This document shows positions 1-64,000 of a stretch of DNA of 64,000 bases, one piece after another. The stretch spans positions 1-64,000 of the forward strand of contig CACZMF010000010.1 in NCBI GenBank assembly GCA_902782225.1, given 5' to 3'. The DNA is from an uncultured Bacteroidia bacterium. Its GTDB lineage: Bacteria > Bacteroidota > Bacteroidia > Bacteroidales > UBA932. The notes beneath the pieces are model-generated. The model saw only the letters and a program-made list of their open reading frames with translations, did no database searches and had not been told where the DNA came from. The translations under genes and the position numbers were made by a program. Position 1 is the first letter of the stretch, and each line of letters starts with the position of its first letter.

Positions 1-64
1 ATCCTGGTTTTATGGGGCGCCGGGGTGCAGGTTCGCCACAAATAGTTTGAATGCGTAAATATAC

Positions 65-97
65 AAAAAAAGGCGCGACATTGTCGCCGCGCCTTTT
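65..97 (-). terminator. Intrinsic terminator ending the Sus-like operon
   Basis: Read on the minus strand this is a GC-rich hairpin: GGCGCG at 72-77 pairs with CGCGCC at 88-93, extended by AAAA/TTTT arms, followed by a run of seven T (the A7 at 65-71). It lies 18 nt past the stop of the last gene of the operon that starts near 10140. Bases 1-64 hold no gene I can support. Confidence 0.75.
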
Positions 98-114
98 AAA
101 AATATGACACAATA

Positions 115-2040
115 CTATTTTGCGAGGGTGGTTCCGCTGGCTGTGCCGGAGCTTGACGTTCCCTGCGTGAGGGTGGCCAGGTTGCTGTCGCTGAGGGCCG
201 CGCCGTTCACCGAACCGCCTGCGATGCAGTTTGTCAGCTTGCCGTTGTTGGTGCCGGCGATCGAACCGGCGGCAGCGGCATTCGCACAGGTCACTGCACC
301 TGTATTCTTGTCGGAAGTACAGGAACCGGTGCTGTCGTTCACGCAACCGGCAATGCCTCCGGCCACGGAAGCAGCGTCATCGGAAGTCTTGCAACTGACG
401 GCCGCCTTGTTCTGGTTCTCCTTGGTGAAGGTGCCAGCGCCCTTGAACCAGCCGACTATACCGCCTGCATAAGCTGCGCCCGCAGCCTTGTTGACGATGG
501 ATACCGCACCGTTATTCACGTTGCCGGAAATCTCGAGGCCGAGGACACCGAGGCCGATGATACCGCCGGCAGTCACCTTGTTGGCATGGGTGGTTGCATT
601 CTCCACCTCCACGATCACTTCGCCGTTATTGGTGTTGTTGCGGATGATGTTGTCGGCGCTTTCCTTCTCCTGGAAACCGCAGATACCACCGGCAGCCTGC
701 CAGTTGGCGTTGGCGGCGGCGTGCTTGAGGATGACCTTGCCGTCATTGGTGTTGCCCTCGATGAGTCCCTTCGAGTTCAGGGTACCGACTATGCCGCCGA
801 TACGGCTCACCTGCAGACGGTTGGAGGAGACGTTTGCCTTGTTGACGCTGTTGGTGACCACGGAACCTGTGTAGAGAGCTCCCGCAATACCGGCAATCAT
901 CATATAGGTACCGGCAGTTTCGGTGCCGCTCTGGTTGAGGGTGATGGCTCCGAGGTTCTGGCACTTGTCGACGACCGCGCCGAGGTGTGAGCATCCCACG
1001 ATACCGCCGTACATCATATACTTGTTGTTCTCCATGCTGAACTCGAGTTCGGCAGAGTTGACGCAGTTCTCGATGAGTGCCTCGGCATTGTTGGCGTGGC
1101 CGCAGATGCCGCCGGCATAAGCGCCGTTGCTCATAGGTCCTGTGAGTTCGATGACACCGCCGTTCTCGCAACCGCTCACCTTGGCGGGAGAATCGATCGT
1201 ACCCACCAGGCCGCCGATAGCGGAAACACCGTCGTCGTTCTTCATGGTCACGACCACCTTGGCGAAGTTCTTGACGTTCTCAAGGGTGCCCTGGAGCGAT
1301 GCGCAGACACCGCCGGTGTGGCCGGTCTTGGCCTCTGCGGAAACATAACCGACAGATGAGCTGCCGTCCCAGTTCTTGCCGTCCTTGGAACCAAGGACGA
1401 GATTCTTGATGGTGCCGCTCACGACAAGGAAGAGGCCTGCAGTCGACTCGGCAGACTCGACTGCGTAGTTGTAGATCTTGTGGTTCTTGCCGTCGAGATT
1501 GGCGGAGAAGGAAGGGATGGGAGAAATCTTGGCACCGCCGCAGTCGATGTCGGCCTCGACAGTCCATTCCTCGTCGGCTGCCAGGGTCGGAGCATCTTTG
1601 AGGAAACTCTCCAGCTGGGCCAGGTTGTTGATGGTGTTGCCGGCGGGGGTGGGAGGATCGTCAGGGCCGGGGCCGGGGCCGGGAGTCACCTGCTGCACTC
1701 CGGCCTGGGAGACGAGCAGGTCTGCGTGGGTAGAAGCACCCTTTGCGGTCACGGTGACGGTGGCCTCACGGGCGTCGCCGGTGTTGGCGGCCACGGTGAT
1801 GCTGATGGAAGTGTTGCCGGTGCCGGAGGCAGGAGCGACGGTGGCCCATGCTGCCGAGCTGGAGGTCTCCCAGTCGCAGTTGGCGGTCAGCTGGACGGTC
1901 TTGGTCTCGCCGTCCACGGAGATTTTCAGGATCTGGGGATCCACGGACACCTGTGAAACGGTGGCCGGCTTGATGACCGGTTGGCAGGCCCAAAGGGCGG
2001 CAACAGGCAGGACAGCTAAAAGCAATGATTTGATTTTCAT
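115..2040 (-). CDS. BACON + GLUG-repeat surface lipoprotein
   Basis: A 641-aa lipoprotein. The signal peptide ends in a lipobox-like ALWAC (Cys19). Residues about 30-113 look like a BACON domain: a beta-sandwich with the CDW, WATVAP and SGTG...I.V..N blocks. A Pro/Gly linker (about 118-132) follows. The rest is a chain of imperfect GLUG-like repeats of the AGGIxG ... CxNxGxV type, expected to fold as a right-handed beta-helix. It is the last gene of the Sus-like operon, 9 nt after the GDPD gene, and is followed by a terminator. BACON domains are common in surface-exposed Bacteroidales proteins and are thought to bind glycan or mucin. The role here is inferred to be substrate capture at the cell surface; the ligand is unknown. 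No enzymatic motif is visible. Confidence 0.85.
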   Translation of the reverse strand: MKIKSLLLAVLPVAALWACQPVIKPATVSQVSVDPQILKISVDGETKTVQLTANCDWETSSSAAWATVAPASGTGNTSISITVAANTGDAREATVTVTAKGASTHADLLVSQAGVQQVTPGPGPGPDDPPTPAGNTINNLAQLESFLKDAPTLAADEEWTVEADIDCGGAKISPIPSFSANLDGKNHKIYNYAVESAESTAGLFLVVSGTIKNLVLGSKDGKNWDGSSSVGYVSAEAKTGHTGGVCASLQGTLENVKNFAKVVVTMKNDDGVSAIGGLVGTIDSPAKVSGCENGGVIELTGPMSNGAYAGGICGHANNAEALIENCVNSAELEFSMENNKYMMYGGIVGCSHLGAVVDKCQNLGAITLNQSGTETAGTYMMIAGIAGALYTGSVVTNSVNKANVSSNRLQVSRIGGIVGTLNSKGLIEGNTNDGKVILKHAAANANWQAAGGICGFQEKESADNIIRNNTNNGEVIVEVENATTHANKVTAGGIIGLGVLGLEISGNVNNGAVSIVNKAAGAAYAGGIVGWFKGAGTFTKENQNKAAVSCKTSDDAASVAGGIAGCVNDSTGSCTSDKNTGAVTCANAAAAGSIAGTNNGKLTNCIAGGSVNGAALSDSNLATLTQGTSSSGTASGTTLAK

Positions 2041-2049
2041 AATATTACT

Positions 2050-2985
2050 TTATTTTAACTTTTTTAATAACCAATCGGGATAGTTTGTGCAAATGAAGCG
2101 CAGGTCGTTGTAACGGCTGACATAGTAATTGACAGCTTCATCGGAGAAGACGGCATTTCCGTCGCCGGACTGCTTGTCTATATTGAATACACTGATCTGC
2201 ATTCCCGCGTTCTTGAATTCATCTATGGTGCGTACGCCCTGGCCGTAGGGAGTCATATAACTGGCGGCTGAAAGATTGGCCCAGTTGAAGCCCTTGGCCT
2301 TGTGGGCTGCGGGGCCCTTGTCGGCCATCCAGCCCACGGGGATGCCATACACCGTCATGCAGGTCGCGGCCTGCGCGGCCACGGTCTCGTTGCCGGTGCA
2401 GATGAATTCGCAGAACTTCTCCGCCTTGCGCTCCTTGATGATCTCGCAGGCACGCTGGACGGCTTTGATCGGATAGGCGGTCGTGTTGCCGTCGAGGTTC
2501 TTGATGTCCAGACAGAGCTTTGTGCAGTTGCCCTCCACCTGCACCATATCCAGGAAATCCTCAAGGCTGGGCAATTCCTCGCCGTTCTTGAGTTTCCCGG
2601 CCTTGCGAAGCTCCAGGAGCGTGTGCTCCCAGGGCTTCAGGCCGTTGATATAGTAGGTGTCGGTGGCATGGGCTATGACCACGTTGTTGTCTTTTGTCCA
2701 ATAGATGTCGCACTCCATGGCGTAGCACTTCAGGTCCATCGTGTACCTGAGGCTTGCGCGGGAATTGTCCGGATTGCCGGATTCCCGGGAGCCGCCCCTG
2801 TGGGCGACCACCCTGTTGCTGCATGCCGCAGGCTCGGTGGCCCTTTTGACCTCTCCCCCGCCCTGGCCCTGATCATCGGGCTGCTCTATGGGTTTGGGCT
2901 GGGGAATGTCCGTCTTCTCGCAGGAGAAGAGCAGGAGGGCCGCAGTGAGTGCGCCGGCAATGGATAACAGTCTGTTCATTTTCAT
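2050..2985 (-). CDS. Glycerophosphodiester phosphodiesterase lipoprotein
   Basis: 311 aa. A lipoprotein signal peptide ends in LFSC (Cys22). The body matches the GDPD family (TIM barrel hydrolysing glycerophosphodiesters to glycerol 3-phosphate and an alcohol). Seen: AHRGGSRESG with the catalytic His, an N-S pair in place of the usual E-N, ECDIYWTKD with the metal-binding E and D, an IAHATD segment where the family usually has a His-Asp, and LCLDIK for the later acidic/Lys motif. Two of these motifs are slightly off the common consensus, so activity is likely but not certain. The protein should sit on the outer membrane or its surface. It lies inside the SusC/SusD operon (6 nt after the BACON lipoprotein, 9 nt before the GLUG lipoprotein) and is the only enzyme there, so it probably acts on the imported substrate. 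Confidence 0.85.
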   Translation of the reverse strand: MKMNRLLSIAGALTAALLLFSCEKTDIPQPKPIEQPDDQGQGGGEVKRATEPAACSNRVVAHRGGSRESGNPDNSRASLRYTMDLKCYAMECDIYWTKDNNVVIAHATDTYYINGLKPWEHTLLELRKAGKLKNGEELPSLEDFLDMVQVEGNCTKLCLDIKNLDGNTTAYPIKAVQRACEIIKERKAEKFCEFICTGNETVAAQAATCMTVYGIPVGWMADKGPAAHKAKGFNWANLSAASYMTPYGQGVRTIDEFKNAGMQISVFNIDKQSGDGNAVFSDEAVNYYVSRYNDLRFICTNYPDWLLKKLK

Positions 2986-2991
2986 CTTGAA

Positions 2992-3420
2992 CTATTTTGC
3001 ACCCTGGTTGAGCGTGTAGATGTCGGACCATCCGTTCTTTGTGGTGAAACGGATCACGGCGGAGCGCTTCTTTCCCGTGGTGTTTGCCGACACGGTGCAT
3101 GCTATGCCGTTCTGTTCCACATCCTTGTCGTCTCCGGCATAAGTACCGGTGAAGTGGGTGGTGATTTTCTTCGTGCTCACGCTCACCCAGTCGGGGTTGC
3201 CGTCCACGGAGACAGTCCAGTCCACATTCACGTCAAGGCCCTGGTTGACCACGACGACGGCTTCAAATGAGCTGCCGGCTGCGGGGATGGTACCGGGATC
3301 CGGGGTCACGGAGACGCGGACGGTGGTGGTGTCTGCGCCGTCGGGAACGAGGTTCTTGTTGCAGGAAACCAGGCCCAGGCAGAGAGCGGCAGCGGCTATG
3401 ATCGAAATAATCTTTTTCAT
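2992..3420 (-). CDS. Small BACON-like lipoprotein
   Basis: 142 aa. I chose the ATG at 3420 rather than an in-frame codon 33 nt upstream, because it gives a clean lipoprotein signal peptide (MKKIIS ... GLVSC). The mature part is a single Ig-like domain of BACON type: a V.VTPDPGTIPAAG start, a W-containing middle (DWTVSV, PDWVSVS) and a terminal YTLNQGAK. It sits between susD (19 nt) and the GDPD gene (6 nt). In Sus-like loci this position is usually held by a surface substrate-binding lipoprotein, which is my inference here. Confidence 0.75.
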   Translation of the reverse strand: MKKIISIIAAAALCLGLVSCNKNLVPDGADTTTVRVSVTPDPGTIPAAGSSFEAVVVVNQGLDVNVDWTVSVDGNPDWVSVSTKKITTHFTGTYAGDDKDVEQNGIACTVSANTTGKKRSAVIRFTTKNGWSDIYTLNQGAK

Positions 3421-3439
3421 ATCTGTGTCATTTAAAACA

Positions 3440-4945
3440 TTAGGACCAGCCATCGATCTGGTGGAGTTTGGAATTCTTGTTCAGGGAAGACTGGAGGATG
3501 GGCCACAGGAGGATGTTGGGATTCTTTTCGCGCATGGTGGCGAAAGTCTGTCCGGGCATCTCGGAGTTGGGTTCCATGTCCCATATCTGTCCGGTGCGGA
3601 TGAGGGCCCACCAGATCATGCCTTCGGCCGGGAACTCCATGAAGTACTCGTGAACAAGGTTCTTCAGCACGTCGGAAGGAGCGTTGCTGGTGTAGTAGTT
3701 GTCCTTGCCGTAGGCACGCTTCGCAATGATATTCAGGCTCTTGTTTGCGCCGGCATAGTCTTTCTTGTAGTACTTGAGCTCGGCGTCGAGCATCACCACA
3801 TAGGCGTAGCGGTAGTAGATGAGGTCGTTGTCCTGCACCACGGGGCTCTTGGACATATCGCCCACGAGTTTGTTGCACCAGGTGATCTCATGCTTGTCGG
3901 AAGCAGCTGAATAAGGGCCGTAGCCGAGATTTGTCTTCACGCGGGTGTCTCCCTTCTTTTCGCTGGCCTTGAGTTCGTCCACGAAGCCCTGGGAATAGCT
4001 CCACCACTGGGTTGATGAAATGGGCACGGGCTTGTTGCGGTATGCGCTGGCGATCAGGTTGGAAGGAGAGCAGAAGTAGATCTGGTAGCCGCCGGTGTCG
4101 GATGCGCTGAGGGCGAGCGAGAAGATGATCTCGGCGTTCTTCTTGTTGGTGCGGTCGAACACTTTGCCATAGTCGTCGAGAAGACGGCTCGAAGAGATTC
4201 CGATGGCGCCAAGGGCCTGCTCGGCCATATCCAGATACTTGGAGCCGCCGTCGCGGGTCGCGTACATCCAGAGGGCGTAGTCCGCCTTGAGGGTGTTGAG
4301 GGCGTCCTTGGTGCCGAAATACTTTTCGTTTCCGAGCTTGTCGGCGAGCTTGCCGCACTCCTCAAGGTCTTTCTCGACCTGATTGTACACCTCGGCAATG
4401 CTCTTCTGGCTGGGATAGCACTCTTCCTGGGTTGTGGATTCCACCGGCAGGAGGTTCACGGGAACTTCACCCCAGACGCGGGCTGCATGGAAGTAGCAAT
4501 ATGCGCGGGCGAAATAGGCCTGGGCAAGAGCCCAGTCGAGACGGTCCTGCGAAGCACCGCACTCGGCACCGTGCTTGATGACGGCATTTGCCTGGTCGAT
4601 GGTGGAATACAGGCCGCTCCAGCCAATGGTATTGGAAGGGGTGAGCGTGTTGTGGCGACAGGCAATCTTGAAGTTGTCCTGCACCTTGCTTTCCAGCGAG
4701 GGGCCCCACATGTAGTCGCCCACACGTGTCTCGCCGAAATAGAACACGTTGCACTCATCGCCCTTGAAATAGGATTTCATACGGCTGAAAATGCCGGGCA
4801 CGGACTGCTCCAGGTCGGAGGCGTCCTTCCACATGTTGCTGACGGAGAGGGCGTTGTCGTAGGGAATGTCAAGATCCTTGTGGCAAGCGGTGAATACCGG
4901 AGCCAGGAGGAGAACTACGACGAGGTATTTAAGTGTATTTTTCAT
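3440..4945 (-). CDS. SusD/RagB-type surface substrate-binding lipoprotein
   Basis: 501 aa. A lipoprotein signal ends at FTAC (Cys20). The mature protein shows the SusD layout: an N-terminal part with NMWKDASDLEQSV, a TPR-like helical scaffold (ARAYCYFHAARVWGEVPV is the typical signature), and a C-terminal half ending in aromatic-rich loops and a WPI segment of the kind that closes these proteins. SusD proteins cap the SusC barrel and deliver substrate to it. The gene starts 13 nt after susC, in the usual SusC-SusD order. Ligand specificity cannot be read from the sequence. Confidence 0.93.
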   Translation of the reverse strand: MKNTLKYLVVVLLLAPVFTACHKDLDIPYDNALSVSNMWKDASDLEQSVPGIFSRMKSYFKGDECNVFYFGETRVGDYMWGPSLESKVQDNFKIACRHNTLTPSNTIGWSGLYSTIDQANAVIKHGAECGASQDRLDWALAQAYFARAYCYFHAARVWGEVPVNLLPVESTTQEECYPSQKSIAEVYNQVEKDLEECGKLADKLGNEKYFGTKDALNTLKADYALWMYATRDGGSKYLDMAEQALGAIGISSSRLLDDYGKVFDRTNKKNAEIIFSLALSASDTGGYQIYFCSPSNLIASAYRNKPVPISSTQWWSYSQGFVDELKASEKKGDTRVKTNLGYGPYSAASDKHEITWCNKLVGDMSKSPVVQDNDLIYYRYAYVVMLDAELKYYKKDYAGANKSLNIIAKRAYGKDNYYTSNAPSDVLKNLVHEYFMEFPAEGMIWWALIRTGQIWDMEPNSEMPGQTFATMREKNPNILLWPILQSSLNKNSKLHQIDGWS

Positions 4946-4958
4946 ATCCGTATCCTCC

Positions 4959-7900
4959 TTAGAAAGTTATCTTAACGTTGAACAGCACCTTGCGTGCGGC
5001 AGGCATGATGTTCGAAGTCGCGCTGCCCATCTGCACGGAAGTGTACATATTGGAGTCGGAGTCGGTGCTGATACCGGTCTCAGGGCTGATGGCGCCGCTG
5101 AGCTTGGTGAAGTACCACAGGGTGTTGCCGGTCACGCCGACGGTGATCTTCTTCATGGCTATGGCCTTGGCCCATTTGTCGGGAAGGTCGTAGTAGATGG
5201 AGGCGTCACGCAGGCACAGGTAGCTTGCGTCCTCCACGTTGAAGCTTGAAGCACGGGAGTAGTTGCGGTTGCCATAGTCGGCGTCGTTCGGGAAGAAGCG
5301 GGCCCACTGGGCTTTCTTGTCGCCGGGCGTACGCCAGCATCCGGAGATGAGGTTCACATCCACGTTGGAGTTACTGTAGCCAAGGGTGTTCTGCACCATA
5401 CGGGTCTTCATGTAGTTGTAGATGCTGTGGCCCAGGCCGTAGTCGAAATACACGTTGAAGGTCAGTCGGTTCCAGCGGATGGTGTTGTTAATACCACCCG
5501 TGGAGTGCGGCATCACGTTGCCGAGGAGGAACATGTCGGTGGCGTCGATCTGCTCCTTGCCGTCGGCCGTCTTGGCCGTGCCGTAGCGGTTGACCCACTC
5601 GAAGTCGCCGGCATCCTTGCGCCCGGTGACGGACTTGCCGTCGTTGCGGCGGTAACCGTGGGACTGGGTGTCATAGTAGGCGGCTGCGGCCTGCTCGTCA
5701 GTCTCGAGTATGCCGGCTACCTGATAGCCCCAGATGCGGCCCAGAGGCTCACCCACAGCGGTGCCGCCGAAGCGGTAGCCGGAAGCGGTGGTGTATCCTC
5801 CGATACGCCATCCCCAGAGAGGATCGCCGCTCTGGTCGTAGAGCAGGTTGCCGTCCATGTCCTTGAGCTGGTACTTGTACTCGTCCGGGAGGGACAGGAC
5901 CACGTTCTTGGAGAAGGAGTAAGTGAAGTCGGTCTCCCATGAGAAGTTGCGCTTCTGGATGTTGACGGTATGGAGTTCGAACTCGGCGCCCCAGAAACGG
6001 ACGCTTCCCACGTTGGAGTTGACCGAGCCGAACTGGCCGGTGTCGGGAAGGGTGATGGAATAGATGAGGTCGCTGGTGACCTTGTCATAGTAGTCGGCGA
6101 TGATGCGCACGCGGTCGTTGAAGAGGCCCACGTCCACACCGAGGTCAAGCTGCGTAGTGGTCTCCCACTTCAGTCCGGAGTTGACCATCTTCGAAGGCAG
6201 GAGCACGTTGTAGACATCGTAGGTGCCTGCTGAATAAGCTCCCAGAGGGTCGGTACGGGCAATGTCGTTGTTACCGGTCTGGCCATAGGATGCACGGATC
6301 TTGAACATGTTCACCTTCTCCTTTGCCGAAGCGAAGAACGGCTCTTCGCTGAGCACCCATGCCGCGGACACGGAGGGGAAGTAGCCCCACTTGTTCTCGC
6401 CCAGGAAGAGCGAGCTGCCGTCGGCGCGGAACGTAGCGGAGAGGATGTACTTGTCGGCGTAGTTGTAGCCCACACGTCCGAAGTAGGAGATCAGGGCGGT
6501 CTCATAGTCCTGGTTGCTCATGCTCATCGTGCCTGCGGTGTTGGATCCGCCGGAGCCGAGCATGGGCACCTTGTCGGAGAGGGAACCGGAGTTGCCGGCA
6601 TTCAGGTACCAGTAGTGCCACTTGGACCAGTCGTAACCGGCAGTGCCGCTGATGCGGTGCTTGCCGAAGGTCTTGTCGGCTGTCAGGTAGGCCTGGAAGT
6701 TCTGGCGCTGGGTCTGGGTGCGGGTCTCGGTGGTGCTGCGGTTGGTGGACACGAAGTTCACGCTGCCGTTCACTTCACCCTTGGTGTAGTAACTTCCGCG
6801 ATAGCTGTTGTCGTAGAGGGCATACTGGGCGGTGCCGGTGAGCCAGTCGGTGATCTTGGCCTTCAGGTTGATGCTGCCCATGAATTTCTGGCGCTGGGTC
6901 TCGCGGTCGTAGAAGGTCTCGTAGAACTCTGCGGTCTGCTGGTTCTTGTTGGTGCCGCCGGTGGCGAAGGTGCCGTCGGGGTACTTGCCGATGTGGGTAG
7001 GAGACATCATGATACCGCGTCCGAGCACCGTGAAGTAGTCGTTGGTCATCGGGTGCTTGATGCCGTTGGTGAAGTCGAAGGTGGTCGATGCGGTGAGCCA
7101 CTTGGTGATGTCGAAGGCGGTGTTGCCGTGCATCGTGAAGTTGCGGAAGGAGCTCATCGCCACCATGCCGTCGTCGCCGAGGTAACCCACGGAAGCGGCA
7201 TACTTCATATTCTTGTTGCCGCCGTTGATACCGACGTACTCCTTATGGTAGAGCGAAGGATGGTACCACTCGTTCTGCCAGTTGTGGTCGGTGTAGATTA
7301 TGGTCTTCGAAGGGTCGATGGGGTCGGCCATGGAGAGGTAGCCGGCCGGAACGGTCTCGCCTTCATTCAGGTAACGGGTGGAATAGGTGGAGGAGGCCTC
7401 CGTGTTGCCTATACCGGCACCGTTGGCGCCGTTGAGCACGAGAGGGGCGTTGGGGCCCTGTTCGGCGGCGGGACGCACGATCGTCAGGAATTCGGTAGCG
7501 TTGGCGAGCTTCCAGGTGCGGGCGGGAGAAGTGAAGCCCACCTGGGCGTCGAACACCACCTGGGGCTGCTTGAACGAGTTGCCCTTCTTGGTGGTCACGA
7601 GGATAACGCCGTTGGATGCACGGCTACCATAGATGGCTGCGGAGGCGGCATCCTTCAGCACTTCGATGGACTCGATGTCGTTGGGGTTGAGGTCTTCGAT
7701 GCCGCGCTCGACTCCGTCCACGAGGAACAGAGGGTCGTTGCTACGGTTGATGGAAGAACCACCACGGATGAGGAACCTCGGGGACTCGCCCGGGAGGTTG
7801 TTGTTGGAAGCGACGCGGAGGCCGGTCACCTTGCCCTTGAGGGCGTCACCGACCGTGGACACGGGAGCGTCCATCAGCTTGTCGCCGTCCACTTTCGAGA

Positions 7901-8537
7901 TGGAGGTACTCAGGGTCTTGCGGGACTGGGTACCATAACCCACCACGACCACGTCATCCAGGAGTGTGCTGTCGTCCTCGAGCACCACGTTGATGGTGCT
8001 GGACGTGCCGACTTTCACCTCCTTGGTCTCATAGCCGAGGAAGGAGAACACAAGAGTCTCGCCCTGGGCCACCTCGATGGAATAGTTACCTGCCACATCG
8101 GTGGTCACGCCGTAGGACTTGTCCTTGACAAGCACGCCGGCAGCGATGAGGGGCTCCCCGCTGGCATCCTTGACCGTGCCGCGCACGACTTTGCGCGCGT
8201 CGGCCACAGACTGCTCGGCAGTCAGCACGACGGTGCGGTTCACGACTTTCCAGGCAATGCCCTTGCCGCTGAACGCACGCGTGAGGATGGATTCGAGAGA
8301 AGCCTGGTTCTGTTTGATGGAGATGTTCCCCAGCGGTTTTGAAGCCAGGTCGGTCTCATACGAAAACAGCACGCCCGTCTGCCCGGTCAGAGCCGTGGTG
8401 AACGAGCTGACAGTGGCCCCGGACATAGATAAGTCCACGTCGTAGAGCCGCTCCTGCGCCCTGGCCTGCACTCCGGCTCCGAGAGAGAGCCCGATTGCTG
8501 CAAGGAAGCAGATTGTCATCAGAATTTTTTTTCTCAT
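4959..8537 (-). CDS. SusC/RagA-type TonB-dependent receptor with STN domain
   Basis: 1192 aa outer-membrane importer. Order: signal peptide (cleavage near AQA/QE, residues 25-29), STN domain (about 32-110), carboxypeptidase-regulatory-like domain (about 118-200, VRGTVKDASGEPLIAAGV), TonB box and plug with DDVVVVGYGTQSRKT and FLIRGGSSINRSNDPLFLVDG, then a long beta-barrel ending in VKITF with a terminal Phe. An STN domain signals that the receptor talks to the anti-sigma factor encoded just upstream (8559-9524), so receptor occupancy should control its own operon. It pairs with SusD 13 nt downstream. Confidence 0.95.
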   Translation of the reverse strand: MRKKILMTICFLAAIGLSLGAGVQARAQERLYDVDLSMSGATVSSFTTALTGQTGVLFSYETDLASKPLGNISIKQNQASLESILTRAFSGKGIAWKVVNRTVVLTAEQSVADARKVVRGTVKDASGEPLIAAGVLVKDKSYGVTTDVAGNYSIEVAQGETLVFSFLGYETKEVKVGTSSTINVVLEDDSTLLDDVVVVGYGTQSRKTLSTSISKVDGDKLMDAPVSTVGDALKGKVTGLRVASNNNLPGESPRFLIRGGSSINRSNDPLFLVDGVERGIEDLNPNDIESIEVLKDAASAAIYGSRASNGVILVTTKKGNSFKQPQVVFDAQVGFTSPARTWKLANATEFLTIVRPAAEQGPNAPLVLNGANGAGIGNTEASSTYSTRYLNEGETVPAGYLSMADPIDPSKTIIYTDHNWQNEWYHPSLYHKEYVGINGGNKNMKYAASVGYLGDDGMVAMSSFRNFTMHGNTAFDITKWLTASTTFDFTNGIKHPMTNDYFTVLGRGIMMSPTHIGKYPDGTFATGGTNKNQQTAEFYETFYDRETQRQKFMGSINLKAKITDWLTGTAQYALYDNSYRGSYYTKGEVNGSVNFVSTNRSTTETRTQTQRQNFQAYLTADKTFGKHRISGTAGYDWSKWHYWYLNAGNSGSLSDKVPMLGSGGSNTAGTMSMSNQDYETALISYFGRVGYNYADKYILSATFRADGSSLFLGENKWGYFPSVSAAWVLSEEPFFASAKEKVNMFKIRASYGQTGNNDIARTDPLGAYSAGTYDVYNVLLPSKMVNSGLKWETTTQLDLGVDVGLFNDRVRIIADYYDKVTSDLIYSITLPDTGQFGSVNSNVGSVRFWGAEFELHTVNIQKRNFSWETDFTYSFSKNVVLSLPDEYKYQLKDMDGNLLYDQSGDPLWGWRIGGYTTASGYRFGGTAVGEPLGRIWGYQVAGILETDEQAAAAYYDTQSHGYRRNDGKSVTGRKDAGDFEWVNRYGTAKTADGKEQIDATDMFLLGNVMPHSTGGINNTIRWNRLTFNVYFDYGLGHSIYNYMKTRMVQNTLGYSNSNVDVNLISGCWRTPGDKKAQWARFFPNDADYGNRNYSRASSFNVEDASYLCLRDASIYYDLPDKWAKAIAMKKITVGVTGNTLWYFTKLSGAISPETGISTDSDSNMYTSVQMGSATSNIMPAARKVLFNVKITF

Positions 8538-8558
8538 ACGATTTTGGGTTAGTAGAAT

Positions 8559-9524
8559 TTATTTGGAGATATCACATTGTGCTCCGGTCAGATACTCAAC
8601 TATTGAAAGAACGTCCTCGAGCGAGTCGGTCTTGAGGAAGGCGATGTTGTAGCTCTTGTCCTCATCTCCTCCCTTGCATATGATGCGTTTCCCGAAGATA
8701 GAGGAAAGGCGCTCCACAATCTGGCCGACAGTCACATCGGACATTGCGACGAGATTGTATTTATTTGTCACGAAAGCAGTTGCATACACGGGCTCCACAC
8801 GGATGTCGCCGGTCAGGCTCTTGAACGTTGCCTTCTGGTTGGGAGTCAGGGTGACCATGTTGCCGCCTTCGGGAGAGAGGATGCGCACGGAGCCGCGCTC
8901 AAGCACCACCTGCGACACTTCTTCAGACTCGGACAGCGAGAAAGCGGTGCCTAGCACCCTCACGCCTATGTTGGAAGTGCGCACGGTGAAGGGACGGGAT
9001 TCGTTCCTGGCCACGTCGAAATAGGCATCCCCGCAAAGCACCACTTCCCTGCCCTCGGGCAGCGTGCTCACGTTGTACTGGATGCTCGATCCGGGATGGA
9101 GATACACGTGGGTGCCGTCGTCCAGCACCATGTGGACCGTGTTTCCGGTCAGGTTGCGGGCGAGCTCCATAGGAGGGGCCGCAGGCTCTGCGGGAGTGCC
9201 GCCTATGCCGCGCAGGGCGAAAAAGCCCAGCACCAGCGCTATGGCCGCGGCAAAAGCCCAGGTGAAACCATTTTTCCAGAAACGGGAACGGGATAATTCA
9301 GATTCTTCTATACGGGCGTTCAGACGCATCAGCATCGACTCGGTGTCCCGGTTCAGGGCTTCCGACGTGAGCGTCTGGTGCAGGGTGCAGTTGGCCATAA
9401 AAAGGGAATAGAAGCGGCGGTTCTCCTCCGATTCTTCCAGCCACCCGAGCAGCAGCTCCTTTTCCTCTTCAGTGCAGGATCCTGCAACCTGCTTGTTCAA
9501 AATTGTGACAATATTGTCTTGCAT
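8559..9524 (-). CDS. FecR-family anti-sigma factor
   Basis: 321 aa from the ATG at 9524; the reading frame opens at a GTG 33 nt earlier, but the ATG gives the usual short N-terminus. The cytoplasmic part (about 1-80) carries the LLGWLEESEENRRFY segment typical of Bacteroidota FecR proteins. One membrane helix follows (WAFAAAIALVLGFFAL, about 83-100), then a periplasmic FecR domain with VHLVLDDGT-like, LPEGREVVLCGDAYFDV and TVRTSNIGVRVLGTAF blocks, and a C-terminal STN-binding region. It should hold the ECF sigma factor (9577-10140) inactive until SusC signals. Confidence 0.93.
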   Translation of the reverse strand: MQDNIVTILNKQVAGSCTEEEKELLLGWLEESEENRRFYSLFMANCTLHQTLTSEALNRDTESMLMRLNARIEESELSRSRFWKNGFTWAFAAAIALVLGFFALRGIGGTPAEPAAPPMELARNLTGNTVHMVLDDGTHVYLHPGSSIQYNVSTLPEGREVVLCGDAYFDVARNESRPFTVRTSNIGVRVLGTAFSLSESEEVSQVVLERGSVRILSPEGGNMVTLTPNQKATFKSLTGDIRVEPVYATAFVTNKYNLVAMSDVTVGQIVERLSSIFGKRIICKGGDEDKSYNIAFLKTDSLEDVLSIVEYLTGAQCDISK

Positions 9525-9576
9525 ACGTATAATATACAAGCGCGCGGGGGAAAACACCCAAAGAAAAAGAAAGAAA

Positions 9577-10140
9577 TCAGACTCCGGCCAGACGCGCCCT
9601 GAGCTGCTTCAGGGCGATGTACATATGGTTCTCCACCGTGCTGAGGGAAATACCCAGACGCTCGCTGATCTCCTTGTTGGAAAGATTTTCCAGGTAGCTG
9701 AGGGTGAAAACTTCGCGGCAACGCGGAGAAAGGTTCTCGATGGCTTCGGAGATAATATTCCTCAGGTCTGCATCGAAGACGCTGCGTATCACCGGGTTAC
9801 GGTCCGGCGACCAGCAGTCGCCCAGAATGGAGATCAGCCTCTCCTCGAAGTAGCTTGTGTATAGGTTGGCCCGCTTCGCTTTCTTCAGGTAGTTGATGCA
9901 GCGGTTATAGACCGCGCGCAGCAGGTAGGATTGCAGAGTGCCGTCGTCTTCCTTGAGGGTGCGGCGGTTCTGCCACACGCCGAAGAGCACGTCCTGCACC
10001 ACGTCTTCGGCCCAGCTGCCGTTGATTCCGGACAGGAAAAGGCGCGCATACGAAATCAGGGAGGCATATCTTTCCCGGCACAGCAGGTTGAAAGCTTCCC
10101 TGTCACCGTATCTTATGCGAGTGACCAGGCCTTTTTGCAT
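9577..10140 (-). CDS. ECF RNA polymerase sigma factor
   Basis: 187 aa. Region 2 is at about 20-85 (DREAFNLLCRERY, EDVVQDVLFGVW). Region 4 is at about 130-180 and holds a helix-turn-helix (LENLSNKEISERLGISLSTVENH). This is the Bacteroidota expansion family of sigma-70 factors that sit at the head of FecR-SusC-SusD operons. The stop lies 52 nt before the FecR gene. A promoter-like TATATTTG sits 24 nt upstream of the ATG. The target promoter is expected to be that of its own operon, possibly in the 52-nt gap or before fecR. Confidence 0.95.
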   Translation of the reverse strand: MQKGLVTRIRYGDREAFNLLCRERYASLISYARLFLSGINGSWAEDVVQDVLFGVWQNRRTLKEDDGTLQSYLLRAVYNRCINYLKKAKRANLYTSYFEERLISILGDCWSPDRNPVIRSVFDADLRNIISEAIENLSPRCREVFTLSYLENLSNKEISERLGISLSTVENHMYIALKQLRARLAGV

Positions 10141-10164
10141 CTATTGGCTACAGTTTGTCTTCCG

Positions 10165-10172
10165 CAAATATA
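10165..10172 (-). promoter_or_regulatory. Bacteroidota -7 box (TATATTTG) for the sigma operon
   Basis: On the minus strand TATATTTG matches the TAnnTTTG -7 consensus of housekeeping promoters in this phylum. It lies 24 nt before the sigma-factor ATG and directly after the terminator of the preceding gene. A clear -33 TTTG was not seen. Confidence 0.5.
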
Positions 10173-10175
10173 TAT

Positions 10176-10206
10176 AAAAAAGGGACAGGTTATCCAACTT
10201 GTCCCT
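10176..10206 (-). terminator. Intrinsic terminator after the outer-membrane barrel gene
   Basis: On the minus strand an AGGGACAAG / CTTGTCCCT-type stem (one G-T pair in the other arm) with a loop near TTGGATAAC is followed by seven T. It is 24 nt past the stop at 10231 and separates that gene from the sigma operon. Confidence 0.8.
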
Positions 10207-10230
10207 AAAAAACTATATGCCGTATTCAGT

Positions 10231-13176
10231 CTACCTGCGGGGAGGGCCGCCGGGGCCGCGTCCGCCGTAACCTCCGGGGCCACCCATCCCGCGGGGGCGC
10301 ATCTTGTCGCGGTCGAAAGTGCCGAAGCGCCAGGTAAGGGACAAGACGATATAACGTCCCAGCGTGTTGTTCACGACTTCGGAGTGGTAGTTGGAATTGT
10401 CGGATACGCTGATGTTCTTGGCCTGCCCGAGTATGTCGTAGCCCTTTAGGGCGAGGGTCATCTTCCTCTTGAAGAGGAGTTTCTGGATTTCGGCGTTGAG
10501 TATGTGCTCGGGGGTGTAATTCAGATTGCTGGCGTAGCCGTTGTACCAGTTGAAGTTGTAGTCGCTCTTGAAGGTGATGCCGGGTTCTTCCCAGGTCCAG
10601 TTCACGGATGCGCGGATCTGGTTGTTGAAGGTCATGGTGTTGTCCGATTCCTTGGCTATGGTGTACCAGCTCTTGTTCATCCGGGTGCGGCCGCTCACGC
10701 TCAGCTCGAGGTTGTCGTTGCGGTAGGTCACGCGCAGGCGCTCGGTGGCGCTCAGGGTGCGGGTGGTGTTCTCCGTGAAGGCGAACTCCTTGTTGTTGTA
10801 GGACTTGAGGAAGGAGTCGTAGTCCATGTCGCCGGTCGTGGCGTTGTAGTAGTTGTCTATCTTGGAAGAGACGTCTTCCCCGCCCACATAAGAGGAGGAC
10901 TTGCTGTAGCCGGCACGCGCCATGTTGCTGATCGAGAAATTCGACTGCCCGAGCGGGATGTTGGCGAACATGTTCACGTTGGCGTTGAAGGAGTCGGGAC
11001 CGTTGAAGGGCATCGAATACTGGGCTCCGTTCGGTCCGTACCAGATGGCGTTCACGATGGGATCCTGGGTGTAGGCCCCGTCGAAGCGCACGTTCACCGA
11101 TGAGAACTTGCGACGGTTGGAGTAGCGGTACTCTCCCCTGAGACTGTGGCTGAAATAGGGAGCCAGGTAGGGGTTGCCGAAGCCGATGTTCAGGGGGTCG
11201 GTGTTGTCGGGCACCGGGATAAGCCGGGACACGCTGGGCTGCTCGGAGGAGCCGCGGTAGAACATGCGCATGTTGGCGTCGTCGCTCATCTCCCACCAGA
11301 GCATGCCCTGGGGAGAGAACCTCCAGCGGAAATCGTCGTAGGGGTCGAGGGCCCTGCCGGCGCGGGTGGTCTCGTTGTGGGTCTTCGTGGGCCTTGCCGA
11401 GAAACCGAGCTGGAAGCGCATCTTGTCCGTCTGGTAGAGGGCGTTGGCGCCAATGTTCTGGCTGTTGTTCTCATTGACCACGCGGCTGGAATAGAAATCG
11501 TCCTTTACTCCGCCGCTGAGCATGTCGTAGGTGTCCTTGACCGAAGAGGACCTGGACCAGTTGTAGGAATAATTGGCCTCCACGTAGAAGTGGTTGCCGA
11601 GAGGCTCGGTGTAGGTCACGCGGCCGAAGACGCTGGCGCTGTTGCTGTTCTGGTCGATGCGCTGGTCCTGGTTGCGGGTGTTGCCCCAGGCGGAGCCGTC
11701 ATAGCCGCCGGACATGACCGTGGAGCCGTTGCGGCTGTCCATCGTGTTGTTGGAATAGCTGTAGCGGGCCATCGCGGTGAGGGTACGCCCCGGGATTCCA
11801 AGGCGCTGGCGCAGCAGGAAGAAACCGCTGGTGCTGAGGTTGCGGTTGTTTCCCACGTTAGAGGACTTGCTTTCGTTTATCTTGGTGGGGGCGCTGCCGT
11901 TGAGGTAGTCGTAGTCGGTGGACGAATTGCTCAGCTGGTTGTAGTTGCCGCCGCCGAAATTGAGCTGGGGCTCGAACAGTATGGAGGTGTTTTCAGTGAA
12001 CTTGTGCTCCAGGCGCATGCCCACGCGGTGGCCCCATGTGCGGGTGTCGTTGGTGCCTTCGGATGCAGAGAGCATGTTGTGGTCTTCCAGGTAGGTGGTC
12101 TTGGCGCTCTCCTCCTCCACCAGCTTGTGGGTGTTGTTGTAGAGATAGTTGCCGCTGAGGTCCATCTTGTTGTCGAAGAGGGTCCAGGCGCCGTTGACGC
12201 CTCCCATCCAGGACTCGGTGATGCCGTTGTCGCCCCAGTTGCCGCCGCGGCCGCCGCCGAAACCGCCGCCGCCACCCCGCATATTGCCCATCATGGAGCC
12301 GGCAAGGTCGTTGAAGCCGCGGTTGTTGGTGTTGTTGGCGTTGGCGATGAGCGAGAGCTGGGTCTTGTCGGTGAATTTACCCACGAAGGCCGCTCCCTGA
12401 TAGCGCCAGTCGCCTTCCACGTTGGTGGAGGGCACGTCGTGGCCGCCGCCGGCCATCACATTTCCGAAAAGGCCCTTCATCATACCGGGCTTGATGCTGA
12501 GGTCGATGACCTGCTCCTCTTCGCCGTCGTCGATGCCGGTGAATTCAGCCTGCTCGGACTTTTTCTGTATGACCTTCAGTTTGTTGACTATCTTGGCGGG
12601 GATGTTCTTGGAAGCCAGCTGGGGGTCGTCCAGGAAGAAGGTCTTGCCGTCGATGGTTATCTTCTTGATAGCCTGACCGTTGACGGTAATCGCCCCGTCT
12701 TCGGAGACCTCCACGCCGGGGAGCTTTTTCAGCAGGTCCTCAAGCACGTCGTTGTCGGTGGTCTTGAATGAAGAAGCGTTGTACTCTATCGTGTCCTTCT
12801 TGATGATGATGGGGTTGCCGACTGCGGAGACCGAAGCGGCATCGAGCTGCTGCTGGTCCACTTTCATCCGGATTTCGCCCATATCCTTGACGTCGGGAAT
12901 CTTGATTTCCTTTTCGAAGGCCTGGTAGCCGAGCAGTTCCGCCCTGAAAGTGTAGGTGCCGGCACGGACTCCGGTGAGTTCCACCTTGCCCTCGGAATCG
13001 CTGAGCACGTATTTGGCCGGCTTCTGGGCGCCTTCCTTGGTCAGGGACACTGTGGCAAAGCCCACGGGCTCGCCATTGGATTCGTCGATCAATACCGCAG
13101 TCAGGCGGTTCTGGGCGTATATGCCGGTGCCGAGGAGCAGCGCCCCGAGAAGGCACAATAATCTTCTAAAGTTCAT
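10231..13176 (-). CDS. TonB-receptor-like outer-membrane beta-barrel protein, Gly-rich
   Basis: 981 aa from the ATG at 13176; a longer start 21 nt upstream would only extend the signal peptide. Order: signal peptide ending GIYAQ, a carboxypeptidase-regulatory-like domain (about 23-105: LTAVLIDESNGEPVGFATV, AELLGYQAF), a plug-like domain (about 125-235: EDLLKKLPGVEVSEDGAITVNGQ, KKITIDGK), and a large barrel of the 'outer membrane beta-barrel family' type ending in LSLTWRFGTF. Two glycine-rich stretches stand out, one near residue 300 (RGGGGGFGGGRGG) and one as a C-terminal tail of Gly, Pro and Arg after the barrel. Such proteins resemble TonB receptors but often have no known ligand. It is transcribed alone, between ruvC and the sigma operon, with its own promoter-like box and terminator. 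Confidence 0.85.
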   Translation of the reverse strand: MNFRRLLCLLGALLLGTGIYAQNRLTAVLIDESNGEPVGFATVSLTKEGAQKPAKYVLSDSEGKVELTGVRAGTYTFRAELLGYQAFEKEIKIPDVKDMGEIRMKVDQQQLDAASVSAVGNPIIIKKDTIEYNASSFKTTDNDVLEDLLKKLPGVEVSEDGAITVNGQAIKKITIDGKTFFLDDPQLASKNIPAKIVNKLKVIQKKSEQAEFTGIDDGEEEQVIDLSIKPGMMKGLFGNVMAGGGHDVPSTNVEGDWRYQGAAFVGKFTDKTQLSLIANANNTNNRGFNDLAGSMMGNMRGGGGGFGGGRGGNWGDNGITESWMGGVNGAWTLFDNKMDLSGNYLYNNTHKLVEEESAKTTYLEDHNMLSASEGTNDTRTWGHRVGMRLEHKFTENTSILFEPQLNFGGGNYNQLSNSSTDYDYLNGSAPTKINESKSSNVGNNRNLSTSGFFLLRQRLGIPGRTLTAMARYSYSNNTMDSRNGSTVMSGGYDGSAWGNTRNQDQRIDQNSNSASVFGRVTYTEPLGNHFYVEANYSYNWSRSSSVKDTYDMLSGGVKDDFYSSRVVNENNSQNIGANALYQTDKMRFQLGFSARPTKTHNETTRAGRALDPYDDFRWRFSPQGMLWWEMSDDANMRMFYRGSSEQPSVSRLIPVPDNTDPLNIGFGNPYLAPYFSHSLRGEYRYSNRRKFSSVNVRFDGAYTQDPIVNAIWYGPNGAQYSMPFNGPDSFNANVNMFANIPLGQSNFSISNMARAGYSKSSSYVGGEDVSSKIDNYYNATTGDMDYDSFLKSYNNKEFAFTENTTRTLSATERLRVTYRNDNLELSVSGRTRMNKSWYTIAKESDNTMTFNNQIRASVNWTWEEPGITFKSDYNFNWYNGYASNLNYTPEHILNAEIQKLLFKRKMTLALKGYDILGQAKNISVSDNSNYHSEVVNNTLGRYIVLSLTWRFGTFDRDKMRPRGMGGPGGYGGRGPGGPPRR

Positions 13177-13194
13177 ACTTCTACTTAGACGCTG

Positions 13195-13202
13195 CAAATC
13201 TA
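13195..13202 (-). promoter_or_regulatory. -7 box (TAGATTTG) for the 10231-13176 gene
   Basis: TAGATTTG on the minus strand fits TAnnTTTG and lies 18 nt upstream of the ATG at 13176, in the 43-nt gap after ruvC. Confidence 0.45.
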
Positions 13203-13219
13203 CTAAAGTTTAATCAAAT

Positions 13220-13774
13220 TTATTTAATCCTGTCGGGATTTGCAGCAAGGAATTTTTCCCAGGAGCTGCCGGACGCCTTGCCGGCAAGGGGGCTGGACTG
13301 CTCATAGAAATGGCACATCGCGATGGCGAGGGCGTCCGTGGCATCCAGATGGCCGGGATCGATGTTGATCCCCAGGGTCTTCTCCACGATCAGCGCCACC
13401 TGCTCCTTGGAGGCGGCACCATTGCCGCAGATTGCCTGCTTGGCTTTGCGCGGGGCGTATTCATACACGGCTGCGCCGTGCTGCAGGGCAGCCGTCATAG
13501 CCGCACCCTGCGCGCGGCCGAGCTTGAAAATGACCTGGGCGTTGCGGCCGTAGAACGGCGATTCGATCGCCAGGTCGTCGGGCCTGTGCAGTTCGCACAG
13601 GGCCGACACTTTGTCGAAGATAATCAGGAGTTTATCGTAGATATTATCCACCCTTCTGAGGTCCAGCACACCCATATCCACGAACTGGGGCTTACCCCCT
13701 CTCACACGGATAATCCCGAAACCAAGCAGGTTGGTTCCGGGATCTATTCCGAGTATGGTGCAATCCTTAATCAA
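13220..13774 (-). CDS. ruvC: Holliday junction resolvase RuvC
   Basis: 184 aa, normal family length. Resolves Holliday junctions with RuvAB during recombination. Catalytic acids are visible: Asp11 in GIDPGT, Glu71 in AIESPF, and Asp144/Asp147 in HLDATDALA. The only start that leaves the N-terminal beta-strand intact is a TTG at 13772-13774, which overlaps the last codons of serS by 8 nt, so translation is probably coupled to serS. No Shine-Dalgarno-like sequence is seen. The C-terminus carries a short extra tail after the catalytic domain. Confidence 0.95.
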   Translation of the reverse strand: MIKDCTILGIDPGTNLLGFGIIRVRGGKPQFVDMGVLDLRRVDNIYDKLLIIFDKVSALCELHRPDDLAIESPFYGRNAQVIFKLGRAQGAAMTAALQHGAAVYEYAPRKAKQAICGNGAASKEQVALIVEKTLGINIDPGHLDATDALAIAMCHFYEQSSPLAGKASGSSWEKFLAANPDRIK

Positions 13775-15038
13775 TCTTGTCGAAGCCCGTGTAGGGACGC
13801 AGGATTTCGGGGATCACGATGCCGTCCGGGGTCTGGTTGTCCTCGAGGAGGGCGGCCACGACGCGCGGAAGGGCCAGGGAACTGCCGTTCAAGGTGTGCG
13901 CCAGCTGGGTCTTGCCCTCGGCGTCGCGGTAGCGGCAGTGCAGGCGGTTGGCCTGGAAGGTCTCGAAATTGGACACGCTGCTGATTTCCAGCCAGCGGCC
14001 CTGCGCGGCGCTCCACAGCTCGAAGTCGTAGGTGATGGCGGAGGTGAAGGACATATCGCCGCCGCAGAGGCGGAGGATACGGTAGCGCAGGCCGAGCTTG
14101 TTCACTATGCTCTCCACGTGGGCTACCATATCGTCAAGGGCCTTGTAGCTGTCTTCGGGCTTCTCCACGCGCACGATTTCCACTTTGTCGAACTGGTGCA
14201 GGCGGTTCAGGCCGCGCACGTCCTTGCCGTAGGAACCTGCCTCCCTACGGAAACAGGGGGTGTAGGCGGTCAGGCGCTGGGGAATCTGGTCGGCGGCGAG
14301 AATCACGTCGCGGAAAATGTTGGTCACGGGCACCTCTGCCGTCGGCACCATGTAGAAGTCATCGACTTCCGCGTGGTACATCTGGCCTTCCTTGTCGGGG
14401 AGCTGGCCGGTGCCGAAACCGGAATCGCGGTTCACCATCACGGGAGGCTCGACCTCCTTGTAGCCGGCTGCGGTGTTGCAGTCCAGGAAGAAGTTGATCA
14501 GGGCCCTCTGGAGCTTGGCGCCCTTGCCCTTATAGACAGGGAAACCGGCTCCGGTGATCTTCACGCCGAGGTCGAAATCGATGATGTCGTACTTCTTGGC
14601 AAGTTCCCAGTGCGGGAGTGCGCCCTCGGGGAGCTTCACCTCGGGGCCGCCCATCTTCACTATCTCGTTGTCCTCGGCACCTGCGCCGGGCTTCACCAGC
14701 GGACAAGGGATATTGGGCATGAGCACCAGGTTCCGCTCCATCTCTGCGGCCGCTTCGTCCATACGGGCAAGCAGCTCTCCGGAACGGGCCTTGAGCTCGG
14801 CGACCGCGGCCTTGGCCTTCTCGGCCTCGTCGCGAAGGCCCTGCTTCATCAGGGTCCCGATTTCGGCCGCCTTCTGCTTCTGGCTGGCCAGAAGGGCGTC
14901 GGTTTCGGTCTGGAGGTTACGGCGCAGGCGGTCCAGTTCGACCACCTTGTCAACTATCGGCTGCGCGTCGAAATTCTTGATTTTCAATTTCTCAACGACT
15001 CCCTGGGGGTCGTCGCGAAGCATCTTGAGCGTCAACAT
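13767..15038 (-). CDS. serS: Seryl-tRNA synthetase
   Basis: 423 aa, full length for bacterial SerRS. The N-terminal antiparallel coiled coil (about 25-105, rich in K, E, A) binds the long variable arm of tRNA-Ser. The class II catalytic core contains TAEVPVTN (about residue 235), FRREAGSYGKD (motif 2) and NGSSLALPR (motif 3). Charges tRNA-Ser with serine in the cytoplasm. It overlaps the ruvC start by 8 nt and follows rpmA by 77 nt, a gap that contains a possible attenuator hairpin. Confidence 0.97.
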   Translation of the reverse strand: MLTLKMLRDDPQGVVEKLKIKNFDAQPIVDKVVELDRLRRNLQTETDALLASQKQKAAEIGTLMKQGLRDEAEKAKAAVAELKARSGELLARMDEAAAEMERNLVLMPNIPCPLVKPGAGAEDNEIVKMGGPEVKLPEGALPHWELAKKYDIIDFDLGVKITGAGFPVYKGKGAKLQRALINFFLDCNTAAGYKEVEPPVMVNRDSGFGTGQLPDKEGQMYHAEVDDFYMVPTAEVPVTNIFRDVILAADQIPQRLTAYTPCFRREAGSYGKDVRGLNRLHQFDKVEIVRVEKPEDSYKALDDMVAHVESIVNKLGLRYRILRLCGGDMSFTSAITYDFELWSAAQGRWLEISSVSNFETFQANRLHCRYRDAEGKTQLAHTLNGSSLALPRVVAALLEDNQTPDGIVIPEILRPYTGFDKID

Positions 15039-15051
15039 AGCTGTGTAAATT

Positions 15052-15094
15052 AAAAAAAATGACCCGCAACCCCGATCCCGAAGTGCAAGTCATT
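15052..15094 (-). terminator. Possible terminator or attenuator between rpmA and serS
   Basis: On the minus strand AATGAC (15094-15089) can pair with GTCATT (15063-15058), followed by a run of eight T that ends about 13 nt before the serS ATG. The stem is only 6 bp with a long, GC-rich loop, so it is weak. It could end the rplU-rpmA transcript, or act as a leader attenuator for serS. Confidence 0.35.
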
Positions 15095-15115
15095 GTTCAC
15101 ATAAAACCTTCGAGA

Positions 15116-15379
15116 TTAGCTCTCAAAAGGGACCACTGACACGTAGGACCTGTCAGTCTTGCGGCAGCGTGCGAATTTGACAGTACCGTCAATGAGAGCG
15201 TAGAGAGTGTGGTCCTTGCCCATACCCACGTTGGTGGAAGGATTGTGGACGGTGCCCCTCTGGCGGACTATGATATTGCCGGCCTTCACGACCTCGCCGC
15301 CGAATTTCTTGAGACCCAGGCGCTTGCTCTGCGACTCACGACCGTTCTTGGAACTGGATTGACCTTTCTTGTGTGCCAT
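15116..15379 (-). CDS. rpmA: 50S ribosomal protein L27
   Basis: 87 aa, family length. [16 protein letters not shown] start and [17 protein letters not shown] and [12 protein letters not shown] blocks are characteristic. There is no cleaved N-terminal extension of the Firmicutes type. It is 5 nt after rplU, the near-universal L21-L27 pair. Confidence 0.98.
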
Positions 15380-15384
15380 AATTC

Positions 15385-15699
15385 TTAAGCGATTGCGTTG
15401 ATTTTGATCTTGGTGAGTTTCTGGCGATGACCGTTGAGCTTCTGGAAGCCCTTGCGACGGATCTTCTTGAACACGATGACCTTGTCGGCCTTTGCATCGT
15501 CATCCAGGACGGTGGCCTTGACCACTGCGCCCTCAACATAGGGAGTTCCGACCTTCACGGCGTCTCCGTCGGCGACGAGGAGCACCTTGCCGAACTCTAC
15601 ATCAGCACCCTTGGCATCGGCGAGCCTCTGCACAAAGATTTCGTTGCCAGCTTCTACTTTAAACTGCTGGCCTGCAATGTCTACGATTGCGTACATCAA
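15385..15699 (-). CDS. rplU: 50S ribosomal protein L21
   Basis: 104 aa, family length. [17 protein letters not shown] start, and the C-terminal [23 protein letters not shown] block matches L21. First gene of the L21-L27 pair; the long upstream leader may carry regulatory structure (see 15700-15787). Confidence 0.98.
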
Positions 15700-15787
15700 A
15701 CAATGTTTTTAAATGTTTGGGCCTGGGGCGGCTGCCCTGCGGCAGCTCTTGGCGAGCCCTTCGGTCATAAAATGGACGGCAAAGATA
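15700..15787 (-). promoter_or_regulatory. rplU promoter and structured 5' leader
   Basis: On the minus strand a TATCTTTG box (15787-15780) fits the TAnnTTTG promoter consensus, predicting a start near 15773 and a leader of about 70 nt. The leader contains a strong GCTGCC ... GGCAGC hairpin and further GC-rich complementary segments (around 15720-15765), then an A/T-rich stretch before the ATG. This layout would suit autoregulation by L21 or L27, but no described leader motif was matched. Confidence 0.4.
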
Positions 15788-15886
15788 GTGATAATTATCA
15801 GATTATCAAAATTATTTTCATTTCGGATTACTCCTTTTTTTGCCGATATTTGTGGTTACGTTCACTTGATTGAAATTTGTAACGAT

Positions 15887-17284
15887 ATGATAAACACTAC
15901 TTCAGAGCGCATCGAGGCCATAGTGGAGGCCCAGCGCGCATTCTTCGCATCCGAAGCCACACGCGACGTCGCTTTCCGCAAACGCCAGCTCCGCGCCCTC
16001 CTGAGCGGCCTGCAGAAATGGGAAAAACCTCTCTGCGACGCCCTCTGGAAGGATTTGCACAAATCCTACGAAGAGGCATTCATGACCGAGATAGGCATAC
16101 TCTACGGCGAAATTTCGGAGGCCCTGAAAAAGACCGCCCGCTGGGCGCGCCGCCGCCGTATGCCCACCCCTCCCACAGGCATGCCTTCCTCGAGCTGGAT
16201 CATACGCGAGCCGCTCGGCTGCACGCTGATCATGAGCCCCTGGAACTATCCCGTGCAGCTGCTCCTCAATCCGCTCATCGGCGCCATCTCCGCCGGCTGC
16301 ACGGCCATCCTGAAGCCTTCTCCCTATGTGCCGAACGTGTCGCTGGCGCTGGAGAAAATGATCTCCGAGACCTTCCCCGAGGAATACATAGCCGTGGTGC
16401 AGGGCAACCGCGACGTCAATTCGGCGCTGCTCGAAAAACGTTTCGACCTGGTGTTCTTTACCGGCAGTCCGGCGCTCGGGAAGGTGGTGATGGAAGCCCA
16501 GTCCAGGTATCTTACCCCCCTTGTGCTCGAACTTGGCGGCAAGAGCCCCTGCATCGTGGACAAGGACGCCGACATCCCCGTCGCCGCCCGCCGCATCGTG
16601 TGGGGGAAATGCCTCAACAGCGGCCAGACCTGCATAGCCCCGGACTACCTTTTCCTTCATGAAGACATAAAAGGCGCATTCGTGGAAGCTTTCAAAAAGG
16701 AACTGGCGGCCCTGTACCCCGAGGGCACAAAAGACGCAAAGCACTACGTCCACATAGTCCGCGACCGCGCCTTCGAGCGCCTGCAGGGCTATCTCAAGGA
16801 CGGGACCGTCATCGCCGGAGGCCACTCCGACCCGGCCACCCGCTGGTTCGAACCCACGCTGCTCGACGGCGTGAGCCCCGAGGCCCCGGTGATGCAGGAA
16901 GAGATTTTCGGCCCCATCTTCCCCATACTCACCTTCCGCAGCCGCGACGAGGTGGTCCGCTTCGTGAGCGCCCGCGAAAAGCCGCTGGCATTCTACTACT
17001 TCGGCAAGAAGGCCGACGCCTGGGAGATCCTCGGCCGCACGACTTCCGGCGGAGCATGCATCAACGACGTCATCATGCACGTGGCCAACAGCAAGATACC
17101 CTTCGGAGGTGTGGGCAATTCAGGGATGGGCAGCTACCACGGCGAGCGAAGCTTCCTGGCATTCAGCCATGAGCGCTCCGTGCTTGTCACGCCCACCTGC
17201 GTGGACCTGAAATTCCGCTATATGCCCTACGGCATGTTCAGGCTGGTGAGGTTCCTTCTCGCAGGACGGGTCAGGAATTCTTGA
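15887..17284 (+). CDS. NAD(P)-dependent aldehyde dehydrogenase (class 3-like)
   Basis: 465 aa from the ATG at 15887; the frame is open further upstream, but that part does not look like the family. Oxidises aldehydes to acids. Seen: SPWNYPVQLLLNPL (cofactor-binding Asn), FFTGSPALGKVV, catalytic Glu215 in ELGGKSP and catalytic Cys249 in SGQTCIAPDY, EEIFGPIFPI and the SGGACINDVIMH block. The short length and the GQTCIAPDY form match the class 3 / fatty-aldehyde-type branch. Its stop overlaps the tail of the convergent ATPase gene by 14 nt. A GATATTTG near 15845 is one base off the promoter consensus. Physiological substrate unknown. Confidence 0.93.
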   Translation: MINTTSERIEAIVEAQRAFFASEATRDVAFRKRQLRALLSGLQKWEKPLCDALWKDLHKSYEEAFMTEIGILYGEISEALKKTARWARRRRMPTPPTGMPSSSWIIREPLGCTLIMSPWNYPVQLLLNPLIGAISAGCTAILKPSPYVPNVSLALEKMISETFPEEYIAVVQGNRDVNSALLEKRFDLVFFTGSPALGKVVMEAQSRYLTPLVLELGGKSPCIVDKDADIPVAARRIVWGKCLNSGQTCIAPDYLFLHEDIKGAFVEAFKKELAALYPEGTKDAKHYVHIVRDRAFERLQGYLKDGTVIAGGHSDPATRWFEPTLLDGVSPEAPVMQEEIFGPIFPILTFRSRDEVVRFVSAREKPLAFYYFGKKADAWEILGRTTSGGACINDVIMHVANSKIPFGGVGNSGMGSYHGERSFLAFSHERSVLVTPTCVDLKFRYMPYGMFRLVRFLLAGRVRNS

Positions 17285-18434
17285 CGCCCAGCCCGAAATA
17301 GTCCCGGGTGACCCAGTATTCGAAAAGCGGATCCAGGAAATGCGGGATGTCTTCTTCGTCGAAGGTGAGAATCTCCTTCTTGCAGAGGGCATCCTTCAGT
17401 CTGCGCACGTTGGCGGAAGAATTGAGGCCGTACTTCTGTATAACTTCCGTGCTGCTGAACTTGGTGTGGCCCTCCACGACGGCGCGCAGCAGGCACACCT
17501 GGAAGGTGGTCAGGTCCGCCATCGCCGCCCGGAATGACGGTTCATAGATAGCGATCAGGTCCGAAAGCGCCTCCATCAGCACCGGCTCCGTCATATATCC
17601 CTTCGAAAGGGAATCGCAGACCGCCGCGAAGCAGTTGACGTAGAAGATATTGTTTTTGAACAGGTTGCACACCCCGAGCATCAGGGCCCTGTCCACCACC
17701 TTGCCGCTGGAAAGGAAGCCCCGGTTGACGGAATCCGCTATGTCTTTGGGGTCGATTTCGCTGAGCTTCATCCTCTCCACCTGGCGGTGGAAGAAGCGCC
17801 TGTGCTCGAAAATCTCCTTCATCGCATTCACCTGGGAACCGTAGAGCACATAGGATGCAGCCGCCCTGTCTTCGGGAGTCCGCGCCTTGAAAACCTCCTG
17901 CATCAGACGGCAGACCCGCTCGCCGTCTTCCGTCAGCGACACGTTCTGAAAATCGTCCAGGCACACGAAAAGCCGCCTTCCGTCCTTCCTGGAGAGCAGG
18001 TAGGGCAGGCGGAAAAGCGCCATGATATCCTCATCGTCAAGGTCCCAGTTCAGCGACAGGATGCTTCCGGTGGCCTGGAACACCAGCTCGTCAAACACGA
18101 AATGCGTGCCTGCGAGATGGTCGGACACGAGCGAAGCGAAATCCTGCGGAGTCACTCCGTAGAGCCGTATCACGGCCGTGCCGATCCGGGTGCACAATTC
18201 CGCGACGGTCCTTACGTTCAGCAGGGACACCTTGGCGATACGGAACTGGCTGCTGGACATTTTCATATCGAAAAACACCTGCTGCAGCAGCGAATCCTTC
18301 CCCGCCTTGGGCGGCTCGTACATCACCACATTCTCGCCCTCGCGAAGCAGGTTGCCAAGGATAGCCACATCCTGTTTCCTGCCCACGAAGTATCTCCCGG
18401 TGACGGGCTTATTGTAAATGAAAGGGGTATCCAT
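17271..18434 (-). CDS. AAA-type ATPase with C-terminal winged-helix-like region
   Basis: 387 aa, no signal peptide. N-terminal YFVGRKQDV is the usual entry to this Bacteroidales ATPase family. The Walker A position reads EPPKAGKDS (40-48), keeping GK but lacking the first Gly of GxxxxGK(T/S), and having Asp where Thr/Ser is usual before a Ser. Walker B is RLFVCLDDFQN (about 152-162). The C-terminal third (TTFQVCLLRAVVEGHTKFSS ... NVRRLKDAL) looks like a winged helix. Related proteins are predicted STAND/AAA ATPases of unknown function, often near mobile or defence genes. Here it is monocistronic and convergent with the aldehyde dehydrogenase. The ATP-binding loop variant leaves activity open. 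Confidence 0.75.
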   Translation of the reverse strand: MDTPFIYNKPVTGRYFVGRKQDVAILGNLLREGENVVMYEPPKAGKDSLLQQVFFDMKMSSSQFRIAKVSLLNVRTVAELCTRIGTAVIRLYGVTPQDFASLVSDHLAGTHFVFDELVFQATGSILSLNWDLDDEDIMALFRLPYLLSRKDGRRLFVCLDDFQNVSLTEDGERVCRLMQEVFKARTPEDRAAASYVLYGSQVNAMKEIFEHRRFFHRQVERMKLSEIDPKDIADSVNRGFLSSGKVVDRALMLGVCNLFKNNIFYVNCFAAVCDSLSKGYMTEPVLMEALSDLIAIYEPSFRAAMADLTTFQVCLLRAVVEGHTKFSSTEVIQKYGLNSSANVRRLKDALCKKEILTFDEEDIPHFLDPLFEYWVTRDYFGLGVKNS

Positions 18435-18511
18435 AACAAAAATGTTTCACAAAGATGGCAAAGTTTTTCATAACAAACAAATCAATTCTTTCCTTTTTAA
18501 ATTAAATAATT

Positions 18512-18519
18512 TAAATTTG
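18512..18519 (+). promoter_or_regulatory. -7 box (TAAATTTG) for the peptide/protease operon
   Basis: TAAATTTG fits TAnnTTTG and lies 22 nt before the ATG of the 40-aa peptide at 18542. The surrounding 18435-18541 gap is A/T-rich and otherwise empty. Confidence 0.5.
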
Positions 18520-18541
18520 TATTTCTGATAATTCGACTGTT

Positions 18542-18664
18542 ATGACCAGATACAAAGCACCTGAAGCCTCTGAGCTGGAGGCGGTTCTGAGCGGACTGCT
18601 CTGCGACAGCATGACCGGATCCTCAATGGAGGATTTCACTGAATCCGAAACGATTGAATGGTAG
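18542..18664 (+). CDS. Small cassette peptide A (40 aa)
   Basis: A 40-aa reading frame, ATG at 18542 and TAG at 18664. No signal peptide or membrane helix. It shows the pattern shared with three other small frames here: Y4xxP7, L19-L20-C21-D-S23-x-T-G26, E30-D31-F32 and a C-terminal Trp40. The stop is 11 nt before the ATG of the fimbrillin-like lipoprotein at 18676, with a purine-rich GGAGGCGG in between, so the two are probably translated together. Function unknown. Small Bacteroidales proteins with YxxP and LLxxS patterns exist, but I know of no assigned role. The conservation of pattern and spacing with 32371-32508 and 35497-35634 is the main support for it being a gene. Confidence 0.7.
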   Translation: MTRYKAPEASELEAVLSGLLCDSMTGSSMEDFTESETIEW

Positions 18665-18675
18665 GAGGCGGCGAT

Positions 18676-21099
18676 ATGAAAAAGTACTTGATCATCATGC
18701 TTGCGGTCCTCGCTTCCGCATCCTGCGCCAAAGAGCAGTTCCAGCCCATTGAGACCGGATCCGGCATACAATTCCGCTTCGAGGCCGCCACCGAAGGCAC
18801 CAAAGCCTACCTGACGGACGATTTCAAGATTTGCTGGGAGCAGGCCAAAGACGCCGTGTCCGTGTTCGCAAAGACCGACAACTGCCGTTTCGAGGCCGTG
18901 ACCACCGGCACTTCCACCTGGCTGGAGGGCACTCTCAGCCAGGTCACGTCCACGTATTACGCCCTCTATCCCTATAATGCAGACGCGACCAATTCCACCG
19001 GTTCCATCACCACTACCCTCCCCGCAGAGCAGAAAGCTGTACTCAACCAGTTCAGCAACATAGTCGCCGTGGCCGCGACCAAGGAAAAGAGCCTGCTCTT
19101 CCAGCCCTGCGTGTGCCTCGTGGAAGTGGACCTTGCCACCCAGGGCGTCCACACCATCAGCTTCCGGGGCAACAACGGTGAGCTCATCGCCGGCACGATC
19201 CGCATGAGCGCAGGCACCAAAGACGACAATGATCCCAATCCCGTGGTCGTGGAAGGAATCAAGGAAGTGAGCATTTCCGACGGCGGCAGCGAACTGCAGC
19301 CCGGCAAATACTACATCGCCGTGGCTCCCCAGATGTTCACAAAGGGTGTCACCATAAGCATCAAGGGCAGTGCCGGCTCGGCTGAGAAAGTCACGTCCAA
19401 ACCCGTGGCGGCAGGCCGCAGCAAGCGCCTGCTCGCCGGCACGATCGACCTTCCCCTTGTCCCGGAAGACAGCTCGTTCTCAATGACTTATGCCGACGGA
19501 GACATCCAGGGCACCGTTTACCCCGGCGCTCCCAGACAGATTGTCTACTCCTACTCAGGCACCCGTAATCTCCAGTACCATATCAACAGCGACGCCCCCG
19601 TCAGCATCGAGTACTTCATGGACGGCTCCCAGAGTTCGGCGTCGGAAGCGACCGGACGGCTTGCCGGACCCGTCAGCCTGGGCGGTTCGGTCATAGACCT
19701 GCTTCCAGTGGCCGGCAGCGGCGGAGAAAACGACAACGTGCGCCGGCTCAGGGCAGCTTCGCCCAGAGGCAGCTATGGCGATCCCGTGAATCTGACCACC
19801 GACAACAACAGTCTGTTCGGCGGAGGCCGTTCCGGGTCCAACACCGCCAACTGCTACGTGGTCAGGACTCCGGGCTGGTACTCATTCCCGCTGGTCTATG
19901 GCAACGCCATCAAGGGCGGCAATGCCAACCCCGGCGCCTACTCCCCTTCCGTGAGCGGGACCACCGTGCTTTCCCCCTTCATAGACAGCAGCGGCAACGC
20001 CATCACCTCTCCCTATATCAGCAATGCCGTCTCGGCCCGCCTGGAATGGGAAGATGCCGTCGGCCTCATCGAAGAGCTGGAGCTTCGCGGCAGCGATGCT
20101 AATTCCCTCGGCATCGCCTTCCGCGTGCCGCAGGAGACGATACGCGAAGGCAACGCCCTCATCAGCGCCATCGACGCCTCCGGGCAGGTGGTCTGGAGCT
20201 GGCACATCTGGGTCAGCGGCGCCCCCGATTCCGATTTTGCACCAGTGAGCGTGACCAACAAGGCCTCGCAGAGCTTCTCCCTTGCCCGAATCAACGTGGG
20301 CTGGGTGGCGCCATACGACTCCCCCATCGTCTTTGAAGGCCGCACCACCGGCATCCGCATCACCCAGCAGGGCAGCGGAAAGACCCTGGAATTCACCCTC
20401 GTGCAGACCGGAGCCACGCTACCCGCCAACGCCACCGGCACCTGCCCCTTCTACCAGTGGGGCCGCAAGGATCCTTTCGTGGCAGGCAACGGCGAGGTGG
20501 TCGAGGACGCGAGCCTGGACTGCCCCAAGAAGACTTGGTACACCACAGAGCGCCGCGACACCGTGGGCACGCGTGCGGCCCGCCTTGGCAAGGACATCGC
20601 CGCCTACATAAGCCATCCCACCCACTACAATATGGATTCCGGCGGCGACGGCAAGTACTCCAACCTCTGGAATGCCACACAGGCCAAGTTCTCGTCGTCC
20701 AGCACCGCCGCCGAGAATGCCGCTGCCGTGGTCAAGACCGTCTACGACCCCTGCCCCGTGGGTGCATGCCTGCCTCCCATCGGCGCGATGACGGGATTCT
20801 CCAACGCCAACACTGCCGGCGGCTTCGACCTTGGCTTTGCGTTCTATTCCAATCCCGACAAGACCGGGGAGACGGTGTTCTACCCTGCAGTCGGTTCCAT
20901 GGCCACCAGCAACCTGACATCCACCAAGGTGTTCGGCACCATGCGCAACTCCGGCACCGGCTTCTCCTACTGGGCGGCGAACGCCAACAACGCCACGAGC
21001 GGCTTCAACATGAACTGCTACAACAAGGGCACGGTCAACACCGGCTACGGCAGCAACCGCCAGTACGTCTATCCCATACGTCCCGCAATCTACAATTAG
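18676..21099 (+). CDS. Fimbrillin-like lipoprotein with C-terminal FISUMP-like domain
   Basis: 807 aa from the ATG at 18676, preceded by GGAGGCGG; a GTA/ATG-rich stretch 18 nt upstream is less likely. Lipobox SASC (Cys17). The N-terminal half is a fimbrillin/Mfa-like domain: EGTKAYLTDDFKICWEQAKD, then YYALYPYNAD and a YYIAVAPQMF strand. The middle has Ig-like strands. The last about 260 residues carry CPFYQWGRKDPF, VYDPCPVGACLPPIGAMTGF and YPIRPAIYN, the layout of the Fibrobacter-succinogenes-major-paralogue type C-terminal domain found in many Bacteroidota surface proteins. Likely outer-membrane anchored and surface displayed. It heads the protease/TonB operon, so it may be a binding or structural partner. 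Ligand unknown. Confidence 0.8.
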   Translation: MKKYLIIMLAVLASASCAKEQFQPIETGSGIQFRFEAATEGTKAYLTDDFKICWEQAKDAVSVFAKTDNCRFEAVTTGTSTWLEGTLSQVTSTYYALYPYNADATNSTGSITTTLPAEQKAVLNQFSNIVAVAATKEKSLLFQPCVCLVEVDLATQGVHTISFRGNNGELIAGTIRMSAGTKDDNDPNPVVVEGIKEVSISDGGSELQPGKYYIAVAPQMFTKGVTISIKGSAGSAEKVTSKPVAAGRSKRLLAGTIDLPLVPEDSSFSMTYADGDIQGTVYPGAPRQIVYSYSGTRNLQYHINSDAPVSIEYFMDGSQSSASEATGRLAGPVSLGGSVIDLLPVAGSGGENDNVRRLRAASPRGSYGDPVNLTTDNNSLFGGGRSGSNTANCYVVRTPGWYSFPLVYGNAIKGGNANPGAYSPSVSGTTVLSPFIDSSGNAITSPYISNAVSARLEWEDAVGLIEELELRGSDANSLGIAFRVPQETIREGNALISAIDASGQVVWSWHIWVSGAPDSDFAPVSVTNKASQSFSLARINVGWVAPYDSPIVFEGRTTGIRITQQGSGKTLEFTLVQTGATLPANATGTCPFYQWGRKDPFVAGNGEVVEDASLDCPKKTWYTTERRDTVGTRAARLGKDIAAYISHPTHYNMDSGGDGKYSNLWNATQAKFSSSSTAAENAAAVVKTVYDPCPVGACLPPIGAMTGFSNANTAGGFDLGFAFYSNPDKTGETVFYPAVGSMATSNLTSTKVFGTMRNSGTGFSYWAANANNATSGFNMNCYNKGTVNTGYGSNRQYVYPIRPAIYN

Positions 21100-21101
21100 C
21101 C

Positions 21102-23186
21102 ATGAACAGAGCACATTGCATTATCCTCGCCCTCTGCCTTGGGGCAGCCGTCCTTCAGCCTGCCGACGCCGCCTGCCGCCGCAAGCCTTTCGCCGTGGTG
21201 GTGGACGGGGCGTGCTATGAAGCAGTGGCAGGATCCGTGAAGCACTATGCCGATGCAGTGGCTGCCCGCGACAGCCGTCAGGTATTCGTGGTGGTGACGG
21301 GCAGCGACTGGACGCCGCAGACTATTCGCGACACCCTGCAGACCCTCTACGTCAAGAAAAAGCTGGAGGGAGCCGTGCTCGTGGGCGATATCCCCGTGCC
21401 GATGATACGGCGCGCCCACCACCTCGCCACGGCCTTCAAGATGAACCCGGCCATGCCCGTGAAGCGTTCTTCCATACCTTCGGACCGCTTCTACGACGAC
21501 TTCGGCCTGCGTTTCGACTTCCTCGACGCCGACGGCAAGCTATTCTACTACGACCTCTCCCCCGAAGGCCGGCAGAGAGTGCAGTGCGACATCTACACGG
21601 CCCGCGTAAAGCCCTCCAAGGCAGATCCGGACTATAGTTTCGAAGAGCTGATCTGCGAGTTCCTCGACCGGGCGGCGCGGACTGCATCCGGCACCGAGCC
21701 CCTCGACAACGTGTTCCACTTCGGCGGCCACGGCAACAGTTCCGAAAGCATCAACGCCCGAATCGACGAAGACCGCGCCTTCTACGAGCAGTTCGGCCTT
21801 GCCGGCTCCGGCGAGCGGGTGCGTTACCTTAATTTCGACGAGGAGCGCTTCGTGCGCAAGCGCCTGATGTCCGCCCTTTCCGACCCGGAGGTGGATTTCG
21901 CCCACCTCCACACCCACGGCGGCGTGGGCGCCCAGTACATAAGCAAGGAGCCCTACACCTTCATGACCAATGAGCACATAGAGAACGCCAAGGCCTTCTT
22001 CCGCTCCAAGATGCGCAGCGCCAAAGACAAGGAAAAGGCCGCAGCATCCCTGATGAAGTCCTACGACATTCCTGCAAGCTGGCTCGAAGGATGGGACGAC
22101 AAGGCCGTGACGGCAAAAGACTCGCTCCGCTCCGCTTCCGTGGACATAACGCTCCTCGACCTGGACGGCTACAGGAGCGCAGCGAAACTCATCCTGCTGG
22201 ACGCCTGCTTCAACGGGGCTTTCCTCCACGACGACTATGTGGCCGCACGCTACGCCTTCGGCCACGGCAGCCGCACGATCGCCGTGACCGGCAACTCGGT
22301 GAACATCATCCAGGACCACTGGAAGAACGAACTTGCCGGCCTGCTGAAGGCGGGCTGTTCCGTCGGGGAATGGGCCAGGAACTATATGACGCTCGAATCC
22401 CACCTCTTCGGCGACCCCACCTTCCGTTTCGCCGCCTCAGGCAAAAAGGGGCCAGATGCCCGGAAGGCAAAAGCCATCCACGACGGCAGATACGCCCCTG
22501 AAAAGTGCCTTGCGCTGATGGACGACAGTTCGATGAACGTGCGTCTTGAGGCCTTCTACTACATACTTCGGGAAGGTTCATACGAAACCCTGTGCAACGC
22601 GGTCTGCAAGGGCCTGGACGACCCGTACGAAATGCTCCGCCGCATGGCTGCACGATACGCCGAGACCCTTGGCGAAAAGGAACTGCTTCCCGTGATCGCC
22701 TCGCATTATCTCGACCCTATGGAGACCGCCCGCGTGCGCTACCACCTGTTTGCCGCTTTCAGCCAGTATGGGGCGGACGAAGTGGAAGCCGCCCTCCAGG
22801 CAGCCTGGGACGGCATCTGGCCAGAGCCCGCAGAGCTTGAGACGCTCAAGGCAAGGCTGCGCCGAAGCATCACCGCATCCGACGCCGAAATCGCCGGCCT
22901 CGCAGACGCTTCCGTGAGTCTCAAAGACAGGATTTCCACCGTCAGCGCCCAGCGCAACGCAAATCTCACGGCAGCCGTGGAGCCGATGCTTGGCCTGGTG
23001 GCCGACGAGGCCGCCGCCAAAGAGCTGCGCTGCAAGGCTGCGGAAGCCCTGGGATGGTACACCAGATCCGTCCAAAGCGAGCATATATATCAGTCCCTTA
23101 AGAAGATACAGATATCTGACGGAGACGTTGCCGACGAAGTGCGACGGACCCTCAGAAGACTCGAAGACAATGCACATATCAGGTAA
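21102..23186 (+). CDS. Secreted gingipain-like (C25-like) cysteine protease with helical repeats
   Basis: 694 aa, ATG at 21102, 2 nt after the previous stop. Signal peptide (residues 1-23, ending ADA). The catalytic region (about 28-445) looks like the caspase-fold clan CD: GAVLVGDIPVP (about 90-100), FHFGGHGNSSES with His210, HLHTHGG with His272, LILLDACFNGAF with the candidate nucleophile Cys369, and the closing HLFGDPTFRF block common in C25 proteins. Residues about 470-690 are helical and HEAT-like (LMDDSSMNVRLEAFYYIL, LDDPYEMLRRMAARYAE). No Por-type C-terminal sorting domain is seen, so it may stay periplasmic or be secreted another way. It overlaps the next gene by 17 nt. Which His pairs with Cys369 is uncertain. 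Confidence 0.72.
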   Translation: MNRAHCIILALCLGAAVLQPADAACRRKPFAVVVDGACYEAVAGSVKHYADAVAARDSRQVFVVVTGSDWTPQTIRDTLQTLYVKKKLEGAVLVGDIPVPMIRRAHHLATAFKMNPAMPVKRSSIPSDRFYDDFGLRFDFLDADGKLFYYDLSPEGRQRVQCDIYTARVKPSKADPDYSFEELICEFLDRAARTASGTEPLDNVFHFGGHGNSSESINARIDEDRAFYEQFGLAGSGERVRYLNFDEERFVRKRLMSALSDPEVDFAHLHTHGGVGAQYISKEPYTFMTNEHIENAKAFFRSKMRSAKDKEKAAASLMKSYDIPASWLEGWDDKAVTAKDSLRSASVDITLLDLDGYRSAAKLILLDACFNGAFLHDDYVAARYAFGHGSRTIAVTGNSVNIIQDHWKNELAGLLKAGCSVGEWARNYMTLESHLFGDPTFRFAASGKKGPDARKAKAIHDGRYAPEKCLALMDDSSMNVRLEAFYYILREGSYETLCNAVCKGLDDPYEMLRRMAARYAETLGEKELLPVIASHYLDPMETARVRYHLFAAFSQYGADEVEAALQAAWDGIWPEPAELETLKARLRRSITASDAEIAGLADASVSLKDRISTVSAQRNANLTAAVEPMLGLVADEAAAKELRCKAAEALGWYTRSVQSEHIYQSLKKIQISDGDVADEVRRTLRRLEDNAHIR

Positions 23187-25974
23187 AGCGGCCATACTGA
23201 CCGGTCTGCTGCTGCTCTGCGGCCTGAGTCTCAAGGCGCAGCAGAAGGCCTCCATCCAGGGCACCGTGACCACCGTCGAAAACGGAGCCAGGGTGCCGGT
23301 TGACTATGCCGTGATACTTCTCAAGCCTGCCGGAGTCTACACCACCACCGATGAAAAGGGGGCCTACCGCCTCGGCGGCCTCGACCCTGGCAGCTACAAC
23401 CTCAACATCCAGCTGATAGGCTACGAGACCATCGACACCACCCTGACGATACGGGGAGAGGTGCGGCGCGATTTCGTGCTCACCCAGAGCTCCTTCCGCC
23501 TGGAGGAAGTACATGTCGTGGCCGAAGCCTCAAAGGCCGGTGAATCCACGGCCTCGATGATTTCCAGGCAGGCCATAGACCACAGCCAGACCAGTTCGCT
23601 CCGCGACATAATGCAGCTGCTTCCCGGAGCCGACATCACCAATCCCGACCTGGGCTCCGCCCACAGCATCACCCTCCGTTCGGTGGGCGGCAGCGACATG
23701 AACAGTCTCGGCACCGCCATCATCGTGGACGGAGCTCCCCTGTCCAACAACGCCAACATGGAAGGCATCAGCGCCACCATCAACGGCGTGTCATCATCCA
23801 TCGCCGGCACCTCGGTTTCGGCCGGGGGCGCCACTCCCAACGGCGGCATCGACGTGCGCCAGCTCTCCACCGACAACATCGAATCCGTGGAAGTGATCCG
23901 CGGCATCCCTTCGGTCCAGTACGGCGACCTCACCTCCGGCGCCGTGATCATCAACTCCAAAGCGGGCGTGGAGCCGCTCACTATAAGGCTCAAGGCCGAC
24001 CCGAAAATCTACCAGGTGGCTGCCTCGAAGGGATTCAAGCTCGGCCCCGATGCCGGCGACCTCAACGTCAGCGGAGACTACGCCTACAGCAACGCCAAGA
24101 CCACCGAATCCTACGCCCACTACCGCAGGTTCAACCTCAAAGGCCTGTGGTCCAAGCGTTTCGGCGACCTCAACACCACCACTTCCCTGGACCTTAAATT
24201 CGGCAAGGACACCCGAGACAAGAATCCCGACGACATCCGCACCCTGCTTGCCTCGGGCGGCACCAACCTCGGCTACCGCATCAGCACCAACGGCACCTGG
24301 AACATCAACCGCGGCTGGCTGAAGACCTTCCGCTACGATCTCTCCAACAGCTTCACCTGGAAGGAATCCTTCCACGAGCAGGAAAACATCAACGCCGTAG
24401 CAATCTACACCACGAACATGCAGGACGGCACCACCGTGGCCGACACCCCCGGGCGCAAACTGTTCGACAGCGCCGGCCGCGAACTCACCACCCCCGGAGC
24501 AGACGCCTACGCAATAATGACGCCCTACTCCTATTTCTGCCACTACGACTTCTACGGCAAGGAGGTCAGCACCTTCGCCAAGGCCTGCCTGAACCTCTTC
24601 AAGCAGTGGGACGACACCAGCGAGAAGATCCTTGCCGGCGCCGACTTCAAGTCCGAAGGCAACCTGGGCCGGGGGCTCGTATTCCCCAAAGACTGCCCTC
24701 CCAACCGCACCAACACCGAATCCGGCTACCGCGAGCGTCCACTCTACGACATCCCCTTCGTCAACCAGCTCGGCTTGTTCGCCGAAAACTCATTCAGGAC
24801 CAAGCTCTTGCGCCGCGAGTTCAATCTCACCGCCGGCCTTCGCTTCGACCTCGTGGGCGGACTCACCGCCCTTTGCCCCCGCATCAACGCGTCCTTCGAA
24901 CTGATTCCGGAAATATGGGTGCTCCGCGGAGGCTTCGGCATCACGGCAAAGGCCCCGACATCGGCCTACCTCTACCCTACCGACGCCTACTACGACCAGC
25001 TCAACATCAACACCACGGAGGCTTCAAACCCCATGGACCGTGCGGTCATGGCAACCACCCGCATCTACCAGACGTCCAACCCTGGCCTGGAAATCGCCCG
25101 CAACCGCAAGGCCGAAGTCGGATTCGACCTCCGTGTGGCCCGCCGCTACCGCCTCAGCGTGACCTTCTACGACGAGCTGATGAAAAACGGCTACAGCTTC
25201 GCCCGCGACCTGAGCACCTTTGTGTGGGTGCCCTACAAGACATGGACCATCGGAGGCCACGACAGCTCCGGCTCTCCCATCTTCGTCCCGGACAAGGACA
25301 CCCACCGTTTCTTCTCCTACTACAGGCCCACCAACAATACCCGCGAGCACCACTACGGCCTCGAATACGAACTCGACCTGGGCCGTTTCAGCGGCATACG
25401 CACATCCTTCTTCCTCAACGGCGCCTGGATGCACACCGCCACGTCGAGCTCCGGGGAGACCTTCGCCCTCAACCTGAAGGAAGGCAGCTACGTGGACAGC
25501 CACGTGGCCATCTACGACCCCGGCGTGCGGGAATACCACAACGAGCGCTTCCTGACCACCCTGAGGACCACCCACAACATTCCGTCGATCGGATTTGTCG
25601 TGACCCTGACCACCCAGCTGAACGTATTCACGTCCAACTGGACCGACTACCACAACGACGAGGCGCCCCAGCGCTACATTTCCAACGACGACGGCAAGGT
25701 CTACGATTTCACGCCGCAGATGGCTGCCGACCCCGCCCTCCGCTATATGGTCGGCCAGCTGTCCGACACCCGTTTCATCCACAGCCACACCATCCCGACG
25801 GTGGTGTTCAACCTCAACGTGACCAAGGAGATACGCAATTTCATGACCGCATCCTTCTACGTCAACAACCTCTTCAATTCCCGGCCCCTGGACCCTTCCG
25901 AAATCACGAAAGGCTCCTACACCGAGCTCAACAACCCCATGTACTTCGGATTCGAAATAAAACTCAAGATATGA
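23170..25974 (+). CDS. TonB-dependent receptor
   Basis: 934 aa from the ATG at 23170, inside the end of the protease gene. Signal peptide ends SLKAQ. A carboxypeptidase-regulatory-like domain (about 25-105: IQGTVTTVENGARVPVDYAV, LIGYETIDTTL) is followed by a plug (DIMQLLPGADITNPDLG, IIVDGAPLSNNANMEG, IESVEVIRGIPSVQYGDLTSGAVII) and a beta-barrel ending FGFEIKLKI. There is no STN domain and no SusD partner, so it is a classical receptor rather than SusC-type. Between the protease and the DUF4876/DUF6850 pair it probably imports a product of proteolysis or a carried cofactor; this is inference. Confidence 0.92.
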   Translation: MHISGKAAILTGLLLLCGLSLKAQQKASIQGTVTTVENGARVPVDYAVILLKPAGVYTTTDEKGAYRLGGLDPGSYNLNIQLIGYETIDTTLTIRGEVRRDFVLTQSSFRLEEVHVVAEASKAGESTASMISRQAIDHSQTSSLRDIMQLLPGADITNPDLGSAHSITLRSVGGSDMNSLGTAIIVDGAPLSNNANMEGISATINGVSSSIAGTSVSAGGATPNGGIDVRQLSTDNIESVEVIRGIPSVQYGDLTSGAVIINSKAGVEPLTIRLKADPKIYQVAASKGFKLGPDAGDLNVSGDYAYSNAKTTESYAHYRRFNLKGLWSKRFGDLNTTTSLDLKFGKDTRDKNPDDIRTLLASGGTNLGYRISTNGTWNINRGWLKTFRYDLSNSFTWKESFHEQENINAVAIYTTNMQDGTTVADTPGRKLFDSAGRELTTPGADAYAIMTPYSYFCHYDFYGKEVSTFAKACLNLFKQWDDTSEKILAGADFKSEGNLGRGLVFPKDCPPNRTNTESGYRERPLYDIPFVNQLGLFAENSFRTKLLRREFNLTAGLRFDLVGGLTALCPRINASFELIPEIWVLRGGFGITAKAPTSAYLYPTDAYYDQLNINTTEASNPMDRAVMATTRIYQTSNPGLEIARNRKAEVGFDLRVARRYRLSVTFYDELMKNGYSFARDLSTFVWVPYKTWTIGGHDSSGSPIFVPDKDTHRFFSYYRPTNNTREHHYGLEYELDLGRFSGIRTSFFLNGAWMHTATSSSGETFALNLKEGSYVDSHVAIYDPGVREYHNERFLTTLRTTHNIPSIGFVVTLTTQLNVFTSNWTDYHNDEAPQRYISNDDGKVYDFTPQMAADPALRYMVGQLSDTRFIHSHTIPTVVFNLNVTKEIRNFMTASFYVNNLFNSRPLDPSEITKGSYTELNNPMYFGFEIKLKI

Positions 25975-27176
25975 AGAAGATCATTCTGGCCGCCCTCGTG
26001 CTGGCGGCATTCTGCGCATGTGACAAGACCCCGAAGGTAGTCACCGTGAAATGGCTGGTAGAAATCGACGAATCAGCTCTGGGCGACGCTCCGAGCCCCG
26101 GCGCCTACAAGGTCAGCCTCACCAACATCGGCACAGAGGAGGTTAAGGAGATCTCCGTCGTCGGCACCCGCTCCGAGGCCATCGACATACTCCCGGGAGT
26201 GTACAACATCACCGCCCAGGCCCACGGCTCGCTGGGCGGAAAGGCCTACAACTACATCGGCAGCCTGAGCAGCGTGACGATTTCCGGCCTGCAGGACGAA
26301 CTGGTGTCTATAGTCGAGGTCTCCGCCACGGCATCTTCCGCCCTGGTGTTCAAGGAGATACACTACAATGCCAGCATGGTGTCCGGCTCTGCGAGCGCCC
26401 GCTACCTCAAAGACTCTTTCTTCGAGATCTACAACAATTCCGAAGAGACGGTCTACGCCGACGGCATTTGCCTCGGCGACGTGCTGAGCCACAAGGTCTA
26501 TGACTTCTCGGACAAGCTCCCCAACGCTTCCGACTACGTGTTCATGGGCACCTACGTCTGGCAGATTCCCGGCAGCGGCAAGGACTACCCCATCGCTCCA
26601 GGAGAGTCGTTCGTCATAGCCGCATCGGCAATCGACCACAGCAAGACTGCCGAGAGCCTCGACCTTTCCACCGCCGAATTCGAGACCATATGCGACAAAT
26701 ACAAGGAAAAAGGCGGCCAGCCCGACGCCAACGCCGTGAACATGGCCCTTGTCTGCACCATCAAGGAAAGCGGACTGGGCAACCAGTTTGGAAGGTTCAC
26801 CGACGCCGCCTGGGCACTGTTCTACCCGTCCGTGCCCCTTCGCAAGGACGGCGAGTACCTGGAGTCCAACCACGCCAACAACTACGGCCTTGAGGTGCTC
26901 AAAACCGACATTCTTGATGCCATCGACCTGCTGAAGACCGAGAATCCGGACGACAAGCGCCTCGAGCCCGTGCTTGACGCGGGCTGGATCAAGTGCGCCA
27001 CCACCGGCGGCAACCAGAGCGTGGTACGCAAGGTGGAATCCACACGCGCAGACGGCTCGATAATCCTCCAGGACACCAACAACACCACCGTGGATTTCAC
27101 GGTCAACGACAAGCCCGAAATCCGCCGCTACGGCGTGAAACGTCCTTCCTGGAGCACCTGGACCACGGCACAATGA
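25971..27176 (+). CDS. DUF4876-type lipoprotein
   Basis: 401 aa, ATG overlapping the receptor stop (ATGA). The lipobox is FCAC (Cys15). An N-terminal Ig-like domain (about 20-115, LTNIGTEEVKEISV, LPGVYNITAQAHG) precedes a domain with KEIHYNASMVSG, FFEIYNNSEETVYADGICLGD, which is the lamin-tail-like block I associate with DUF4876. It is known to be encoded beside a TonB receptor and a DUF6850 barrel in Bacteroidota, as here. The family has no experimentally assigned function that I know. Family call is from memory of the pattern, not a search. Confidence 0.7.
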   Translation: MKKIILAALVLAAFCACDKTPKVVTVKWLVEIDESALGDAPSPGAYKVSLTNIGTEEVKEISVVGTRSEAIDILPGVYNITAQAHGSLGGKAYNYIGSLSSVTISGLQDELVSIVEVSATASSALVFKEIHYNASMVSGSASARYLKDSFFEIYNNSEETVYADGICLGDVLSHKVYDFSDKLPNASDYVFMGTYVWQIPGSGKDYPIAPGESFVIAASAIDHSKTAESLDLSTAEFETICDKYKEKGGQPDANAVNMALVCTIKESGLGNQFGRFTDAAWALFYPSVPLRKDGEYLESNHANNYGLEVLKTDILDAIDLLKTENPDDKRLEPVLDAGWIKCATTGGNQSVVRKVESTRADGSIILQDTNNTTVDFTVNDKPEIRRYGVKRPSWSTWTTAQ

Positions 27177-28699
27177 CAAGAAAGTCAGCATATATGCTGG
27201 CCCTGCTGCTGGTGTCAGCCTTCGCCCGCGCCGGAGCCCCCGGTGACGGAGCTTCGCTGCGCCTGAAGCTCCTGCCCTCTCTCTGGATGGACAGTTCCAA
27301 TGCCGCAGGCCTGGCCTTCTCCGCCCCCGATCGTTTCAACACCCTGCAGGCCGGCTACGGCCACGAAAGCGGAGATTACCGGAGGATGCAGGAAGGGGCT
27401 ACGGTCTCCGAGCTCAGCTTCGACACCAGCGGAGCGATGGAAGTGGGCAAGGTGCAGCTCTGGGGACATTTCCGCTACGACAACATCTCCGAGGCCGGCG
27501 CCTCGTTCAACACCCTGCTCTACGATCCCTTCGACGAGCGGTTCCTCTACACTGCGGCCGACACCGTGGCCGGGCAGTGGAAGAAGCAGTCATACCTGAT
27601 GGAATTCAAGGCCGCAATGCCCGTCTCCGAAAGCCTGTCGGCAGGCGTCCACGTGCGCTACAACGACCGTATCGCCGCCGGGCAGATCGACCCGAGGGCC
27701 GAGTCCTACAACTACTCGGTCAGCGTCCGGCCGGGCCTGAGCTGGCGCACGGGGAGCAGCATTTTCGGACTTAACGGACTCTATACCAACACCTTCGAGC
27801 GCTCCACCCCTTCCATCAGCAACAGCCAGGAAATACAGCGGGTCTTCCTTCTGCGGGGCCTTGGCAACTGGGTGGGCGACCAGATCGGCGGCAGCGGCCT
27901 CAGCACCATGTATTTCCGCTGCAACAGCTGGGGAGGCAGCCTGCAGTATTCCCTGGAATCTCCCTTCAAACTGCTGGCGTCCGTGGGATTCACATCCCAC
28001 TCCACGGCTATACGCGAAAGCGCCACCCAGCCCAAGCCGCACGGCAGCACCATGCGCCGGGAGTTAGATGCCTCCATCCGCGCGGTCTTCGGAAGCGGGG
28101 TCCGGCATAAAGCCGGCCTTTCCGTCTTCGGAGCAAAGACCACAGGCACCGAACCCACCACCCAGTGGAACACCGCCAGCGGCGAATGGGAGGTGACTTT
28201 TTCTGCCGACCAGTGCGATTTCCTCACAGCTGATGCCCTTCTTTCCTACGAAGCCCTCATCCTCGAGGGTGAATCCTACTCCTGGCGTTTCACAGGCATT
28301 GCCGGATTCCAGGCCAAGCAAGACAGCTATGCAGTGCCGGCCGCCTCATTCAGCTACTCGAACCTGAGTCTTGAAGCCGGAGCGGAGCGCCGGATCGCAT
28401 TCAAGGGCTCTTCCCTGCTGCTTGGAGCCGGAATCAAAGGCATCAAGAATCTGGGCCACTCCTACGACTACACCGGCCACCGGACGGGCACGGCTCCTGT
28501 CAGGGACCTTTACCCCCACGACATCGCGGTCCTTGGCGCCGACCTTCTCAGAGGCAGCCTGAGCGCCGAATTCGCCATTGCCCTGGGCAAGGGCCTGAGC
28601 CTCGCCCTTGCGGCCGAGGGCTCATATCTCGCCGCATCCTCCGACATTGGTCCTCTCAGCCGCTGGGTAGCAGAGGGTGCGGTGAAGTTATATTTTTGA
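27173..28699 (+). CDS. DUF6850-type outer-membrane beta-barrel protein
   Basis: 508 aa, ATG overlapping the previous stop by 4 nt. A signal peptide ends near FARA-GA (about 22). The rest is amphipathic beta-strands with no plug, ending in AVKLYF, a terminal Phe typical of outer-membrane barrels. Blocks such as RFNTLQAGYGHESGDYRRMQEG and YDPFDERFLYTAADT fit the DUF6850 family as I recall it. Last gene of the operon, followed directly by a strong bidirectional terminator. Function unknown; the constant partnership suggests it works with the TonB receptor and lipoprotein. Confidence 0.72.
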   Translation: MTRKSAYMLALLLVSAFARAGAPGDGASLRLKLLPSLWMDSSNAAGLAFSAPDRFNTLQAGYGHESGDYRRMQEGATVSELSFDTSGAMEVGKVQLWGHFRYDNISEAGASFNTLLYDPFDERFLYTAADTVAGQWKKQSYLMEFKAAMPVSESLSAGVHVRYNDRIAAGQIDPRAESYNYSVSVRPGLSWRTGSSIFGLNGLYTNTFERSTPSISNSQEIQRVFLLRGLGNWVGDQIGGSGLSTMYFRCNSWGGSLQYSLESPFKLLASVGFTSHSTAIRESATQPKPHGSTMRRELDASIRAVFGSGVRHKAGLSVFGAKTTGTEPTTQWNTASGEWEVTFSADQCDFLTADALLSYEALILEGESYSWRFTGIAGFQAKQDSYAVPAASFSYSNLSLEAGAERRIAFKGSSLLLGAGIKGIKNLGHSYDYTGHRTGTAPVRDLYPHDIAVLGADLLRGSLSAEFAIALGKGLSLALAAEGSYLAASSDIGPLSRWVAEGAVKLYF

Positions 28700-28701
28700 C
28701 A

Positions 28702-28729
28702 GAAAAAGCCCGGCGAACCGGGCTTTTTC
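28702..28729. terminator. Bidirectional terminator between convergent operons
   Basis: AAAAAGCCCGG-CGAA-CCGGGCTTTTT: a perfect 11-bp arm with a tetraloop (GCCCGG 28708-28713, CCGGGC 28718-28723) and T runs on both strands. It serves the plus-strand operon ending at 28699 and the minus-strand lipoprotein ending at 28750. Confidence 0.9.
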
Positions 28730-28749
28730 ATATTCAGCTGGACCGAGGC

Positions 28750-31700
28750 TTAGTCTGCCTTGCGGATGCAACGCAGCTCCATTCCGTGGAGATAGTTGCC
28801 GTAGCTCAGCATAAGCTTGCCAAGAGGACTGGCGGCGGTGAAAGTGCTCATCATACAGAAGTACTGCACATTGTTGCCTGCCGCGTTAGGCATGTAAGGC
28901 GTAGAGCACATGACCTGGTTGAGTGCGGGCTTGCCGACCCACTCGGAAACTGAGCAGGTGTTTTCCTTGGTTGCAGCCGCGTTATATTTTCCAGTCTGCG
29001 ACAGGCTGGTCTTGGCACGTACTCCGAGGAACGCGAAATTCCATCCGGCGTCATTGAACGCAGGAATGCTGGAGCCCGAATACGCAGCGACCCAATACAC
29101 GGCGCTGGCGTCTGCCACAGCAGAAGTCTCGGGATTCACCGGCAGGGAGTCATCTTTGTTGGAAGCGCCAACGAGTTTCAGGAAGTCTGCACGGGTAGGG
29201 ATGTACCAGCCCGGAGGGCAGATGCCCTGGACGCCTTCGAAGTCGCGGAAGTTGCCAATAACTGCGCCGGCCTGATATTCAGCCTTGGTGCCATAGGTGA
29301 TTGCATCCTGGGCAACACCGAAAGCGGTAGGATAATCGTAGAGGTAGCCGTCTTTGAAATCGGTCCTTGCGGTCGTGTTGGTGCCGTCGGTAGTGTAGGT
29401 GTACCATATACCTGCATCCTCGACAGGGTCGGAGGAAACGGTCTTTCCTTCAGGCACATAGGCCATAGGAGCAGCCATCCACCAGCGGCCGTCGGCAAGC
29501 TTCACGAGAGGGTACTCCTTCCCGTGGTAGGTGAACTTGTTGTTCGCCAGATCCTCGACGAATACGGGAGCCTTGAAATTAGTGTATATAACGTGAAGAC
29601 CGGAAGTGTTATTCTTTGAGCCGCTGACAAGGGACTCGAAATTGGTAGCGTCCACAGTAGTACCGTTAACGGAACCGGCTACCGAGATAGGTGATTCTGT
29701 CGTACCGAGGACAATATCCTTATCGTCGCCGTTGAACAGACCTACCACGAGACCGGTAGCATCAGCAGGTCCGCCTATCAATGTGCAGTCCACGGAACAT
29801 CCGTCCATACCGGTGAATGCTACGTTGCCCAGATTGCCCACAAGGCCGCCAAGAGCATTGATAGTGCACTGCGCTTCCACGGTGCCTCCGGCGGTACAGT
29901 TGGAGAAGGTATGAGCCTGGCTGTGGAAACCTGCAATGGAACCGGCGACAGAACCGGAATCTGCACTTATAATGGTAATTTTTCCTGTGTTGCTGCATCC
30001 GTCCATACGGCCTGTGCCGCCATGGATACCGCCGGCACGGATTTTAATACCTGCTCCTTCATAAGTGATGTCTCCGGAATTGTTGCAGTTCTTTGCAGTA
30101 TACGGAGTCGAAGAATTTTCAGAACCAGGCCAGCCGGAAATACCGCCGATGGCATTGTTGGTCGAATGGGTATTGTCGGTCTTGTAATACAGGTTGCCGG
30201 TGTTGTTGCAATTCTCAAGGGTAAACTTGTTGAGTTTGTTGTTGTCTGTACCTCCGCTTGTAGTCGTTCCGCTGAAATTGTATCCAGAACCGACGATACC
30301 GCCGATATAGAAGGTATAACCCGCATTCTTGGGAGTGAAAGCAGTACCGTTGCCCAGAACGACAGACACATCTCCGTGGTTGTCGCAACCTGTCATAGGA
30401 CCGGAGCAGTCGCCGACCAGGCCGCCAACCGAAGGACGTGCGGCGGTGTGGGTACCGTCGGTGCTGGAAGGATTGTTGAGAGTCAGGCTGACCTTGCCAA
30501 AATTCTCACAATCGGTAAACACGGGATTCGTGCCGGTTGCGGACACAAGGCCACCGGCAGTCAAACCGGCAGTGATGGCATTTGTACCATTATAAACTTT
30601 AGAGTTGATATCACCGATACCATTACGGCCGTTGATACGGGCAGCAGTCACGGTCACGTCGCCACGGTTCACGCAGCCGGACATGGTGTTGCTTGCAAAA
30701 TAGCCCGCAATACCTGCAACGAAGGTAGCTTTCAGGGATGCACCGGACTGGAACGTGATCTTGCCGGTGTTCACGCAATCGGTAGTGGCACCTGTGGTGT
30801 AGCTGGACACACCGGCGAGGCAAAGTGCTGCCTCATGCCCGGCGCAGATGAAAGACACGTTTCCGGTGTTCTTCACCTTGATATTGTTGCTGCCATTGGT
30901 GGTTCCGCCTGCGACACCGCCCATGTAGAAGTTCTTGGTATTAGTTCCCGAGCAGGTTATCGAAAGAGCACCGTTATTGATGCATTCACTCAAGTTGTTA
31001 AGTGTCGAGCCACCCATGGAACCGACTATGGTTCCGACATACTGGGTACCGCCGGTATTGGCAACAGTAGTGATGATCATATCACCGTTATTGACACAGT
31101 TCTCAATGGTCAGGGCATCACTCGCAGAGGGGGATGTCGATACACCGACAATGGCGCCGAGACGGCCGCCCTTGAAATTCACATCGGTGCCGCTGATATC
31201 GGCATTATTGGTGATACCGCAGACCCTTCCGAGGTTGCTTACCACGACAAATGCGAAGTTGGTAATTTCGGCGGGAAGAGAGAGCTGGCAGCTTGCATCG
31301 AGCGTGAAATCCTTCACGGTTCCCTTGTTTTCAGCGAACAGTGCCGTGCCGTTGGAGGTCCAGTTCTTCAGGCTGAGGCCCTGGCCGTCGAAGGTGCCGG
31401 CGAAAGACGTTGCAGTGGGGAGAGTGACTCCGGTCAGGTCGATGTCGGACGTAAGCCTCACTTCCTCATCAGCCTTATAGGAGGCTGCGTTGTTGAGGAA
31501 GAACACCAGTTCATCGGCATTTGAGATATTCTGGATCATGCTGACCGCCTTTGCGTTGGTGGCGACATCGCCAAGGTCAATCACCTGATTGCGCTGGAAT
31601 TCTCCTTCAGCGTCAGTGGAGAGCACCTTGATGGAGCCGCCGACATAGGAACGCACGGTGAAACCCTTGTAGGCCCCGGGAGCGATTGCGGCGTAGTAGA

Positions 31701-32358
31701 CCTGATCCTTGACAAAGCCATCCACGCACGCAATTTCGATGGAAGAAGAAACTGCATCGGCAGGGGCGATAGCGGGAGCTGCATCAGCGTCCACAGTCAC
31801 GGACACTTCTCCGGAGAGGGATCCGGCCGTGTCGGCGGAAATCTTCACCCTGCTAACTCCGTCCACGCCCACCGTGAATTTCAGGAGGGTGGGGATGTTC
31901 TTGAAGGTCGGAACTGCAGTTGCATCGGCAAAGTATGCCACGGAGGCAAGGGCATCCGGGTCGACGCTCTGGCTGGGAAGGACACGCTGATCCGTGATAT
32001 CCATCTTCACCACTTTTTCCTTGTCCCAGGTCACGGCCTTCTCATAGGGATAAGCCGCAACGAAACTGGTAGTTCCTTCGGGGACCGAACCCTCGATCTT
32101 CACGGAAGTTCCTTCAACTTTGGTGACGCTGAATTCATTGGGCTCGACAGATGCCGGAGTGAACACAGCAACTTTCTCACCGACTTCCCACACGACCTGT
32201 TTGCCGTTGAGAGAGGCTTTGGAATCTACATCGCACTGGGCGGTAAGGGTCAGCTGGACGTAACCGGGTTTAACGGCTACTTCTTCTTTTGCAATCTCCT
32301 TCTTGCAGGAGACAAGGGCAGCAATCGCAATCGCTGCAAAGAACAAATACTTCTTCAT
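28750..32358 (-). CDS. Giant fimbrillin-like/GLUG lipoprotein with FISUMP-like tail (paralogue 1)
   Basis: 1202 aa. Start at 32358 chosen for the clean lipoprotein signal (MKKYLFFAA ... LVSC); an ATG 9 nt upstream is possible. N-terminal fimbrillin-like domain to about 255 (DSKASLNGKQVVWEVGEKV, VAAYPYEKAV, YYAAIAPGAY). The middle, about 290-930, is a long series of GLUG-like repeats (GGLVG/GGIVG ... CxNxGxV), predicted beta-helix. The last 250 residues form an FISUMP-like domain (DGRWWMAAPMAYVPEG, GVQGICPPGWYIPTRADFLK, GMELRCIRK). The repeat part is closely similar to the neighbour at 32667-35483, which lacks the tail. It follows small peptide B by 12 nt. Role inferred: surface adhesion or binding. 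Confidence 0.85.
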   Translation of the reverse strand: MKKYLFFAAIAIAALVSCKKEIAKEEVAVKPGYVQLTLTAQCDVDSKASLNGKQVVWEVGEKVAVFTPASVEPNEFSVTKVEGTSVKIEGSVPEGTTSFVAAYPYEKAVTWDKEKVVKMDITDQRVLPSQSVDPDALASVAYFADATAVPTFKNIPTLLKFTVGVDGVSRVKISADTAGSLSGEVSVTVDADAAPAIAPADAVSSSIEIACVDGFVKDQVYYAAIAPGAYKGFTVRSYVGGSIKVLSTDAEGEFQRNQVIDLGDVATNAKAVSMIQNISNADELVFFLNNAASYKADEEVRLTSDIDLTGVTLPTATSFAGTFDGQGLSLKNWTSNGTALFAENKGTVKDFTLDASCQLSLPAEITNFAFVVVSNLGRVCGITNNADISGTDVNFKGGRLGAIVGVSTSPSASDALTIENCVNNGDMIITTVANTGGTQYVGTIVGSMGGSTLNNLSECINNGALSITCSGTNTKNFYMGGVAGGTTNGSNNIKVKNTGNVSFICAGHEAALCLAGVSSYTTGATTDCVNTGKITFQSGASLKATFVAGIAGYFASNTMSGCVNRGDVTVTAARINGRNGIGDINSKVYNGTNAITAGLTAGGLVSATGTNPVFTDCENFGKVSLTLNNPSSTDGTHTAARPSVGGLVGDCSGPMTGCDNHGDVSVVLGNGTAFTPKNAGYTFYIGGIVGSGYNFSGTTTSGGTDNNKLNKFTLENCNNTGNLYYKTDNTHSTNNAIGGISGWPGSENSSTPYTAKNCNNSGDITYEGAGIKIRAGGIHGGTGRMDGCSNTGKITIISADSGSVAGSIAGFHSQAHTFSNCTAGGTVEAQCTINALGGLVGNLGNVAFTGMDGCSVDCTLIGGPADATGLVVGLFNGDDKDIVLGTTESPISVAGSVNGTTVDATNFESLVSGSKNNTSGLHVIYTNFKAPVFVEDLANNKFTYHGKEYPLVKLADGRWWMAAPMAYVPEGKTVSSDPVEDAGIWYTYTTDGTNTTARTDFKDGYLYDYPTAFGVAQDAITYGTKAEYQAGAVIGNFRDFEGVQGICPPGWYIPTRADFLKLVGASNKDDSLPVNPETSAVADASAVYWVAAYSGSSIPAFNDAGWNFAFLGVRAKTSLSQTGKYNAAATKENTCSVSEWVGKPALNQVMCSTPYMPNAAGNNVQYFCMMSTFTAASPLGKLMLSYGNYLHGMELRCIRKAD

Positions 32359-32370
32359 AGCGCTCATCGA

Positions 32371-32508
32371 TTACCAGTTAAACGGGACATCATCAGTATA
32401 ATCCTCTGTACCCCCAGTAGGACTCTGGCAGAGAAGGGCCTCCAGGCACTCCTCCGCTGTTTCACAAACCGGGGCGGTGTAGGCCCCGAAAAATGCTTTT
32501 TTGACCAT
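32371..32508 (-). CDS. Small cassette peptide B (45 aa)
   Basis: ATG at 32508, TAA ending at 32371, 45 aa. Same length as peptide C and the same pattern: Y10xxP13, C15, L25-L26-C27-Q-S29-P-T-G32, E35-D36-Y37 and terminal Trp45. N-terminal Lys-Lys, no signal peptide. The stop is 12 nt before the chosen ATG of the giant lipoprotein. A TATATTTG box lies about 60 nt upstream. Function unknown. Confidence 0.75.
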   Translation of the reverse strand: MVKKAFFGAYTAPVCETAEECLEALLCQSPTGGTEDYTDDVPFNW

Positions 32509-32569
32509 ATTTTATATATAAAAAAAGAATTATCGGACTTGTCAAAAAATACTTCCCAATTTAACCTCA

Positions 32570-32577
32570 CAAATATA
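32570..32577 (-). promoter_or_regulatory. -7 box (TATATTTG) for the peptide B cassette
   Basis: Minus-strand TATATTTG fits TAnnTTTG and lies 61 nt before the ATG of peptide B, predicting a leader of about 55 nt. The remainder of the 32509-32666 gap is A/T-rich and holds a terminator. Confidence 0.5.
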
Positions 32578-32610
32578 ATAATTTCCGAAAATAAACAAAA
32601 CAACTTGACC

Positions 32611-32645
32611 ACAAAACGGAAAAGGCCGCCCCGGAGGACGGCCTT
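32611..32645 (-). terminator. Terminator of the peptide C / lipoprotein unit
   Basis: On the minus strand AAGGCCGTCC ... GGCGGCCTT forms a hairpin (AAGGCCG arms at 32645-32639 and 32628-32622) followed by TTTTCCGTTTT. It begins 21 nt past the stop at 32667. Confidence 0.75.
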
Positions 32646-32666
32646 AATCCAAGAATCATTTATCTA

Positions 32667-35483
32667 TCAGAAACTTGCGTAGACGGTATGCGCTTCCGAA
32701 CTGTATCCGGTAGCACCACAGAGCAGGTCTGCATAGTTGCCTGCGGTCACAGCGGTGCCGTTCACGGAACCGGCGACCTTGATAGGGTTCTCAGAGGTGC
32801 CGAGGGTGATGGTCTTCGTGCCGTTGAAATAGCCGACCACAAGACCGGTCTTGCCGTCAGGGCCTCCGGTGAGGGTGCAGTTGACGGAGCATCCTTCCAT
32901 ACCGGAGAACTCGACGTTGCCCAGGTTGCCCACGATGCCGCCGAGAGCGTTGCAGGGAACTTCGGCCACGACTGAGCCTTCAGCGGAGCAGCCGGTCAGG
33001 GTGTGGGCCTGGCTGTGGAAGCCGGCAAGGCTGCCGAGCACGGATCCGCTCTGGCCGGATTCGAGCTTGATGATGCCGGTGTTGACGCAACCTTCCATAC
33101 GGCCTGTGCCGCCGTGGATACCGCCAATCCTGCACTTGCAGTTGCCCTTGCCGGTGATGTTGCCGGAGTTGCGGCAATTGCGGGCCACATAGACCGCCGT
33201 CTGGTCCTCAGACTGGGGCCAGCCGACTATACCGCCATAGGCGTGGTTGGTGGTGTGGTCGTTGTCGGTATATACCGTCACGTTTCCGCTGTTGTTGCAG
33301 GACTCCAGCGTGAAATTGTTGGCATAATTGGTGTCCTTGCCGCCTGAAGTCTTGGCTCCGCTCCAGTTGTAGCTGGATCCGACGATACCGCCCACGTAGA
33401 GGGTATAACCGGCATTCCTGCCCGTGAACGAAGTCCCGCCGTTGTTGATGGACACATTCACGTCGCCATAGTTGTTGCAGTTGGTCATCGGGCCGGAGCA
33501 GTCGCCCACGAGGCCGCCCATCGAAGGACGTGCAGCAGTGTGGGTGCCATAAGTTGTACTGCCTCCGTCCGTAGGATCGGTCAGGGTGAGGGTCACAGTG
33601 CCGTGGTTGTCCGAGTTCTCGAACACAGGATTCTTTCCTGTTGCGGACACGAGGCCACCGATCGTGAGGCCCGCAGCAATCGCATTGGTGCCGACATAGG
33701 CTTTGCTGTTGATGTCGCCGATACCGTTACGGCCGTTGATGAAACCGCCCTGGACGGTCACGGCGCCGCGGTTCACGCAGCCGGACATGGTGTTGCTGGC
33801 GAAGTAGCCTGCAATACCTGCGCAGAAAGTCGCCTTGATGTTCTTCTCGCTGATATATGACACCGCGCCTGTGTTCTCGCAGTCGATGACGCTTCCGGTC
33901 GTGTAGCTGGTGATACCGGCAATGATCATTGCGCAGTCGTGGCCCTTGCAGTTGAACGTGATGTCGCCGGTGTTCTTCAGGCGCAGGTTGTCGGAGCCGT
34001 TGGTGGTGCCGCCGGCAACGCCGCCGATGTAGAAATTGCTGGTGTCGATACCGGTATGGGTGATGGTAATCTTACCATTGTTGGTGCAGTCCTTCAGCAT
34101 ATTGTCATCGGAATAGCCCATAGATCCGACAATGGTGCCGATATACTGGGTGCCGCCGGTATTTGCCGTACCGGTGATGGTGAGATTGCCGTTGTTGACA
34201 CAGCTGTCGATGGTGATTCCGCGCTCGAGGCCAGTTGCATCGCAAAGACCCACGATGATGGCAGTGCGGCCGGCAGCATAGGAATCGATAGTGCCGGTCA
34301 CGTCGGCGTTATTGATGATGTTTGCCACCATGCCGGTGCAGGTCTTTGCAACGAATGCGAAAGCTCCGGAGAGCGTGGAAGGGAGGGTCAGATTGCAGCT
34401 CGCATCGATGACAAGGCCCTCGATCACGCCAGTGTTGGTGCCGAACAGGGCCACACCGTCGGAGGTCCAGTTCTTAAGGCTGCAGCCCTGGCCGTGGAAC
34501 TGGCCGGCCCAGCTTTCAGCTGTGGTGAGCGTGATACCGGACAGGTCGATGTCGCCTCCGAGATACACCTCGTCGTCCTGCGTGTAGGTGGATGCCTCTG
34601 CAAGGAATTCCTTAAGCTCCTCGCCGGTTGTGATAAACTCATACTTGAAGGCCACATCCTTCAGGGCGTCGCCGACGTTGTAGCCCTTGTTGCGTTCGAA
34701 GGCCTTGACTCCTTCGGACGTCCTGTGCCCGGACTTGCCGCCTGCCTTGGCAATCATCATAAAATCCTTGGCCTCGGGGCAGGGAGGCACGACAGCGTAG
34801 TACTTCTTGTCCTTCGCAAAGCCTTCGTTGGTGAAAACGGTGGTGGCGAAACCTCCCACGAGGTTGGTCACGACGGGAGCGTCGCTGCTGGTGCTCACCT
34901 CCACGGAGATATCTCCGGGAGCATATTCGGTGCTGGTGAAATCAGTGGCGAACACAACACCGTTGACGCCAGTGACGTTGCTCATCTCGAACTCGATCAT
35001 CGAGAACACGTTCTTGAACTGGGCCTTGGCGGATGCGCTGGCAAAATAGGCCACGGAAGACATAGCAGAAGGGTCGATAGTGCCTCCGGCAGGAAGATCC
35101 TGAACATCCGGAATATGCATGTTGACCACGTTGCCGCTGCGGCTGACGGCCTGGGCGGCGGGATACACGGCAATGAAAGATTCGGTGCCGGCAGGCACGG
35201 AGCCGCTGAGCTTCACGGCATCGAAATCCACTGCTGTGACCGTGAAGGTCTCGGCAGTCGTCGAAGCGTCGGGATACACGGCGACCTGGTCGCCGACGGC
35301 CCAGACCACGGTGTTGCCGTCGAGGACGGCCTTGGAACCGGCCTCGAGGCCGGCGGTGAGGGAAACTTCCACATAGCCGTCACGGACGGGAGCTACGGGA
35401 ATTTCATCGACTGATGCGGCCTCCTTCTGGCAGGAGACGAGCGCGGCACATGCAATCGCCGCAAAAGCAAAATACTTCTTCAT
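32667..35483 (-). CDS. Giant fimbrillin-like/GLUG lipoprotein (paralogue 2)
   Basis: 938 aa. I chose the ATG at 35483 (MKKYFAFAA ... LVSC lipobox); upstream in-frame starts would add a charged leader. N-terminal fimbrillin-like domain to about 280 (GSKAVLDGNTVVWAVGDQV, FIAVYPAAQAV, YYAVVPPCPEAK). About 310-935 is the GLUG-like repeat region, many blocks nearly identical to the neighbour (SGCVNRGAVTV, INGRNGIGDINSKAY, FHSQAHTLTGCS). It ends where the other paralogue continues into its C-terminal domain, so it is the tail-less copy. Follows small peptide C by 13 nt. Likely a surface beta-helix adhesin or binding protein; ligand unknown. Confidence 0.85.
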   Translation of the reverse strand: MKKYFAFAAIACAALVSCQKEAASVDEIPVAPVRDGYVEVSLTAGLEAGSKAVLDGNTVVWAVGDQVAVYPDASTTAETFTVTAVDFDAVKLSGSVPAGTESFIAVYPAAQAVSRSGNVVNMHIPDVQDLPAGGTIDPSAMSSVAYFASASAKAQFKNVFSMIEFEMSNVTGVNGVVFATDFTSTEYAPGDISVEVSTSSDAPVVTNLVGGFATTVFTNEGFAKDKKYYAVVPPCPEAKDFMMIAKAGGKSGHRTSEGVKAFERNKGYNVGDALKDVAFKYEFITTGEELKEFLAEASTYTQDDEVYLGGDIDLSGITLTTAESWAGQFHGQGCSLKNWTSDGVALFGTNTGVIEGLVIDASCNLTLPSTLSGAFAFVAKTCTGMVANIINNADVTGTIDSYAAGRTAIIVGLCDATGLERGITIDSCVNNGNLTITGTANTGGTQYIGTIVGSMGYSDDNMLKDCTNNGKITITHTGIDTSNFYIGGVAGGTTNGSDNLRLKNTGDITFNCKGHDCAMIIAGITSYTTGSVIDCENTGAVSYISEKNIKATFCAGIAGYFASNTMSGCVNRGAVTVQGGFINGRNGIGDINSKAYVGTNAIAAGLTIGGLVSATGKNPVFENSDNHGTVTLTLTDPTDGGSTTYGTHTAARPSMGGLVGDCSGPMTNCNNYGDVNVSINNGGTSFTGRNAGYTLYVGGIVGSSYNWSGAKTSGGKDTNYANNFTLESCNNSGNVTVYTDNDHTTNHAYGGIVGWPQSEDQTAVYVARNCRNSGNITGKGNCKCRIGGIHGGTGRMEGCVNTGIIKLESGQSGSVLGSLAGFHSQAHTLTGCSAEGSVVAEVPCNALGGIVGNLGNVEFSGMEGCSVNCTLTGGPDGKTGLVVGYFNGTKTITLGTSENPIKVAGSVNGTAVTAGNYADLLCGATGYSSEAHTVYASF

Positions 35484-35496
35484 AGGGCGATACATT

Positions 35497-35634
35497 TTAC
35501 CAGGTGAAATCTTCAAAGCCGCCGAAATCTTCGGTCATGCCTTCAGGGCTCTCGCAGAGAACGCTTTCGCAATACTTCTCCGACAGTTCACAGAAAGGAG
35601 CGACATAGGCTCCGGAAGTGTGTTTTTTTAGCAT
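35497..35634 (-). CDS. Small cassette peptide C (45 aa)
   Basis: ATG at 35634, TAA ending at 35497, 45 aa. Pattern: Lys-Lys near the N-terminus, Y10xxP13, C15, V25-L26-C27-E-S29-P-E-G32, E35-D36-F37 and terminal Trp45. It aligns without gaps to peptide B. It starts 36 nt after the PHP phosphodiesterase stop and ends 13 nt before the lipoprotein ATG. No promoter-like box is seen in the 36-nt gap, so it is probably read from the phosphodiesterase promoter. Function unknown. Confidence 0.75.
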   Translation of the reverse strand: MLKKHTSGAYVAPFCELSEKYCESVLCESPEGMTEDFGGFEDFTW

Positions 35635-35670
35635 AATGAAGTTATGGAATTAGTGATAGATTATGTTGTC

Positions 35671-36867
35671 TTATTTGCGGTACTTGGCAGGCATCACGAA
35701 ATGGTATGTGACTTCCAGGGGCTTGTCCACGTCGACCAGCCAGTTGGCCACCTTGAAGTGCACGTCGAACTCATCCAGGCCTATAGGCTTGCGGCTGTCG
35801 GTGCCGTTGACCGAGAAACTGATTTCCTCGTCGCCGCTGATGTATTGCAGGCGGCAGTAGGTCAGATTCTCACTGCCGGGGGCTTTATTGAGGATGATAG
35901 GAATCGAGCTGAGGTTGCGTATCGTGAAAGTGACTTTCTTCTCGCTGTATTTGATATTGCTGATTTCGAAGCACGCCTTGAAAAGAGGCTCGAGCCATTC
36001 GGCCTTGCCATACACGCATCCGTCGGCATAAGCGGCGGTGCGGCGGGCATCGAGAGCCTCGCGGATGCCCTCCAGCGAACGCTCCCTGGCGAACACGAGG
36101 GTCATGGGCCTGTACTCTCCCTTCTCATAGTCGACCCACTGGAACATGGGCTTGTGGGCATCGGTGCCAGTGACGATCGCCAGATCTTTCTCAATGGCCC
36201 AGTGGAAGGCCTCGGGGTCGAAGCCGCTGAAGCGGTTTATGATTTCTATGCCGTCGATGAGGCCGGCATTGAAGAGCTCCGTATGGATAGGCCACCACTT
36301 CGTCTCGTTGGGAGCCTGCTGCTCCCAGTCGGGATGGTTCCACACCAGGAAGGCGCCCTGGCGCTTTGCCTCCTTGAGTCCGGCGCGGATTGCCTCTTCT
36401 TCCTGGCGGACTTCATCGGAGCCATACTTGCCGTCGTACGTCTCGGACTTCTCGGCTATGGCATTGCCGTCAGTGATGAACTGGGTGTTGAAATGCCCCG
36501 GGAAAATGCGGGTGCCGCGGGTGAGCTCGGCGCCGTGGATCACGAGGATGCCGTATTTCTTTGCAGCCTTTGCAGCCATTTCATAGGAGGTATTCCTGTC
36601 TGCCCTGGCGTTGAAATCCTTGAGCATATGCTGATGGTGGGTCTCCACGTGGTCGGTGATGGAGATGAAGTCAAGGCCGTCGAAATCAGCTTCATCCACA
36701 CGGGTAACGGGCCACACGGAAGCATCGCTGAAATTGGTGTGGATGTGGAAATCCCCCTTAAGGGTCTGATAACCCGGGATGTCGGGAATCCGGGCTTTAT
36801 GGGGCACGGTGGCGGAAGCTGAAACCGTAACTGACAGCGCCACAAGGGCAAGCAATAATTTTCTCAT
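35671..36867 (-). CDS. Secreted PHP-domain phosphodiesterase (Sb-PDE-like)
   Basis: 398 aa from the ATG at 36867; an upstream in-frame start would misplace the signal peptide (cleavage near ASA-TV). The PHP metal sites are present: GDFHIHTNFSD (His-x-His), SITDHVE, HGAEL, NHPD and GTDAHKP. This and the C-terminal beta domain fit the Sb-PDE family, whose namesake cleaves phosphodiesters; the natural substrate of this branch is not established. Exported to the periplasm. It leads a probable operon with small peptide C and the GLUG lipoprotein. Confidence 0.85.
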   Translation of the reverse strand: MRKLLLALVALSVTVSASATVPHKARIPDIPGYQTLKGDFHIHTNFSDASVWPVTRVDEADFDGLDFISITDHVETHHQHMLKDFNARADRNTSYEMAAKAAKKYGILVIHGAELTRGTRIFPGHFNTQFITDGNAIAEKSETYDGKYGSDEVRQEEEAIRAGLKEAKRQGAFLVWNHPDWEQQAPNETKWWPIHTELFNAGLIDGIEIINRFSGFDPEAFHWAIEKDLAIVTGTDAHKPMFQWVDYEKGEYRPMTLVFARERSLEGIREALDARRTAAYADGCVYGKAEWLEPLFKACFEISNIKYSEKKVTFTIRNLSSIPIILNKAPGSENLTYCRLQYISGDEEISFSVNGTDSRKPIGLDEFDVHFKVANWLVDVDKPLEVTYHFVMPAKYRK

Positions 36868-36888
36868 AATTTTTTCAAGTAAAGCATA

Positions 36889-36896
36889 CAAATATA
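36889..36896 (-). promoter_or_regulatory. -7 box (TATATTTG) for the phosphodiesterase gene
   Basis: Minus-strand TATATTTG, 21 nt before the ATG at 36867. It is back to back with the rpsU box at 36908. Confidence 0.5.
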
Positions 36897-36907
36897 AAAA
36901 AAATATT

Positions 36908-36915
36908 TATCTTTG
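36908..36915 (+). promoter_or_regulatory. -7 box (TATCTTTG) for rpsU
   Basis: TATCTTTG fits TAnnTTTG and lies 37 nt before the rpsU ATG. An AAGGA follows near 36949, just before the start codon. Confidence 0.5.
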
Positions 36916-36952
36916 CGGTCCATTTTTGAAGAAAAAGGGGGTGATTTAAGGA

Positions 36953-37147
36953 ATGATTATCGTACAGGTAAAAGAAGGCGAAAATATCGAACGCGCCCTT
37001 AAGAAGTTCAAGAGGAAGTTCGAGAAGACCGGTGCCGTCCGTGAGATGCGCGCCCGCAAGAATTTTGAGAAGCCTTCAGTAAAGCGCCGTATCGCAAAGC
37101 AGAAGGCGATTTACGTCCAGCACCTCCGTCTCATGGAAGAGCAATAA
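36953..37147 (+). CDS. rpsU: 30S ribosomal protein S21
   Basis: 64 aa, family length. MIIVQVKEGENIERALKKFK is the family signature and the Arg/Lys-rich C-terminal helix (KRRIAKQKAIYVQ) follows. Small subunit protein near the anti-Shine-Dalgarno end of 16S rRNA. Monocistronic: own promoter-like box and a terminator 6 nt later. Confidence 0.97.
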   Translation: MIIVQVKEGENIERALKKFKRKFEKTGAVREMRARKNFEKPSVKRRIAKQKAIYVQHLRLMEEQ

Positions 37148-37176
37148 AAAAAGCCCGAAGTTTTCGGGCTTTTTTC
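37146..37176. terminator. Bidirectional terminator between rpsU and gdhA
   Basis: AAAAAAAGCCCGA-AGTTT-TCGGGCTTTTTTT: GCCCGA 37153-37158 pairs with TCGGGC 37164-37169, with A and T runs on both sides. Confidence 0.9.
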
Positions 37177-37191
37177 TTTATATTCAATCGC

Positions 37192-38535
37192 TTAGACAGT
37201 TCCCTGCTCCAGCATTGCGGTGGCCACTTTCATGAAGCCGGCGATGTTGGCGCCCTTGACGTAGTCGATGCTGCCGTCGGGCTGGGTGCCGTACTTGACG
37301 CACTGCTCGTGGATGGAATCCATGATGAAGTGGAGCTTTGCATCCACCTCGGCGCCGCTCCAGCTGATGTGGGAGGCGTTCTGAGTCATTTCCAGGCCGG
37401 AAGTCGCCACGCCGCCGGCGTTGACGGCCTTGCCGGGAGCGAAGAGCACCCCGTTGTGCTGGAAATAGTGGATGGCACCGGGCTGGCAGCCCATGTTGCT
37501 CACCTCGCAGCAGCACCAGCAGCCGTTGGCCTTCAGTTCCTTGGCATCGTCTTCGGAAAGCTCGTTCTGGAAGGCGCAGGGAAGCGCCACGTCGCATTTC
37601 ACGCTCCAGGCCTTCTTGCCCGCGGTGAACTTGCAGGCTCCCGGGAACTTGTCTGCCATATCCTCCACGCGGTTGCGGTTGGACGCACGCATGATGAGCA
37701 TATAGTCAATCATTTCCTTGGTGATGCCGTCGGGGATTTCGCACACGCCGTCGGGGCCTGAAATGGCCACGACCTTGGCGCCGAGCTCGGTGGCCTTGAT
37801 GCAGGCGCCCCAGGCCACGTTGCCGAATCCGGACACCGCCACGCGGCAGCCCTTGATGTCCTTGCCTGCCTTGTGGAGCAGGTTCTGGGTGAAGTAGAGG
37901 GCGCCGAAGCCGGTGGCCTCGGGACGGAGGATGGAGCCTCCCCAGGTGGAGCCCTTGCCGGTCAGCACGCCGGTGTTGTACTCACGGGCGAGCTTCTTGT
38001 ACATACCGTAGAGGTAGCCGATCTCGCGGCCGCCCACGCCCACGTCGCCGGCCGGGATGTCCTGGTCGGGGCCTATGCACTGCCAGAGTTCAAGCATGAA
38101 GGCCTGGCAGAAGCGCATGATTTCGTCGTTGCTCTTGCCCACCGGATCGAAGTCGGAACCGCCCTTGGCGCCGCCCATAGGCAGGGTGGTGAGGGCGTTC
38201 TTGAACGTCTGCTCGAATCCGAGGAACTTCAGCATCGAAGGGGTCACGGCCCTGTGGAAGCGGAGTCCGCCCTTGTAGGGGCCGATGGCGCTGTTGAACT
38301 GCACACGGTAGCCGGTGTTGGTCTGCACCTCTCCCCTGTCGTCCACCCAAGTCACGCGGAAGGTGAAGATACGGTCGGGCTCGACCATACGCTCCACGAT
38401 CTTGGCCTTCTCGAACTCAGGGTGCTGGTTGTAGACCTCTTCCACTGATTCCAGAACTTCCTGTACTGCCTGGAGATACTCGTTTTCTCCCGGATACTTG
38501 GCCCTCAGGCGGGCCATGATGTCATTGGTTTTCAT
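37192..38535 (-). CDS. gdhA: Glutamate dehydrogenase (NADP-type, hexameric)
   Basis: 447 aa from the ATG at 38535 (an earlier in-frame start gives no family sequence). Interconverts 2-oxoglutarate + ammonia and glutamate. Seen: YKGGLRFH, the catalytic-site Lys124 in PMGGAKGG, PDQDIPAGDVGVGGREIGYLYG, the Rossmann GFGNVAWG, and LFAPGKAVNAGGVATSGLEM. Unusually, the segment that is AEGANMP in most homologues reads CEVSNMGCQP, within a cluster of Cys339, 341, 342, 343 and 350. It follows korB by 19 nt, so glutamate synthesis and 2-oxoglutarate formation are co-transcribed. Ends at a terminator. Confidence 0.96.
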   Translation of the reverse strand: MKTNDIMARLRAKYPGENEYLQAVQEVLESVEEVYNQHPEFEKAKIVERMVEPDRIFTFRVTWVDDRGEVQTNTGYRVQFNSAIGPYKGGLRFHRAVTPSMLKFLGFEQTFKNALTTLPMGGAKGGSDFDPVGKSNDEIMRFCQAFMLELWQCIGPDQDIPAGDVGVGGREIGYLYGMYKKLAREYNTGVLTGKGSTWGGSILRPEATGFGALYFTQNLLHKAGKDIKGCRVAVSGFGNVAWGACIKATELGAKVVAISGPDGVCEIPDGITKEMIDYMLIMRASNRNRVEDMADKFPGACKFTAGKKAWSVKCDVALPCAFQNELSEDDAKELKANGCWCCCEVSNMGCQPGAIHYFQHNGVLFAPGKAVNAGGVATSGLEMTQNASHISWSGAEVDAKLHFIMDSIHEQCVKYGTQPDGSIDYVKGANIAGFMKVATAMLEQGTV

Positions 38536-38554
38536 GATAAGTGTTATAAGTGTG

Positions 38555-39574
38555 TTATTTGACTTCCCATGTAGAACCGCTGTGGAGCAGTTCATCCACG
38601 GAATGGATTTTAGATGAACGCATCACGCTGATGACCTGGTCGCGCACGCCGTCGTCGTAGGTGATGTCCTTGACGTCGCGGATCACGCCGAGGGCCACCG
38701 GGTAGTCAGGCCCCTTCATCTCGGCGAGCGCCATGTGGAGGCCGATGTTGTCGGTGTGGGCGTCGTGGACCAGGATATCATCAAGGGTGTAGCCGCCTTC
38801 GCCGATGTGGACGGCGCGTATCTTGCGTCCGTCGAACACCAGGCCGCGGTCGGAGTTCTTTCCGAACACCATCTTCTCCCCCTGGCGGAGTATGATGGTG
38901 CGGTCGGCGCGCCACTCGGGATCGGAGATCTCCTTGTGGGCTCCGTCGTTGAAAATCACGCAGTTGGTGAGCATTTCCATGACCGAGCAGCCGTCGTGGA
39001 GGGCGGCGGCGGTCATGATCTCCTCGTTGAGCTTGAGCTCCACGTCCAGAGAACGGGCGAAGAAGGTGCCTTTCGCTCCGAGCACCAGCGATCCCGGATT
39101 GAAGGGATGCTCCACGGTGCCGTAGGGAGAGGTTTTCGTGATCGCCCCGAACTTGGAGGTCGGGGAATACTGTCCCTTGGTCAGGCCGTAGATCTGGTTG
39201 TTGAAGAGGATTATGTTGATGTCGATGTTGCGGCGGATGGCGTGGATGAAATGGTTGCCGCCGATTGCAAGGGCGTCGCCGTCGCCGCAGGCCTGCCAGA
39301 CGGTGAGGGTGGGGTTGGCCACCTTGATGCCGGTGGACACCGCGGTGGCGCGGCCGTGGATGCTATGGAATCCATAGGTATCCATATAATAAGGAAGACG
39401 CGAGGAGCATCCAATTCCGGACACCACCACATAGCGTTCCTTCTCGTAGCCGAGGGCCTGGCTCACCCTGGGAAGAGCCCTCTGGAGGGCTGCAAGCACG
39501 GCGTGGTCGCCGCATCCGGGGCACCAGCGTACTTCCTGGTCGGACTTGAAATCCTTGAATGTGAGTGTTGCCAT
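38555..39574 (-). CDS. korB: 2-oxoglutarate:ferredoxin oxidoreductase, beta subunit
   Basis: 339 aa from the ATG at 39574; the frame runs further up inside korA but without family similarity. TPP-binding subunit: WCPGCGDHAVL, GIGCSSRLPYYMDTYGFHSIHGRA, and the TPP/Mg motif GDGDALAIGGNH with NNQIYGLTKGQ. The complex makes 2-oxoglutarate from succinyl-CoA, CO2 and reduced ferredoxin, or the reverse. Only 2 nt after korA. Substrate preference between 2-oxo acids is inferred from the overall pattern and from gdhA downstream. Confidence 0.93.
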   Translation of the reverse strand: MATLTFKDFKSDQEVRWCPGCGDHAVLAALQRALPRVSQALGYEKERYVVVSGIGCSSRLPYYMDTYGFHSIHGRATAVSTGIKVANPTLTVWQACGDGDALAIGGNHFIHAIRRNIDINIILFNNQIYGLTKGQYSPTSKFGAITKTSPYGTVEHPFNPGSLVLGAKGTFFARSLDVELKLNEEIMTAAALHDGCSVMEMLTNCVIFNDGAHKEISDPEWRADRTIILRQGEKMVFGKNSDRGLVFDGRKIRAVHIGEGGYTLDDILVHDAHTDNIGLHMALAEMKGPDYPVALGVIRDVKDITYDDGVRDQVISVMRSSKIHSVDELLHSGSTWEVK

Positions 39575-39576
39575 AA

Positions 39577-41415
39577 TCAGATCTCCTTCTTGATTGCGTC
39601 CACAAGCTCGCTCACGAGGAACGGCTGGCCCTGGACTTTGTTGTACTGCACATAGTTGAACTGCGGCAGGACTCCGCGAAGATAGTTCACGAACTGGCCG
39701 CTGTTGAGCTCGCACACGAGAATCTTCCCGAAGCCGGAGAAGATTTCCTCAGTGTTGGCGGGCAGAGGGTTGATGAAGTCGAAATGCACATAGGATACGT
39801 TCCCAACCTCTTCCACGGCACCGAGCAGATGCCCGTAGGTGCCGCCCCAGCCCACCACCAGGAGCTTGCCCCGGGCGGGACCGCGGAGAATCTCAAGCTT
39901 GGGAAGCCTGCGGGCTATCCTTGCCACCTTCTCGGCGCGTTCGCGCACCATCATCTCGTGGTTCTGGGGATCGGTAGAGAGTACGCCCTCGTGGGTCTTT
40001 TCCAGACCGCCCACACGGTGCTCGAAACTTTTCTGGCCGGGGATGGCCCACTTGCGCACCAGCGTCTCGGGATCCCTGTCGAAGGGATGGAACTTCTCCC
40101 CTTCCGGAAGCACGCCGCTGACAAACGGGGGCTTGATTTCAGGATAGTCGGCCATCGAAGGGATGCGCCAGGGCTCGCTGCCGTTGCCGAGGAAGCCCTC
40201 GGAAAGCAGCATCACGGGAGTCATGTGCTCAAGGGCGATCTGTGCGGCGCAGAAAGCGGCGTCGAAGCAGTGCGAAGGAGAATGAGCGGCGATTACCGGC
40301 ATAGGGCATTCGCCGTTGCGGCCGTAAAGCGCCTGGTTGAGGTCGGACTGCTCGGTCTTGGTGGGGAGGCCGGTGGAAGGACCGCCGCGCTGCACGTCCA
40401 CGACGACCAGCGGAAGCTCCGCCATCACGGCAAGGCCGAGGGCTTCGGTCTTGAGCGAAAGGCCTGGGCCGGAAGTGGTGGTGACGGCGAGGTTGCCGGC
40501 GTAGCTCGCGCCGATGGCGGTGCAGATGCCGGCGATTTCGTCCTCGGCCTGCAAGGTCTTGGCGCCGAGGCTCTTATGTATTGCGAGTTCCTCCAGGATG
40601 GCCGTTGCGGGCGTGATGGGATAAGAACCGCAGAACAGGGGAAGGCCGGACTTTTCGGACGCCGCGAGCAGGCCCCAGGCAGTGGCCTGGTTGCCGGTGA
40701 TGTTGCGGTAGGTGCCGGGCTTCTTGTTCTTCGAAGGGGCCACGGTGTAGGTGTTGGGAATGGCCTGTATGTTGGCTGCATAGTTGAAGCCGTCATTGAG
40801 GACCTTCTTGTTGGGCGCGATAAGTTCAGGGTGCTTCTTGGAGAATTTCCTTTCGAGATACAGGTAGATGTACTCCAGCGGGCGGCTGTAGATGTAGCAG
40901 GCCATTCCGAGGGTGAACATGTTCTTGCACTTGAGCACGGCCTTGGGATCCAGTCCGCTGTCTTTCAGCGACTCGCGGGTCAGCTCCGAGATGGGGGCCA
41001 AGATGATGGCGCGGTCCTCCACCTTGAGCTCGGTGAAGGGGTTGTCGGTCTTGAAGCCGGCCTTCTGCATGCCCTTCTCGTCGAACGCGTCGCCGTCCAC
41101 GAGTATCATGGCCGTGGGCTTGCACCATTTGGCGTTGGACTTGAGTGCGGCCGGATTCATCGCCACCAGGAGGTCGCAGAAATCACCGGGGGTCTCGACT
41201 CCTTCGGATCCGATGTGGACCTGGAAACCGGAAACGCCGGACACGGTGCCGTGCGGGGCGCGTATCTCGGCGGGGAAATCGGGGAATGTGGACAGTTCGT
41301 TGCCATAAATCGCAGACATATCTGCGAAAAGAGACCCGGTGAGCTGCATACCATCTCCCGAGTCTCCTGCGAATCTGATCACAACATCCTTTAAGTCAAT
41401 GACTTTGTGTTGCAT
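39577..41415 (-). CDS. korA: 2-oxoglutarate:ferredoxin oxidoreductase, fused gamma-alpha subunit
   Basis: 612 aa; the ATG at 41415 is preferred over a TTG 6 nt upstream. The N-terminal 190 residues are the gamma domain (VIRFAGDSGDGMQLTG, FPDFPAEIRAP). The rest is the pyrimidine-binding alpha domain (GNQATAWGLLAASEKSG, YPITPATAILEELA, EDEIAGICTAIGASYAG, TTSGPGLSLKTEALG) and a C-terminal domain (VVGWGGTYG, HFDFINPLP). The fused form is usual in Bacteroidota. Lies 25 nt after an ompH/skp gene and 2 nt before korB. Confidence 0.94.
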   Translation of the reverse strand: MQHKVIDLKDVVIRFAGDSGDGMQLTGSLFADMSAIYGNELSTFPDFPAEIRAPHGTVSGVSGFQVHIGSEGVETPGDFCDLLVAMNPAALKSNAKWCKPTAMILVDGDAFDEKGMQKAGFKTDNPFTELKVEDRAIILAPISELTRESLKDSGLDPKAVLKCKNMFTLGMACYIYSRPLEYIYLYLERKFSKKHPELIAPNKKVLNDGFNYAANIQAIPNTYTVAPSKNKKPGTYRNITGNQATAWGLLAASEKSGLPLFCGSYPITPATAILEELAIHKSLGAKTLQAEDEIAGICTAIGASYAGNLAVTTTSGPGLSLKTEALGLAVMAELPLVVVDVQRGGPSTGLPTKTEQSDLNQALYGRNGECPMPVIAAHSPSHCFDAAFCAAQIALEHMTPVMLLSEGFLGNGSEPWRIPSMADYPEIKPPFVSGVLPEGEKFHPFDRDPETLVRKWAIPGQKSFEHRVGGLEKTHEGVLSTDPQNHEMMVRERAEKVARIARRLPKLEILRGPARGKLLVVGWGGTYGHLLGAVEEVGNVSYVHFDFINPLPANTEEIFSGFGKILVCELNSGQFVNYLRGVLPQFNYVQYNKVQGQPFLVSELVDAIKKEI

Positions 41416-41440
41416 CTTCAATATGTGGTTAAAAAATCTG

Positions 41441-42007
41441 TTACTGTGCTGCTGCCGCTTCTGCCGCTGCCTGAAGCTCCTTCTGGAGGGATTCCATAGT
41501 CCTGTCGTCGGGGATGCCGAGAGCCTTGCGGGCTGCGGGGGTCAGGTCCACGCTCTGGGCCGGATCGATGTAGAGGGCGGAGGTCTGGTCGATGACGTAG
41601 ATGTAACCGCCTTCCTTGGCAAGCTTCTCGAGTGCTTCCTGGGCCTTCTTGTAGATGGGAGCCATCAGCTGCTGCTGTTGCTGCTGGAGTTCGGCCTGCA
41701 CGGTCTGCTGGAACTCCTGGATACGCTGCTGGATGTCGGTGAGTTCCTTTTCCTTGGTCTCACGTATAGCCTGGGTCCAGGTCTGGCCCTTCTGCTGATA
41801 CTGCTGATACTTTGTATTGAACTCGTCGGCCATCGCCTGATAGGTCTCGCTGGCCTCCTTGCTGGAAGCGTCCATGGTGGCACGGGCCTGATCGGCCTCG
41901 GGCATCAACTGGACCAGTTCGGTGAAATTCACGTGGGCGAATTTCTGCTGTGCAAACGCTGCTGCGCTGATCATTGCCAATGCGGCAACCAAAAGAATCT
42001 TTTTCAT
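41441..42007 (-). CDS. OmpH/Skp-family periplasmic chaperone
   Basis: 188 aa. Cleavable signal peptide (MKKILLVAALAM ... AFAQ). The mature part has the FAHVNFTELVQLMPE start, a long Gln/Glu-rich coiled coil (about 45-125) and the returning YVIDQTSALYIDP strand, as in Skp. Skp holds unfolded outer-membrane proteins on the way to BamA. It directly follows bamA (11 nt), the classic bamA-skp order. Ala/Gln-rich tail. Confidence 0.93.
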   Translation of the reverse strand: MKKILLVAALAMISAAAFAQQKFAHVNFTELVQLMPEADQARATMDASSKEASETYQAMADEFNTKYQQYQQKGQTWTQAIRETKEKELTDIQQRIQEFQQTVQAELQQQQQQLMAPIYKKAQEALEKLAKEGGYIYVIDQTSALYIDPAQSVDLTPAARKALGIPDDRTMESLQKELQAAAEAAAAQ

Positions 42008-42018
42008 ATTTTCAAACT

Positions 42019-44607
42019 TTAAAATTGTTGTCCTATAACGAAGTGGAACTGACTTCCACCTATCTTTGCGTCGTCGAAACCGTAGCCCCAGTCCACGCCG
42101 AGCAAGCCTATCATCGGCAGGAAGATACGCACGCCCACACCGGCGCTTCGCTTGATTTCGAAGGGGTTGAATTCCTTTATATCGCTCCAGCAGTTACCGC
42201 CCTCCAGGAAGGCCAGCACGAAGATGGTCGAAGAAGGCTGCAGTATCACGGGGTAGCGGAGCTCCACGGTGAATTTGTCATATACGTTGCCGATGCGGGC
42301 GGTTCCGCTGCTGTTGTATGGCGTAATCTTCTGGGGCGTCAGGGAATTGTTCTCGTAGCCGCGCAGGGATATGATTTCGTTGCCGTAGGTCATATATCCG
42401 GACATTCCGTCGCCGCCCACGAGGAAGCCCTCGAAGGGAGAGTAGCCCCATGCCCTGTTGTAGTAGCCGAGGTAGCCGAACTGGGCGCGGGTCATAAGCA
42501 CCAGGTCGCCGATGAGCTTGGTGTAGATGGCGCCGTTGAACTTCCACTTGTTGTACTCAATCCAGCGGTAGCGCTGCTCCACGGTCCAGTTGTCGTAGTT
42601 GACGTCCCGCCAGCTGATCTTCCTGCCGTCACGTTCGGTGATGCGGTTGCCGGCGGCGTCGTAGTCGTAGTTTCGGAACAGCGAGAACGGAGGGGTCAGG
42701 GACACGGACATGGAGAAGTCGGATCCGGACCGGGGATAGATCTGCTGGTCGGTGGAATTACGCATCAGCGTGAGGGTGTAGCTGATGTTGTTGGAAACGC
42801 CGTTGTCGAAGATGAAGCCGTAGCCGCTCCAGTCCTTGAGCCGGTAGGTCTGCCAGCTCAGGCCGTTGTAGAGCACGAAGAAGTTGTCGGGCCACTTGAG
42901 CCGGTTGCCCAGGGATGCCGAGAAACCGAAGACCTCCATCTGGTGGCTGTTGTCGAGGATTCCGAGCCAGAGGTTGGAATTGGTGTAGCGGGTGTAGTAG
43001 CCGCTCAGGTTGAGGGAGGTAGGCTTCTTGCCGAAGAGCCAGGGCTCCGTGAAGCTGGCGGTCAGGGCCGTGTAGTACTGGCCGTTGGTCTGGAAGCGGA
43101 ACGCCAGGTTCTGGGCGTCTCCCAGCGGCACGGGGCGCCAGGCCGTCTTGTCGAAGAAGCGGTTGGTGGAGAAGTTGTTGAAACTCACGCCCACGGTGGC
43201 CACGAAGGTGTTGCCGCCCCATCCTCCGGAAAGTTCCAGCTGGCTGGAAGGCTTCTCGGTGACGTTGTAGACTATGTCCACGGTGTTGTTGAGCTGGTTG
43301 GGGATGATGGAATAGCCCTTGCCCTGCTCCTGTATGGCTTCCGGGTCGAACTGGCCCAGGGAGGCGATTTCACGTATGGAGCGCTCGAAATCGGACTGGC
43401 GGAAGAGGTAGCCCGGTCTGGTGAAGATCTGGCGGCGCACCACCTTTTCGTTGGTCAGGTCGTTGCCGTTGATCACGATGTTGTTCAGCGTGGCCTGCTT
43501 GCCTTCGGAAATGCGGAGCTCCACGTCCACGGAGTCGTTCTGGATATTGGTCTCCACCGGGGTCACGTTGAAGAAGAGGTAGCCGTTGTCGCGGTAGAGC
43601 TTGGACACGTCCAGCTCGGTCTGCTTGCCGCCGCCGTTGAGGCGCTTCTCCATCGACACCACGTCATAGACGTCGCCCTTCTGGATTTTCAGCACCTCGT
43701 TGAGCACCTCGGAAGGATAGACGGAGTTGCCGGTCCAGGTGATGTCCCTGAAATAGTATTTGTCGCCTTCCTCGAACACCAGGTCGATCGCGAGGCGGTT
43801 GGGCTCCATATAATAGACGGAGTCGCGCACCAGGCGGGCGTCGCGGTAGCCGGCCTCGTTGAAGGCGGAGAGTACCGTCTTCTTGTCGTTGAGGTATTCC
43901 TTCTCGTTGAACTTCTTGCTGTTGAAGAAGTTGTAGATCTTGTTGGACTTGGTCTTCTTCATCGAGCGGGCCAGCTTGAAATCGCCGACGTGCTCGTTGC
44001 CGATGAAGTGGATTTCCTTGATGCGCACGCGCTCTCCCCTGTTGATGGCGAAGTTGACGCGTATGGCGTTCTTCACTATCGAGTCTTTCTGCACCTCGGC
44101 CTGGACCGTGGCGTTGAGGAAGCCCTTTTCGGCGTAGTAGCGCTTGATGATGTCGGAAGAGGTCTTCTCCACGTATTCGGAGAATTCCCCGCCGCGGCGC
44201 AGGTTCAGGCGGTCCTGGAGTTCTTTCTTGTCGCCGGACTTGATGCCGGAGAAGGTCCAGCGGGACACCCTGGGACGCTCCTTGATGATGATCTTGAAAT
44301 ATGCCGAATCGGCATTCTCGCTCAGATGGTCGATGACGAGCGACACGTCTTCGAAATAGCGCTGCAGCCAGAGGCGGCGCACAATTCCGGACACGTCGTC
44401 ACTGGGCACGGTCAGCTCCATGCCTTTCTGCATGCCAGTGAGCTGTATGATCTGGGCTGAGCTGAAATAACTGTTGCCTTCAACCTCGACACCCCCCACG
44501 AAATACTTCCTGGGGTGGTTGTAGTCCACTTCCACTTGCTTTTCCTGGGCCAGCACGACGGCACAGGAGAGCAAACACAGCAAGGCAACGATATATCTTC
44601 TTATCAT
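42019..44607 (-). CDS. bamA: Outer-membrane assembly factor BamA
   Basis: 862 aa. Signal peptide to about residue 20 (VVLAQ). Five POTRA-type repeats are expected over about 25-445 (for example VEVEGNSYFSSAQI, IKEIHFIGNEHVGD, FRDITWTGNSVYPS, LNNIVINGNDLTNEKV). The barrel domain starts near QLELSGGWGGN and ends FHFVIGQQF with terminal Phe. It contains the VRIFLPMIGLLGVDWGYGFD segment near the C-terminus. Inserts beta-barrels into the outer membrane with BamD, encoded at 50779. A promoter-like box sits 20 nt upstream, inside the gap after uppS. Confidence 0.97.
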   Translation of the reverse strand: MIRRYIVALLCLLSCAVVLAQEKQVEVDYNHPRKYFVGGVEVEGNSYFSSAQIIQLTGMQKGMELTVPSDDVSGIVRRLWLQRYFEDVSLVIDHLSENADSAYFKIIIKERPRVSRWTFSGIKSGDKKELQDRLNLRRGGEFSEYVEKTSSDIIKRYYAEKGFLNATVQAEVQKDSIVKNAIRVNFAINRGERVRIKEIHFIGNEHVGDFKLARSMKKTKSNKIYNFFNSKKFNEKEYLNDKKTVLSAFNEAGYRDARLVRDSVYYMEPNRLAIDLVFEEGDKYYFRDITWTGNSVYPSEVLNEVLKIQKGDVYDVVSMEKRLNGGGKQTELDVSKLYRDNGYLFFNVTPVETNIQNDSVDVELRISEGKQATLNNIVINGNDLTNEKVVRRQIFTRPGYLFRQSDFERSIREIASLGQFDPEAIQEQGKGYSIIPNQLNNTVDIVYNVTEKPSSQLELSGGWGGNTFVATVGVSFNNFSTNRFFDKTAWRPVPLGDAQNLAFRFQTNGQYYTALTASFTEPWLFGKKPTSLNLSGYYTRYTNSNLWLGILDNSHQMEVFGFSASLGNRLKWPDNFFVLYNGLSWQTYRLKDWSGYGFIFDNGVSNNISYTLTLMRNSTDQQIYPRSGSDFSMSVSLTPPFSLFRNYDYDAAGNRITERDGRKISWRDVNYDNWTVEQRYRWIEYNKWKFNGAIYTKLIGDLVLMTRAQFGYLGYYNRAWGYSPFEGFLVGGDGMSGYMTYGNEIISLRGYENNSLTPQKITPYNSSGTARIGNVYDKFTVELRYPVILQPSSTIFVLAFLEGGNCWSDIKEFNPFEIKRSAGVGVRIFLPMIGLLGVDWGYGFDDAKIGGSQFHFVIGQQF

Positions 44608-44626
44608 CTTTCTACCGATAAATGCG

Positions 44627-44634
44627 CAAATATA
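44627..44634 (-). promoter_or_regulatory. -7 box (TATATTTG) for bamA
   Basis: Minus-strand TATATTTG, 19 nt before the bamA ATG, in the 32-nt gap after uppS. bamA-skp may thus be transcribed separately from nadK-uppS. Confidence 0.5.
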
Positions 44635-44639
44635 CGGAA

Positions 44640-45320
44640 TTATTTGACTTTTCCGAAACGTCTGTCCCGGGAAGCGTATTCCAGAAGCGCATTCCTGTAC
44701 TCCTCCTTTCTAAAATCAGGCCAAAGTGTGTCGGTGAACACAAATTCGGTATATGCGAGCTGCCAGAGCATGAAATTGCTGATACGTTTTTCGCCGGAAG
44801 TGCGGATCAGGAGGTCCGGATCCGGGATTCCGGCCGTGACCAGATAATCTTCGATATCGCTGCCTCCGTCCTCGGCCATGCGGCGGGCGGCCTGGCGTAT
44901 ATCCCATTTGCCGCTGTAGCTCAGGAACACGATGGCGGTCATGCGGGTGCCTTCCGCCGTGGCGGCCTCCAGGCCGTCGATGGCGTCGTTGAGCTTCTTA
45001 GAGAGGCGGGAGCGGTTGCCGAGCAGACGGAACCGGATGCCGTTGTCCAGGAAGGTCCGGAGTTCCCTGTGGATGGTGTCCATCATCAGCTCCATCAGGC
45101 CGTTGACCTCGGCCTCCGGACGGTTCCAGTTCTCTTCCGAGAACGCGAAGAACGAAATGTATTTCACCCCGAACTCGACGCTCGCCTCCATCACGGCACG
45201 CACGCTTTCGACCCCTTCGAAATGGCCGAAGATGCGGTCTTTCCCGCGCTGGCGGGCCCAGCGGCCATTGCCGTCCATGATGAAGGCGACGTGGGTGGGA
45301 ACTTTTTCGAGACTATTCAT
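44640..45320 (-). CDS. uppS: Undecaprenyl (polyprenyl) diphosphate synthase, cis type
   Basis: 226 aa from the ATG at 45320; the frame opens 36 nt earlier within nadK. Extends farnesyl diphosphate to the C55 lipid carrier for peptidoglycan and O-antigen. Seen: FIMDGNGRWA with catalytic Asp16, FFAFSEENWNRP, IRTSGEKRISNFMLWQLAY and FTDTLWPDF. Starts 2 nt after nadK ends. Confidence 0.97.
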   Translation of the reverse strand: MNSLEKVPTHVAFIMDGNGRWARQRGKDRIFGHFEGVESVRAVMEASVEFGVKYISFFAFSEENWNRPEAEVNGLMELMMDTIHRELRTFLDNGIRFRLLGNRSRLSKKLNDAIDGLEAATAEGTRMTAIVFLSYSGKWDIRQAARRMAEDGGSDIEDYLVTAGIPDPDLLIRTSGEKRISNFMLWQLAYTEFVFTDTLWPDFRKEEYRNALLEYASRDRRFGKVK

Positions 45321-45322
45321 AT

Positions 45323-46135
45323 TCAATCTTTTACGTTGCGGACATCCCCTCCCCACATAAGGCGGGAGCGGAGTGCCTCGATGAAACTTGAGCCTCCCAG
45401 TTCGACCCTCTGCAGCACTTCGGGCACGCCCTCGATCTCGAGGCAGGCGGAAGAAGGGACGCTGTAGCCGCGGTTGTCGGCGGTCAGGGCGACCTGCGAG
45501 TCGCGGGACTGGAAGGTGATGCGTATCCGGGAAGTGTCCGGCACCACGAGGGGACGGACGTTGAGGTTGTGCGGGGCCACGGGAGCCACGATGAGCACCC
45601 TGGAGTCGGGCATGCAGATGGGGCCGCCGGCGCTAAGGGAGTAGGCCGTCGATCCGCAGCTCGTTGCAACCAGCAGTCCGTCAGCCCAATACGTCGGCAG
45701 CGGGCGGGAATCTATCTCCACGTCCACGCCCAGCATCGCCGCTCCCTTGCGGAGCACGCATATCTCGTTCAGCGCCATCTGCGGGCCGTCTCCCCCGCAA
45801 AGGCCGGTCACCCGCACCATACCGCGCCTCCGCACGGAATAATCTTTGCATGCAAGAGCCCGGACCACGTCTTCCGGCTTGTTTTCGGACAGGAAGCCGA
45901 GACGGCCGAAATTGACGCCCAGCACGGGCAGGGACGCCTCCAGGGCAAGGGCGGCAGCCGACAGGAAGGTGCCGTCGCCGCCGAAACTCAGGAGCATGTC
46001 CGTGCCGGCCTCGATTTCCCGGGCGCTGAGCGCCGGGTACACGTCGAAACCGGCGGCGCCCAGGTCGGCGAGCAGGCCGAGCACGCGCTCGTCCAGTTCC
46101 AGACGCCTGTCCTTTAAATAATATGCTAACTTCAT
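45323..46135 (-). CDS. nadK: NAD kinase
   Basis: 270 aa from the ATG at 46135; a TTG 12 nt upstream also opens the frame. Makes NADP from NAD. Seen: SFGGDGTFL, VLGVNFGRLGFL, ALNEICVLR, the conserved ATSCGSTAYSLSAGG and APHNLNVRPLVVPD. The N-terminus is short for the family. First gene of the minus-strand set; its promoter-like TAAATTTG box is only 9 nt upstream. Confidence 0.96.
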   Translation of the reverse strand: MKLAYYLKDRRLELDERVLGLLADLGAAGFDVYPALSAREIEAGTDMLLSFGGDGTFLSAAALALEASLPVLGVNFGRLGFLSENKPEDVVRALACKDYSVRRRGMVRVTGLCGGDGPQMALNEICVLRKGAAMLGVDVEIDSRPLPTYWADGLLVATSCGSTAYSLSAGGPICMPDSRVLIVAPVAPHNLNVRPLVVPDTSRIRITFQSRDSQVALTADNRGYSVPSSACLEIEGVPEVLQRVELGGSSFIEALRSRLMWGGDVRNVKD

Positions 46136-46144
46136 ATCAGGCTT

Positions 46145-46152
46145 CAAATTTA
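46145..46152 (-). promoter_or_regulatory. -7 box (TAAATTTG) for nadK
   Basis: Minus-strand TAAATTTG, 9 nt upstream of the nadK ATG. If transcription starts 5-7 nt past the box, the leader is nearly absent. Confidence 0.45.
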
Positions 46153-46176
46153 GTACAATTTTTCGGATATAAATTT

Positions 46177-46184
46177 TAATTTTG
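46177..46184 (+). promoter_or_regulatory. -7 box (TAATTTTG) for pdxJ, apparently leaderless
   Basis: TAATTTTG fits TAnnTTTG and ends 5 nt before the pdxJ ATG, so the transcript would start at or next to the start codon. The divergent nadK box lies 24 nt away. Confidence 0.5.
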
Positions 46185-46189
46185 CAGTT

Positions 46190-46909
46190 ATGACGAGATT
46201 AAGTGTCAATATAAATAAAATAGCGACCCTGCGCAACGCGCGCGGAGGCAACATGCCCGACGTTGCGAAAGCCGCCCTGGACTGCGAGCGCTTCGGCGCC
46301 GAAGGCATCACGGTCCACCCCAGGCCCGACGAGCGCCACATCCGCTACTCCGACGTCCTGACCATACGTCCCCTCGTGAAGACCGAATTCAACATCGAGG
46401 GCAATCCAATTCCCCGTTTCCGCGAGCTCGTGCTCAAGGTGCGTCCCGACCAGGTGACCCTCGTGCCCGACGCGGAAGATGCAATCACGTCCAATGCCGG
46501 CTGGGACACTATTGCCCACAGGGACTACCTGACAGGGCTCTGCCGCGAATTCAAGGCCGCCGGCATAAGGGTATCGATCTTCGTGGACCCGGATCCGCAG
46601 ATGGTCCGGGGTGCCGCAGCCTGCGGGGCCGACCGCGTGGAGCTCTACACCGCCGCCTACGCAGAGCAGTACCCGTCCGGCCCCGAAAAGGCCATAGCCC
46701 CCTATCTGGAGGCCGCGAAAGCCGCAAGGGAATGCGGCCTCGGGCTCAATGCCGGCCACGACCTCAACCTGGAGAACCTCGCCTTCTTTATCAGCACGAT
46801 ACCCTGGACCGACGAAGTGTCGATAGGCCACGCCATCATCTGCGACGCACTTTACATGGGTCTCGAGCGCACAATCGACGCATATCTTAAAGAGATTCGG
46901 AAAAAATAG
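46190..46909 (+). CDS. pdxJ: Pyridoxine 5'-phosphate synthase
   Basis: 239 aa, family length. Condenses 3-amino-2-oxopropyl phosphate with deoxyxylulose 5-phosphate in vitamin B6 synthesis. Seen: [50 protein letters not shown] and the final [11 protein letters not shown] with [13 protein letters not shown]. Starts without a visible Shine-Dalgarno, in line with a leaderless start. Confidence 0.97.
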
Positions 46910-46910
46910 T

Positions 46911-46918
46911 TACATTTG
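46911..46918 (+). promoter_or_regulatory. -7 box (TACATTTG) for the envelope/redox cluster
   Basis: TACATTTG fits TAnnTTTG, directly after the pdxJ stop and 33 nt before the ATG at 46952. Confidence 0.5.
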
Positions 46919-46951
46919 CATTCTGCAAAACAAGAAACCAAAATACAAGAA

Positions 46952-47569
46952 ATGAAAAAGATTACCCTCGGCATCATTGCCACACTCGGGGCCGCCGCCC
47001 TTCTCTCGATGACTGTTTCCAGCTGCAACTCCACCTCCGCTCCGGCCGCCAAGTCCGGTTCCGACTCCACCGCCGTTGCAGGCTCGATAGTGTTCTTCAA
47101 CCTCGACAGGGTCCTCGACGAGTACGACATGGCCAACGACCTCCGCAGCGTGGCCGAGACCAAGATCAACAGCATCAACCAGGAAGTCAACCGCAGGGGC
47201 TCCAAGCTGGAGAAGGACATCAAGACCTTCCAGGACAAGATCAACAAGGGCCTCATGACCCAGTCCGTCGCTGAAATCCAGGGCAAGAAGCTCCAGGACC
47301 AGCAGAACAGCTTTCAGCAGTATGCCGCCCAGAAGCAGCAGGAAATCGCTGAGGAGCAGCAGGTCATGATGAACCAGATCGCAGATGCCATCAAGACCTT
47401 CATCGACCAGTACAACGCCGAAAAGGGCTACGCGATGATCCTCACCACCCAGGGTGAAATCATGCCCGCCCCCGTCGTGGCCGGAGATCCCGCGCTGGAC
47501 ATCACCGACGACATTCTCGAAGGCCTCAACGCCGCCTACGTGAAGAGCAAGACCGAGAATAAAGAATAA
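46952..47569 (+). CDS. OmpH/Skp-like lipoprotein
   Basis: 205 aa from the ATG at 46952; an upstream ATG gives a charged leader unlike a signal. The lipobox is VSSC (Cys25). A Ser/Ala linker leads into IVFFNLDRVLDEYDMAND and a long coiled coil (about 75-160), with the returning YAMILTTQG strand. This is the Skp/OmpH layout but lipid-anchored, unlike the soluble copy at 41441-42007. Probable envelope chaperone or scaffold. It heads a tightly packed plus-strand run. Confidence 0.85.
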   Translation: MKKITLGIIATLGAAALLSMTVSSCNSTSAPAAKSGSDSTAVAGSIVFFNLDRVLDEYDMANDLRSVAETKINSINQEVNRRGSKLEKDIKTFQDKINKGLMTQSVAEIQGKKLQDQQNSFQQYAAQKQQEIAEEQQVMMNQIADAIKTFIDQYNAEKGYAMILTTQGEIMPAPVVAGDPALDITDDILEGLNAAYVKSKTENKE

Positions 47570-47575
47570 TTCCCT

Positions 47576-48697
47576 TTGAAGGTTGCCGTACTTTCCTGCT
47601 TCTACCCTTTCAGGGGAGGTGTAGCCCAGTTCAACGCGAGCCTGCTTGGCGAACTGGGCCGGGAGCACACGGTCAAGGCCTTCAATTTCACCACCCAATA
47701 CCCCGACATTCTCTTCCCCGGCAAGACCCAGTACGTCTCCGCCGGGGATGATGCCATGCGGGTGGAATCCGAAGCCGTGCTGAGCACCGTGAACCCATTC
47801 ACCTGGTGCAGGACGGCAAAAGCCATAAGGGAATGGGGGGCAGAGTTGCTGATCCTGCGCTACTGGATGTCGTGGTTCGCTCCCTCGCTGGGGTGGGTGG
47901 CCCGCCATGTGGGCCCCGGCTGCAAGGTGGTGGCCATCACGGATAACATCATCCCCCACGAGCCCCATTTCTTCGACAAGCCCCTGACACGGTGGTTCCT
48001 CCGCGGCGTGGACGGCTGCGTGGCTATGAGCGGCGAAGTGGCCGCAGACCTTCTCCGCCTCAAGCCGGAGGCCCGCCACATCGTGCTGCCCCACCCCATC
48101 TACACCCACTTCGGCGACATGGTGCCCCGTGAAGAGGCCGAACGTAAACTCGGCCTGGAGAGCGGCCGCAGGAACCTCCTGTTCTTCGGGCTCATCCGCA
48201 AATACAAGGGTCTGGACATCCTCATCGACGCGTTCTCGGGGCTGCCGGATGACTACCAGCTCATCGTTGCCGGCGAGCCCTACGGCGACTTCGGCGAATA
48301 CGCCGCCGCCATTGAAAAAAGCCCCGCGAAAAGCCGCATCAGACTCTTCACGCGCTACATTCCGGATTCGGAAGTGAAGTGGTTCTTCTCGGCCGCCGAC
48401 GCCGCCGTACTCCCCTACCGCAGCGCCACCCAGAGCGGCGTAGGAGCCCTCGCCTGCCATTTCGAAGTGCCCATGATAGTCACGGACACGGGCGCCCTGC
48501 GCAGCACCGTGGAAGGCCGAGGCACAGGGATGGTCGTGGACAGGGCGGATGCCGCCGCCGTGCGCGAGGGGATACTCCGCTTCTTCGGCACCCCGGGGCT
48601 GAAGGATGAATGCATAAGCCACATCAGGGACGAAAAAGTGCGCCTGTCGTGGTCCGGTTTCTGCAAGGAATTGATAAGATTTACGGAATCATTATGA
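47576..48697 (+). CDS. GT4-type glycosyltransferase
   Basis: 373 aa. The start is a TTG at 47576, 6 nt after the preceding stop, needed to keep the first Rossmann strand (KVAVLSCFYP-RGG). The C-terminal GT-B half has LLFFGLIRKYKGLDILIDAF and the donor-site loop SATQSGVGALACHFEVPMIVTDTGAL. Soluble, probably membrane-associated, adding a sugar to an envelope lipid or glycan; acceptor unknown. Overlaps the next gene by 4 nt. Confidence 0.85.
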   Translation: MKVAVLSCFYPFRGGVAQFNASLLGELGREHTVKAFNFTTQYPDILFPGKTQYVSAGDDAMRVESEAVLSTVNPFTWCRTAKAIREWGAELLILRYWMSWFAPSLGWVARHVGPGCKVVAITDNIIPHEPHFFDKPLTRWFLRGVDGCVAMSGEVAADLLRLKPEARHIVLPHPIYTHFGDMVPREEAERKLGLESGRRNLLFFGLIRKYKGLDILIDAFSGLPDDYQLIVAGEPYGDFGEYAAAIEKSPAKSRIRLFTRYIPDSEVKWFFSAADAAVLPYRSATQSGVGALACHFEVPMIVTDTGALRSTVEGRGTGMVVDRADAAAVREGILRFFGTPGLKDECISHIRDEKVRLSWSGFCKELIRFTESL

Positions 48698-49860
48698 AAC
48701 GATATCTATTTGCCACGCTGCTGCTCGCGATGCTGTTGCCGCTCGGCGCTTCCGCCCAGTGGTATCTGTTTCCCGGCAGCCGCCATGCCAAGGACAGCAC
48801 CAGGGTGGAGAAGCGCGACCCCTTCAAACCCATCGGGATAGAGGAAGAAAAGACAGAGCCCGACTTCGAGGAGTTCGCCGTCACAAAGGTGTCCCTGATA
48901 CTGCCCCTGCGCAGCACCGGCACCCCCAACAGCAACTTCCTGGACTTCTACAGCGGAGTGCTCCTGGCCGCCGACAACCTTTCCACCGCCGGACGGCACT
49001 ATGAGATTTCCGTGTTCGACTCCACCGTGGGTCTTCCCGACGCCGGCGAGCTCGAGCAGAGCGACATCATCATAGGCCCCGTGAGCTACGACGACGTGGA
49101 GAGGATACTCCCCCGGGCGCACGGCAAGTACATAGTGTCACCGCTCGACCCCAAGGTTGCAAGCCTCACGGACCGCCACAACATCATCCAGGCCCCCTCG
49201 GGATGGGAAGCCCAGGTCGATGAACTGGTGCGCTGGATAGGCGACGACCTTCGCGGCGGCGACGCCGTGGTGCTCCTGCAGAGCGCAGATGAAAGGGGCG
49301 GAGCGATCACCGTCCGCATTGCCCAGAGGCTCTCGGAGGCAGGCATCCCCTATGAAATCACCTCCACTCCATCCTCCAAGGAAGGCACCGTGGCCGGCAC
49401 CTGCCGCTTCGTGATAGCATCCGAAAACGATGAATTCTGCAGCGCCGCCATACGCGAGATTGCACTGATGAACATACGCGGGGGCCGCAACGCCGTGTAC
49501 AGCACTTCCAGGCTCCGCTCGCTCAGCGACCTCGAGGTGGAGAGCCTCCACGCCGCCGCCACCCGCATCACCGCCACCTACTACGCAGATCCCAACGACC
49601 TCACGGTCAAGCGCTTCGCCGACAAATACCGCCGTCTCTTCAAGGGCGACCCCGGGCAGTGGGTCTATCAAGGCTACGACCTGATGAACTATTTCGGCAC
49701 CATCCTCAACAAGGATCCCGACTACTGGTATGCCGAAATCGCCGGAGCCCCGGCAAAGGGCCTGCAGACCGATTTCAGTTTCGACGCATCCGGAAAGAAC
49801 AACACCGCCGTCCGCCGCCTGCGCTACAACGCCAACAACACAATATCCCTCGTACGCTGA
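48694..49860 (+). CDS. Periplasmic-binding-fold protein (LpoA/ABC-receptor-like)
   Basis: 388 aa, ATG overlapping the glycosyltransferase stop. Signal peptide (MKRYLFATLLLAML ... ASAQ). After a charged linker (about 30-65) comes a type I periplasmic binding fold: VSLILPLRSTG, DFYSGVLLAADNL, IIIGPVSYDDVERI, DAVVLLQSADERGG, and YQGYDLMNYFGTIL. Homologues are variously called amino-acid ABC receptor or LpoA-like; many carry LysM repeats, which are absent here. No ABC permease is nearby, so a peptidoglycan-synthesis accessory role is more plausible than transport. Confidence 0.75.
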   Translation: MKRYLFATLLLAMLLPLGASAQWYLFPGSRHAKDSTRVEKRDPFKPIGIEEEKTEPDFEEFAVTKVSLILPLRSTGTPNSNFLDFYSGVLLAADNLSTAGRHYEISVFDSTVGLPDAGELEQSDIIIGPVSYDDVERILPRAHGKYIVSPLDPKVASLTDRHNIIQAPSGWEAQVDELVRWIGDDLRGGDAVVLLQSADERGGAITVRIAQRLSEAGIPYEITSTPSSKEGTVAGTCRFVIASENDEFCSAAIREIALMNIRGGRNAVYSTSRLRSLSDLEVESLHAAATRITATYYADPNDLTVKRFADKYRRLFKGDPGQWVYQGYDLMNYFGTILNKDPDYWYAEIAGAPAKGLQTDFSFDASGKNNTAVRRLRYNANNTISLVR

Positions 49861-49861
49861 T

Positions 49862-50782
49862 ATGGAAAAAGCCAAATGCCTCATCATAGGCGGAGGCCCT
49901 GCGGGCTACACCGCCGCCATCTACGCCTCCCGTGCCGACATCTCCCCCGTCCTCTATGAAGGAATGGAGCCCGGCGGGCAGCTCACCACCACCACAGTCG
50001 TGGAGAACTTCCCCGGCTATCCCAACGGGGTCGATGCCAACGCCCTCATGGCCGACATGCGCAAGCAGGCCGTGCGCCTGGGCGCCGACATTCGCAGCGG
50101 TGCGGTCAGCGCCGTGGACCTTTCCAAAAGGCCGTTCAAGGTCACTGTGGACGGCAGCGTGGAGCTTGAGGCGGAAGCCCTTATCATCGCCACGGGCGCT
50201 ACGGCCCGCTACCTCGGCCTTCCGTCCGAGCAGAAGTTCCGCGGCCTTGGCGTGTCCGCCTGCGCCACCTGCGACGGATTCTTCTACCGCAAGAAAGACG
50301 TCGCCGTGGTGGGCGGAGGCGACACCGCGTGCGAGGAGGCCACCTACCTTGCCGGCCTCTGCCGCAAGGTGTACATGATAGTGCGCAGGGACGTGCTGAG
50401 GGCCAGCGTGGCGATGCAGGAAAGGGTGAAATCCACCCCCAACATCGAGATTCTCTGGAACTGCAACACCCAGGAGGTGCTAGGCGATTCCAGCGGAGTC
50501 ACCGGAGCGCGCCTCCAGCGCAAGGACGGCAGCGTGTTCGACATCGCCGTGGACGGATTCTTCCTTGCGATCGGACACACTCCCCAGTCCGCCCTCTTTG
50601 CCCCCTGGATCAAGACCGACGAGGCCGGTTATATCATCACCGACGGCCGCACCAGCGCCACCAACGTGGAAGGCGTGTTCGCTGCCGGCGACGTGCAGGA
50701 TCCCCGTTACCGCCAGGCCATCACCGCCGCAGCTTCCGGCTGCCGTGCCGCACTGGACGCAGAAAAATTCCTCAAACAATGA
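49862..50782 (+). CDS. trxB: Thioredoxin-disulfide reductase
   Basis: 306 aa, ATG at 49862 one base after the previous stop codon. FAD site GGGPAGYTAAIYASRA, redox pair Cys134/Cys137 in ACATCDG, NADPH site VGGGDTACEEATYLA, and the closing AGDVQDPRYRQAITAAASG. Uses NADPH to reduce thioredoxin. No thioredoxin gene is in the window. Confidence 0.96.
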   Translation: MEKAKCLIIGGGPAGYTAAIYASRADISPVLYEGMEPGGQLTTTTVVENFPGYPNGVDANALMADMRKQAVRLGADIRSGAVSAVDLSKRPFKVTVDGSVELEAEALIIATGATARYLGLPSEQKFRGLGVSACATCDGFFYRKKDVAVVGGGDTACEEATYLAGLCRKVYMIVRRDVLRASVAMQERVKSTPNIEILWNCNTQEVLGDSSGVTGARLQRKDGSVFDIAVDGFFLAIGHTPQSALFAPWIKTDEAGYIITDGRTSATNVEGVFAAGDVQDPRYRQAITAAASGCRAALDAEKFLKQ

Positions 50783-51570
50783 AACTTACGCAGAAAATAG
50801 CTTTAGCTGCCCTGGTGCTGGCCGCACTTGCTGCCTGCAAGACCCAGTATGAGCTCCTGCTGGAAAGCAACGACGCCGACGCCAAGTATGAAGCCGCATT
50901 CGACCTTTTCAGCGAGGGCAAGTACGCCAAGGCCAGCCAGCTCTTCGAATCCCTGTCCGTGATCACCAACGGCACCGCCCGCGACGACACGGTCCAGTAC
51001 TACTGGGGCCTGAGCAACTACCGTGCGAAGGACTACCTGACGGCCGAGACCAACTTCGAGCGCTTCATAAGCAATTTCCCCCGCAGCCCGTTCGCCGAAT
51101 CCGCCGAATTCCTCCGCCTGGACTGCATGTTCCGCGGCTGCTACCGCTATGAACTGGACCAGACGCCCACCTACAAGGCCATCACCGCCATCAGCGAATA
51201 CCTCATCCGCCATCCCGGCACCGAGTACCGCACCGTCTGCGACCACATGCTCGACGACCTCAACGGGCGCCTGGAGCGCAAGGCCTTCGAAAGCGCCTAC
51301 CTCTATTATAAGATGGAGGACTATATGGCATCCCGCGTGGCCCTTCGCAACGTCCTGAAAGACAATGCAGAGAACCGCTACCGCGAGGACATACTCTACT
51401 ACATAGCGATGTCCTCACACAAATATGCCTCCCTCAGCGTGCCCGCAAAGCAGAAGGAGCGCTTCCTGGTGTTCTACGACGACTACTTCAACTACGTGGG
51501 TGAATACCCCGACACCGACAGGGCCAGGGAACTGGAAAAACTCTACAAAAAGGCAAAAGAAAAATATTGA
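50779..51570 (+). CDS. bamD: Outer-membrane assembly lipoprotein BamD
   Basis: 263 aa, ATG overlapping trxB by 4 nt. Lipobox LAAC (Cys20). TPR-like helical repeats: KYEAAFDLFSEGKYAKASQLFE, YYWGLSNYRAKDYLTAETNFERF, FPRSPFAESAEF, matching BamD. Works with BamA (42019-44607). In many Bacteroidota it is followed by rpoZ, as here. Confidence 0.93.
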   Translation: MKLTQKIALAALVLAALAACKTQYELLLESNDADAKYEAAFDLFSEGKYAKASQLFESLSVITNGTARDDTVQYYWGLSNYRAKDYLTAETNFERFISNFPRSPFAESAEFLRLDCMFRGCYRYELDQTPTYKAITAISEYLIRHPGTEYRTVCDHMLDDLNGRLERKAFESAYLYYKMEDYMASRVALRNVLKDNAENRYREDILYYIAMSSHKYASLSVPAKQKERFLVFYDDYFNYVGEYPDTDRARELEKLYKKAKEKY

Positions 51571-51603
51571 AACTCCCGCTCCCGGGACTTTCGTATTAAA
51601 GAT

Positions 51604-51927
51604 ATGGATAATAAAGTACCCAACAACACAATCACGAGGGATATCAAGGACCTCGCCGCCCCCACGGGCAATATCTATGAGACTGCAGTGATACTCGCAC
51701 AGCGTGCGAACCAGATTGCACTCGCAGAGAAGAAAGAACTCAACAAGCGCCTCGAGGAGTTCCGCAATGAGCGCGACACCATGGAGGAAACCTTCGAGAA
51801 CAAAGAGCAGATCGAAATCTCCAAGTATTTCGAGCGCCAGCCCAAGCCCTGTCTCGTGGCCATTTCCGAATTCGAGGACGGGGAACTCTCCTACCGCTTC
51901 GCAAAGTCTGACGAAAAGGCTGAATAA
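51604..51927 (+). CDS. rpoZ: RNA polymerase omega subunit (Bacteroidota type)
   Basis: 107 aa. GNIYETAVILAQRANQIA is the omega signature; a Glu/Lys-rich helix and a C-terminal FEDGELSYRF segment follow. Stabilises the core polymerase. The position between bamD and recN agrees with the order seen in other Bacteroidota. Confidence 0.88.
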   Translation: MDNKVPNNTITRDIKDLAAPTGNIYETAVILAQRANQIALAEKKELNKRLEEFRNERDTMEETFENKEQIEISKYFERQPKPCLVAISEFEDGELSYRFAKSDEKAE

Positions 51928-51939
51928 AGGGGAGTCGCA

Positions 51940-53562
51940 ATGCTCCGCAGCCTCCACATACGCAACTACGTGCTCATAGACTCTCTGGACATCAAGTTCC
52001 CGGAGGGTCTTGTGATCATTACGGGGCAGACCGGTGCCGGCAAGTCCATACTTCTCGGCGCCCTCGGCCTGCTTGCCGGAGAACGCGCCTCGGCCGAGAT
52101 CATAGGCCAGGGCGGCGAGAGTTGCGTGGTGGAAGGCGAATTCGAGACTCCCGAAGGGCTCAGGATAATACGCCGCGTGGTCTATAACTCGGGCCGCTCC
52201 CGCAGTTTCATCGACGACTGCCCCGTGCAGCTGGAAGAGCTGTCGGAGCTTAGCTCGCGCCTCTTCGACATCCACTCCCAGCACCGCAGCCTCCTGCTCA
52301 CCGACAAGCAGTTCCAGCTCTACCTTCTGGACCGCTACGCCGGCAACGGGAAGGCGCTCGAAGAGTGCAGGGAGCACTGGAAGGCCCTCGGAGCCTGCAG
52401 GAAAGAGCTTGACGAAGCCAGGGAAGAGCTGAGGCGCAGCACCGCCGAACGCGACTACAACGAGGCCCAGTTCCGCGAACTGGAGGCGGCCGCCCTGAGG
52501 GATGGCGAACTCGAAGAGCTCGAGGAGGAGCAGCAGGCCCTTGCCAACGCCGAAGAAATCCAGGAAAGGCTCTCCCAGGCCATCGGACTTTTCAATCCGC
52601 CGGATCGCCCCGGAATGGGTGAATCCCTGCGGGAAGCCCGCCGCTCCCTGGACCACGCCGGAAAATTCATTCCCTCGATGCTGGAGCTCGGCGAACGCCT
52701 GGAATCCGCAAGGATAGAACTGGAAGACATATTCTCCGAGGTGGAATCCGCCGCAGAGCGCACCGTCTCGTCCGGGGATCGCCTGCAGGCCGTGGAGGAA
52801 AGGTTGTCGCTTATCTACCGCCTTATGCACAAGCACGGCTGCGACAGCATCGCCGGCCTGCTGGAAATCAAAGACAGATACTCTCGGGCCGTAAACGGCA
52901 CGGAAGAGCAGGAAGAGCGGTGCTCCGAACTGGAAAAGCGCTTTGAAAGCCTCTCCAAGGCCCACGCGAAAGACTGCGCCACACTGAATGCAGCGCGCCT
53001 GAAGGCCGCCCCCGGCTTTGCCGCCGAAGTGGCCGGGCACCTGCACTTCCTGGAGCTGGAAAGAGCCGGCTTCGAAGTGGAGCTTCTCCCCGCAGCGCCG
53101 GGAGCGCAGGGCTCCGATTCAGTGTGTTTCAAATTCTCGGCGGACGGGGGCCGCAGCACCGATGTGGCCAAGTGCGCCTCGGGCGGCGAGATTTCCCGCA
53201 TCATGCTGAGTCTCAAGGCAATAATGGCTAGGTTCGAAGGCATGCCGACCCTCATCTTCGACGAAATCGACAGCGGCGTGTCCGGCAGCGTGGCAGACAA
53301 GATGGGCTCGATGATCTGCGAAATGGGGCGCACCATGCAGGTGTTCTCCATCACCCATCTCCCGCAGGTGGCCGCAAAGGGCAGCGCCCACTACCTCGTG
53401 AGCAAGCAGTTCGACCCAGCCACCGGCCGCACGACCTCCGGCATACGCCTTCTCGAAGGAGACGGGCGCGTGCAGGAACTGGCCCGGCTGCTGAGCGGCT
53501 CCGTGGTCACGCAGGAGGCAGTCGCCAACGCCCGTGCCCTGCTGAAGGAGGCCGCGTCATGA
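51940..53562 (+). CDS. recN: DNA repair protein RecN
   Basis: 540 aa, SMC-like ATPase of double-strand-break repair. N-terminal MLRSLHIRNYVLIDSLDIKF, Walker A GQTGAGKS (29-36), a long coiled coil (about 160-370), then the ABC signature ASGGEISRIMLSLKAI, Walker B TLIFDEIDSGVSG and the TRMQVFSITHLPQVAA-type His switch. Overlaps the next gene by 4 nt. Confidence 0.97.
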   Translation: MLRSLHIRNYVLIDSLDIKFPEGLVIITGQTGAGKSILLGALGLLAGERASAEIIGQGGESCVVEGEFETPEGLRIIRRVVYNSGRSRSFIDDCPVQLEELSELSSRLFDIHSQHRSLLLTDKQFQLYLLDRYAGNGKALEECREHWKALGACRKELDEAREELRRSTAERDYNEAQFRELEAAALRDGELEELEEEQQALANAEEIQERLSQAIGLFNPPDRPGMGESLREARRSLDHAGKFIPSMLELGERLESARIELEDIFSEVESAAERTVSSGDRLQAVEERLSLIYRLMHKHGCDSIAGLLEIKDRYSRAVNGTEEQEERCSELEKRFESLSKAHAKDCATLNAARLKAAPGFAAEVAGHLHFLELERAGFEVELLPAAPGAQGSDSVCFKFSADGGRSTDVAKCASGGEISRIMLSLKAIMARFEGMPTLIFDEIDSGVSGSVADKMGSMICEMGRTMQVFSITHLPQVAAKGSAHYLVSKQFDPATGRTTSGIRLLEGDGRVQELARLLSGSVVTQEAVANARALLKEAAS

Positions 53563-54005
53563 AAAAGACGGGAAGACATCCGGCCGACGAAGAGGCCTTC
53601 CGCAAGCGCTTGGGAGCCAAGGGGCTGAAGGTCACCGCCCAGCGCCTCGCCGTGCACGGCGCGATGTCTGAACTCATCCACGGCAGCGCCGACGCGGTCT
53701 ATGAAATGGTGCGCGACAAATGCCGGATACGGCCTTCCACCGTCTATAACATACTCTCCGAACTTGCCGACAACGGCATCTACGGCCGGCGTTTCAGCGC
53801 CAACAACAAGATGTACTTCGACGTGTTCCCCGACAGGCACGTCCACCTCTACGACATACGCAACAACGCAATCTTCGACGTGGAAGCCGGCGACCTCGCC
53901 GCCCAGGTCGAAGCCGGCCTCAGGCGCAGGCGCTTCCGCGGCTACAAGATCGAAGGCATCGACATACAGATAGTCTGCCACCAGACACGAAAAAAGTATT
54001 TATGA
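53559..54005 (+). CDS. Fur-family transcriptional regulator lacking the zinc cysteines
   Basis: 148 aa. The winged helix is clear (GLKVTAQRLAVHGAMSEL, IRPSTVYNILSELADNGI). The dimer domain keeps MYFDVFPDRHVHLYDIRNNAIFDVE, where HVHLYD takes the place of the usual HHHLVC, and the two CxxC structural-zinc pairs of Fur/PerR are absent. It may sense a different ligand, or be a metal-site variant found in this phylum. Overlaps recN and the next gene by 4 nt each. Confidence 0.85.
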   Translation: MKKTGRHPADEEAFRKRLGAKGLKVTAQRLAVHGAMSELIHGSADAVYEMVRDKCRIRPSTVYNILSELADNGIYGRRFSANNKMYFDVFPDRHVHLYDIRNNAIFDVEAGDLAAQVEAGLRRRRFRGYKIEGIDIQIVCHQTRKKYL

Positions 54006-54676
54006 TGATAAAGAGACTACTCCCCCTTGTGCTCGCCCTGAGCGTTCTCGCATCATGCGACATGAAAAGCGACCCGTTCCTCTACCGGGGATTCATGATG
54101 GGATTCATCCAGGAAGACGGATCCTTCAAGGGTGACGACGGACGCACCTACGTGTTCTCCAACCTGTCGGCCGGCTACGACTGGCAGGGCGCCACCCGCC
54201 TTCTCGCCCTCTTCGACGTGACCGAAGAGATGGCCGACGGGCGCTATGATTCCAGGCTCCTGGAATGCAACGCACCTCTCTACAAAGAGCCGCTCAAGAG
54301 CGGCGAGGTGGAGAATATCGACGCCTTCGGGCCCGACCCCATCGATGTGCAGGACGCCTGGTACTCAGGCGGTTGCATCAATATGAGCAACTGCTTCCGC
54401 TACCGCTCCGACGAGCAGGGGCTCCACAAGGTGGACCTCATAGTGGACCTGAGCCGTCCCGTCACCGACACCCTGCACCTGCTGCTCAGGCACGATGCCG
54501 GTGCCGACAGGCTCGAAACCGACGTACCCCCGGCAGAATACAACCTCCACCGCTTCTACTCCTCCTTCCCCGTGGCTTCATTCTTCCCCGAGGGCAAGGA
54601 CGCGGGCGTGATAGAGATCAAATGGAAATGGGAAGACGGCGACAAGAAACTGTGCAACAAAGTGAATCTTAAGTGA
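54002..54676 (+). CDS. NigD-like lipoprotein
   Basis: 224 aa, ATG inside the previous stop region. Lipobox LASC (Cys19). The N-terminal half (FIQEDGSFKGDDGRTYVFSN, RLLALFDVTEEMADGRY, LLECNAPLYKEPL) resembles the OB-like domain of NigD proteins; the second half (VDLIVDLSR, LHLLLRHDAG, EIKWKWEDGDKK) is a beta-sandwich ending as NigD-like proteins do. Function in the family is unknown beyond an association with bacteriocin-like loci in its namesake. Confidence 0.72.
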   Translation: MMIKRLLPLVLALSVLASCDMKSDPFLYRGFMMGFIQEDGSFKGDDGRTYVFSNLSAGYDWQGATRLLALFDVTEEMADGRYDSRLLECNAPLYKEPLKSGEVENIDAFGPDPIDVQDAWYSGGCINMSNCFRYRSDEQGLHKVDLIVDLSRPVTDTLHLLLRHDAGADRLETDVPPAEYNLHRFYSSFPVASFFPEGKDAGVIEIKWKWEDGDKKLCNKVNLK

Positions 54677-56088
54677 TGGATAAGGCAACGATCAAAAAGT
54701 ACAATTACTGGCAGTGGCGCACCCTCATCATCCTGATGCTGGGTTATGCCCTGTTCTATTTTGTCCGGAAGAACTTCAGCATTGCGATGCCTGCCCTCGA
54801 GAGCGAGCTTGGGCTGAGCAAGACCCAGCTCGGTATCTTCCTCACGCTCAACGGAGTCATCTACGGCGTGTCCCGCCTCGTGAACGGCATGCTTGCCGAC
54901 CGTTTCAGCCGCAAGCGCATGATGGCCCTCGGCCTCCTGCTTTCCGCCATCGTGAACATTGCCATCGGCTTCATCCCCGCCGTGAACGGTTTCTTCAACG
55001 TGCTGGACACCTCGGGCAAGGCCACCATAGGATTCGTGTATCTACTTGGTTCACTGTGGCTTATCAACGGCTATCTGCAGGGCATGGGCTATCCGCCCTG
55101 CTCGTCCCTCATGGCCCACTGGATCAGGCCTTCCGAGCTCGCCACGAAGCAGTCCATCTGGAACGCGTCGCACTCCATCGGAGCGGGCCTCCTTTCCGTG
55201 ATGATAGGCGCCATACTCGGGACCTTCGGCAATTCTGCCTGGCAGTGGTGCTTCTGGGCCCCCGCCGTGCTCGCCATATTCGGTGCTGCAATGATTTTCT
55301 TCGGCCTGAAAGACACTCCCGCCTCCGTGGGCCTGCCCAATCCTGAAGACATGGACGCCCATAAGGAGAAGGACGCGCCCGCCGAGGCCGAAGACCCGGC
55401 CCTGACCCGGCTGGCCTACAAGAAGTTCGTCAGCAAGATGGCGTTCGGCAACCCCATCATCTGGATCATCGCCATCGCCGACTTCTTCGTGTACGTGATC
55501 CGCTTCACCATACTTGACTGGGGCTCCACCATCCTGGTGCAGGACAAGGGGCTGGAAATCTCCCTTGCGGCTTCCATCATAGGCGCCTGCGAAATCGTGG
55601 GCGGCATCGTGGGCATGCTCGTCGCCGGTTGGGCCACCGACAAGTTCTTCCACAGCAAGACCCAGTGCACCAGCGCGATTTGCACCATCATGGCAGTGGT
55701 CTGCCTCTTCGTGTTCTGGCAGGTGAAAGACATCCCCTGGCTGTTCATCACCATGCTGATCCTCTCCGCATTCTTCATCTACGGGCCCCAGGCCCTGCTC
55801 GGCATCGCCGCCTCCAACCAGGCCACCAAGAGGGCCGCAGCCACAGCCAACGGCATCGTGGGCATAGTCTGCTACCTGAGCCCCATCGTGTCCGGCGCCG
55901 TGTTCGGAGCCATCGCAGACAACCCCAGGCTCGGCTGGGACGGAGTCTATATCGTGGCCATCGCTATGGGCATAGTCGGAGCCATACTGCTCGCAGCGCT
56001 CTGGCGCAAGCCTGCCGACGGCTATGCAAAGGCCGAGAAGCTGATGGAAGAAGTCAGGGCCGAATACGAGGCCGGCAAGAAAAGTTGA
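54676..56088 (+). CDS. OPA-family MFS transporter (GlpT/UhpC-like)
   Basis: 470 aa from the ATG at 54676 (a GTG 3 nt upstream is possible); the ATG overlaps the previous TGA. Twelve predicted membrane helices. YALFYFVRKNFSIAMP and GWATDKFFHSK-type loops match organophosphate:phosphate antiporters, which carry glycerol 3-phosphate or sugar phosphates. The GDPD at 2050-2985 would release glycerol 3-phosphate, but the genes are 50 kb apart, so a link is only a possibility. Confidence 0.9.
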   Translation: MDKATIKKYNYWQWRTLIILMLGYALFYFVRKNFSIAMPALESELGLSKTQLGIFLTLNGVIYGVSRLVNGMLADRFSRKRMMALGLLLSAIVNIAIGFIPAVNGFFNVLDTSGKATIGFVYLLGSLWLINGYLQGMGYPPCSSLMAHWIRPSELATKQSIWNASHSIGAGLLSVMIGAILGTFGNSAWQWCFWAPAVLAIFGAAMIFFGLKDTPASVGLPNPEDMDAHKEKDAPAEAEDPALTRLAYKKFVSKMAFGNPIIWIIAIADFFVYVIRFTILDWGSTILVQDKGLEISLAASIIGACEIVGGIVGMLVAGWATDKFFHSKTQCTSAICTIMAVVCLFVFWQVKDIPWLFITMLILSAFFIYGPQALLGIAASNQATKRAAATANGIVGIVCYLSPIVSGAVFGAIADNPRLGWDGVYIVAIAMGIVGAILLAALWRKPADGYAKAEKLMEEVRAEYEAGKKS

Positions 56089-56106
56089 CAGAAACATCCC
56101 AAGGTT

Positions 56107-56619
56107 ATGAATTTCAAAAAGGTACTACTGATTTTAGCCCTTAGTTTTATGATTCCTTCCATCAACAGCTGCAATCTCTGGTCCCAGGCCCCCAAAGGAA
56201 AGCTGATCTACTGCAGCTATTCACAGACTGGAGCCGCAGGGCTTGGCAAAGACTACTGCGAACTCGTCGCAGACCCCGGCCAGCAGCCCAAGGTGGTGGT
56301 GGTGCTCGACGAAGACTGCCGCTTCGCCCTGGAGCGCAGGCAGGAATTCGAGGTCGATTCCACCGTTGTCGCCAGCCTGCAGAAGCAGCTCGAGGAGGCC
56401 AAGGTGTGGAAACTCGACGGCTACAACCTCGACGAGCCCATCTGCGGCGGCCACGCGAACCGTATCTACATGGAATACGACTCCGGCGAAAAAATCAACG
56501 CCCGATGGTACGGCACCAAAATCAAGAAGCAGGCCATCGACGCCTACAATATGATAGAATACTTCTTCAAGCCCTGGAGGGACCAGATGCCGCCGCAGCG
56601 GGATCGTCCCGAGCTTTGA
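56107..56619 (+). CDS. Small lipoprotein of unknown function
   Basis: 170 aa. Lipobox INSC (Cys22), preceded by a hydrophobic signal. The mature part has KLIYCSYSQTGAAGLG, a hydrophobic VVVVLDED strand and an aromatic C-terminal helix (MIEYFFKPWRDQM). I do not recognise the family. It starts 18 nt after the transporter and is followed by a promoter for the next gene. Confidence 0.75.
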   Translation: MNFKKVLLILALSFMIPSINSCNLWSQAPKGKLIYCSYSQTGAAGLGKDYCELVADPGQQPKVVVVLDEDCRFALERRQEFEVDSTVVASLQKQLEEAKVWKLDGYNLDEPICGGHANRIYMEYDSGEKINARWYGTKIKKQAIDAYNMIEYFFKPWRDQMPPQRDRPEL

Positions 56620-56645
56620 GCTTAGGATAGTTTTGCTTATATTTG
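56615..56645 (+). promoter_or_regulatory. Textbook Bacteroidota promoter (TTTG-N19-TATATTTG)
   Basis: TTTG at 56615-56618, a 19-bp spacer, then TATATTTG at 56638-56645. It overlaps the end of the preceding gene, and the -7 box ends 4 nt before the ATG at 56650, so the transcript would be leaderless or begin at the second ATG (56653). Confidence 0.65.
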
Positions 56646-56649
56646 CAGG

Positions 56650-57120
56650 ATGATGAGAAGACTTGCTGAACTGATGCTGCTCGCTTTGTCGGCGCTGTTG
56701 CTGACATCCTGCGGCAAATCGCTGAAGGACATCGAAGTCACTTCATGCAAGGTCACGTCCATATCCCCCAAGGGGCTGTCGGCCTTCGACGCCACCGTGG
56801 ACCTGGGCGTGAACAACCCTTCGGTGCAGCTGACCATCACGAGGATGAACGCCACCGTGAAGATGGACGGCGCCCCCTGCCTCTACCTGACCGCCGACGA
56901 CGTGACTCTCGAGCCCCGCAGCGAGCAGGTCTACATTCTGTCGATCCACGGCCTGCTGGACGGCAACTTCAATCCCTTCGCCCTTCTGACCCTGCTCGAC
57001 AGCCCCGACATGGACCCTATGACCATCGACGTCTCCTGCCATGCCAGCCTCAAGAGTGGTCTGGGCAAGGACCTGATTTATAAAGATATACCTCTGAAGG
57101 AGCTCTTAGGAAAGATATGA
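56650..57120 (+). CDS. LEA14-like lipoprotein
   Basis: 156 aa; the second Met at 56653 is equally possible. Lipobox LTSC (Cys21). IEVTSCKVTSISPKGLSAFDATVDLGVNNPS and a single Ig-like beta-sandwich match the LEA type 2 / water-stress fold. Such proteins are often small periplasmic or outer-membrane lipoproteins of unknown role. Overlaps the next gene by 4 nt. Confidence 0.75.
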   Translation: MMRRLAELMLLALSALLLTSCGKSLKDIEVTSCKVTSISPKGLSAFDATVDLGVNNPSVQLTITRMNATVKMDGAPCLYLTADDVTLEPRSEQVYILSIHGLLDGNFNPFALLTLLDSPDMDPMTIDVSCHASLKSGLGKDLIYKDIPLKELLGKI

Positions 57121-57551
57121 AAAGGTTAATTTTGACACTGCTGCCCCTGCTTTGCTGCCTGTGCCTGAGCGCCCAGGAGGCAAAGGACACTACCGCCACC
57201 TACGACGTGTTCGACAAGCTGTCGGAGAATCTCTCCGTAAAGCAGCCCGAGGCCGTGCGTGCCGCCATGGCCGCCCACGTGGAGCGCAACGAGAAACGCG
57301 CCGCTTCCGGGCTTGAAGGCCAGACCTTCCGCATCAGGATCTTCTTCGACAGCGGCCAGAGCGCCAGAGGCGCCTCCGAGGCGGCCGCAGCCCGTTTCCG
57401 CAACCTCCATCCCGGTGTGCCCGTGTCCAGGACATTCACCGACCCGTTCTTCAAGGTCACCGTCGGCAACTATGCCACCAAGGCCGATGCCGCAAACGCC
57501 CTGAAGACCATACAGCAGGAATTCCCCACGGCTTTCATAGTGCGTAACTGA
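57117..57551 (+). CDS. Secreted SPOR-domain-like protein
   Basis: 144 aa. Signal peptide ends LSAQ. The C-terminal 75 residues (FRIRIFFDSGQSARGASEAAAARF, FKVTVGNYATKADAANALKTI) form a SPOR-type fold that binds glycan strands stripped of stem peptides. Likely periplasmic. It overlaps the LEA-like gene by 4 nt and rpoN by 1 nt. Confidence 0.82.
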   Translation: MKRLILTLLPLLCCLCLSAQEAKDTTATYDVFDKLSENLSVKQPEAVRAAMAAHVERNEKRAASGLEGQTFRIRIFFDSGQSARGASEAAAARFRNLHPGVPVSRTFTDPFFKVTVGNYATKADAANALKTIQQEFPTAFIVRN

Positions 57552-58954
57552 TGATCAAGACAGGACTCGAACTCAAGCAGCAGCAGAAGCTCTCCCCTCT
57601 CCAGATCCAGACCATCAAGCTTATCCAGATGCCGATCCAGGAGCTGGAACAGAAGGTCCGGGAGGAGCTGGAGAGCAATCCCGTGCTTGACGACGAGCCG
57701 GCTCCGGACAGCGAGTCCGAGACCAAGGACGTCTCCATCGACGCCATCAAGGAAGACGGCGACATCCCCGCCTACAGGCTGAAAGTCAACAACTGGGGCA
57801 AGGACCCCCGCCCTGAATACAACACCTTCTCCGTGAAGGAAGGCTTCACCCAGAGCCTCCAGCGCCAGCTCGGCTTCCGCGACCTCAGTCCCCACCAGCG
57901 CGAGATCGCGTCGTTCATCATCGGAAGCCTCGACGACGACGGCTACCTGCGCCGCGACATCGAGACCCTCGTGGACGACCTTGCCTTCCGCGCCAACATC
58001 GAGACCAATCCCGAAGAAGTGGAGGAAATGCTGAAGGTGATCCAGGATTTCGAGCCCGTAGGAGTGGGCGCGCGCGACCTGCGCGAGTGCCTGCTGATCC
58101 AGCTCCGCTCCCTCAAGCCCTCCCCCGAAGTGGACACCGCGAAGCGTATCATCGGCGACTGCTTCCAGGACTTTTCCAACAAGCATTTCCAGAAGATCTG
58201 TAGCAAGCTGGGCATAAGCGAGGAGCAGCTGAAGGCTGCCTTCGGCAAGATAGTGAAGCTGAATCCCGCTCCCGGCGGCCAGGTGGACGATTCCTACAAC
58301 GACCAGTCGCAGCAGATAGTCCCCGACTTCATCCTGGACGAGCACGACGGCGTGCTGGACTTCACCATGCCGCGCTTCAACGTGCCCGAGATCCGGGTCA
58401 ACAAGAAATACGCCGACCTGCTGCTGGACGCCAAGGGCAGCACCGAGCAGGCCCAGAAAGAGGCGGCCGCTTTCGTGAAGCAGAAGCTGGACTCGGCAAA
58501 GTGGTTCGTAGAGGCCCTCAAGCAGCGCCAGAACACCCTCAGCAAGACCATGCGCGCCATCCTCGACTACCAGCACGACTACTTCCTGGACGGCGACGAG
58601 AGCAACCTCAAACCGATGGTGCTCAAAGACATAGCTGAAATCACCGGCTTCGACATCTCCACCATCAGCCGCGTGGTCAACAGCAAATTCATCGAAACCC
58701 ACTTCGGTATCTTCCCGCTCAAGTACTTCTTCTCCGAAGGCATGGAGAACAGCGAGGGCGAGGAGGTCTCCACCCGCGAGCTGAAGAAAGTCCTTCAGGA
58801 ATGCATCGGCGAAGAGGACAAGAAGAAGCCCCTGACCGACGAGCAGCTGGTGGTGGAGATGAAGAAACGGGGCTACAACGTGGCCCGCCGCACCATCGCC
58901 AAATACCGCGGCCAGCTGGGCATTCCTCTCGCCCGCTGGCGCAAGGAGATCTGA
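57551..58954 (+). CDS. rpoN: RNA polymerase sigma-54 factor
   Basis: 467 aa, full length. Region I: Leu/Gln-rich N-terminus (LELKQQQKLSPLQIQTIKLIQMP). Core-binding region with DLSPHQREIASFIIGSLDDDGYL. C-terminal helix-turn-helix (DIAEITGFDISTISRVVNSKF) and the RpoN box ARRTIAKYRGQLGIP. Recognises -24/-12 promoters with an AAA+ activator; no such activator is in this window. Start overlaps the previous stop by 1 nt. Confidence 0.97.
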   Translation: MIKTGLELKQQQKLSPLQIQTIKLIQMPIQELEQKVREELESNPVLDDEPAPDSESETKDVSIDAIKEDGDIPAYRLKVNNWGKDPRPEYNTFSVKEGFTQSLQRQLGFRDLSPHQREIASFIIGSLDDDGYLRRDIETLVDDLAFRANIETNPEEVEEMLKVIQDFEPVGVGARDLRECLLIQLRSLKPSPEVDTAKRIIGDCFQDFSNKHFQKICSKLGISEEQLKAAFGKIVKLNPAPGGQVDDSYNDQSQQIVPDFILDEHDGVLDFTMPRFNVPEIRVNKKYADLLLDAKGSTEQAQKEAAAFVKQKLDSAKWFVEALKQRQNTLSKTMRAILDYQHDYFLDGDESNLKPMVLKDIAEITGFDISTISRVVNSKFIETHFGIFPLKYFFSEGMENSEGEEVSTRELKKVLQECIGEEDKKKPLTDEQLVVEMKKRGYNVARRTIAKYRGQLGIPLARWRKEI

Positions 58955-58960
58955 TATCCG

Positions 58961-60064
58961 TTATTCGCTGTAGTTGTGGTCGATCACCACGGCCACGTTA
59001 TTTCCGGGCACCAGTGCCTGGATTTCGTCCGTGAGCGCGCGGTAGAGGGCAGGTTCATCGTGCACTGATATATCCGGCACCACATCCACCGAGAGGTATT
59101 TGTCCTTTTCGGAATAATAGAACCCGTGCACCTGCACTATTTCCTTGTGGGCGGCGAGGGCCTTCACCACCTTTGCCTGGAATTCGGCCCCTTCGTTCTC
59201 TCCGGTGGCATGGGAATAGACGCCGACGGTCAGGATGATCTTGTGGCGCTCGAACATCAAGATGGAAATCCTGCGGGTGAGGCCGTGGATATCATGGGCC
59301 GACATGGTGTCGGGCACGGTGATGTGCAGGGAGCCTATCATCAGGTCCGGGCCGTAGTTGTGGAGGATGATGTCGAAGACGCCGAGCACGCCGTCGATGT
59401 CCATTATTTCGTGCTTGATCTCCTTGACGAGCTCCTGAGACACCCTGGCTCCCAGCAGCTCATTGACGGGGGAAGCGAGCATCTCGATACCGGCCTTGAT
59501 GATGACGATGGATATGAGCGCGCCGAGGATGCCGTCCAGGGAGAAGCCCCAGATCAGCATGATTCCTGCCGAAATGAGCGTTGCCGTGGTGATGATGGCG
59601 TCGAACAGGGCGTCGGCCCCGGAGGCCACAAGGGCGTCGCTCTTGAGCTGCTTTCCCTTTTTCTTCACGTAGTAGCCAAGCACCAGCTTGACCACGATCG
59701 CCACGATGATGACGATCAGCGTGGCCGTGGTGTAGCTGGGCTCCGTGGGGTTGAATATCTTCTTCACGGACTCGATCAGCGAAGTGATGCCGGCGGAGAG
59801 CACGATGACGGCGATGATGATGGCGCTGAAGTACTCGATGCGCCCGAATCCGAATGGGTGTTCCCTGTCGGCCGGACGGCGGGAGAGCTTGGTGCCGATG
59901 ATGGTGATGACGCTGGAAAGGGCGTCGCTGAGGTTGTTCACGGCATCCATCACGATGGCCACGCTGCTGGCGATGATGCCCACCACTGCCTTGAAGGCCG
60001 CCAGCAACACGTTGGCGACTATGCCGATTACGCTTGTGCGTATGATTTGGGCGCTGCGATCCAT
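58961..60064 (-). CDS. Cation diffusion facilitator transporter
   Basis: 367 aa from the ATG at 60064; the upstream frame is not family-like. Six predicted membrane helices. The metal site in TM2 reads MDAVNNLSDA and in TM5 SGADALFDA, a DxxxD where zinc-type members have HxxxD, which points to Mn/Fe-type specificity. The C-terminal cytoplasmic domain (HGLTRRISILMFERHKI, VHGFYYSEKD) is long. Convergent with rpoN, 6 nt apart, with no terminator in between. Confidence 0.92.
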   Translation of the reverse strand: MDRSAQIIRTSVIGIVANVLLAAFKAVVGIIASSVAIVMDAVNNLSDALSSVITIIGTKLSRRPADREHPFGFGRIEYFSAIIIAVIVLSAGITSLIESVKKIFNPTEPSYTTATLIVIIVAIVVKLVLGYYVKKKGKQLKSDALVASGADALFDAIITTATLISAGIMLIWGFSLDGILGALISIVIIKAGIEMLASPVNELLGARVSQELVKEIKHEIMDIDGVLGVFDIILHNYGPDLMIGSLHITVPDTMSAHDIHGLTRRISILMFERHKIILTVGVYSHATGENEGAEFQAKVVKALAAHKEIVQVHGFYYSEKDKYLSVDVVPDISVHDEPALYRALTDEIQALVPGNNVAVVIDHNYSE

Positions 60065-60085
60065 ACTTTCAGTTTTTAGGAGATA

Positions 60086-60093
60086 CAAATATA
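60086..60093 (-). promoter_or_regulatory. -7 box (TATATTTG) for the cation transporter
   Basis: Minus-strand TATATTTG, 21 nt upstream of the ATG at 60064. Confidence 0.5.
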
Positions 60094-60218
60094 CGTGAAA
60101 AATACGTAAATATTGGCCGCTGGCACAAAACTGCACTGACAGTAGAGATTTCATAGGGAAATCGGCTGCATCATTCCCGATCGGAAGGAGAATCGGCCAT
60201 GCTGACTGATAATTGCCC

Positions 60219-60332
60219 AAAATCCGTCAGGAAGCCGGCAAAAACACCCGTTCTGACGGATTTTCGGCCAAAAGTCGCCAGGAAGCCGGCAAAAACACAC
60301 GTTCTGACGGAAAATCGCCCAAAATCCGTCCG
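60219..60332. repeat. Two and a bit copies of a 51-bp tandem repeat
   Basis: Units at 60219-60269 and 60270-60320, then a partial third to about 60332. They share AGGAAGCCGGCAAAAACAC and CGTTCTGACGG and differ at few positions. Unit 1 can fold: AATCCGTCAG pairs with CTGACGGATT across a 21-nt loop. The unit is 17 codons and one minus-strand frame is open through it, but no start or family is seen. The 60094-60384 stretch holds nothing else I can support, apart from a short plus-strand tail (60340-60388, ending in a stop) that may be a gene remnant. Confidence 0.85.
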
Positions 60333-60384
60333 TGGAGAATGACTACAAGAATGCACTCGCAGCCATTGAGCGGATGAAATGCTC

Positions 60385-60600
60385 TTAAACGCCGTCGGTG
60401 CCGTCTTCCCGGTGCTTGCGCTCGTAGGCGAGCAGTTTGGCGTCCTCATAGCGGGAGCGGTTTTCGTCGAACTGGCGGTCCCATTCGCGGTAGTACTCCA
60501 TCTTCGGGTCCTCGAAGAGCGACATCTGGATGGCGGATTCGTGGGTAAGCTTGCTCACGCCGAGGCCGACCTGGCGGAGAGGGGTGACGCCGTCCCACCG
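60385..60600 (-). pseudogene. C-terminal remnant of a Y-family DNA polymerase (dinB/umuC)
   Basis: About 71 codons survive: WDGVTPLRQVGLGVSKLTHE, then QMSLFEDPK and a basic C-terminal tail to the TAA at 60385. The first block is the conserved little-finger motif of DNA polymerase IV/V and the QxSLF is its beta-clamp-binding site. Upstream of about 60600 the frame continues for 50 codons but has no polymerase similarity, and the palm, fingers and thumb are missing. So this is a 5'-truncated relic. Confidence 0.68.
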
Positions 60601-60671
60601 ATGAAGCAGGGTAGGAGCATTCCGCCCCATTTTTGCTCCTACCGTTCCACCAAAGAAGCAGGGTAGGAGCA
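60590..60671. repeat. 30-bp direct repeat with internal inverted repeats
   Basis: Copies at 60590-60619 and 60642-60671 match at 27 of 30 positions, and share the exact 17-mer GAAGCAGGGTAGGAGCA. GTAGGAGCA at 60611-60619 is also a perfect inverted repeat of TGCTCCTAC at 60634-60642. This lies exactly where the dinB-like similarity stops. The 60672-60894 stretch is A/T-rich with no gene; a weak promoter-like TATATTTA is at 60798. Confidence 0.7.
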
Positions 60672-60894
60672 CTCTACCCCAATATGTTAAAAAGGTGTTT
60701 ATAAAAAACCGGCAACTTTTTCTAAAGAAAAAATTGGAATCCACCTCCAAAATTTGTAATTTGGCAACTTGAAATGAGGGTATAGCAAATCAAACGTTAT
60801 ATTTAGACGGCGGCGCGCCCATAGCGCCAATGCTTAAGGCGTAGATGATACCCGCGTAAGATGTTGATTATTTATACTTTAAACACATAACATT

Positions 60895-61056
60895 ATGGAC
60901 AAAAACAAAGCGACGTATGAACGTCCTACAACCAATCTGCTCGTGGTACGATTCGAGCAGGGTCTTTTAACTGGCAGCCCTTATGGAACGAGAGGAGCCG
61001 CCGGTGGCACGATGAGCGTCAATAACCTTGGCGATACTGATGAAGATCTCTATTAA
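60895..61056 (+). CDS. Small cassette peptide D (53 aa)
   Basis: ATG at 60895, TAA at 61054-61056, 53 aa. Looser member of the set: Y8xxP11, L24-L25-T-G-S28-P-Y-G31, an acidic end (DTDEDLY) with a terminal aromatic Tyr. It lacks the Cys and terminal Trp of peptides A-C. The stop is 12 nt before the lipoprotein ATG at 61069, the same spacing as in the other three pairs. Function unknown. Confidence 0.62.
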   Translation: MDKNKATYERPTTNLLVVRFEQGLLTGSPYGTRGAAGGTMSVNNLGDTDEDLY

Positions 61057-61068
61057 TCCTGCAGCCTT

Positions 61069-63432
61069 ATGAAGAATTTGTTTAGAATCCTGTGTGGCCT
61101 GTCGATAGTCGGTATTGCCACAGTTGCTTGCAACAAAGAGATTGAAAAAGAGGTTGCTCCCGAAACCCCTGTCATTTCCAAACACAGTGTAAAGGTGAAG
61201 GCTGGTTTCTCTGAGGAGACCAAGACAGTTATGCTTAGTTCTGGCGATCAGACCAAATGGACGGCTGGTGATGATGTCAATATGCATTTCTTTGAAAATG
61301 GTATTGCTCCAGATCCCAACGACTTAGCTGTATCTCTTAACGCGGAGGAGACAGAATTGACCATTATGGCTGAATTCGCTAACACATCTGCCACCAAGTA
61401 CGTCTATACGTCTATCCTCGCGTCCAATCTTGATGCAGAAGGGAATGCAACGATACCTGCTGCCCAGGATATTTTGGACGGCACTTTTGATCCCGATGCT
61501 GATGTCCTTGTAGCAAAGCCTGAAGAGTTCGCCGCAAGTCAGAGCCTTGAGGAGTTTACAATGCAGTACAAACGTGTTGTGGCTGTTAATAAGATTAAGA
61601 TTAAGGGGCTTACCGCAGGCGACAAAATATCCTCTGTTACTATAAGCTCGAACAAGCCTTTCCTGGGCTCCTATAGTATGACTAATGATGCTTGGACCAA
61701 TAGCGGAAATGAGCTGAACTTGAATGCAACATCAGAACCCATCACAGTTCCTACCAGCGGCGAGGTCTCTCTCTGGTTCATCACTGCTCCAGTGTCTGAT
61801 GCTACCCTTTCAATCTATGTCGTGACTGACAATCACCAGTATGAGAAGGATTTCACAAAGACCATATCCTTTGCCGCCAACACTGTAACTTCTTTTGCAA
61901 CTACAGTTGCTGCAAGTGAAGTTGGTACTGGTGGTGGTGATTTTGTTAAGTTCACTTCTACAGCAGGTATTGAGGCTGGTGAGTATGTTCTTGTTCACGA
62001 AGATAATTCTTCTCCGAAGATTTTTACAGGCGTTAGCTCATCTTCTTATGGAATTGGTGAAAATGTAACTATTGATGAAAATAAGATACTCAATGAGAAC
62101 GTCAGTGCATCATCCGTTCTCACTGTTGCGGCAGCAAGTGAAGGAACAGCGTGGGTAATCAAGCAAGGGAGTTCATTCTTTAATTGGAGTTCCGGTAACT
62201 CTTTGACTTTTGCTACCAGCGAAAGTAATAATACAAGATGGACTATTTCATTCGATAACAGTGGAAATGCAACAATAGCAAACGTTTCCGATTCCAATCG
62301 CAAACTTCAGTGGAATAGTAGCAACCCTCGTTTTGCGTGCTACACATCGTCACAAGCCAAGGTTCAGTTATATAAGAGGGAGGCAGGTGGACTTGCTAAA
62401 TCTGCTCTTGCCAAACCTATTGTGACTCTGGAGCGCAACGCTACTAAGGACGGAATCATCGTTTCTTGGGCTGATGTCAACAAGGCAGGCAGTTACACGG
62501 TAACCTGCACAGGTCAGGAGCCCAAAACCATTGATCAAGGAATCCAAACAGCCGAATTTACAAATCTTGATCCCTCAAACTACACTGTTACTGTTACTGC
62601 AAACCCCGCTAATGCAGATCGCAATACAGCTACCACTTCTGACGAGGTAAGTATTGAGATTTATAATTACAATCTTGTTGCGCCTACCATGTCCTTCGTC
62701 GCTGGTGATGATAATATTGTTGTCTCTTGGAATGCTATCCCGAATGCTTCAAGTTATACTTATTGTGTTTTGAAAGGAGAAGAGGTGGTAGTGGCTGAAA
62801 CCACTATTCAGGGAACCACTTTCACGGCTAGTAACTTAGCAGATAACACCGAATATACATTTAAGATTAAGTCTATTGGCGAAGGTGATTTCATATCTTC
62901 GGATTATGCCGTTCAGCAACAGAGTACTCTAGAGCTCAAGCCTGGTAGTAAAAAGACTTATTCTATCTCGAGTTCTACATCCGCCGCTAATTCTTTTAAC
63001 AAGTTATTTGGTGGCACAAATAATAGTGCCGTTACTGTTAACCATGTTACCAATAAGCAAATTACCCTTAACTCTGATAGCTGGTTCATTACAACTACAG
63101 GTAACGGCACCGTAATATATGCATCTGGTCAACAATTAGGAGCAAAAGCAAGTAGCAATGTCATTCGTGATATCACATCTTTGACGATGTCAACAGCTGC
63201 ATATACTGACCGTATTAGTAATGTAACAGTTAACACACAATCAAATGGCGAAACGACGCTATCGTTGTATGTCAATGATGTTTTAATTGACACTAAAGAT
63301 ATTACTAGTGCCGCTACTGACTATACATTCACTTTGTCAGAATTGACCAAGGGTAGTATTAAACTTGTTTGGAATAATAGTTTGGCTAGTAAGAGTATTA
63401 CTTTGGCCTCAATTACGATTAACAATGATTGA
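61069..63432 (+). CDS. Fimbrillin-like lipoprotein with FN3 domains, low GC
   Basis: 787 aa. Lipobox TVAC (Cys21). N-terminal fimbrillin-like domain to about 285 (EETKTVMLSSGDQTKWTAGDDV, VYTSILASN, SLWFITAPVSD). Two FN3-like domains lie near 435-530 and 540-625 (IIVSWADVNKAGSYTV, IVVSWNAIPNASSYTY). The last 160 residues form a beta-sandwich ending KSITLASITINND. Its bases are markedly more A/T-rich than those of all neighbouring genes, especially after about 61900. The reading frame ends at a TGA just before a GGSGG-type linker and a nuclease remnant, so it was probably once the front of a longer protein. Confidence 0.8.
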   Translation: MKNLFRILCGLSIVGIATVACNKEIEKEVAPETPVISKHSVKVKAGFSEETKTVMLSSGDQTKWTAGDDVNMHFFENGIAPDPNDLAVSLNAEETELTIMAEFANTSATKYVYTSILASNLDAEGNATIPAAQDILDGTFDPDADVLVAKPEEFAASQSLEEFTMQYKRVVAVNKIKIKGLTAGDKISSVTISSNKPFLGSYSMTNDAWTNSGNELNLNATSEPITVPTSGEVSLWFITAPVSDATLSIYVVTDNHQYEKDFTKTISFAANTVTSFATTVAASEVGTGGGDFVKFTSTAGIEAGEYVLVHEDNSSPKIFTGVSSSSYGIGENVTIDENKILNENVSASSVLTVAAASEGTAWVIKQGSSFFNWSSGNSLTFATSESNNTRWTISFDNSGNATIANVSDSNRKLQWNSSNPRFACYTSSQAKVQLYKREAGGLAKSALAKPIVTLERNATKDGIIVSWADVNKAGSYTVTCTGQEPKTIDQGIQTAEFTNLDPSNYTVTVTANPANADRNTATTSDEVSIEIYNYNLVAPTMSFVAGDDNIVVSWNAIPNASSYTYCVLKGEEVVVAETTIQGTTFTASNLADNTEYTFKIKSIGEGDFISSDYAVQQQSTLELKPGSKKTYSISSSTSAANSFNKLFGGTNNSAVTVNHVTNKQITLNSDSWFITTTGNGTVIYASGQQLGAKASSNVIRDITSLTMSTAAYTDRISNVTVNTQSNGETTLSLYVNDVLIDTKDITSAATDYTFTLSELTKGSIKLVWNNSLASKSITLASITINND

Positions 63433-63434
63433 GA

Positions 63435-63764
63435 TGGCTCCGGAGGCGGAACCTTCGGGGTGGGAACACCACAAATGATGATTCCGGTTATGGAACGGGG
63501 TGGCTGGAGCTGCCCCGCTCCTCCGCCGGGAGCAATTTGATGACGGGAACGTACCGGGACGGCAACGGAGAAGTAGAAAGCGCTTGCTCGATCGGCTTCT
63601 GGTTCGTCCATCAGGAATACTCCGACAGCTCGTACGGCAACTATGCCGTCAGCGTGAACACAATCGAGGAACGGACAGGATTGGACCTCTTCTCCAACCT
63701 CTCCGATTCAATCGAAGAGAGTGTCGAGAACAACAGCAACTGGCAAAGCTTCCAGAACTTCTAA
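63435..63764 (+). pseudogene. Coreless remnant of a DNA/RNA non-specific endonuclease
   Basis: An open frame ending at 63764. SGYGTGWLELPRSS resembles the entry of secreted Bacteroidales endonucleases; CSIGFWFVHQEYSDSSYGNYAVSV and IEERTGLDLFSNL ... IEESVE match their C-terminal end. The catalytic core in between (DRGH-type motif, about 150 residues) is missing. It begins in another frame just after the TGA of the upstream lipoprotein: the linker GSGGG is in the lipoprotein frame, the GWLELP block is not. Base composition here returns to GC-rich. Confidence 0.62.
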
Positions 63765-63783
63765 GGAGTATATACAAACTTTT

Positions 63784-63814
63784 AGTGGCAGTCACAATTA
63801 CAGTGGCTGCCACT
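63784..63814. terminator. Strong hairpin after the endonuclease remnant
   Basis: AGTGGCAGTCAC (63784-63795) pairs with GTGGCTGCCACT (63803-63814), 12 bp with one G-T pair and a 7-nt loop. No T run follows on either strand, so it is only a candidate terminator or a mobile-element footprint. Bases 63815-63885 hold no other feature I can support. Confidence 0.4.
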
Positions 63815-63885
63815 ATTGCACAGGACAAGGTGGCCCTGGTCCGAGATTGGCGACTGGCGGCTTGACTTGATGATTGGATTGTGTT

Positions 63886-64000
63886 TTATTTAATACTGTT
63901 TAGTTCTTCAATGGAAAGGCCTGTGTATTTTGACACCAGGTCCGGGTCTACTTCATCTTGCAGCATCTGCCGCGCCACCTCTGCGCGACCTTTAGCATAG
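63886..64000 (-). CDS. C-terminal end of a probable Rpn-family nuclease
   Basis: Only the last 37 codons are in the window. The tail reads AKGRAEVARQMLQDEVDPDLV followed by YTGLSIEELNSIK and a TAA at 63886. A Lys/Arg/Glu/Ala repeat followed by an 'I..yTGLS.EEI..L'-type helix is the usual C-terminus of Rpn / PD-(D/E)XK transposase-like proteins. The catalytic part is outside the window. Confidence 0.55.
   Translation of the reverse strand, partial: YAKGRAEVARQMLQDEVDPDLVSKYTGLSIEELNSIK

Follow-up and report, generated by a model that had tools for sequence, protein, structure and literature searches.

Linear polyphosphorylated peptides (LPPs) are RiPPs described in 2026 from Bacilli, with an unknown role, and they are encoded by lppA, K, B, S, D and N in Paenibacillus alginolyticus DSM5050 (PMC13381572). 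According to the available parts of that report, the leader carries a YxxP motif and is removed by a SipW-like peptidase, LppS, which cuts ahead of A1-Q2-S3, the first residues of the LppA core, of which Ser3 is phosphorylated (PMC13381572). The clusters in Bacilli encode one to three precursors, and the studied core is 45 residues in length. The discussion of the report describes LPPs as restricted to Bacillota; the term "bacteroid" is absent from its main text, and most, though not all, of its peptidase hits are in Bacillota (PMC13381572).

In the window analysed here, which is the whole 64,000-nucleotide stretch of Bacteroidales DNA, four short ORFs each stand just ahead of a gene for a fimbrillin-like lipoprotein. 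All four were found where the initial annotation had placed them, and their strands, which it had left unstated, are forward for A and D and reverse for B and C. Peptide A (18542..18664, forward; 40 aa) has a predicted leader of residues 1-20 with YKAP at 4-7, a predicted core from C21 and the conserved Ser23, and is followed after 11 nt by a lipoprotein of 807 aa (18676..21099, forward). Peptides B (32371..32508, reverse, read from 32508 to 32371) and C (35497..35634, reverse, read from 35634 to 35497) are both 45 aa in length, with YTAP and YVAP, respectively, and in each the predicted core begins at C27 and the conserved Ser is Ser29. The partner of B (28750..32358, reverse; 1202 aa) begins 12 nt past the peptide stop and that of C (32667..35483, reverse; 938 aa) 13 nt past it. 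Peptide D (60895..61056, forward; 53 aa) has YERP and the conserved Ser28 at a Pro-to-Ser distance of 17, with Thr replacing Cys two residues ahead of the Ser, and its partner (61069..63432, forward; 787 aa) follows after 12 nt. The gaps to the lipoprotein ATGs (18676, 32358, 35483 and 61069) thus agree with those annotated, as do the YxxP and (L/V)L(C/T)xS(P/M)xG motifs in all four peptides and the E-D-(F/Y) step and terminal Trp in peptides A-C. The predicted boundary between leader and core is drawn by analogy with LppA (PMC13381572).

The C-terminal modules that had been assigned to the lipoproteins were recovered in part by Pfam (E up to 1), with FISUMP at the C-terminus of partner B and an FN3 domain in partner D; partners A and C gave no Pfam match, and the proposed GLUG modules and nuclease remnant found no support in that search. 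The proposed fimbrillin-like start was borne out for partner B, of which residues 1-330 were compared with the PDB as a predicted structure. The best match was the Bacteroides cell-adhesion protein 3ufi (E 8.5e-8, TM 0.43 on the query), 4k4k and 4dgu, also Bacteroides cell-adhesion proteins, were among the other top matches, and the matches to Mfa4 and Mfa2 of P. gingivalis were weak (E 0.03 and 0.07, respectively). This N-terminal domain is therefore predicted to share its kind of fold with the type V pilus fimbrillins and Bacteroides cell-adhesion proteins (3ufi, 4k4k), which, like the partners here, are made as lipoprotein precursors. To our knowledge, no small precursor has been described upstream in the classical fim and mfa operons.

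The peptides belong to a family in which Y..P followed by Ser fits all 92 distinct members found by profile. The distance from Pro to Ser is 16 residues in 82 of these, in 95/109 from a larger set of 113 peptides, and in 19 of 22 peptides from other Bacteroidales. Predicted cores most often start with C-Q-S or A-x-S, and the residue ahead of the predicted cut is Leu or Ile, or in other genera also Phe. Beyond the invariant Ser the tail is variable and acidic, with 439 D/E against 22 K/R among 1648 residues. Judged from these sequences, the peptide frames are under constraint at the protein level: pN/pS is 0.36 in 18 pairs chosen on the partner, compared to 0.26 for the partners, so that the peptide evolves faster, and the conserved Ser is encoded by both AGY (71) and TCN (21) codons. 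The loss of frame conservation that the initial annotation had named as counter-evidence was not seen, as a stop occurs in just three among the matches listed, and the two of these that were read overlie an intact peptide. The peptides have no significant match in Pfam or NCBIfam and no significant relative in the PDB (best E 0.84), and no signal peptide was seen on them by eye. A literature search found nothing on these peptides in Bacteroidales, and their novelty is judged from that search alone. A promoter box stands ahead of 42/95, a count made without a control and given no weight here.

Pairing with lipoprotein genes extends well beyond the window. In the same genome, counting from the partners rather than from the peptides, a peptide ORF precedes 47 of 77 fimbrillin-like matches; the other 30 have none, and 15 of them have an open frame of at least 110 codons, not checked as a gene, ending at most 34 nt upstream. 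Among contexts read in the same genus, peptide and lipoprotein are paired in 63/65. Outside those contexts the pairing was found in 13/18, in 5/16 by rule (seven by eye; the 16 include three false matches) and in 11/17, in three sets that overlap and include some members of the window's genus. In control regions made up of the window, 80 named loci and the operon regions, the motif stood ahead of 9/813 other gene starts, among which inspection by eye identified one family member (L391). It also stood ahead of 7/112 lipoprotein-like starts, all of which were judged on inspection to belong to the family; these include B, C and D of the window, the gene of partner A not having been called by the control script. 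Placement relative to lipoprotein genes is thus not random, the alternative that had been raised with the initial annotation. The gap has a median of 13 nt in 87 cassettes, and there is usually one peptide per lipoprotein. In addition, variation in the tail tracks that in the partner's mature domain (r=0.65, or 0.64 once leader similarity is removed), and among distant pairs the correlation with this domain is 0.30 for the tail and -0.02 for the leader. Covariation with the partner's signal peptide is not significant in the same genome (p=0.19) and weak in a larger set (r=0.35). Shared duplication history may be a cause of the covariation between tail and partner.

What the initial annotation overlooked is that the peptides carry the leader signature of RRE-dependent RiPPs and that matching machinery lies elsewhere in the genome. 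The genes for this machinery lie together as a single operon on a different contig (G000:C5, about 36.7-39.9 kb), and their products must therefore act on the dispersed precursors in trans. Its PqqD protein scores over the Pfam cut-off, and the sole PDB match of the PqqD profile (E up to 0.01) is TfuB1, presumably the RRE of the lasso peptide fusilassin. The HPrK-like protein and the peptidase score under curated Pfam and NCBIfam cut-offs. For the former, a predicted kinase, no Pfam family was found and the match to ScmC is weak and below cut-off, and its predicted fold (pLDDT 88) matches PEPCK (E 2e-6) and HprK/P (E 4e-5). In the SipW-like peptidase the Ser (GxSMxP), His-Arg and GDG (Asp) motifs are invariant in 11/11 sequences; its profile matches Sec11 and signal peptidase IB (E 0.0002 to 0.006), and the match to the archaeal signal peptidase model TIGR02228 (E 2.6e-5) is below cut-off. 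The peptidase gene adjoins that of PqqD or HPrK, and the peptidase was found with its own profile in 77 of the 80 named loci. NTP_transf_5 (PF14907), encoded next to these genes, is recognised by Pfam in G109 and G243 and by its own profile in other genomes, and was not found in the operon region of the window's genome (L286). The exporter scores over cut-off for ABC_membrane and ABC_tran and about equally, in both cases below cut-off, against the CydC and MsbA models.

PqqD was present in 15/15 peptide-bearing genomes tested, and in the ten genomes with loci read it is grouped with the HPrK-like ATPase, the SipW-like peptidase and the ABC exporter. The HPrK-like gene occurs in 12/14 peptide-positive genomes and in 4/233 other Bacteroidales genomes (p=2e-15), or in 7/9 and 4/233 once the five genomes that seeded the profile are removed (p=1.3e-9), p-values that overstate independence because the genomes are related. 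The HPrK-like gene is also present in Paraprevotella xylaniphila. PqqD alone is a weak marker (13/14 vs 143/233, p=0.02). In some genomes precursor and machinery are physically linked. The gene order is peptide-HPrK-S26-PqqD-NTP5-ABC in G075, where the peptide heads the maturation operon, peptide-lipoprotein-HPrK-S26-PqqD-NTP5-ABC in G262, and peptide-lipoprotein-ABC-S26-PqqD-HPrK in G163. Most operon loci have no adjoining precursor: when the 80 named loci were scanned automatically, a single locus had a precursor at a distance of at most 2.5 kb, and a looser scan adds L391. The set can also be split or incomplete, with HPrK-S26 at one place and PqqD-NTP5-ABC at another in G139, no S26 or ABC adjoining the remaining genes in G282, and HPrK and NTP5 only in G274. 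Two peptide-positive genomes are without a high-scoring HPrK gene. In G094, a contig of 5.3 kb carries the PqqD-NTP5-ABC run; G206 has no match to PqqD either, and its peptide frame has no ATG ahead of the motif. Conversely, G131 and G218 have the operon, and no peptide was found in them.

As far as the available text of the LPP report allows a comparison, the two systems share the plan of the precursor (a YxxP leader, a Ser shortly past the cleavage site and a variable C-terminus) and, here at the level of genes alone, a discrete RRE, an HprK-like kinase, a SipW-like peptidase, an ABC exporter and, in some of the genomes here, an NTP transferase; no cyclase or B2 was seen in either, the search here covering the operon regions read for the cyclase and the window's genome for B2 (PMC13381572). 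They differ in that the peptides here have nothing of the Bacillota consensus YxxPxVLxHQxIxFETxxS beyond YxxP and the Ser, and the printed consensus has a Pro-to-Ser distance of 15 rather than 16. The LPPs have Thr ahead of the cut rather than Leu, Ile or Phe, and the precursors here number dozens and are dispersed. Unlike LPPs, most precursors here are coupled with a fimbrillin-like lipoprotein, and the host phylum also differs. The studied LPP core is longer than the predicted cores here, which have 17-29 residues made up of the (A/C)xS triplet and an acidic tail of 14-26. Cleavage after the conserved Ser, at a small-x-small signal-peptidase site, was considered and dropped because LppS cuts before its A1-Q2-S3 (PMC13381572).

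By analogy with the LPPs, the short ORFs are likely to encode precursors of linear RiPPs of this kind that are matured and exported. The YxxP half would be the leader, bound by stand-alone PqqD as the RiPP recognition element; the HPrK-like kinase would phosphorylate the invariant Ser, which corresponds to core position 3 of LppA, the Ser-His peptidase would cut directly ahead of the (A/C)xS triplet, and the ABC exporter would send out the core, with the one operon serving the scattered precursors. The family, its gene coupling, the protein-level constraint, the operon and its co-occurrence with the peptides are read from the sequences, as is the physical linkage seen in a few genomes, and recognition, phosphorylation, cleavage and export would be carried over from the Paenibacillus system. 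Close gene coupling would lead to peptide and adhesin being made together, and at the cell surface the exported peptide would most likely act on, or together with, the lipoprotein encoded beside it, a functional pairing whose chances appear about even. The peptide might also be a donor strand or an inhibitor, as the initial annotation had raised. A broader proposal, put forward tentatively, is that a single LPP operon acts in trans to mature and export about fifty different short peptides, phosphorylated and perhaps glycosylated, and that each of these serves its own fimbrillin-like surface lipoprotein as a cognate ligand, plug or strand. LPPs would then belong to the Bacteroidales cell surface as structural or regulatory components and would not be diffusible antibiotics.

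RiPPs often act away from the producer. It is accordingly possible, if somewhat doubtful, that the peptides are LPP-type RiPPs merely co-expressed with the lipoproteins and serving as independent signals or antimicrobials, a reading that shares the first half of the preferred explanation, so that their probabilities overlap. Orphan peptides (L099, G023:C15:85814), peptides that follow a secreted-protein gene (G075, G243), the operon-heading peptide of G075 and partners such as a thioredoxin-like (L088) or metallo-beta-lactamase-like protein (L006) fit such independence, whereas the frequency of lipoprotein pairing and the covariation of the tail with the partner's mature domain argue for a dedicated partner, as the initial annotation had suggested. 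The one-to-one arrangement and this covariation, together with the absence of a visible signal peptide and the weaker relation to the partner's signal peptide, would also suit a cytosolic chaperone or secretion helper that is neither processed nor exported. This is very unlikely, given a leader-like motif with fixed spacing, the RRE, kinase-like, peptidase-like and exporter genes of peptide-bearing genomes, and an acidic tail that differs from usual chaperone-substrate motifs.

The initial annotation had also offered a translated leader controlling the lipoprotein, a cistron whose translation would hold the lipoprotein start open through coupling, or would sense something as it proceeds, while the peptide itself matters little. 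The tight gap, a peptide start predicted to be more open than the lipoprotein start (0.574 vs 0.435 in 84 cassettes) and the long open frames upstream of half of the peptide-less matches agree with it; however, in these 84 cassettes the lipoprotein start is no more sequestered than with shuffled upstream sequence (0.435 vs 0.435, p=0.65), and RNA attenuation or sequestration was rejected. The fixed protein geometry, the pN/pS ratio, the two Ser codon families, the co-occurrence with the HPrK-like gene and the peptides that lie within operons, as a last gene or ahead of the maturation operon likewise make this reading unlikely. Phosphorylated or phosphoglycosylated lasso peptides (paeninodin, pseudomycoidin, Bsf) resemble the system in their YxxP or WxxP leaders, B1 (PqqD), K kinase, N nucleotidyltransferase and D exporter, their clusters holding PqqD, HPrK-like, nucleotidyltransferase and ABC genes in the available parts of the reports (PMC8498205, PMC10368454). 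Here, a SipW-like peptidase takes the place of B2, the leader peptidase of PF13471, which had no match in the window's genome (G000) or in peptide-rich genus genomes and was found in 2/61 genus genomes (G013, G044). Inspection by eye of the operon regions that were read revealed no macrolactam cyclase or synthetase, nor was an Asp/Glu seen at a fixed ring position in the peptides. That the peptides are lassos is thus extremely unlikely, and this reading was set aside on the absence of PF13471 from the window's genome. Export of the C39 type was also rejected, Peptidase_C39 (PF03412) occurring in 2/15 peptide-bearing genomes (G247, G109) and not in G000.

An LPP-type gene set thus appears in several Bacteroidales families, though the discussion of the LPP report calls LPPs restricted to Bacillota (PMC13381572). 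As the precursors are mostly tied singly to surface adhesins, the role of LPPs becomes directly testable at the cell surface, providing a concrete lead to a job there for this family. The system would combine scattered precursors with single-copy enzymes, adds a large family of small proteins for which Pfam and NCBIfam have no model, and provides a way into an adhesin repertoire that, in a genome of 2.6 Mb, comprises some seventy fimbrillin-like lipoproteins. Programmed read-through from peptide into lipoprotein was rejected, since gaps of 11, 12, 13 and 14 nt all occur and no frame is kept. One natural in-frame fusion was found, in G274.

The short ORFs that precede the fimbrillin-like lipoproteins are best read, by analogy with the linear polyphosphorylated peptides (LPPs) of Paenibacillus, as encoding precursors for an LPP-type RiPP system in which maturation occurs in trans. 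All four were present where the initial annotation had placed them, peptides A (18542-18664) and D (60895-61056) on the plus strand and B (32371-32508) and C (35497-35634) on the minus strand, and the claimed gaps to the lipoprotein starts (11, 12, 13 and 12 nt for A to D) were measured at the same values. None of the four matched Pfam or NCBIfam. The fimbrillin-like start ascribed to all four partners stands, by predicted fold for partner B and by sequence likeness for the others; the model of partner B (residues 1-330, pLDDT 86.5) best matches the Bacteroides cell-adhesion proteins 3ufi and 4k4k, with Mfa4 and Mfa2 as lower-ranked, weak matches. Among the proposed C-terminal modules (FISUMP-like, GLUG, FN3 and a nuclease remnant), Pfam recovered only FISUMP in partner B and FN3 in partner D. 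The window also encodes two TonB-dependent-receptor-like proteins and a DUF6850 protein (4962-8537, minus strand; 22990-25971 and 26993-28696, plus strand).

Searching the window's own genome with a profile of the four peptides, as had been proposed, revealed further copies (E up to 10, 20 matches; the final one sits within a longer protein). With a 19-row profile, 33 matches were obtained. For 28 of 30 peptides examined in context, the downstream gene was classed, through the rule or by eye, as encoding a lipoprotein or a fimbrillin-like protein; one of the 30, at C15:301, is followed by a fimbrillin-like protein without a lipobox. The peptide at G000:C8:50040-50147 (locus L006 of the own genome) precedes a secreted metallo-beta-lactamase-like protein, named by eye, not a fimbrillin-like one. 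When 15 partner N-termini served as queries, so that the peptide itself was not the probe, 78 matches (77 distinct; E up to 0.01) were found in 2.58 Mb, a large adhesin repertoire, though the last few align over little beyond the signal peptide. A peptide ORF, defined as 25-75 aa with [YFWH]xxP, 14-16 residues and Ser, and with its end between -50 and +20 nt relative to the lipoprotein ATG, accompanies 47 of the 77, several of them missing from the peptide-profile lists; among the 30 without one, 15 have a long open frame (a putative gene) ending at most 34 nt upstream. As controls, the motif lies upstream of 9/813 other gene starts (one of the nine a family member by eye) and 7/112 lipoprotein-like starts (all seven family members by eye, three from the window).

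At least 40 of the 61 genus genomes, own included, contain a match to the 19-row profile (E threshold 0.01). Among the matches listed, 65 from other genus genomes, a few identical in sequence, were examined, and 63 passed the lipoprotein rule. One of these, G023:C15:85814 (near L079), is an orphan that passed only by way of the following cassette, 260 nt further along, and the peptide at L099, with nothing downstream, is another orphan; L092 failed the rule, yet its downstream gene is a lipoprotein by eye, leaving 63/65 true cassettes after correction. The orphan at G023:C15:85814 likely lost its partner, because its homologue in G047 retains one. At L088 (G004:C70), the partner is a thioredoxin-like lipoprotein, named by eye, in place of a fimbrillin-like one.

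The proposed wider search of 247 Bacteroidales genomes gave matches in 11 with a 52-row profile and 17 with a broader 43-row profile. A lipoprotein lies downstream in 13/18 contexts by rule for the former, in 5/16 by rule and 7 by eye for the latter (the 16 including three false matches within long frames and five orphans), and in 11/17 of a further set, to which G068, a genome of the window's genus, contributes six; the sets overlap. Some G068 peptides lie within operons behind another lipoprotein; some in G075 and G243 (L236, L276, L277) follow a large secreted-protein gene with no same-strand gene close behind. In G274 (L140, about 1501-1760), a YxxP peptide runs in frame into a fimbrillin-like lipoprotein's signal sequence, a fusion that could be an assembly artefact.

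All 92 distinct peptides, 36-54 residues long, fit Y..P and Ser, separated by 16 in 82, 17 in 8 and 15 in 2, with Cys two residues before Ser in 82. This Ser is encoded by AGY in 71 and TCN in 21. The tail after Ser (14-26 residues) is strongly acidic, with 439 Asp/Glu against 22 Lys/Arg among 1648 residues, and 84/92 peptides have an aromatic residue within the last six; the median gap to the lipoprotein is 13 nt (87 cassettes). Protein-level constraint on the peptide frames, which the initial annotation had put forward as a check, is seen in a pN/pS of 0.36 (leader 0.35, tail 0.38) against 0.26 for the partners over the same 18 pairs, these being uncorrected values with high pS from non-independent pairs picked on partner identity.

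Because lasso systems use PqqD-type recognition elements to bind YxxP leaders, such enzymes were searched for. Searches for PF13471, the lasso leader peptidase, gave no match in the own genome and matches in 2/61 genus genomes, and C39 exporters were found in only 2/15 peptide-bearing genomes. PqqD occurs in 15/15 of these, and also in 3/14 named control genomes, one a Bacteroides. The own-genome operon (G000:C5) encodes an HPrK-like protein (295 aa), a SipW/S24-like peptidase (152 aa), PqqD (89 aa) and an ABC exporter (544 aa). The PqqD regions examined in ten of the 15 (G000, G023, G038, G047, G109, G243, G068, G247, G163 and G075) each contain all four genes in varied order, with an NTP transferase (NTP_transf_5) additionally in G109, G243 and G075; the set is split or partial in G139, G274 and G282. 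In the peptidase, Ser, His-Arg and Gly-Asp-Gly are invariant in 11/11 sequences, and its profile matches Sec11 and signal peptidase IB, single sequences scoring under curated cut-offs. No Pfam family covers the HPrK-like protein, whose model fold resembles PEPCK and HprK/P. TfuB1 is the only PDB match of the PqqD profile.

Co-occurrence was assessed across the 247 genomes with identical settings in every search. Seventeen were peptide-positive at E up to 0.05, or 14 after removal of G121, G195 and G221 (matches inside long unrelated frames). Matches to the HPrK-like profile occur in 34 genomes, and their scores break between 16 at E 4e-38 or better and the next at 9.8e-27. A high-scoring gene is found in 12/14 peptide-positive against 4/233 other genomes (p=2e-15), and in 7/9 against 4/233 with five profile-seeding genomes excluded (p=1.3e-9), both p-values overstating independence because the genomes are related by descent. 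The 12 genomes span nine families by handle codes. Of the four with the HPrK-like gene only, closer inspection found a peptide beside the operon in G262, one of the same spacing in G220 (E 0.22), and none in G131 and G218. Of the two peptide-positive genomes without it, G094 has PqqD, NTP_transf_5 and ABC genes on a 5.3 kb contig, and in G206, whose peptide frame lacks an ATG, none of these three was found. PqqD alone is less telling (156/247 genomes; 13/14 peptide-positive); ten other PqqD loci (L293-L302), by eye mostly beside sulfotransferase or lasso B2-like genes, are a different RRE class.

Physical linkage is seen at several loci. In G262 (L340), peptide (4292-4429), lipoprotein (4477-6462), HPrK-like, peptidase, PqqD, NTP_transf_5 and ABC genes share one strand; G075 (L333) has the peptide followed by the same five operon genes, and G163 (L334) has peptide, lipoprotein, ABC, peptidase, PqqD and HPrK-like. 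In G282 (L335), 3.6 kb separate the HPrK-like gene from a following cassette; at L377 a cassette follows the operon with one gene in between; at L391 a divergent peptide beside the HPrK-like gene precedes a secreted-protein gene (not a lipoprotein by rule). Across 80 named loci, our profiles found HPrK-like in 80, peptidase in 77, PqqD in 73, ABC in 53 and NTP_transf_5 in 13. No precursor adjoins the operon in most of them, and the operon must therefore act in trans.

The published LPPs have a YxxP leader, a discrete RRE (LppB) and no cyclase; HprK-like LppK adds several phosphates to core Ser3, SipW-like LppS (inactivated by S29A, H68A or D93A) cuts after T-1, before A1-Q2-S3, and the clusters also encode the NTP transferase LppN and MsbA-like LppD (PMC13381572). 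LPPs are stated there to be restricted to Bacillota, with role unknown (PMC13381572, Nat Commun 2026). K and N genes are also described in lasso clusters (PMC8498205, PMC10368454), and the RRE is reported to speed up the kinase (PMC10368454). Compared with the LPP core, the first position is mostly Cys in window-genus peptides (89/109) and Ala, as in LPPs, in 19/22 outside the genus, and the second is most often Gln (41/109); rows were chosen by Ser, invariant by construction, and 109/113 fitted. All chemistry of the Bacteroidales peptides rests on this analogy. The LPP-type RiPP kind is known; novel here are the phylum, the many dispersed precursors and the nearly one-to-one tie to surface adhesins.

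Functional pairing with the lipoprotein is the weakest step of the LPP-type reading. Tail similarity follows that of the partner mature domain (r=0.65, or 0.64 with leader similarity removed; 85 cassettes), and among distant pairs of this set the tail gives 0.30 against -0.02 for the leader. Correlation with the signal peptide is weak (0.35), and not significant in the own genome alone. Shared cassette ancestry may explain this covariation, which does not prove contact.

The HPrK-like protein has named relatives in rumen Bacteroidales (RGIG8139, 92% identity), Candidatus Cryptobacteroides (61%) and the cultured Paraprevotella xylaniphila (47%). In G247 and G163, of one genus, a similar protein of ~250 aa lies between PqqD and HPrK-like (L288, 7755-8537; L334, 7021-7761).
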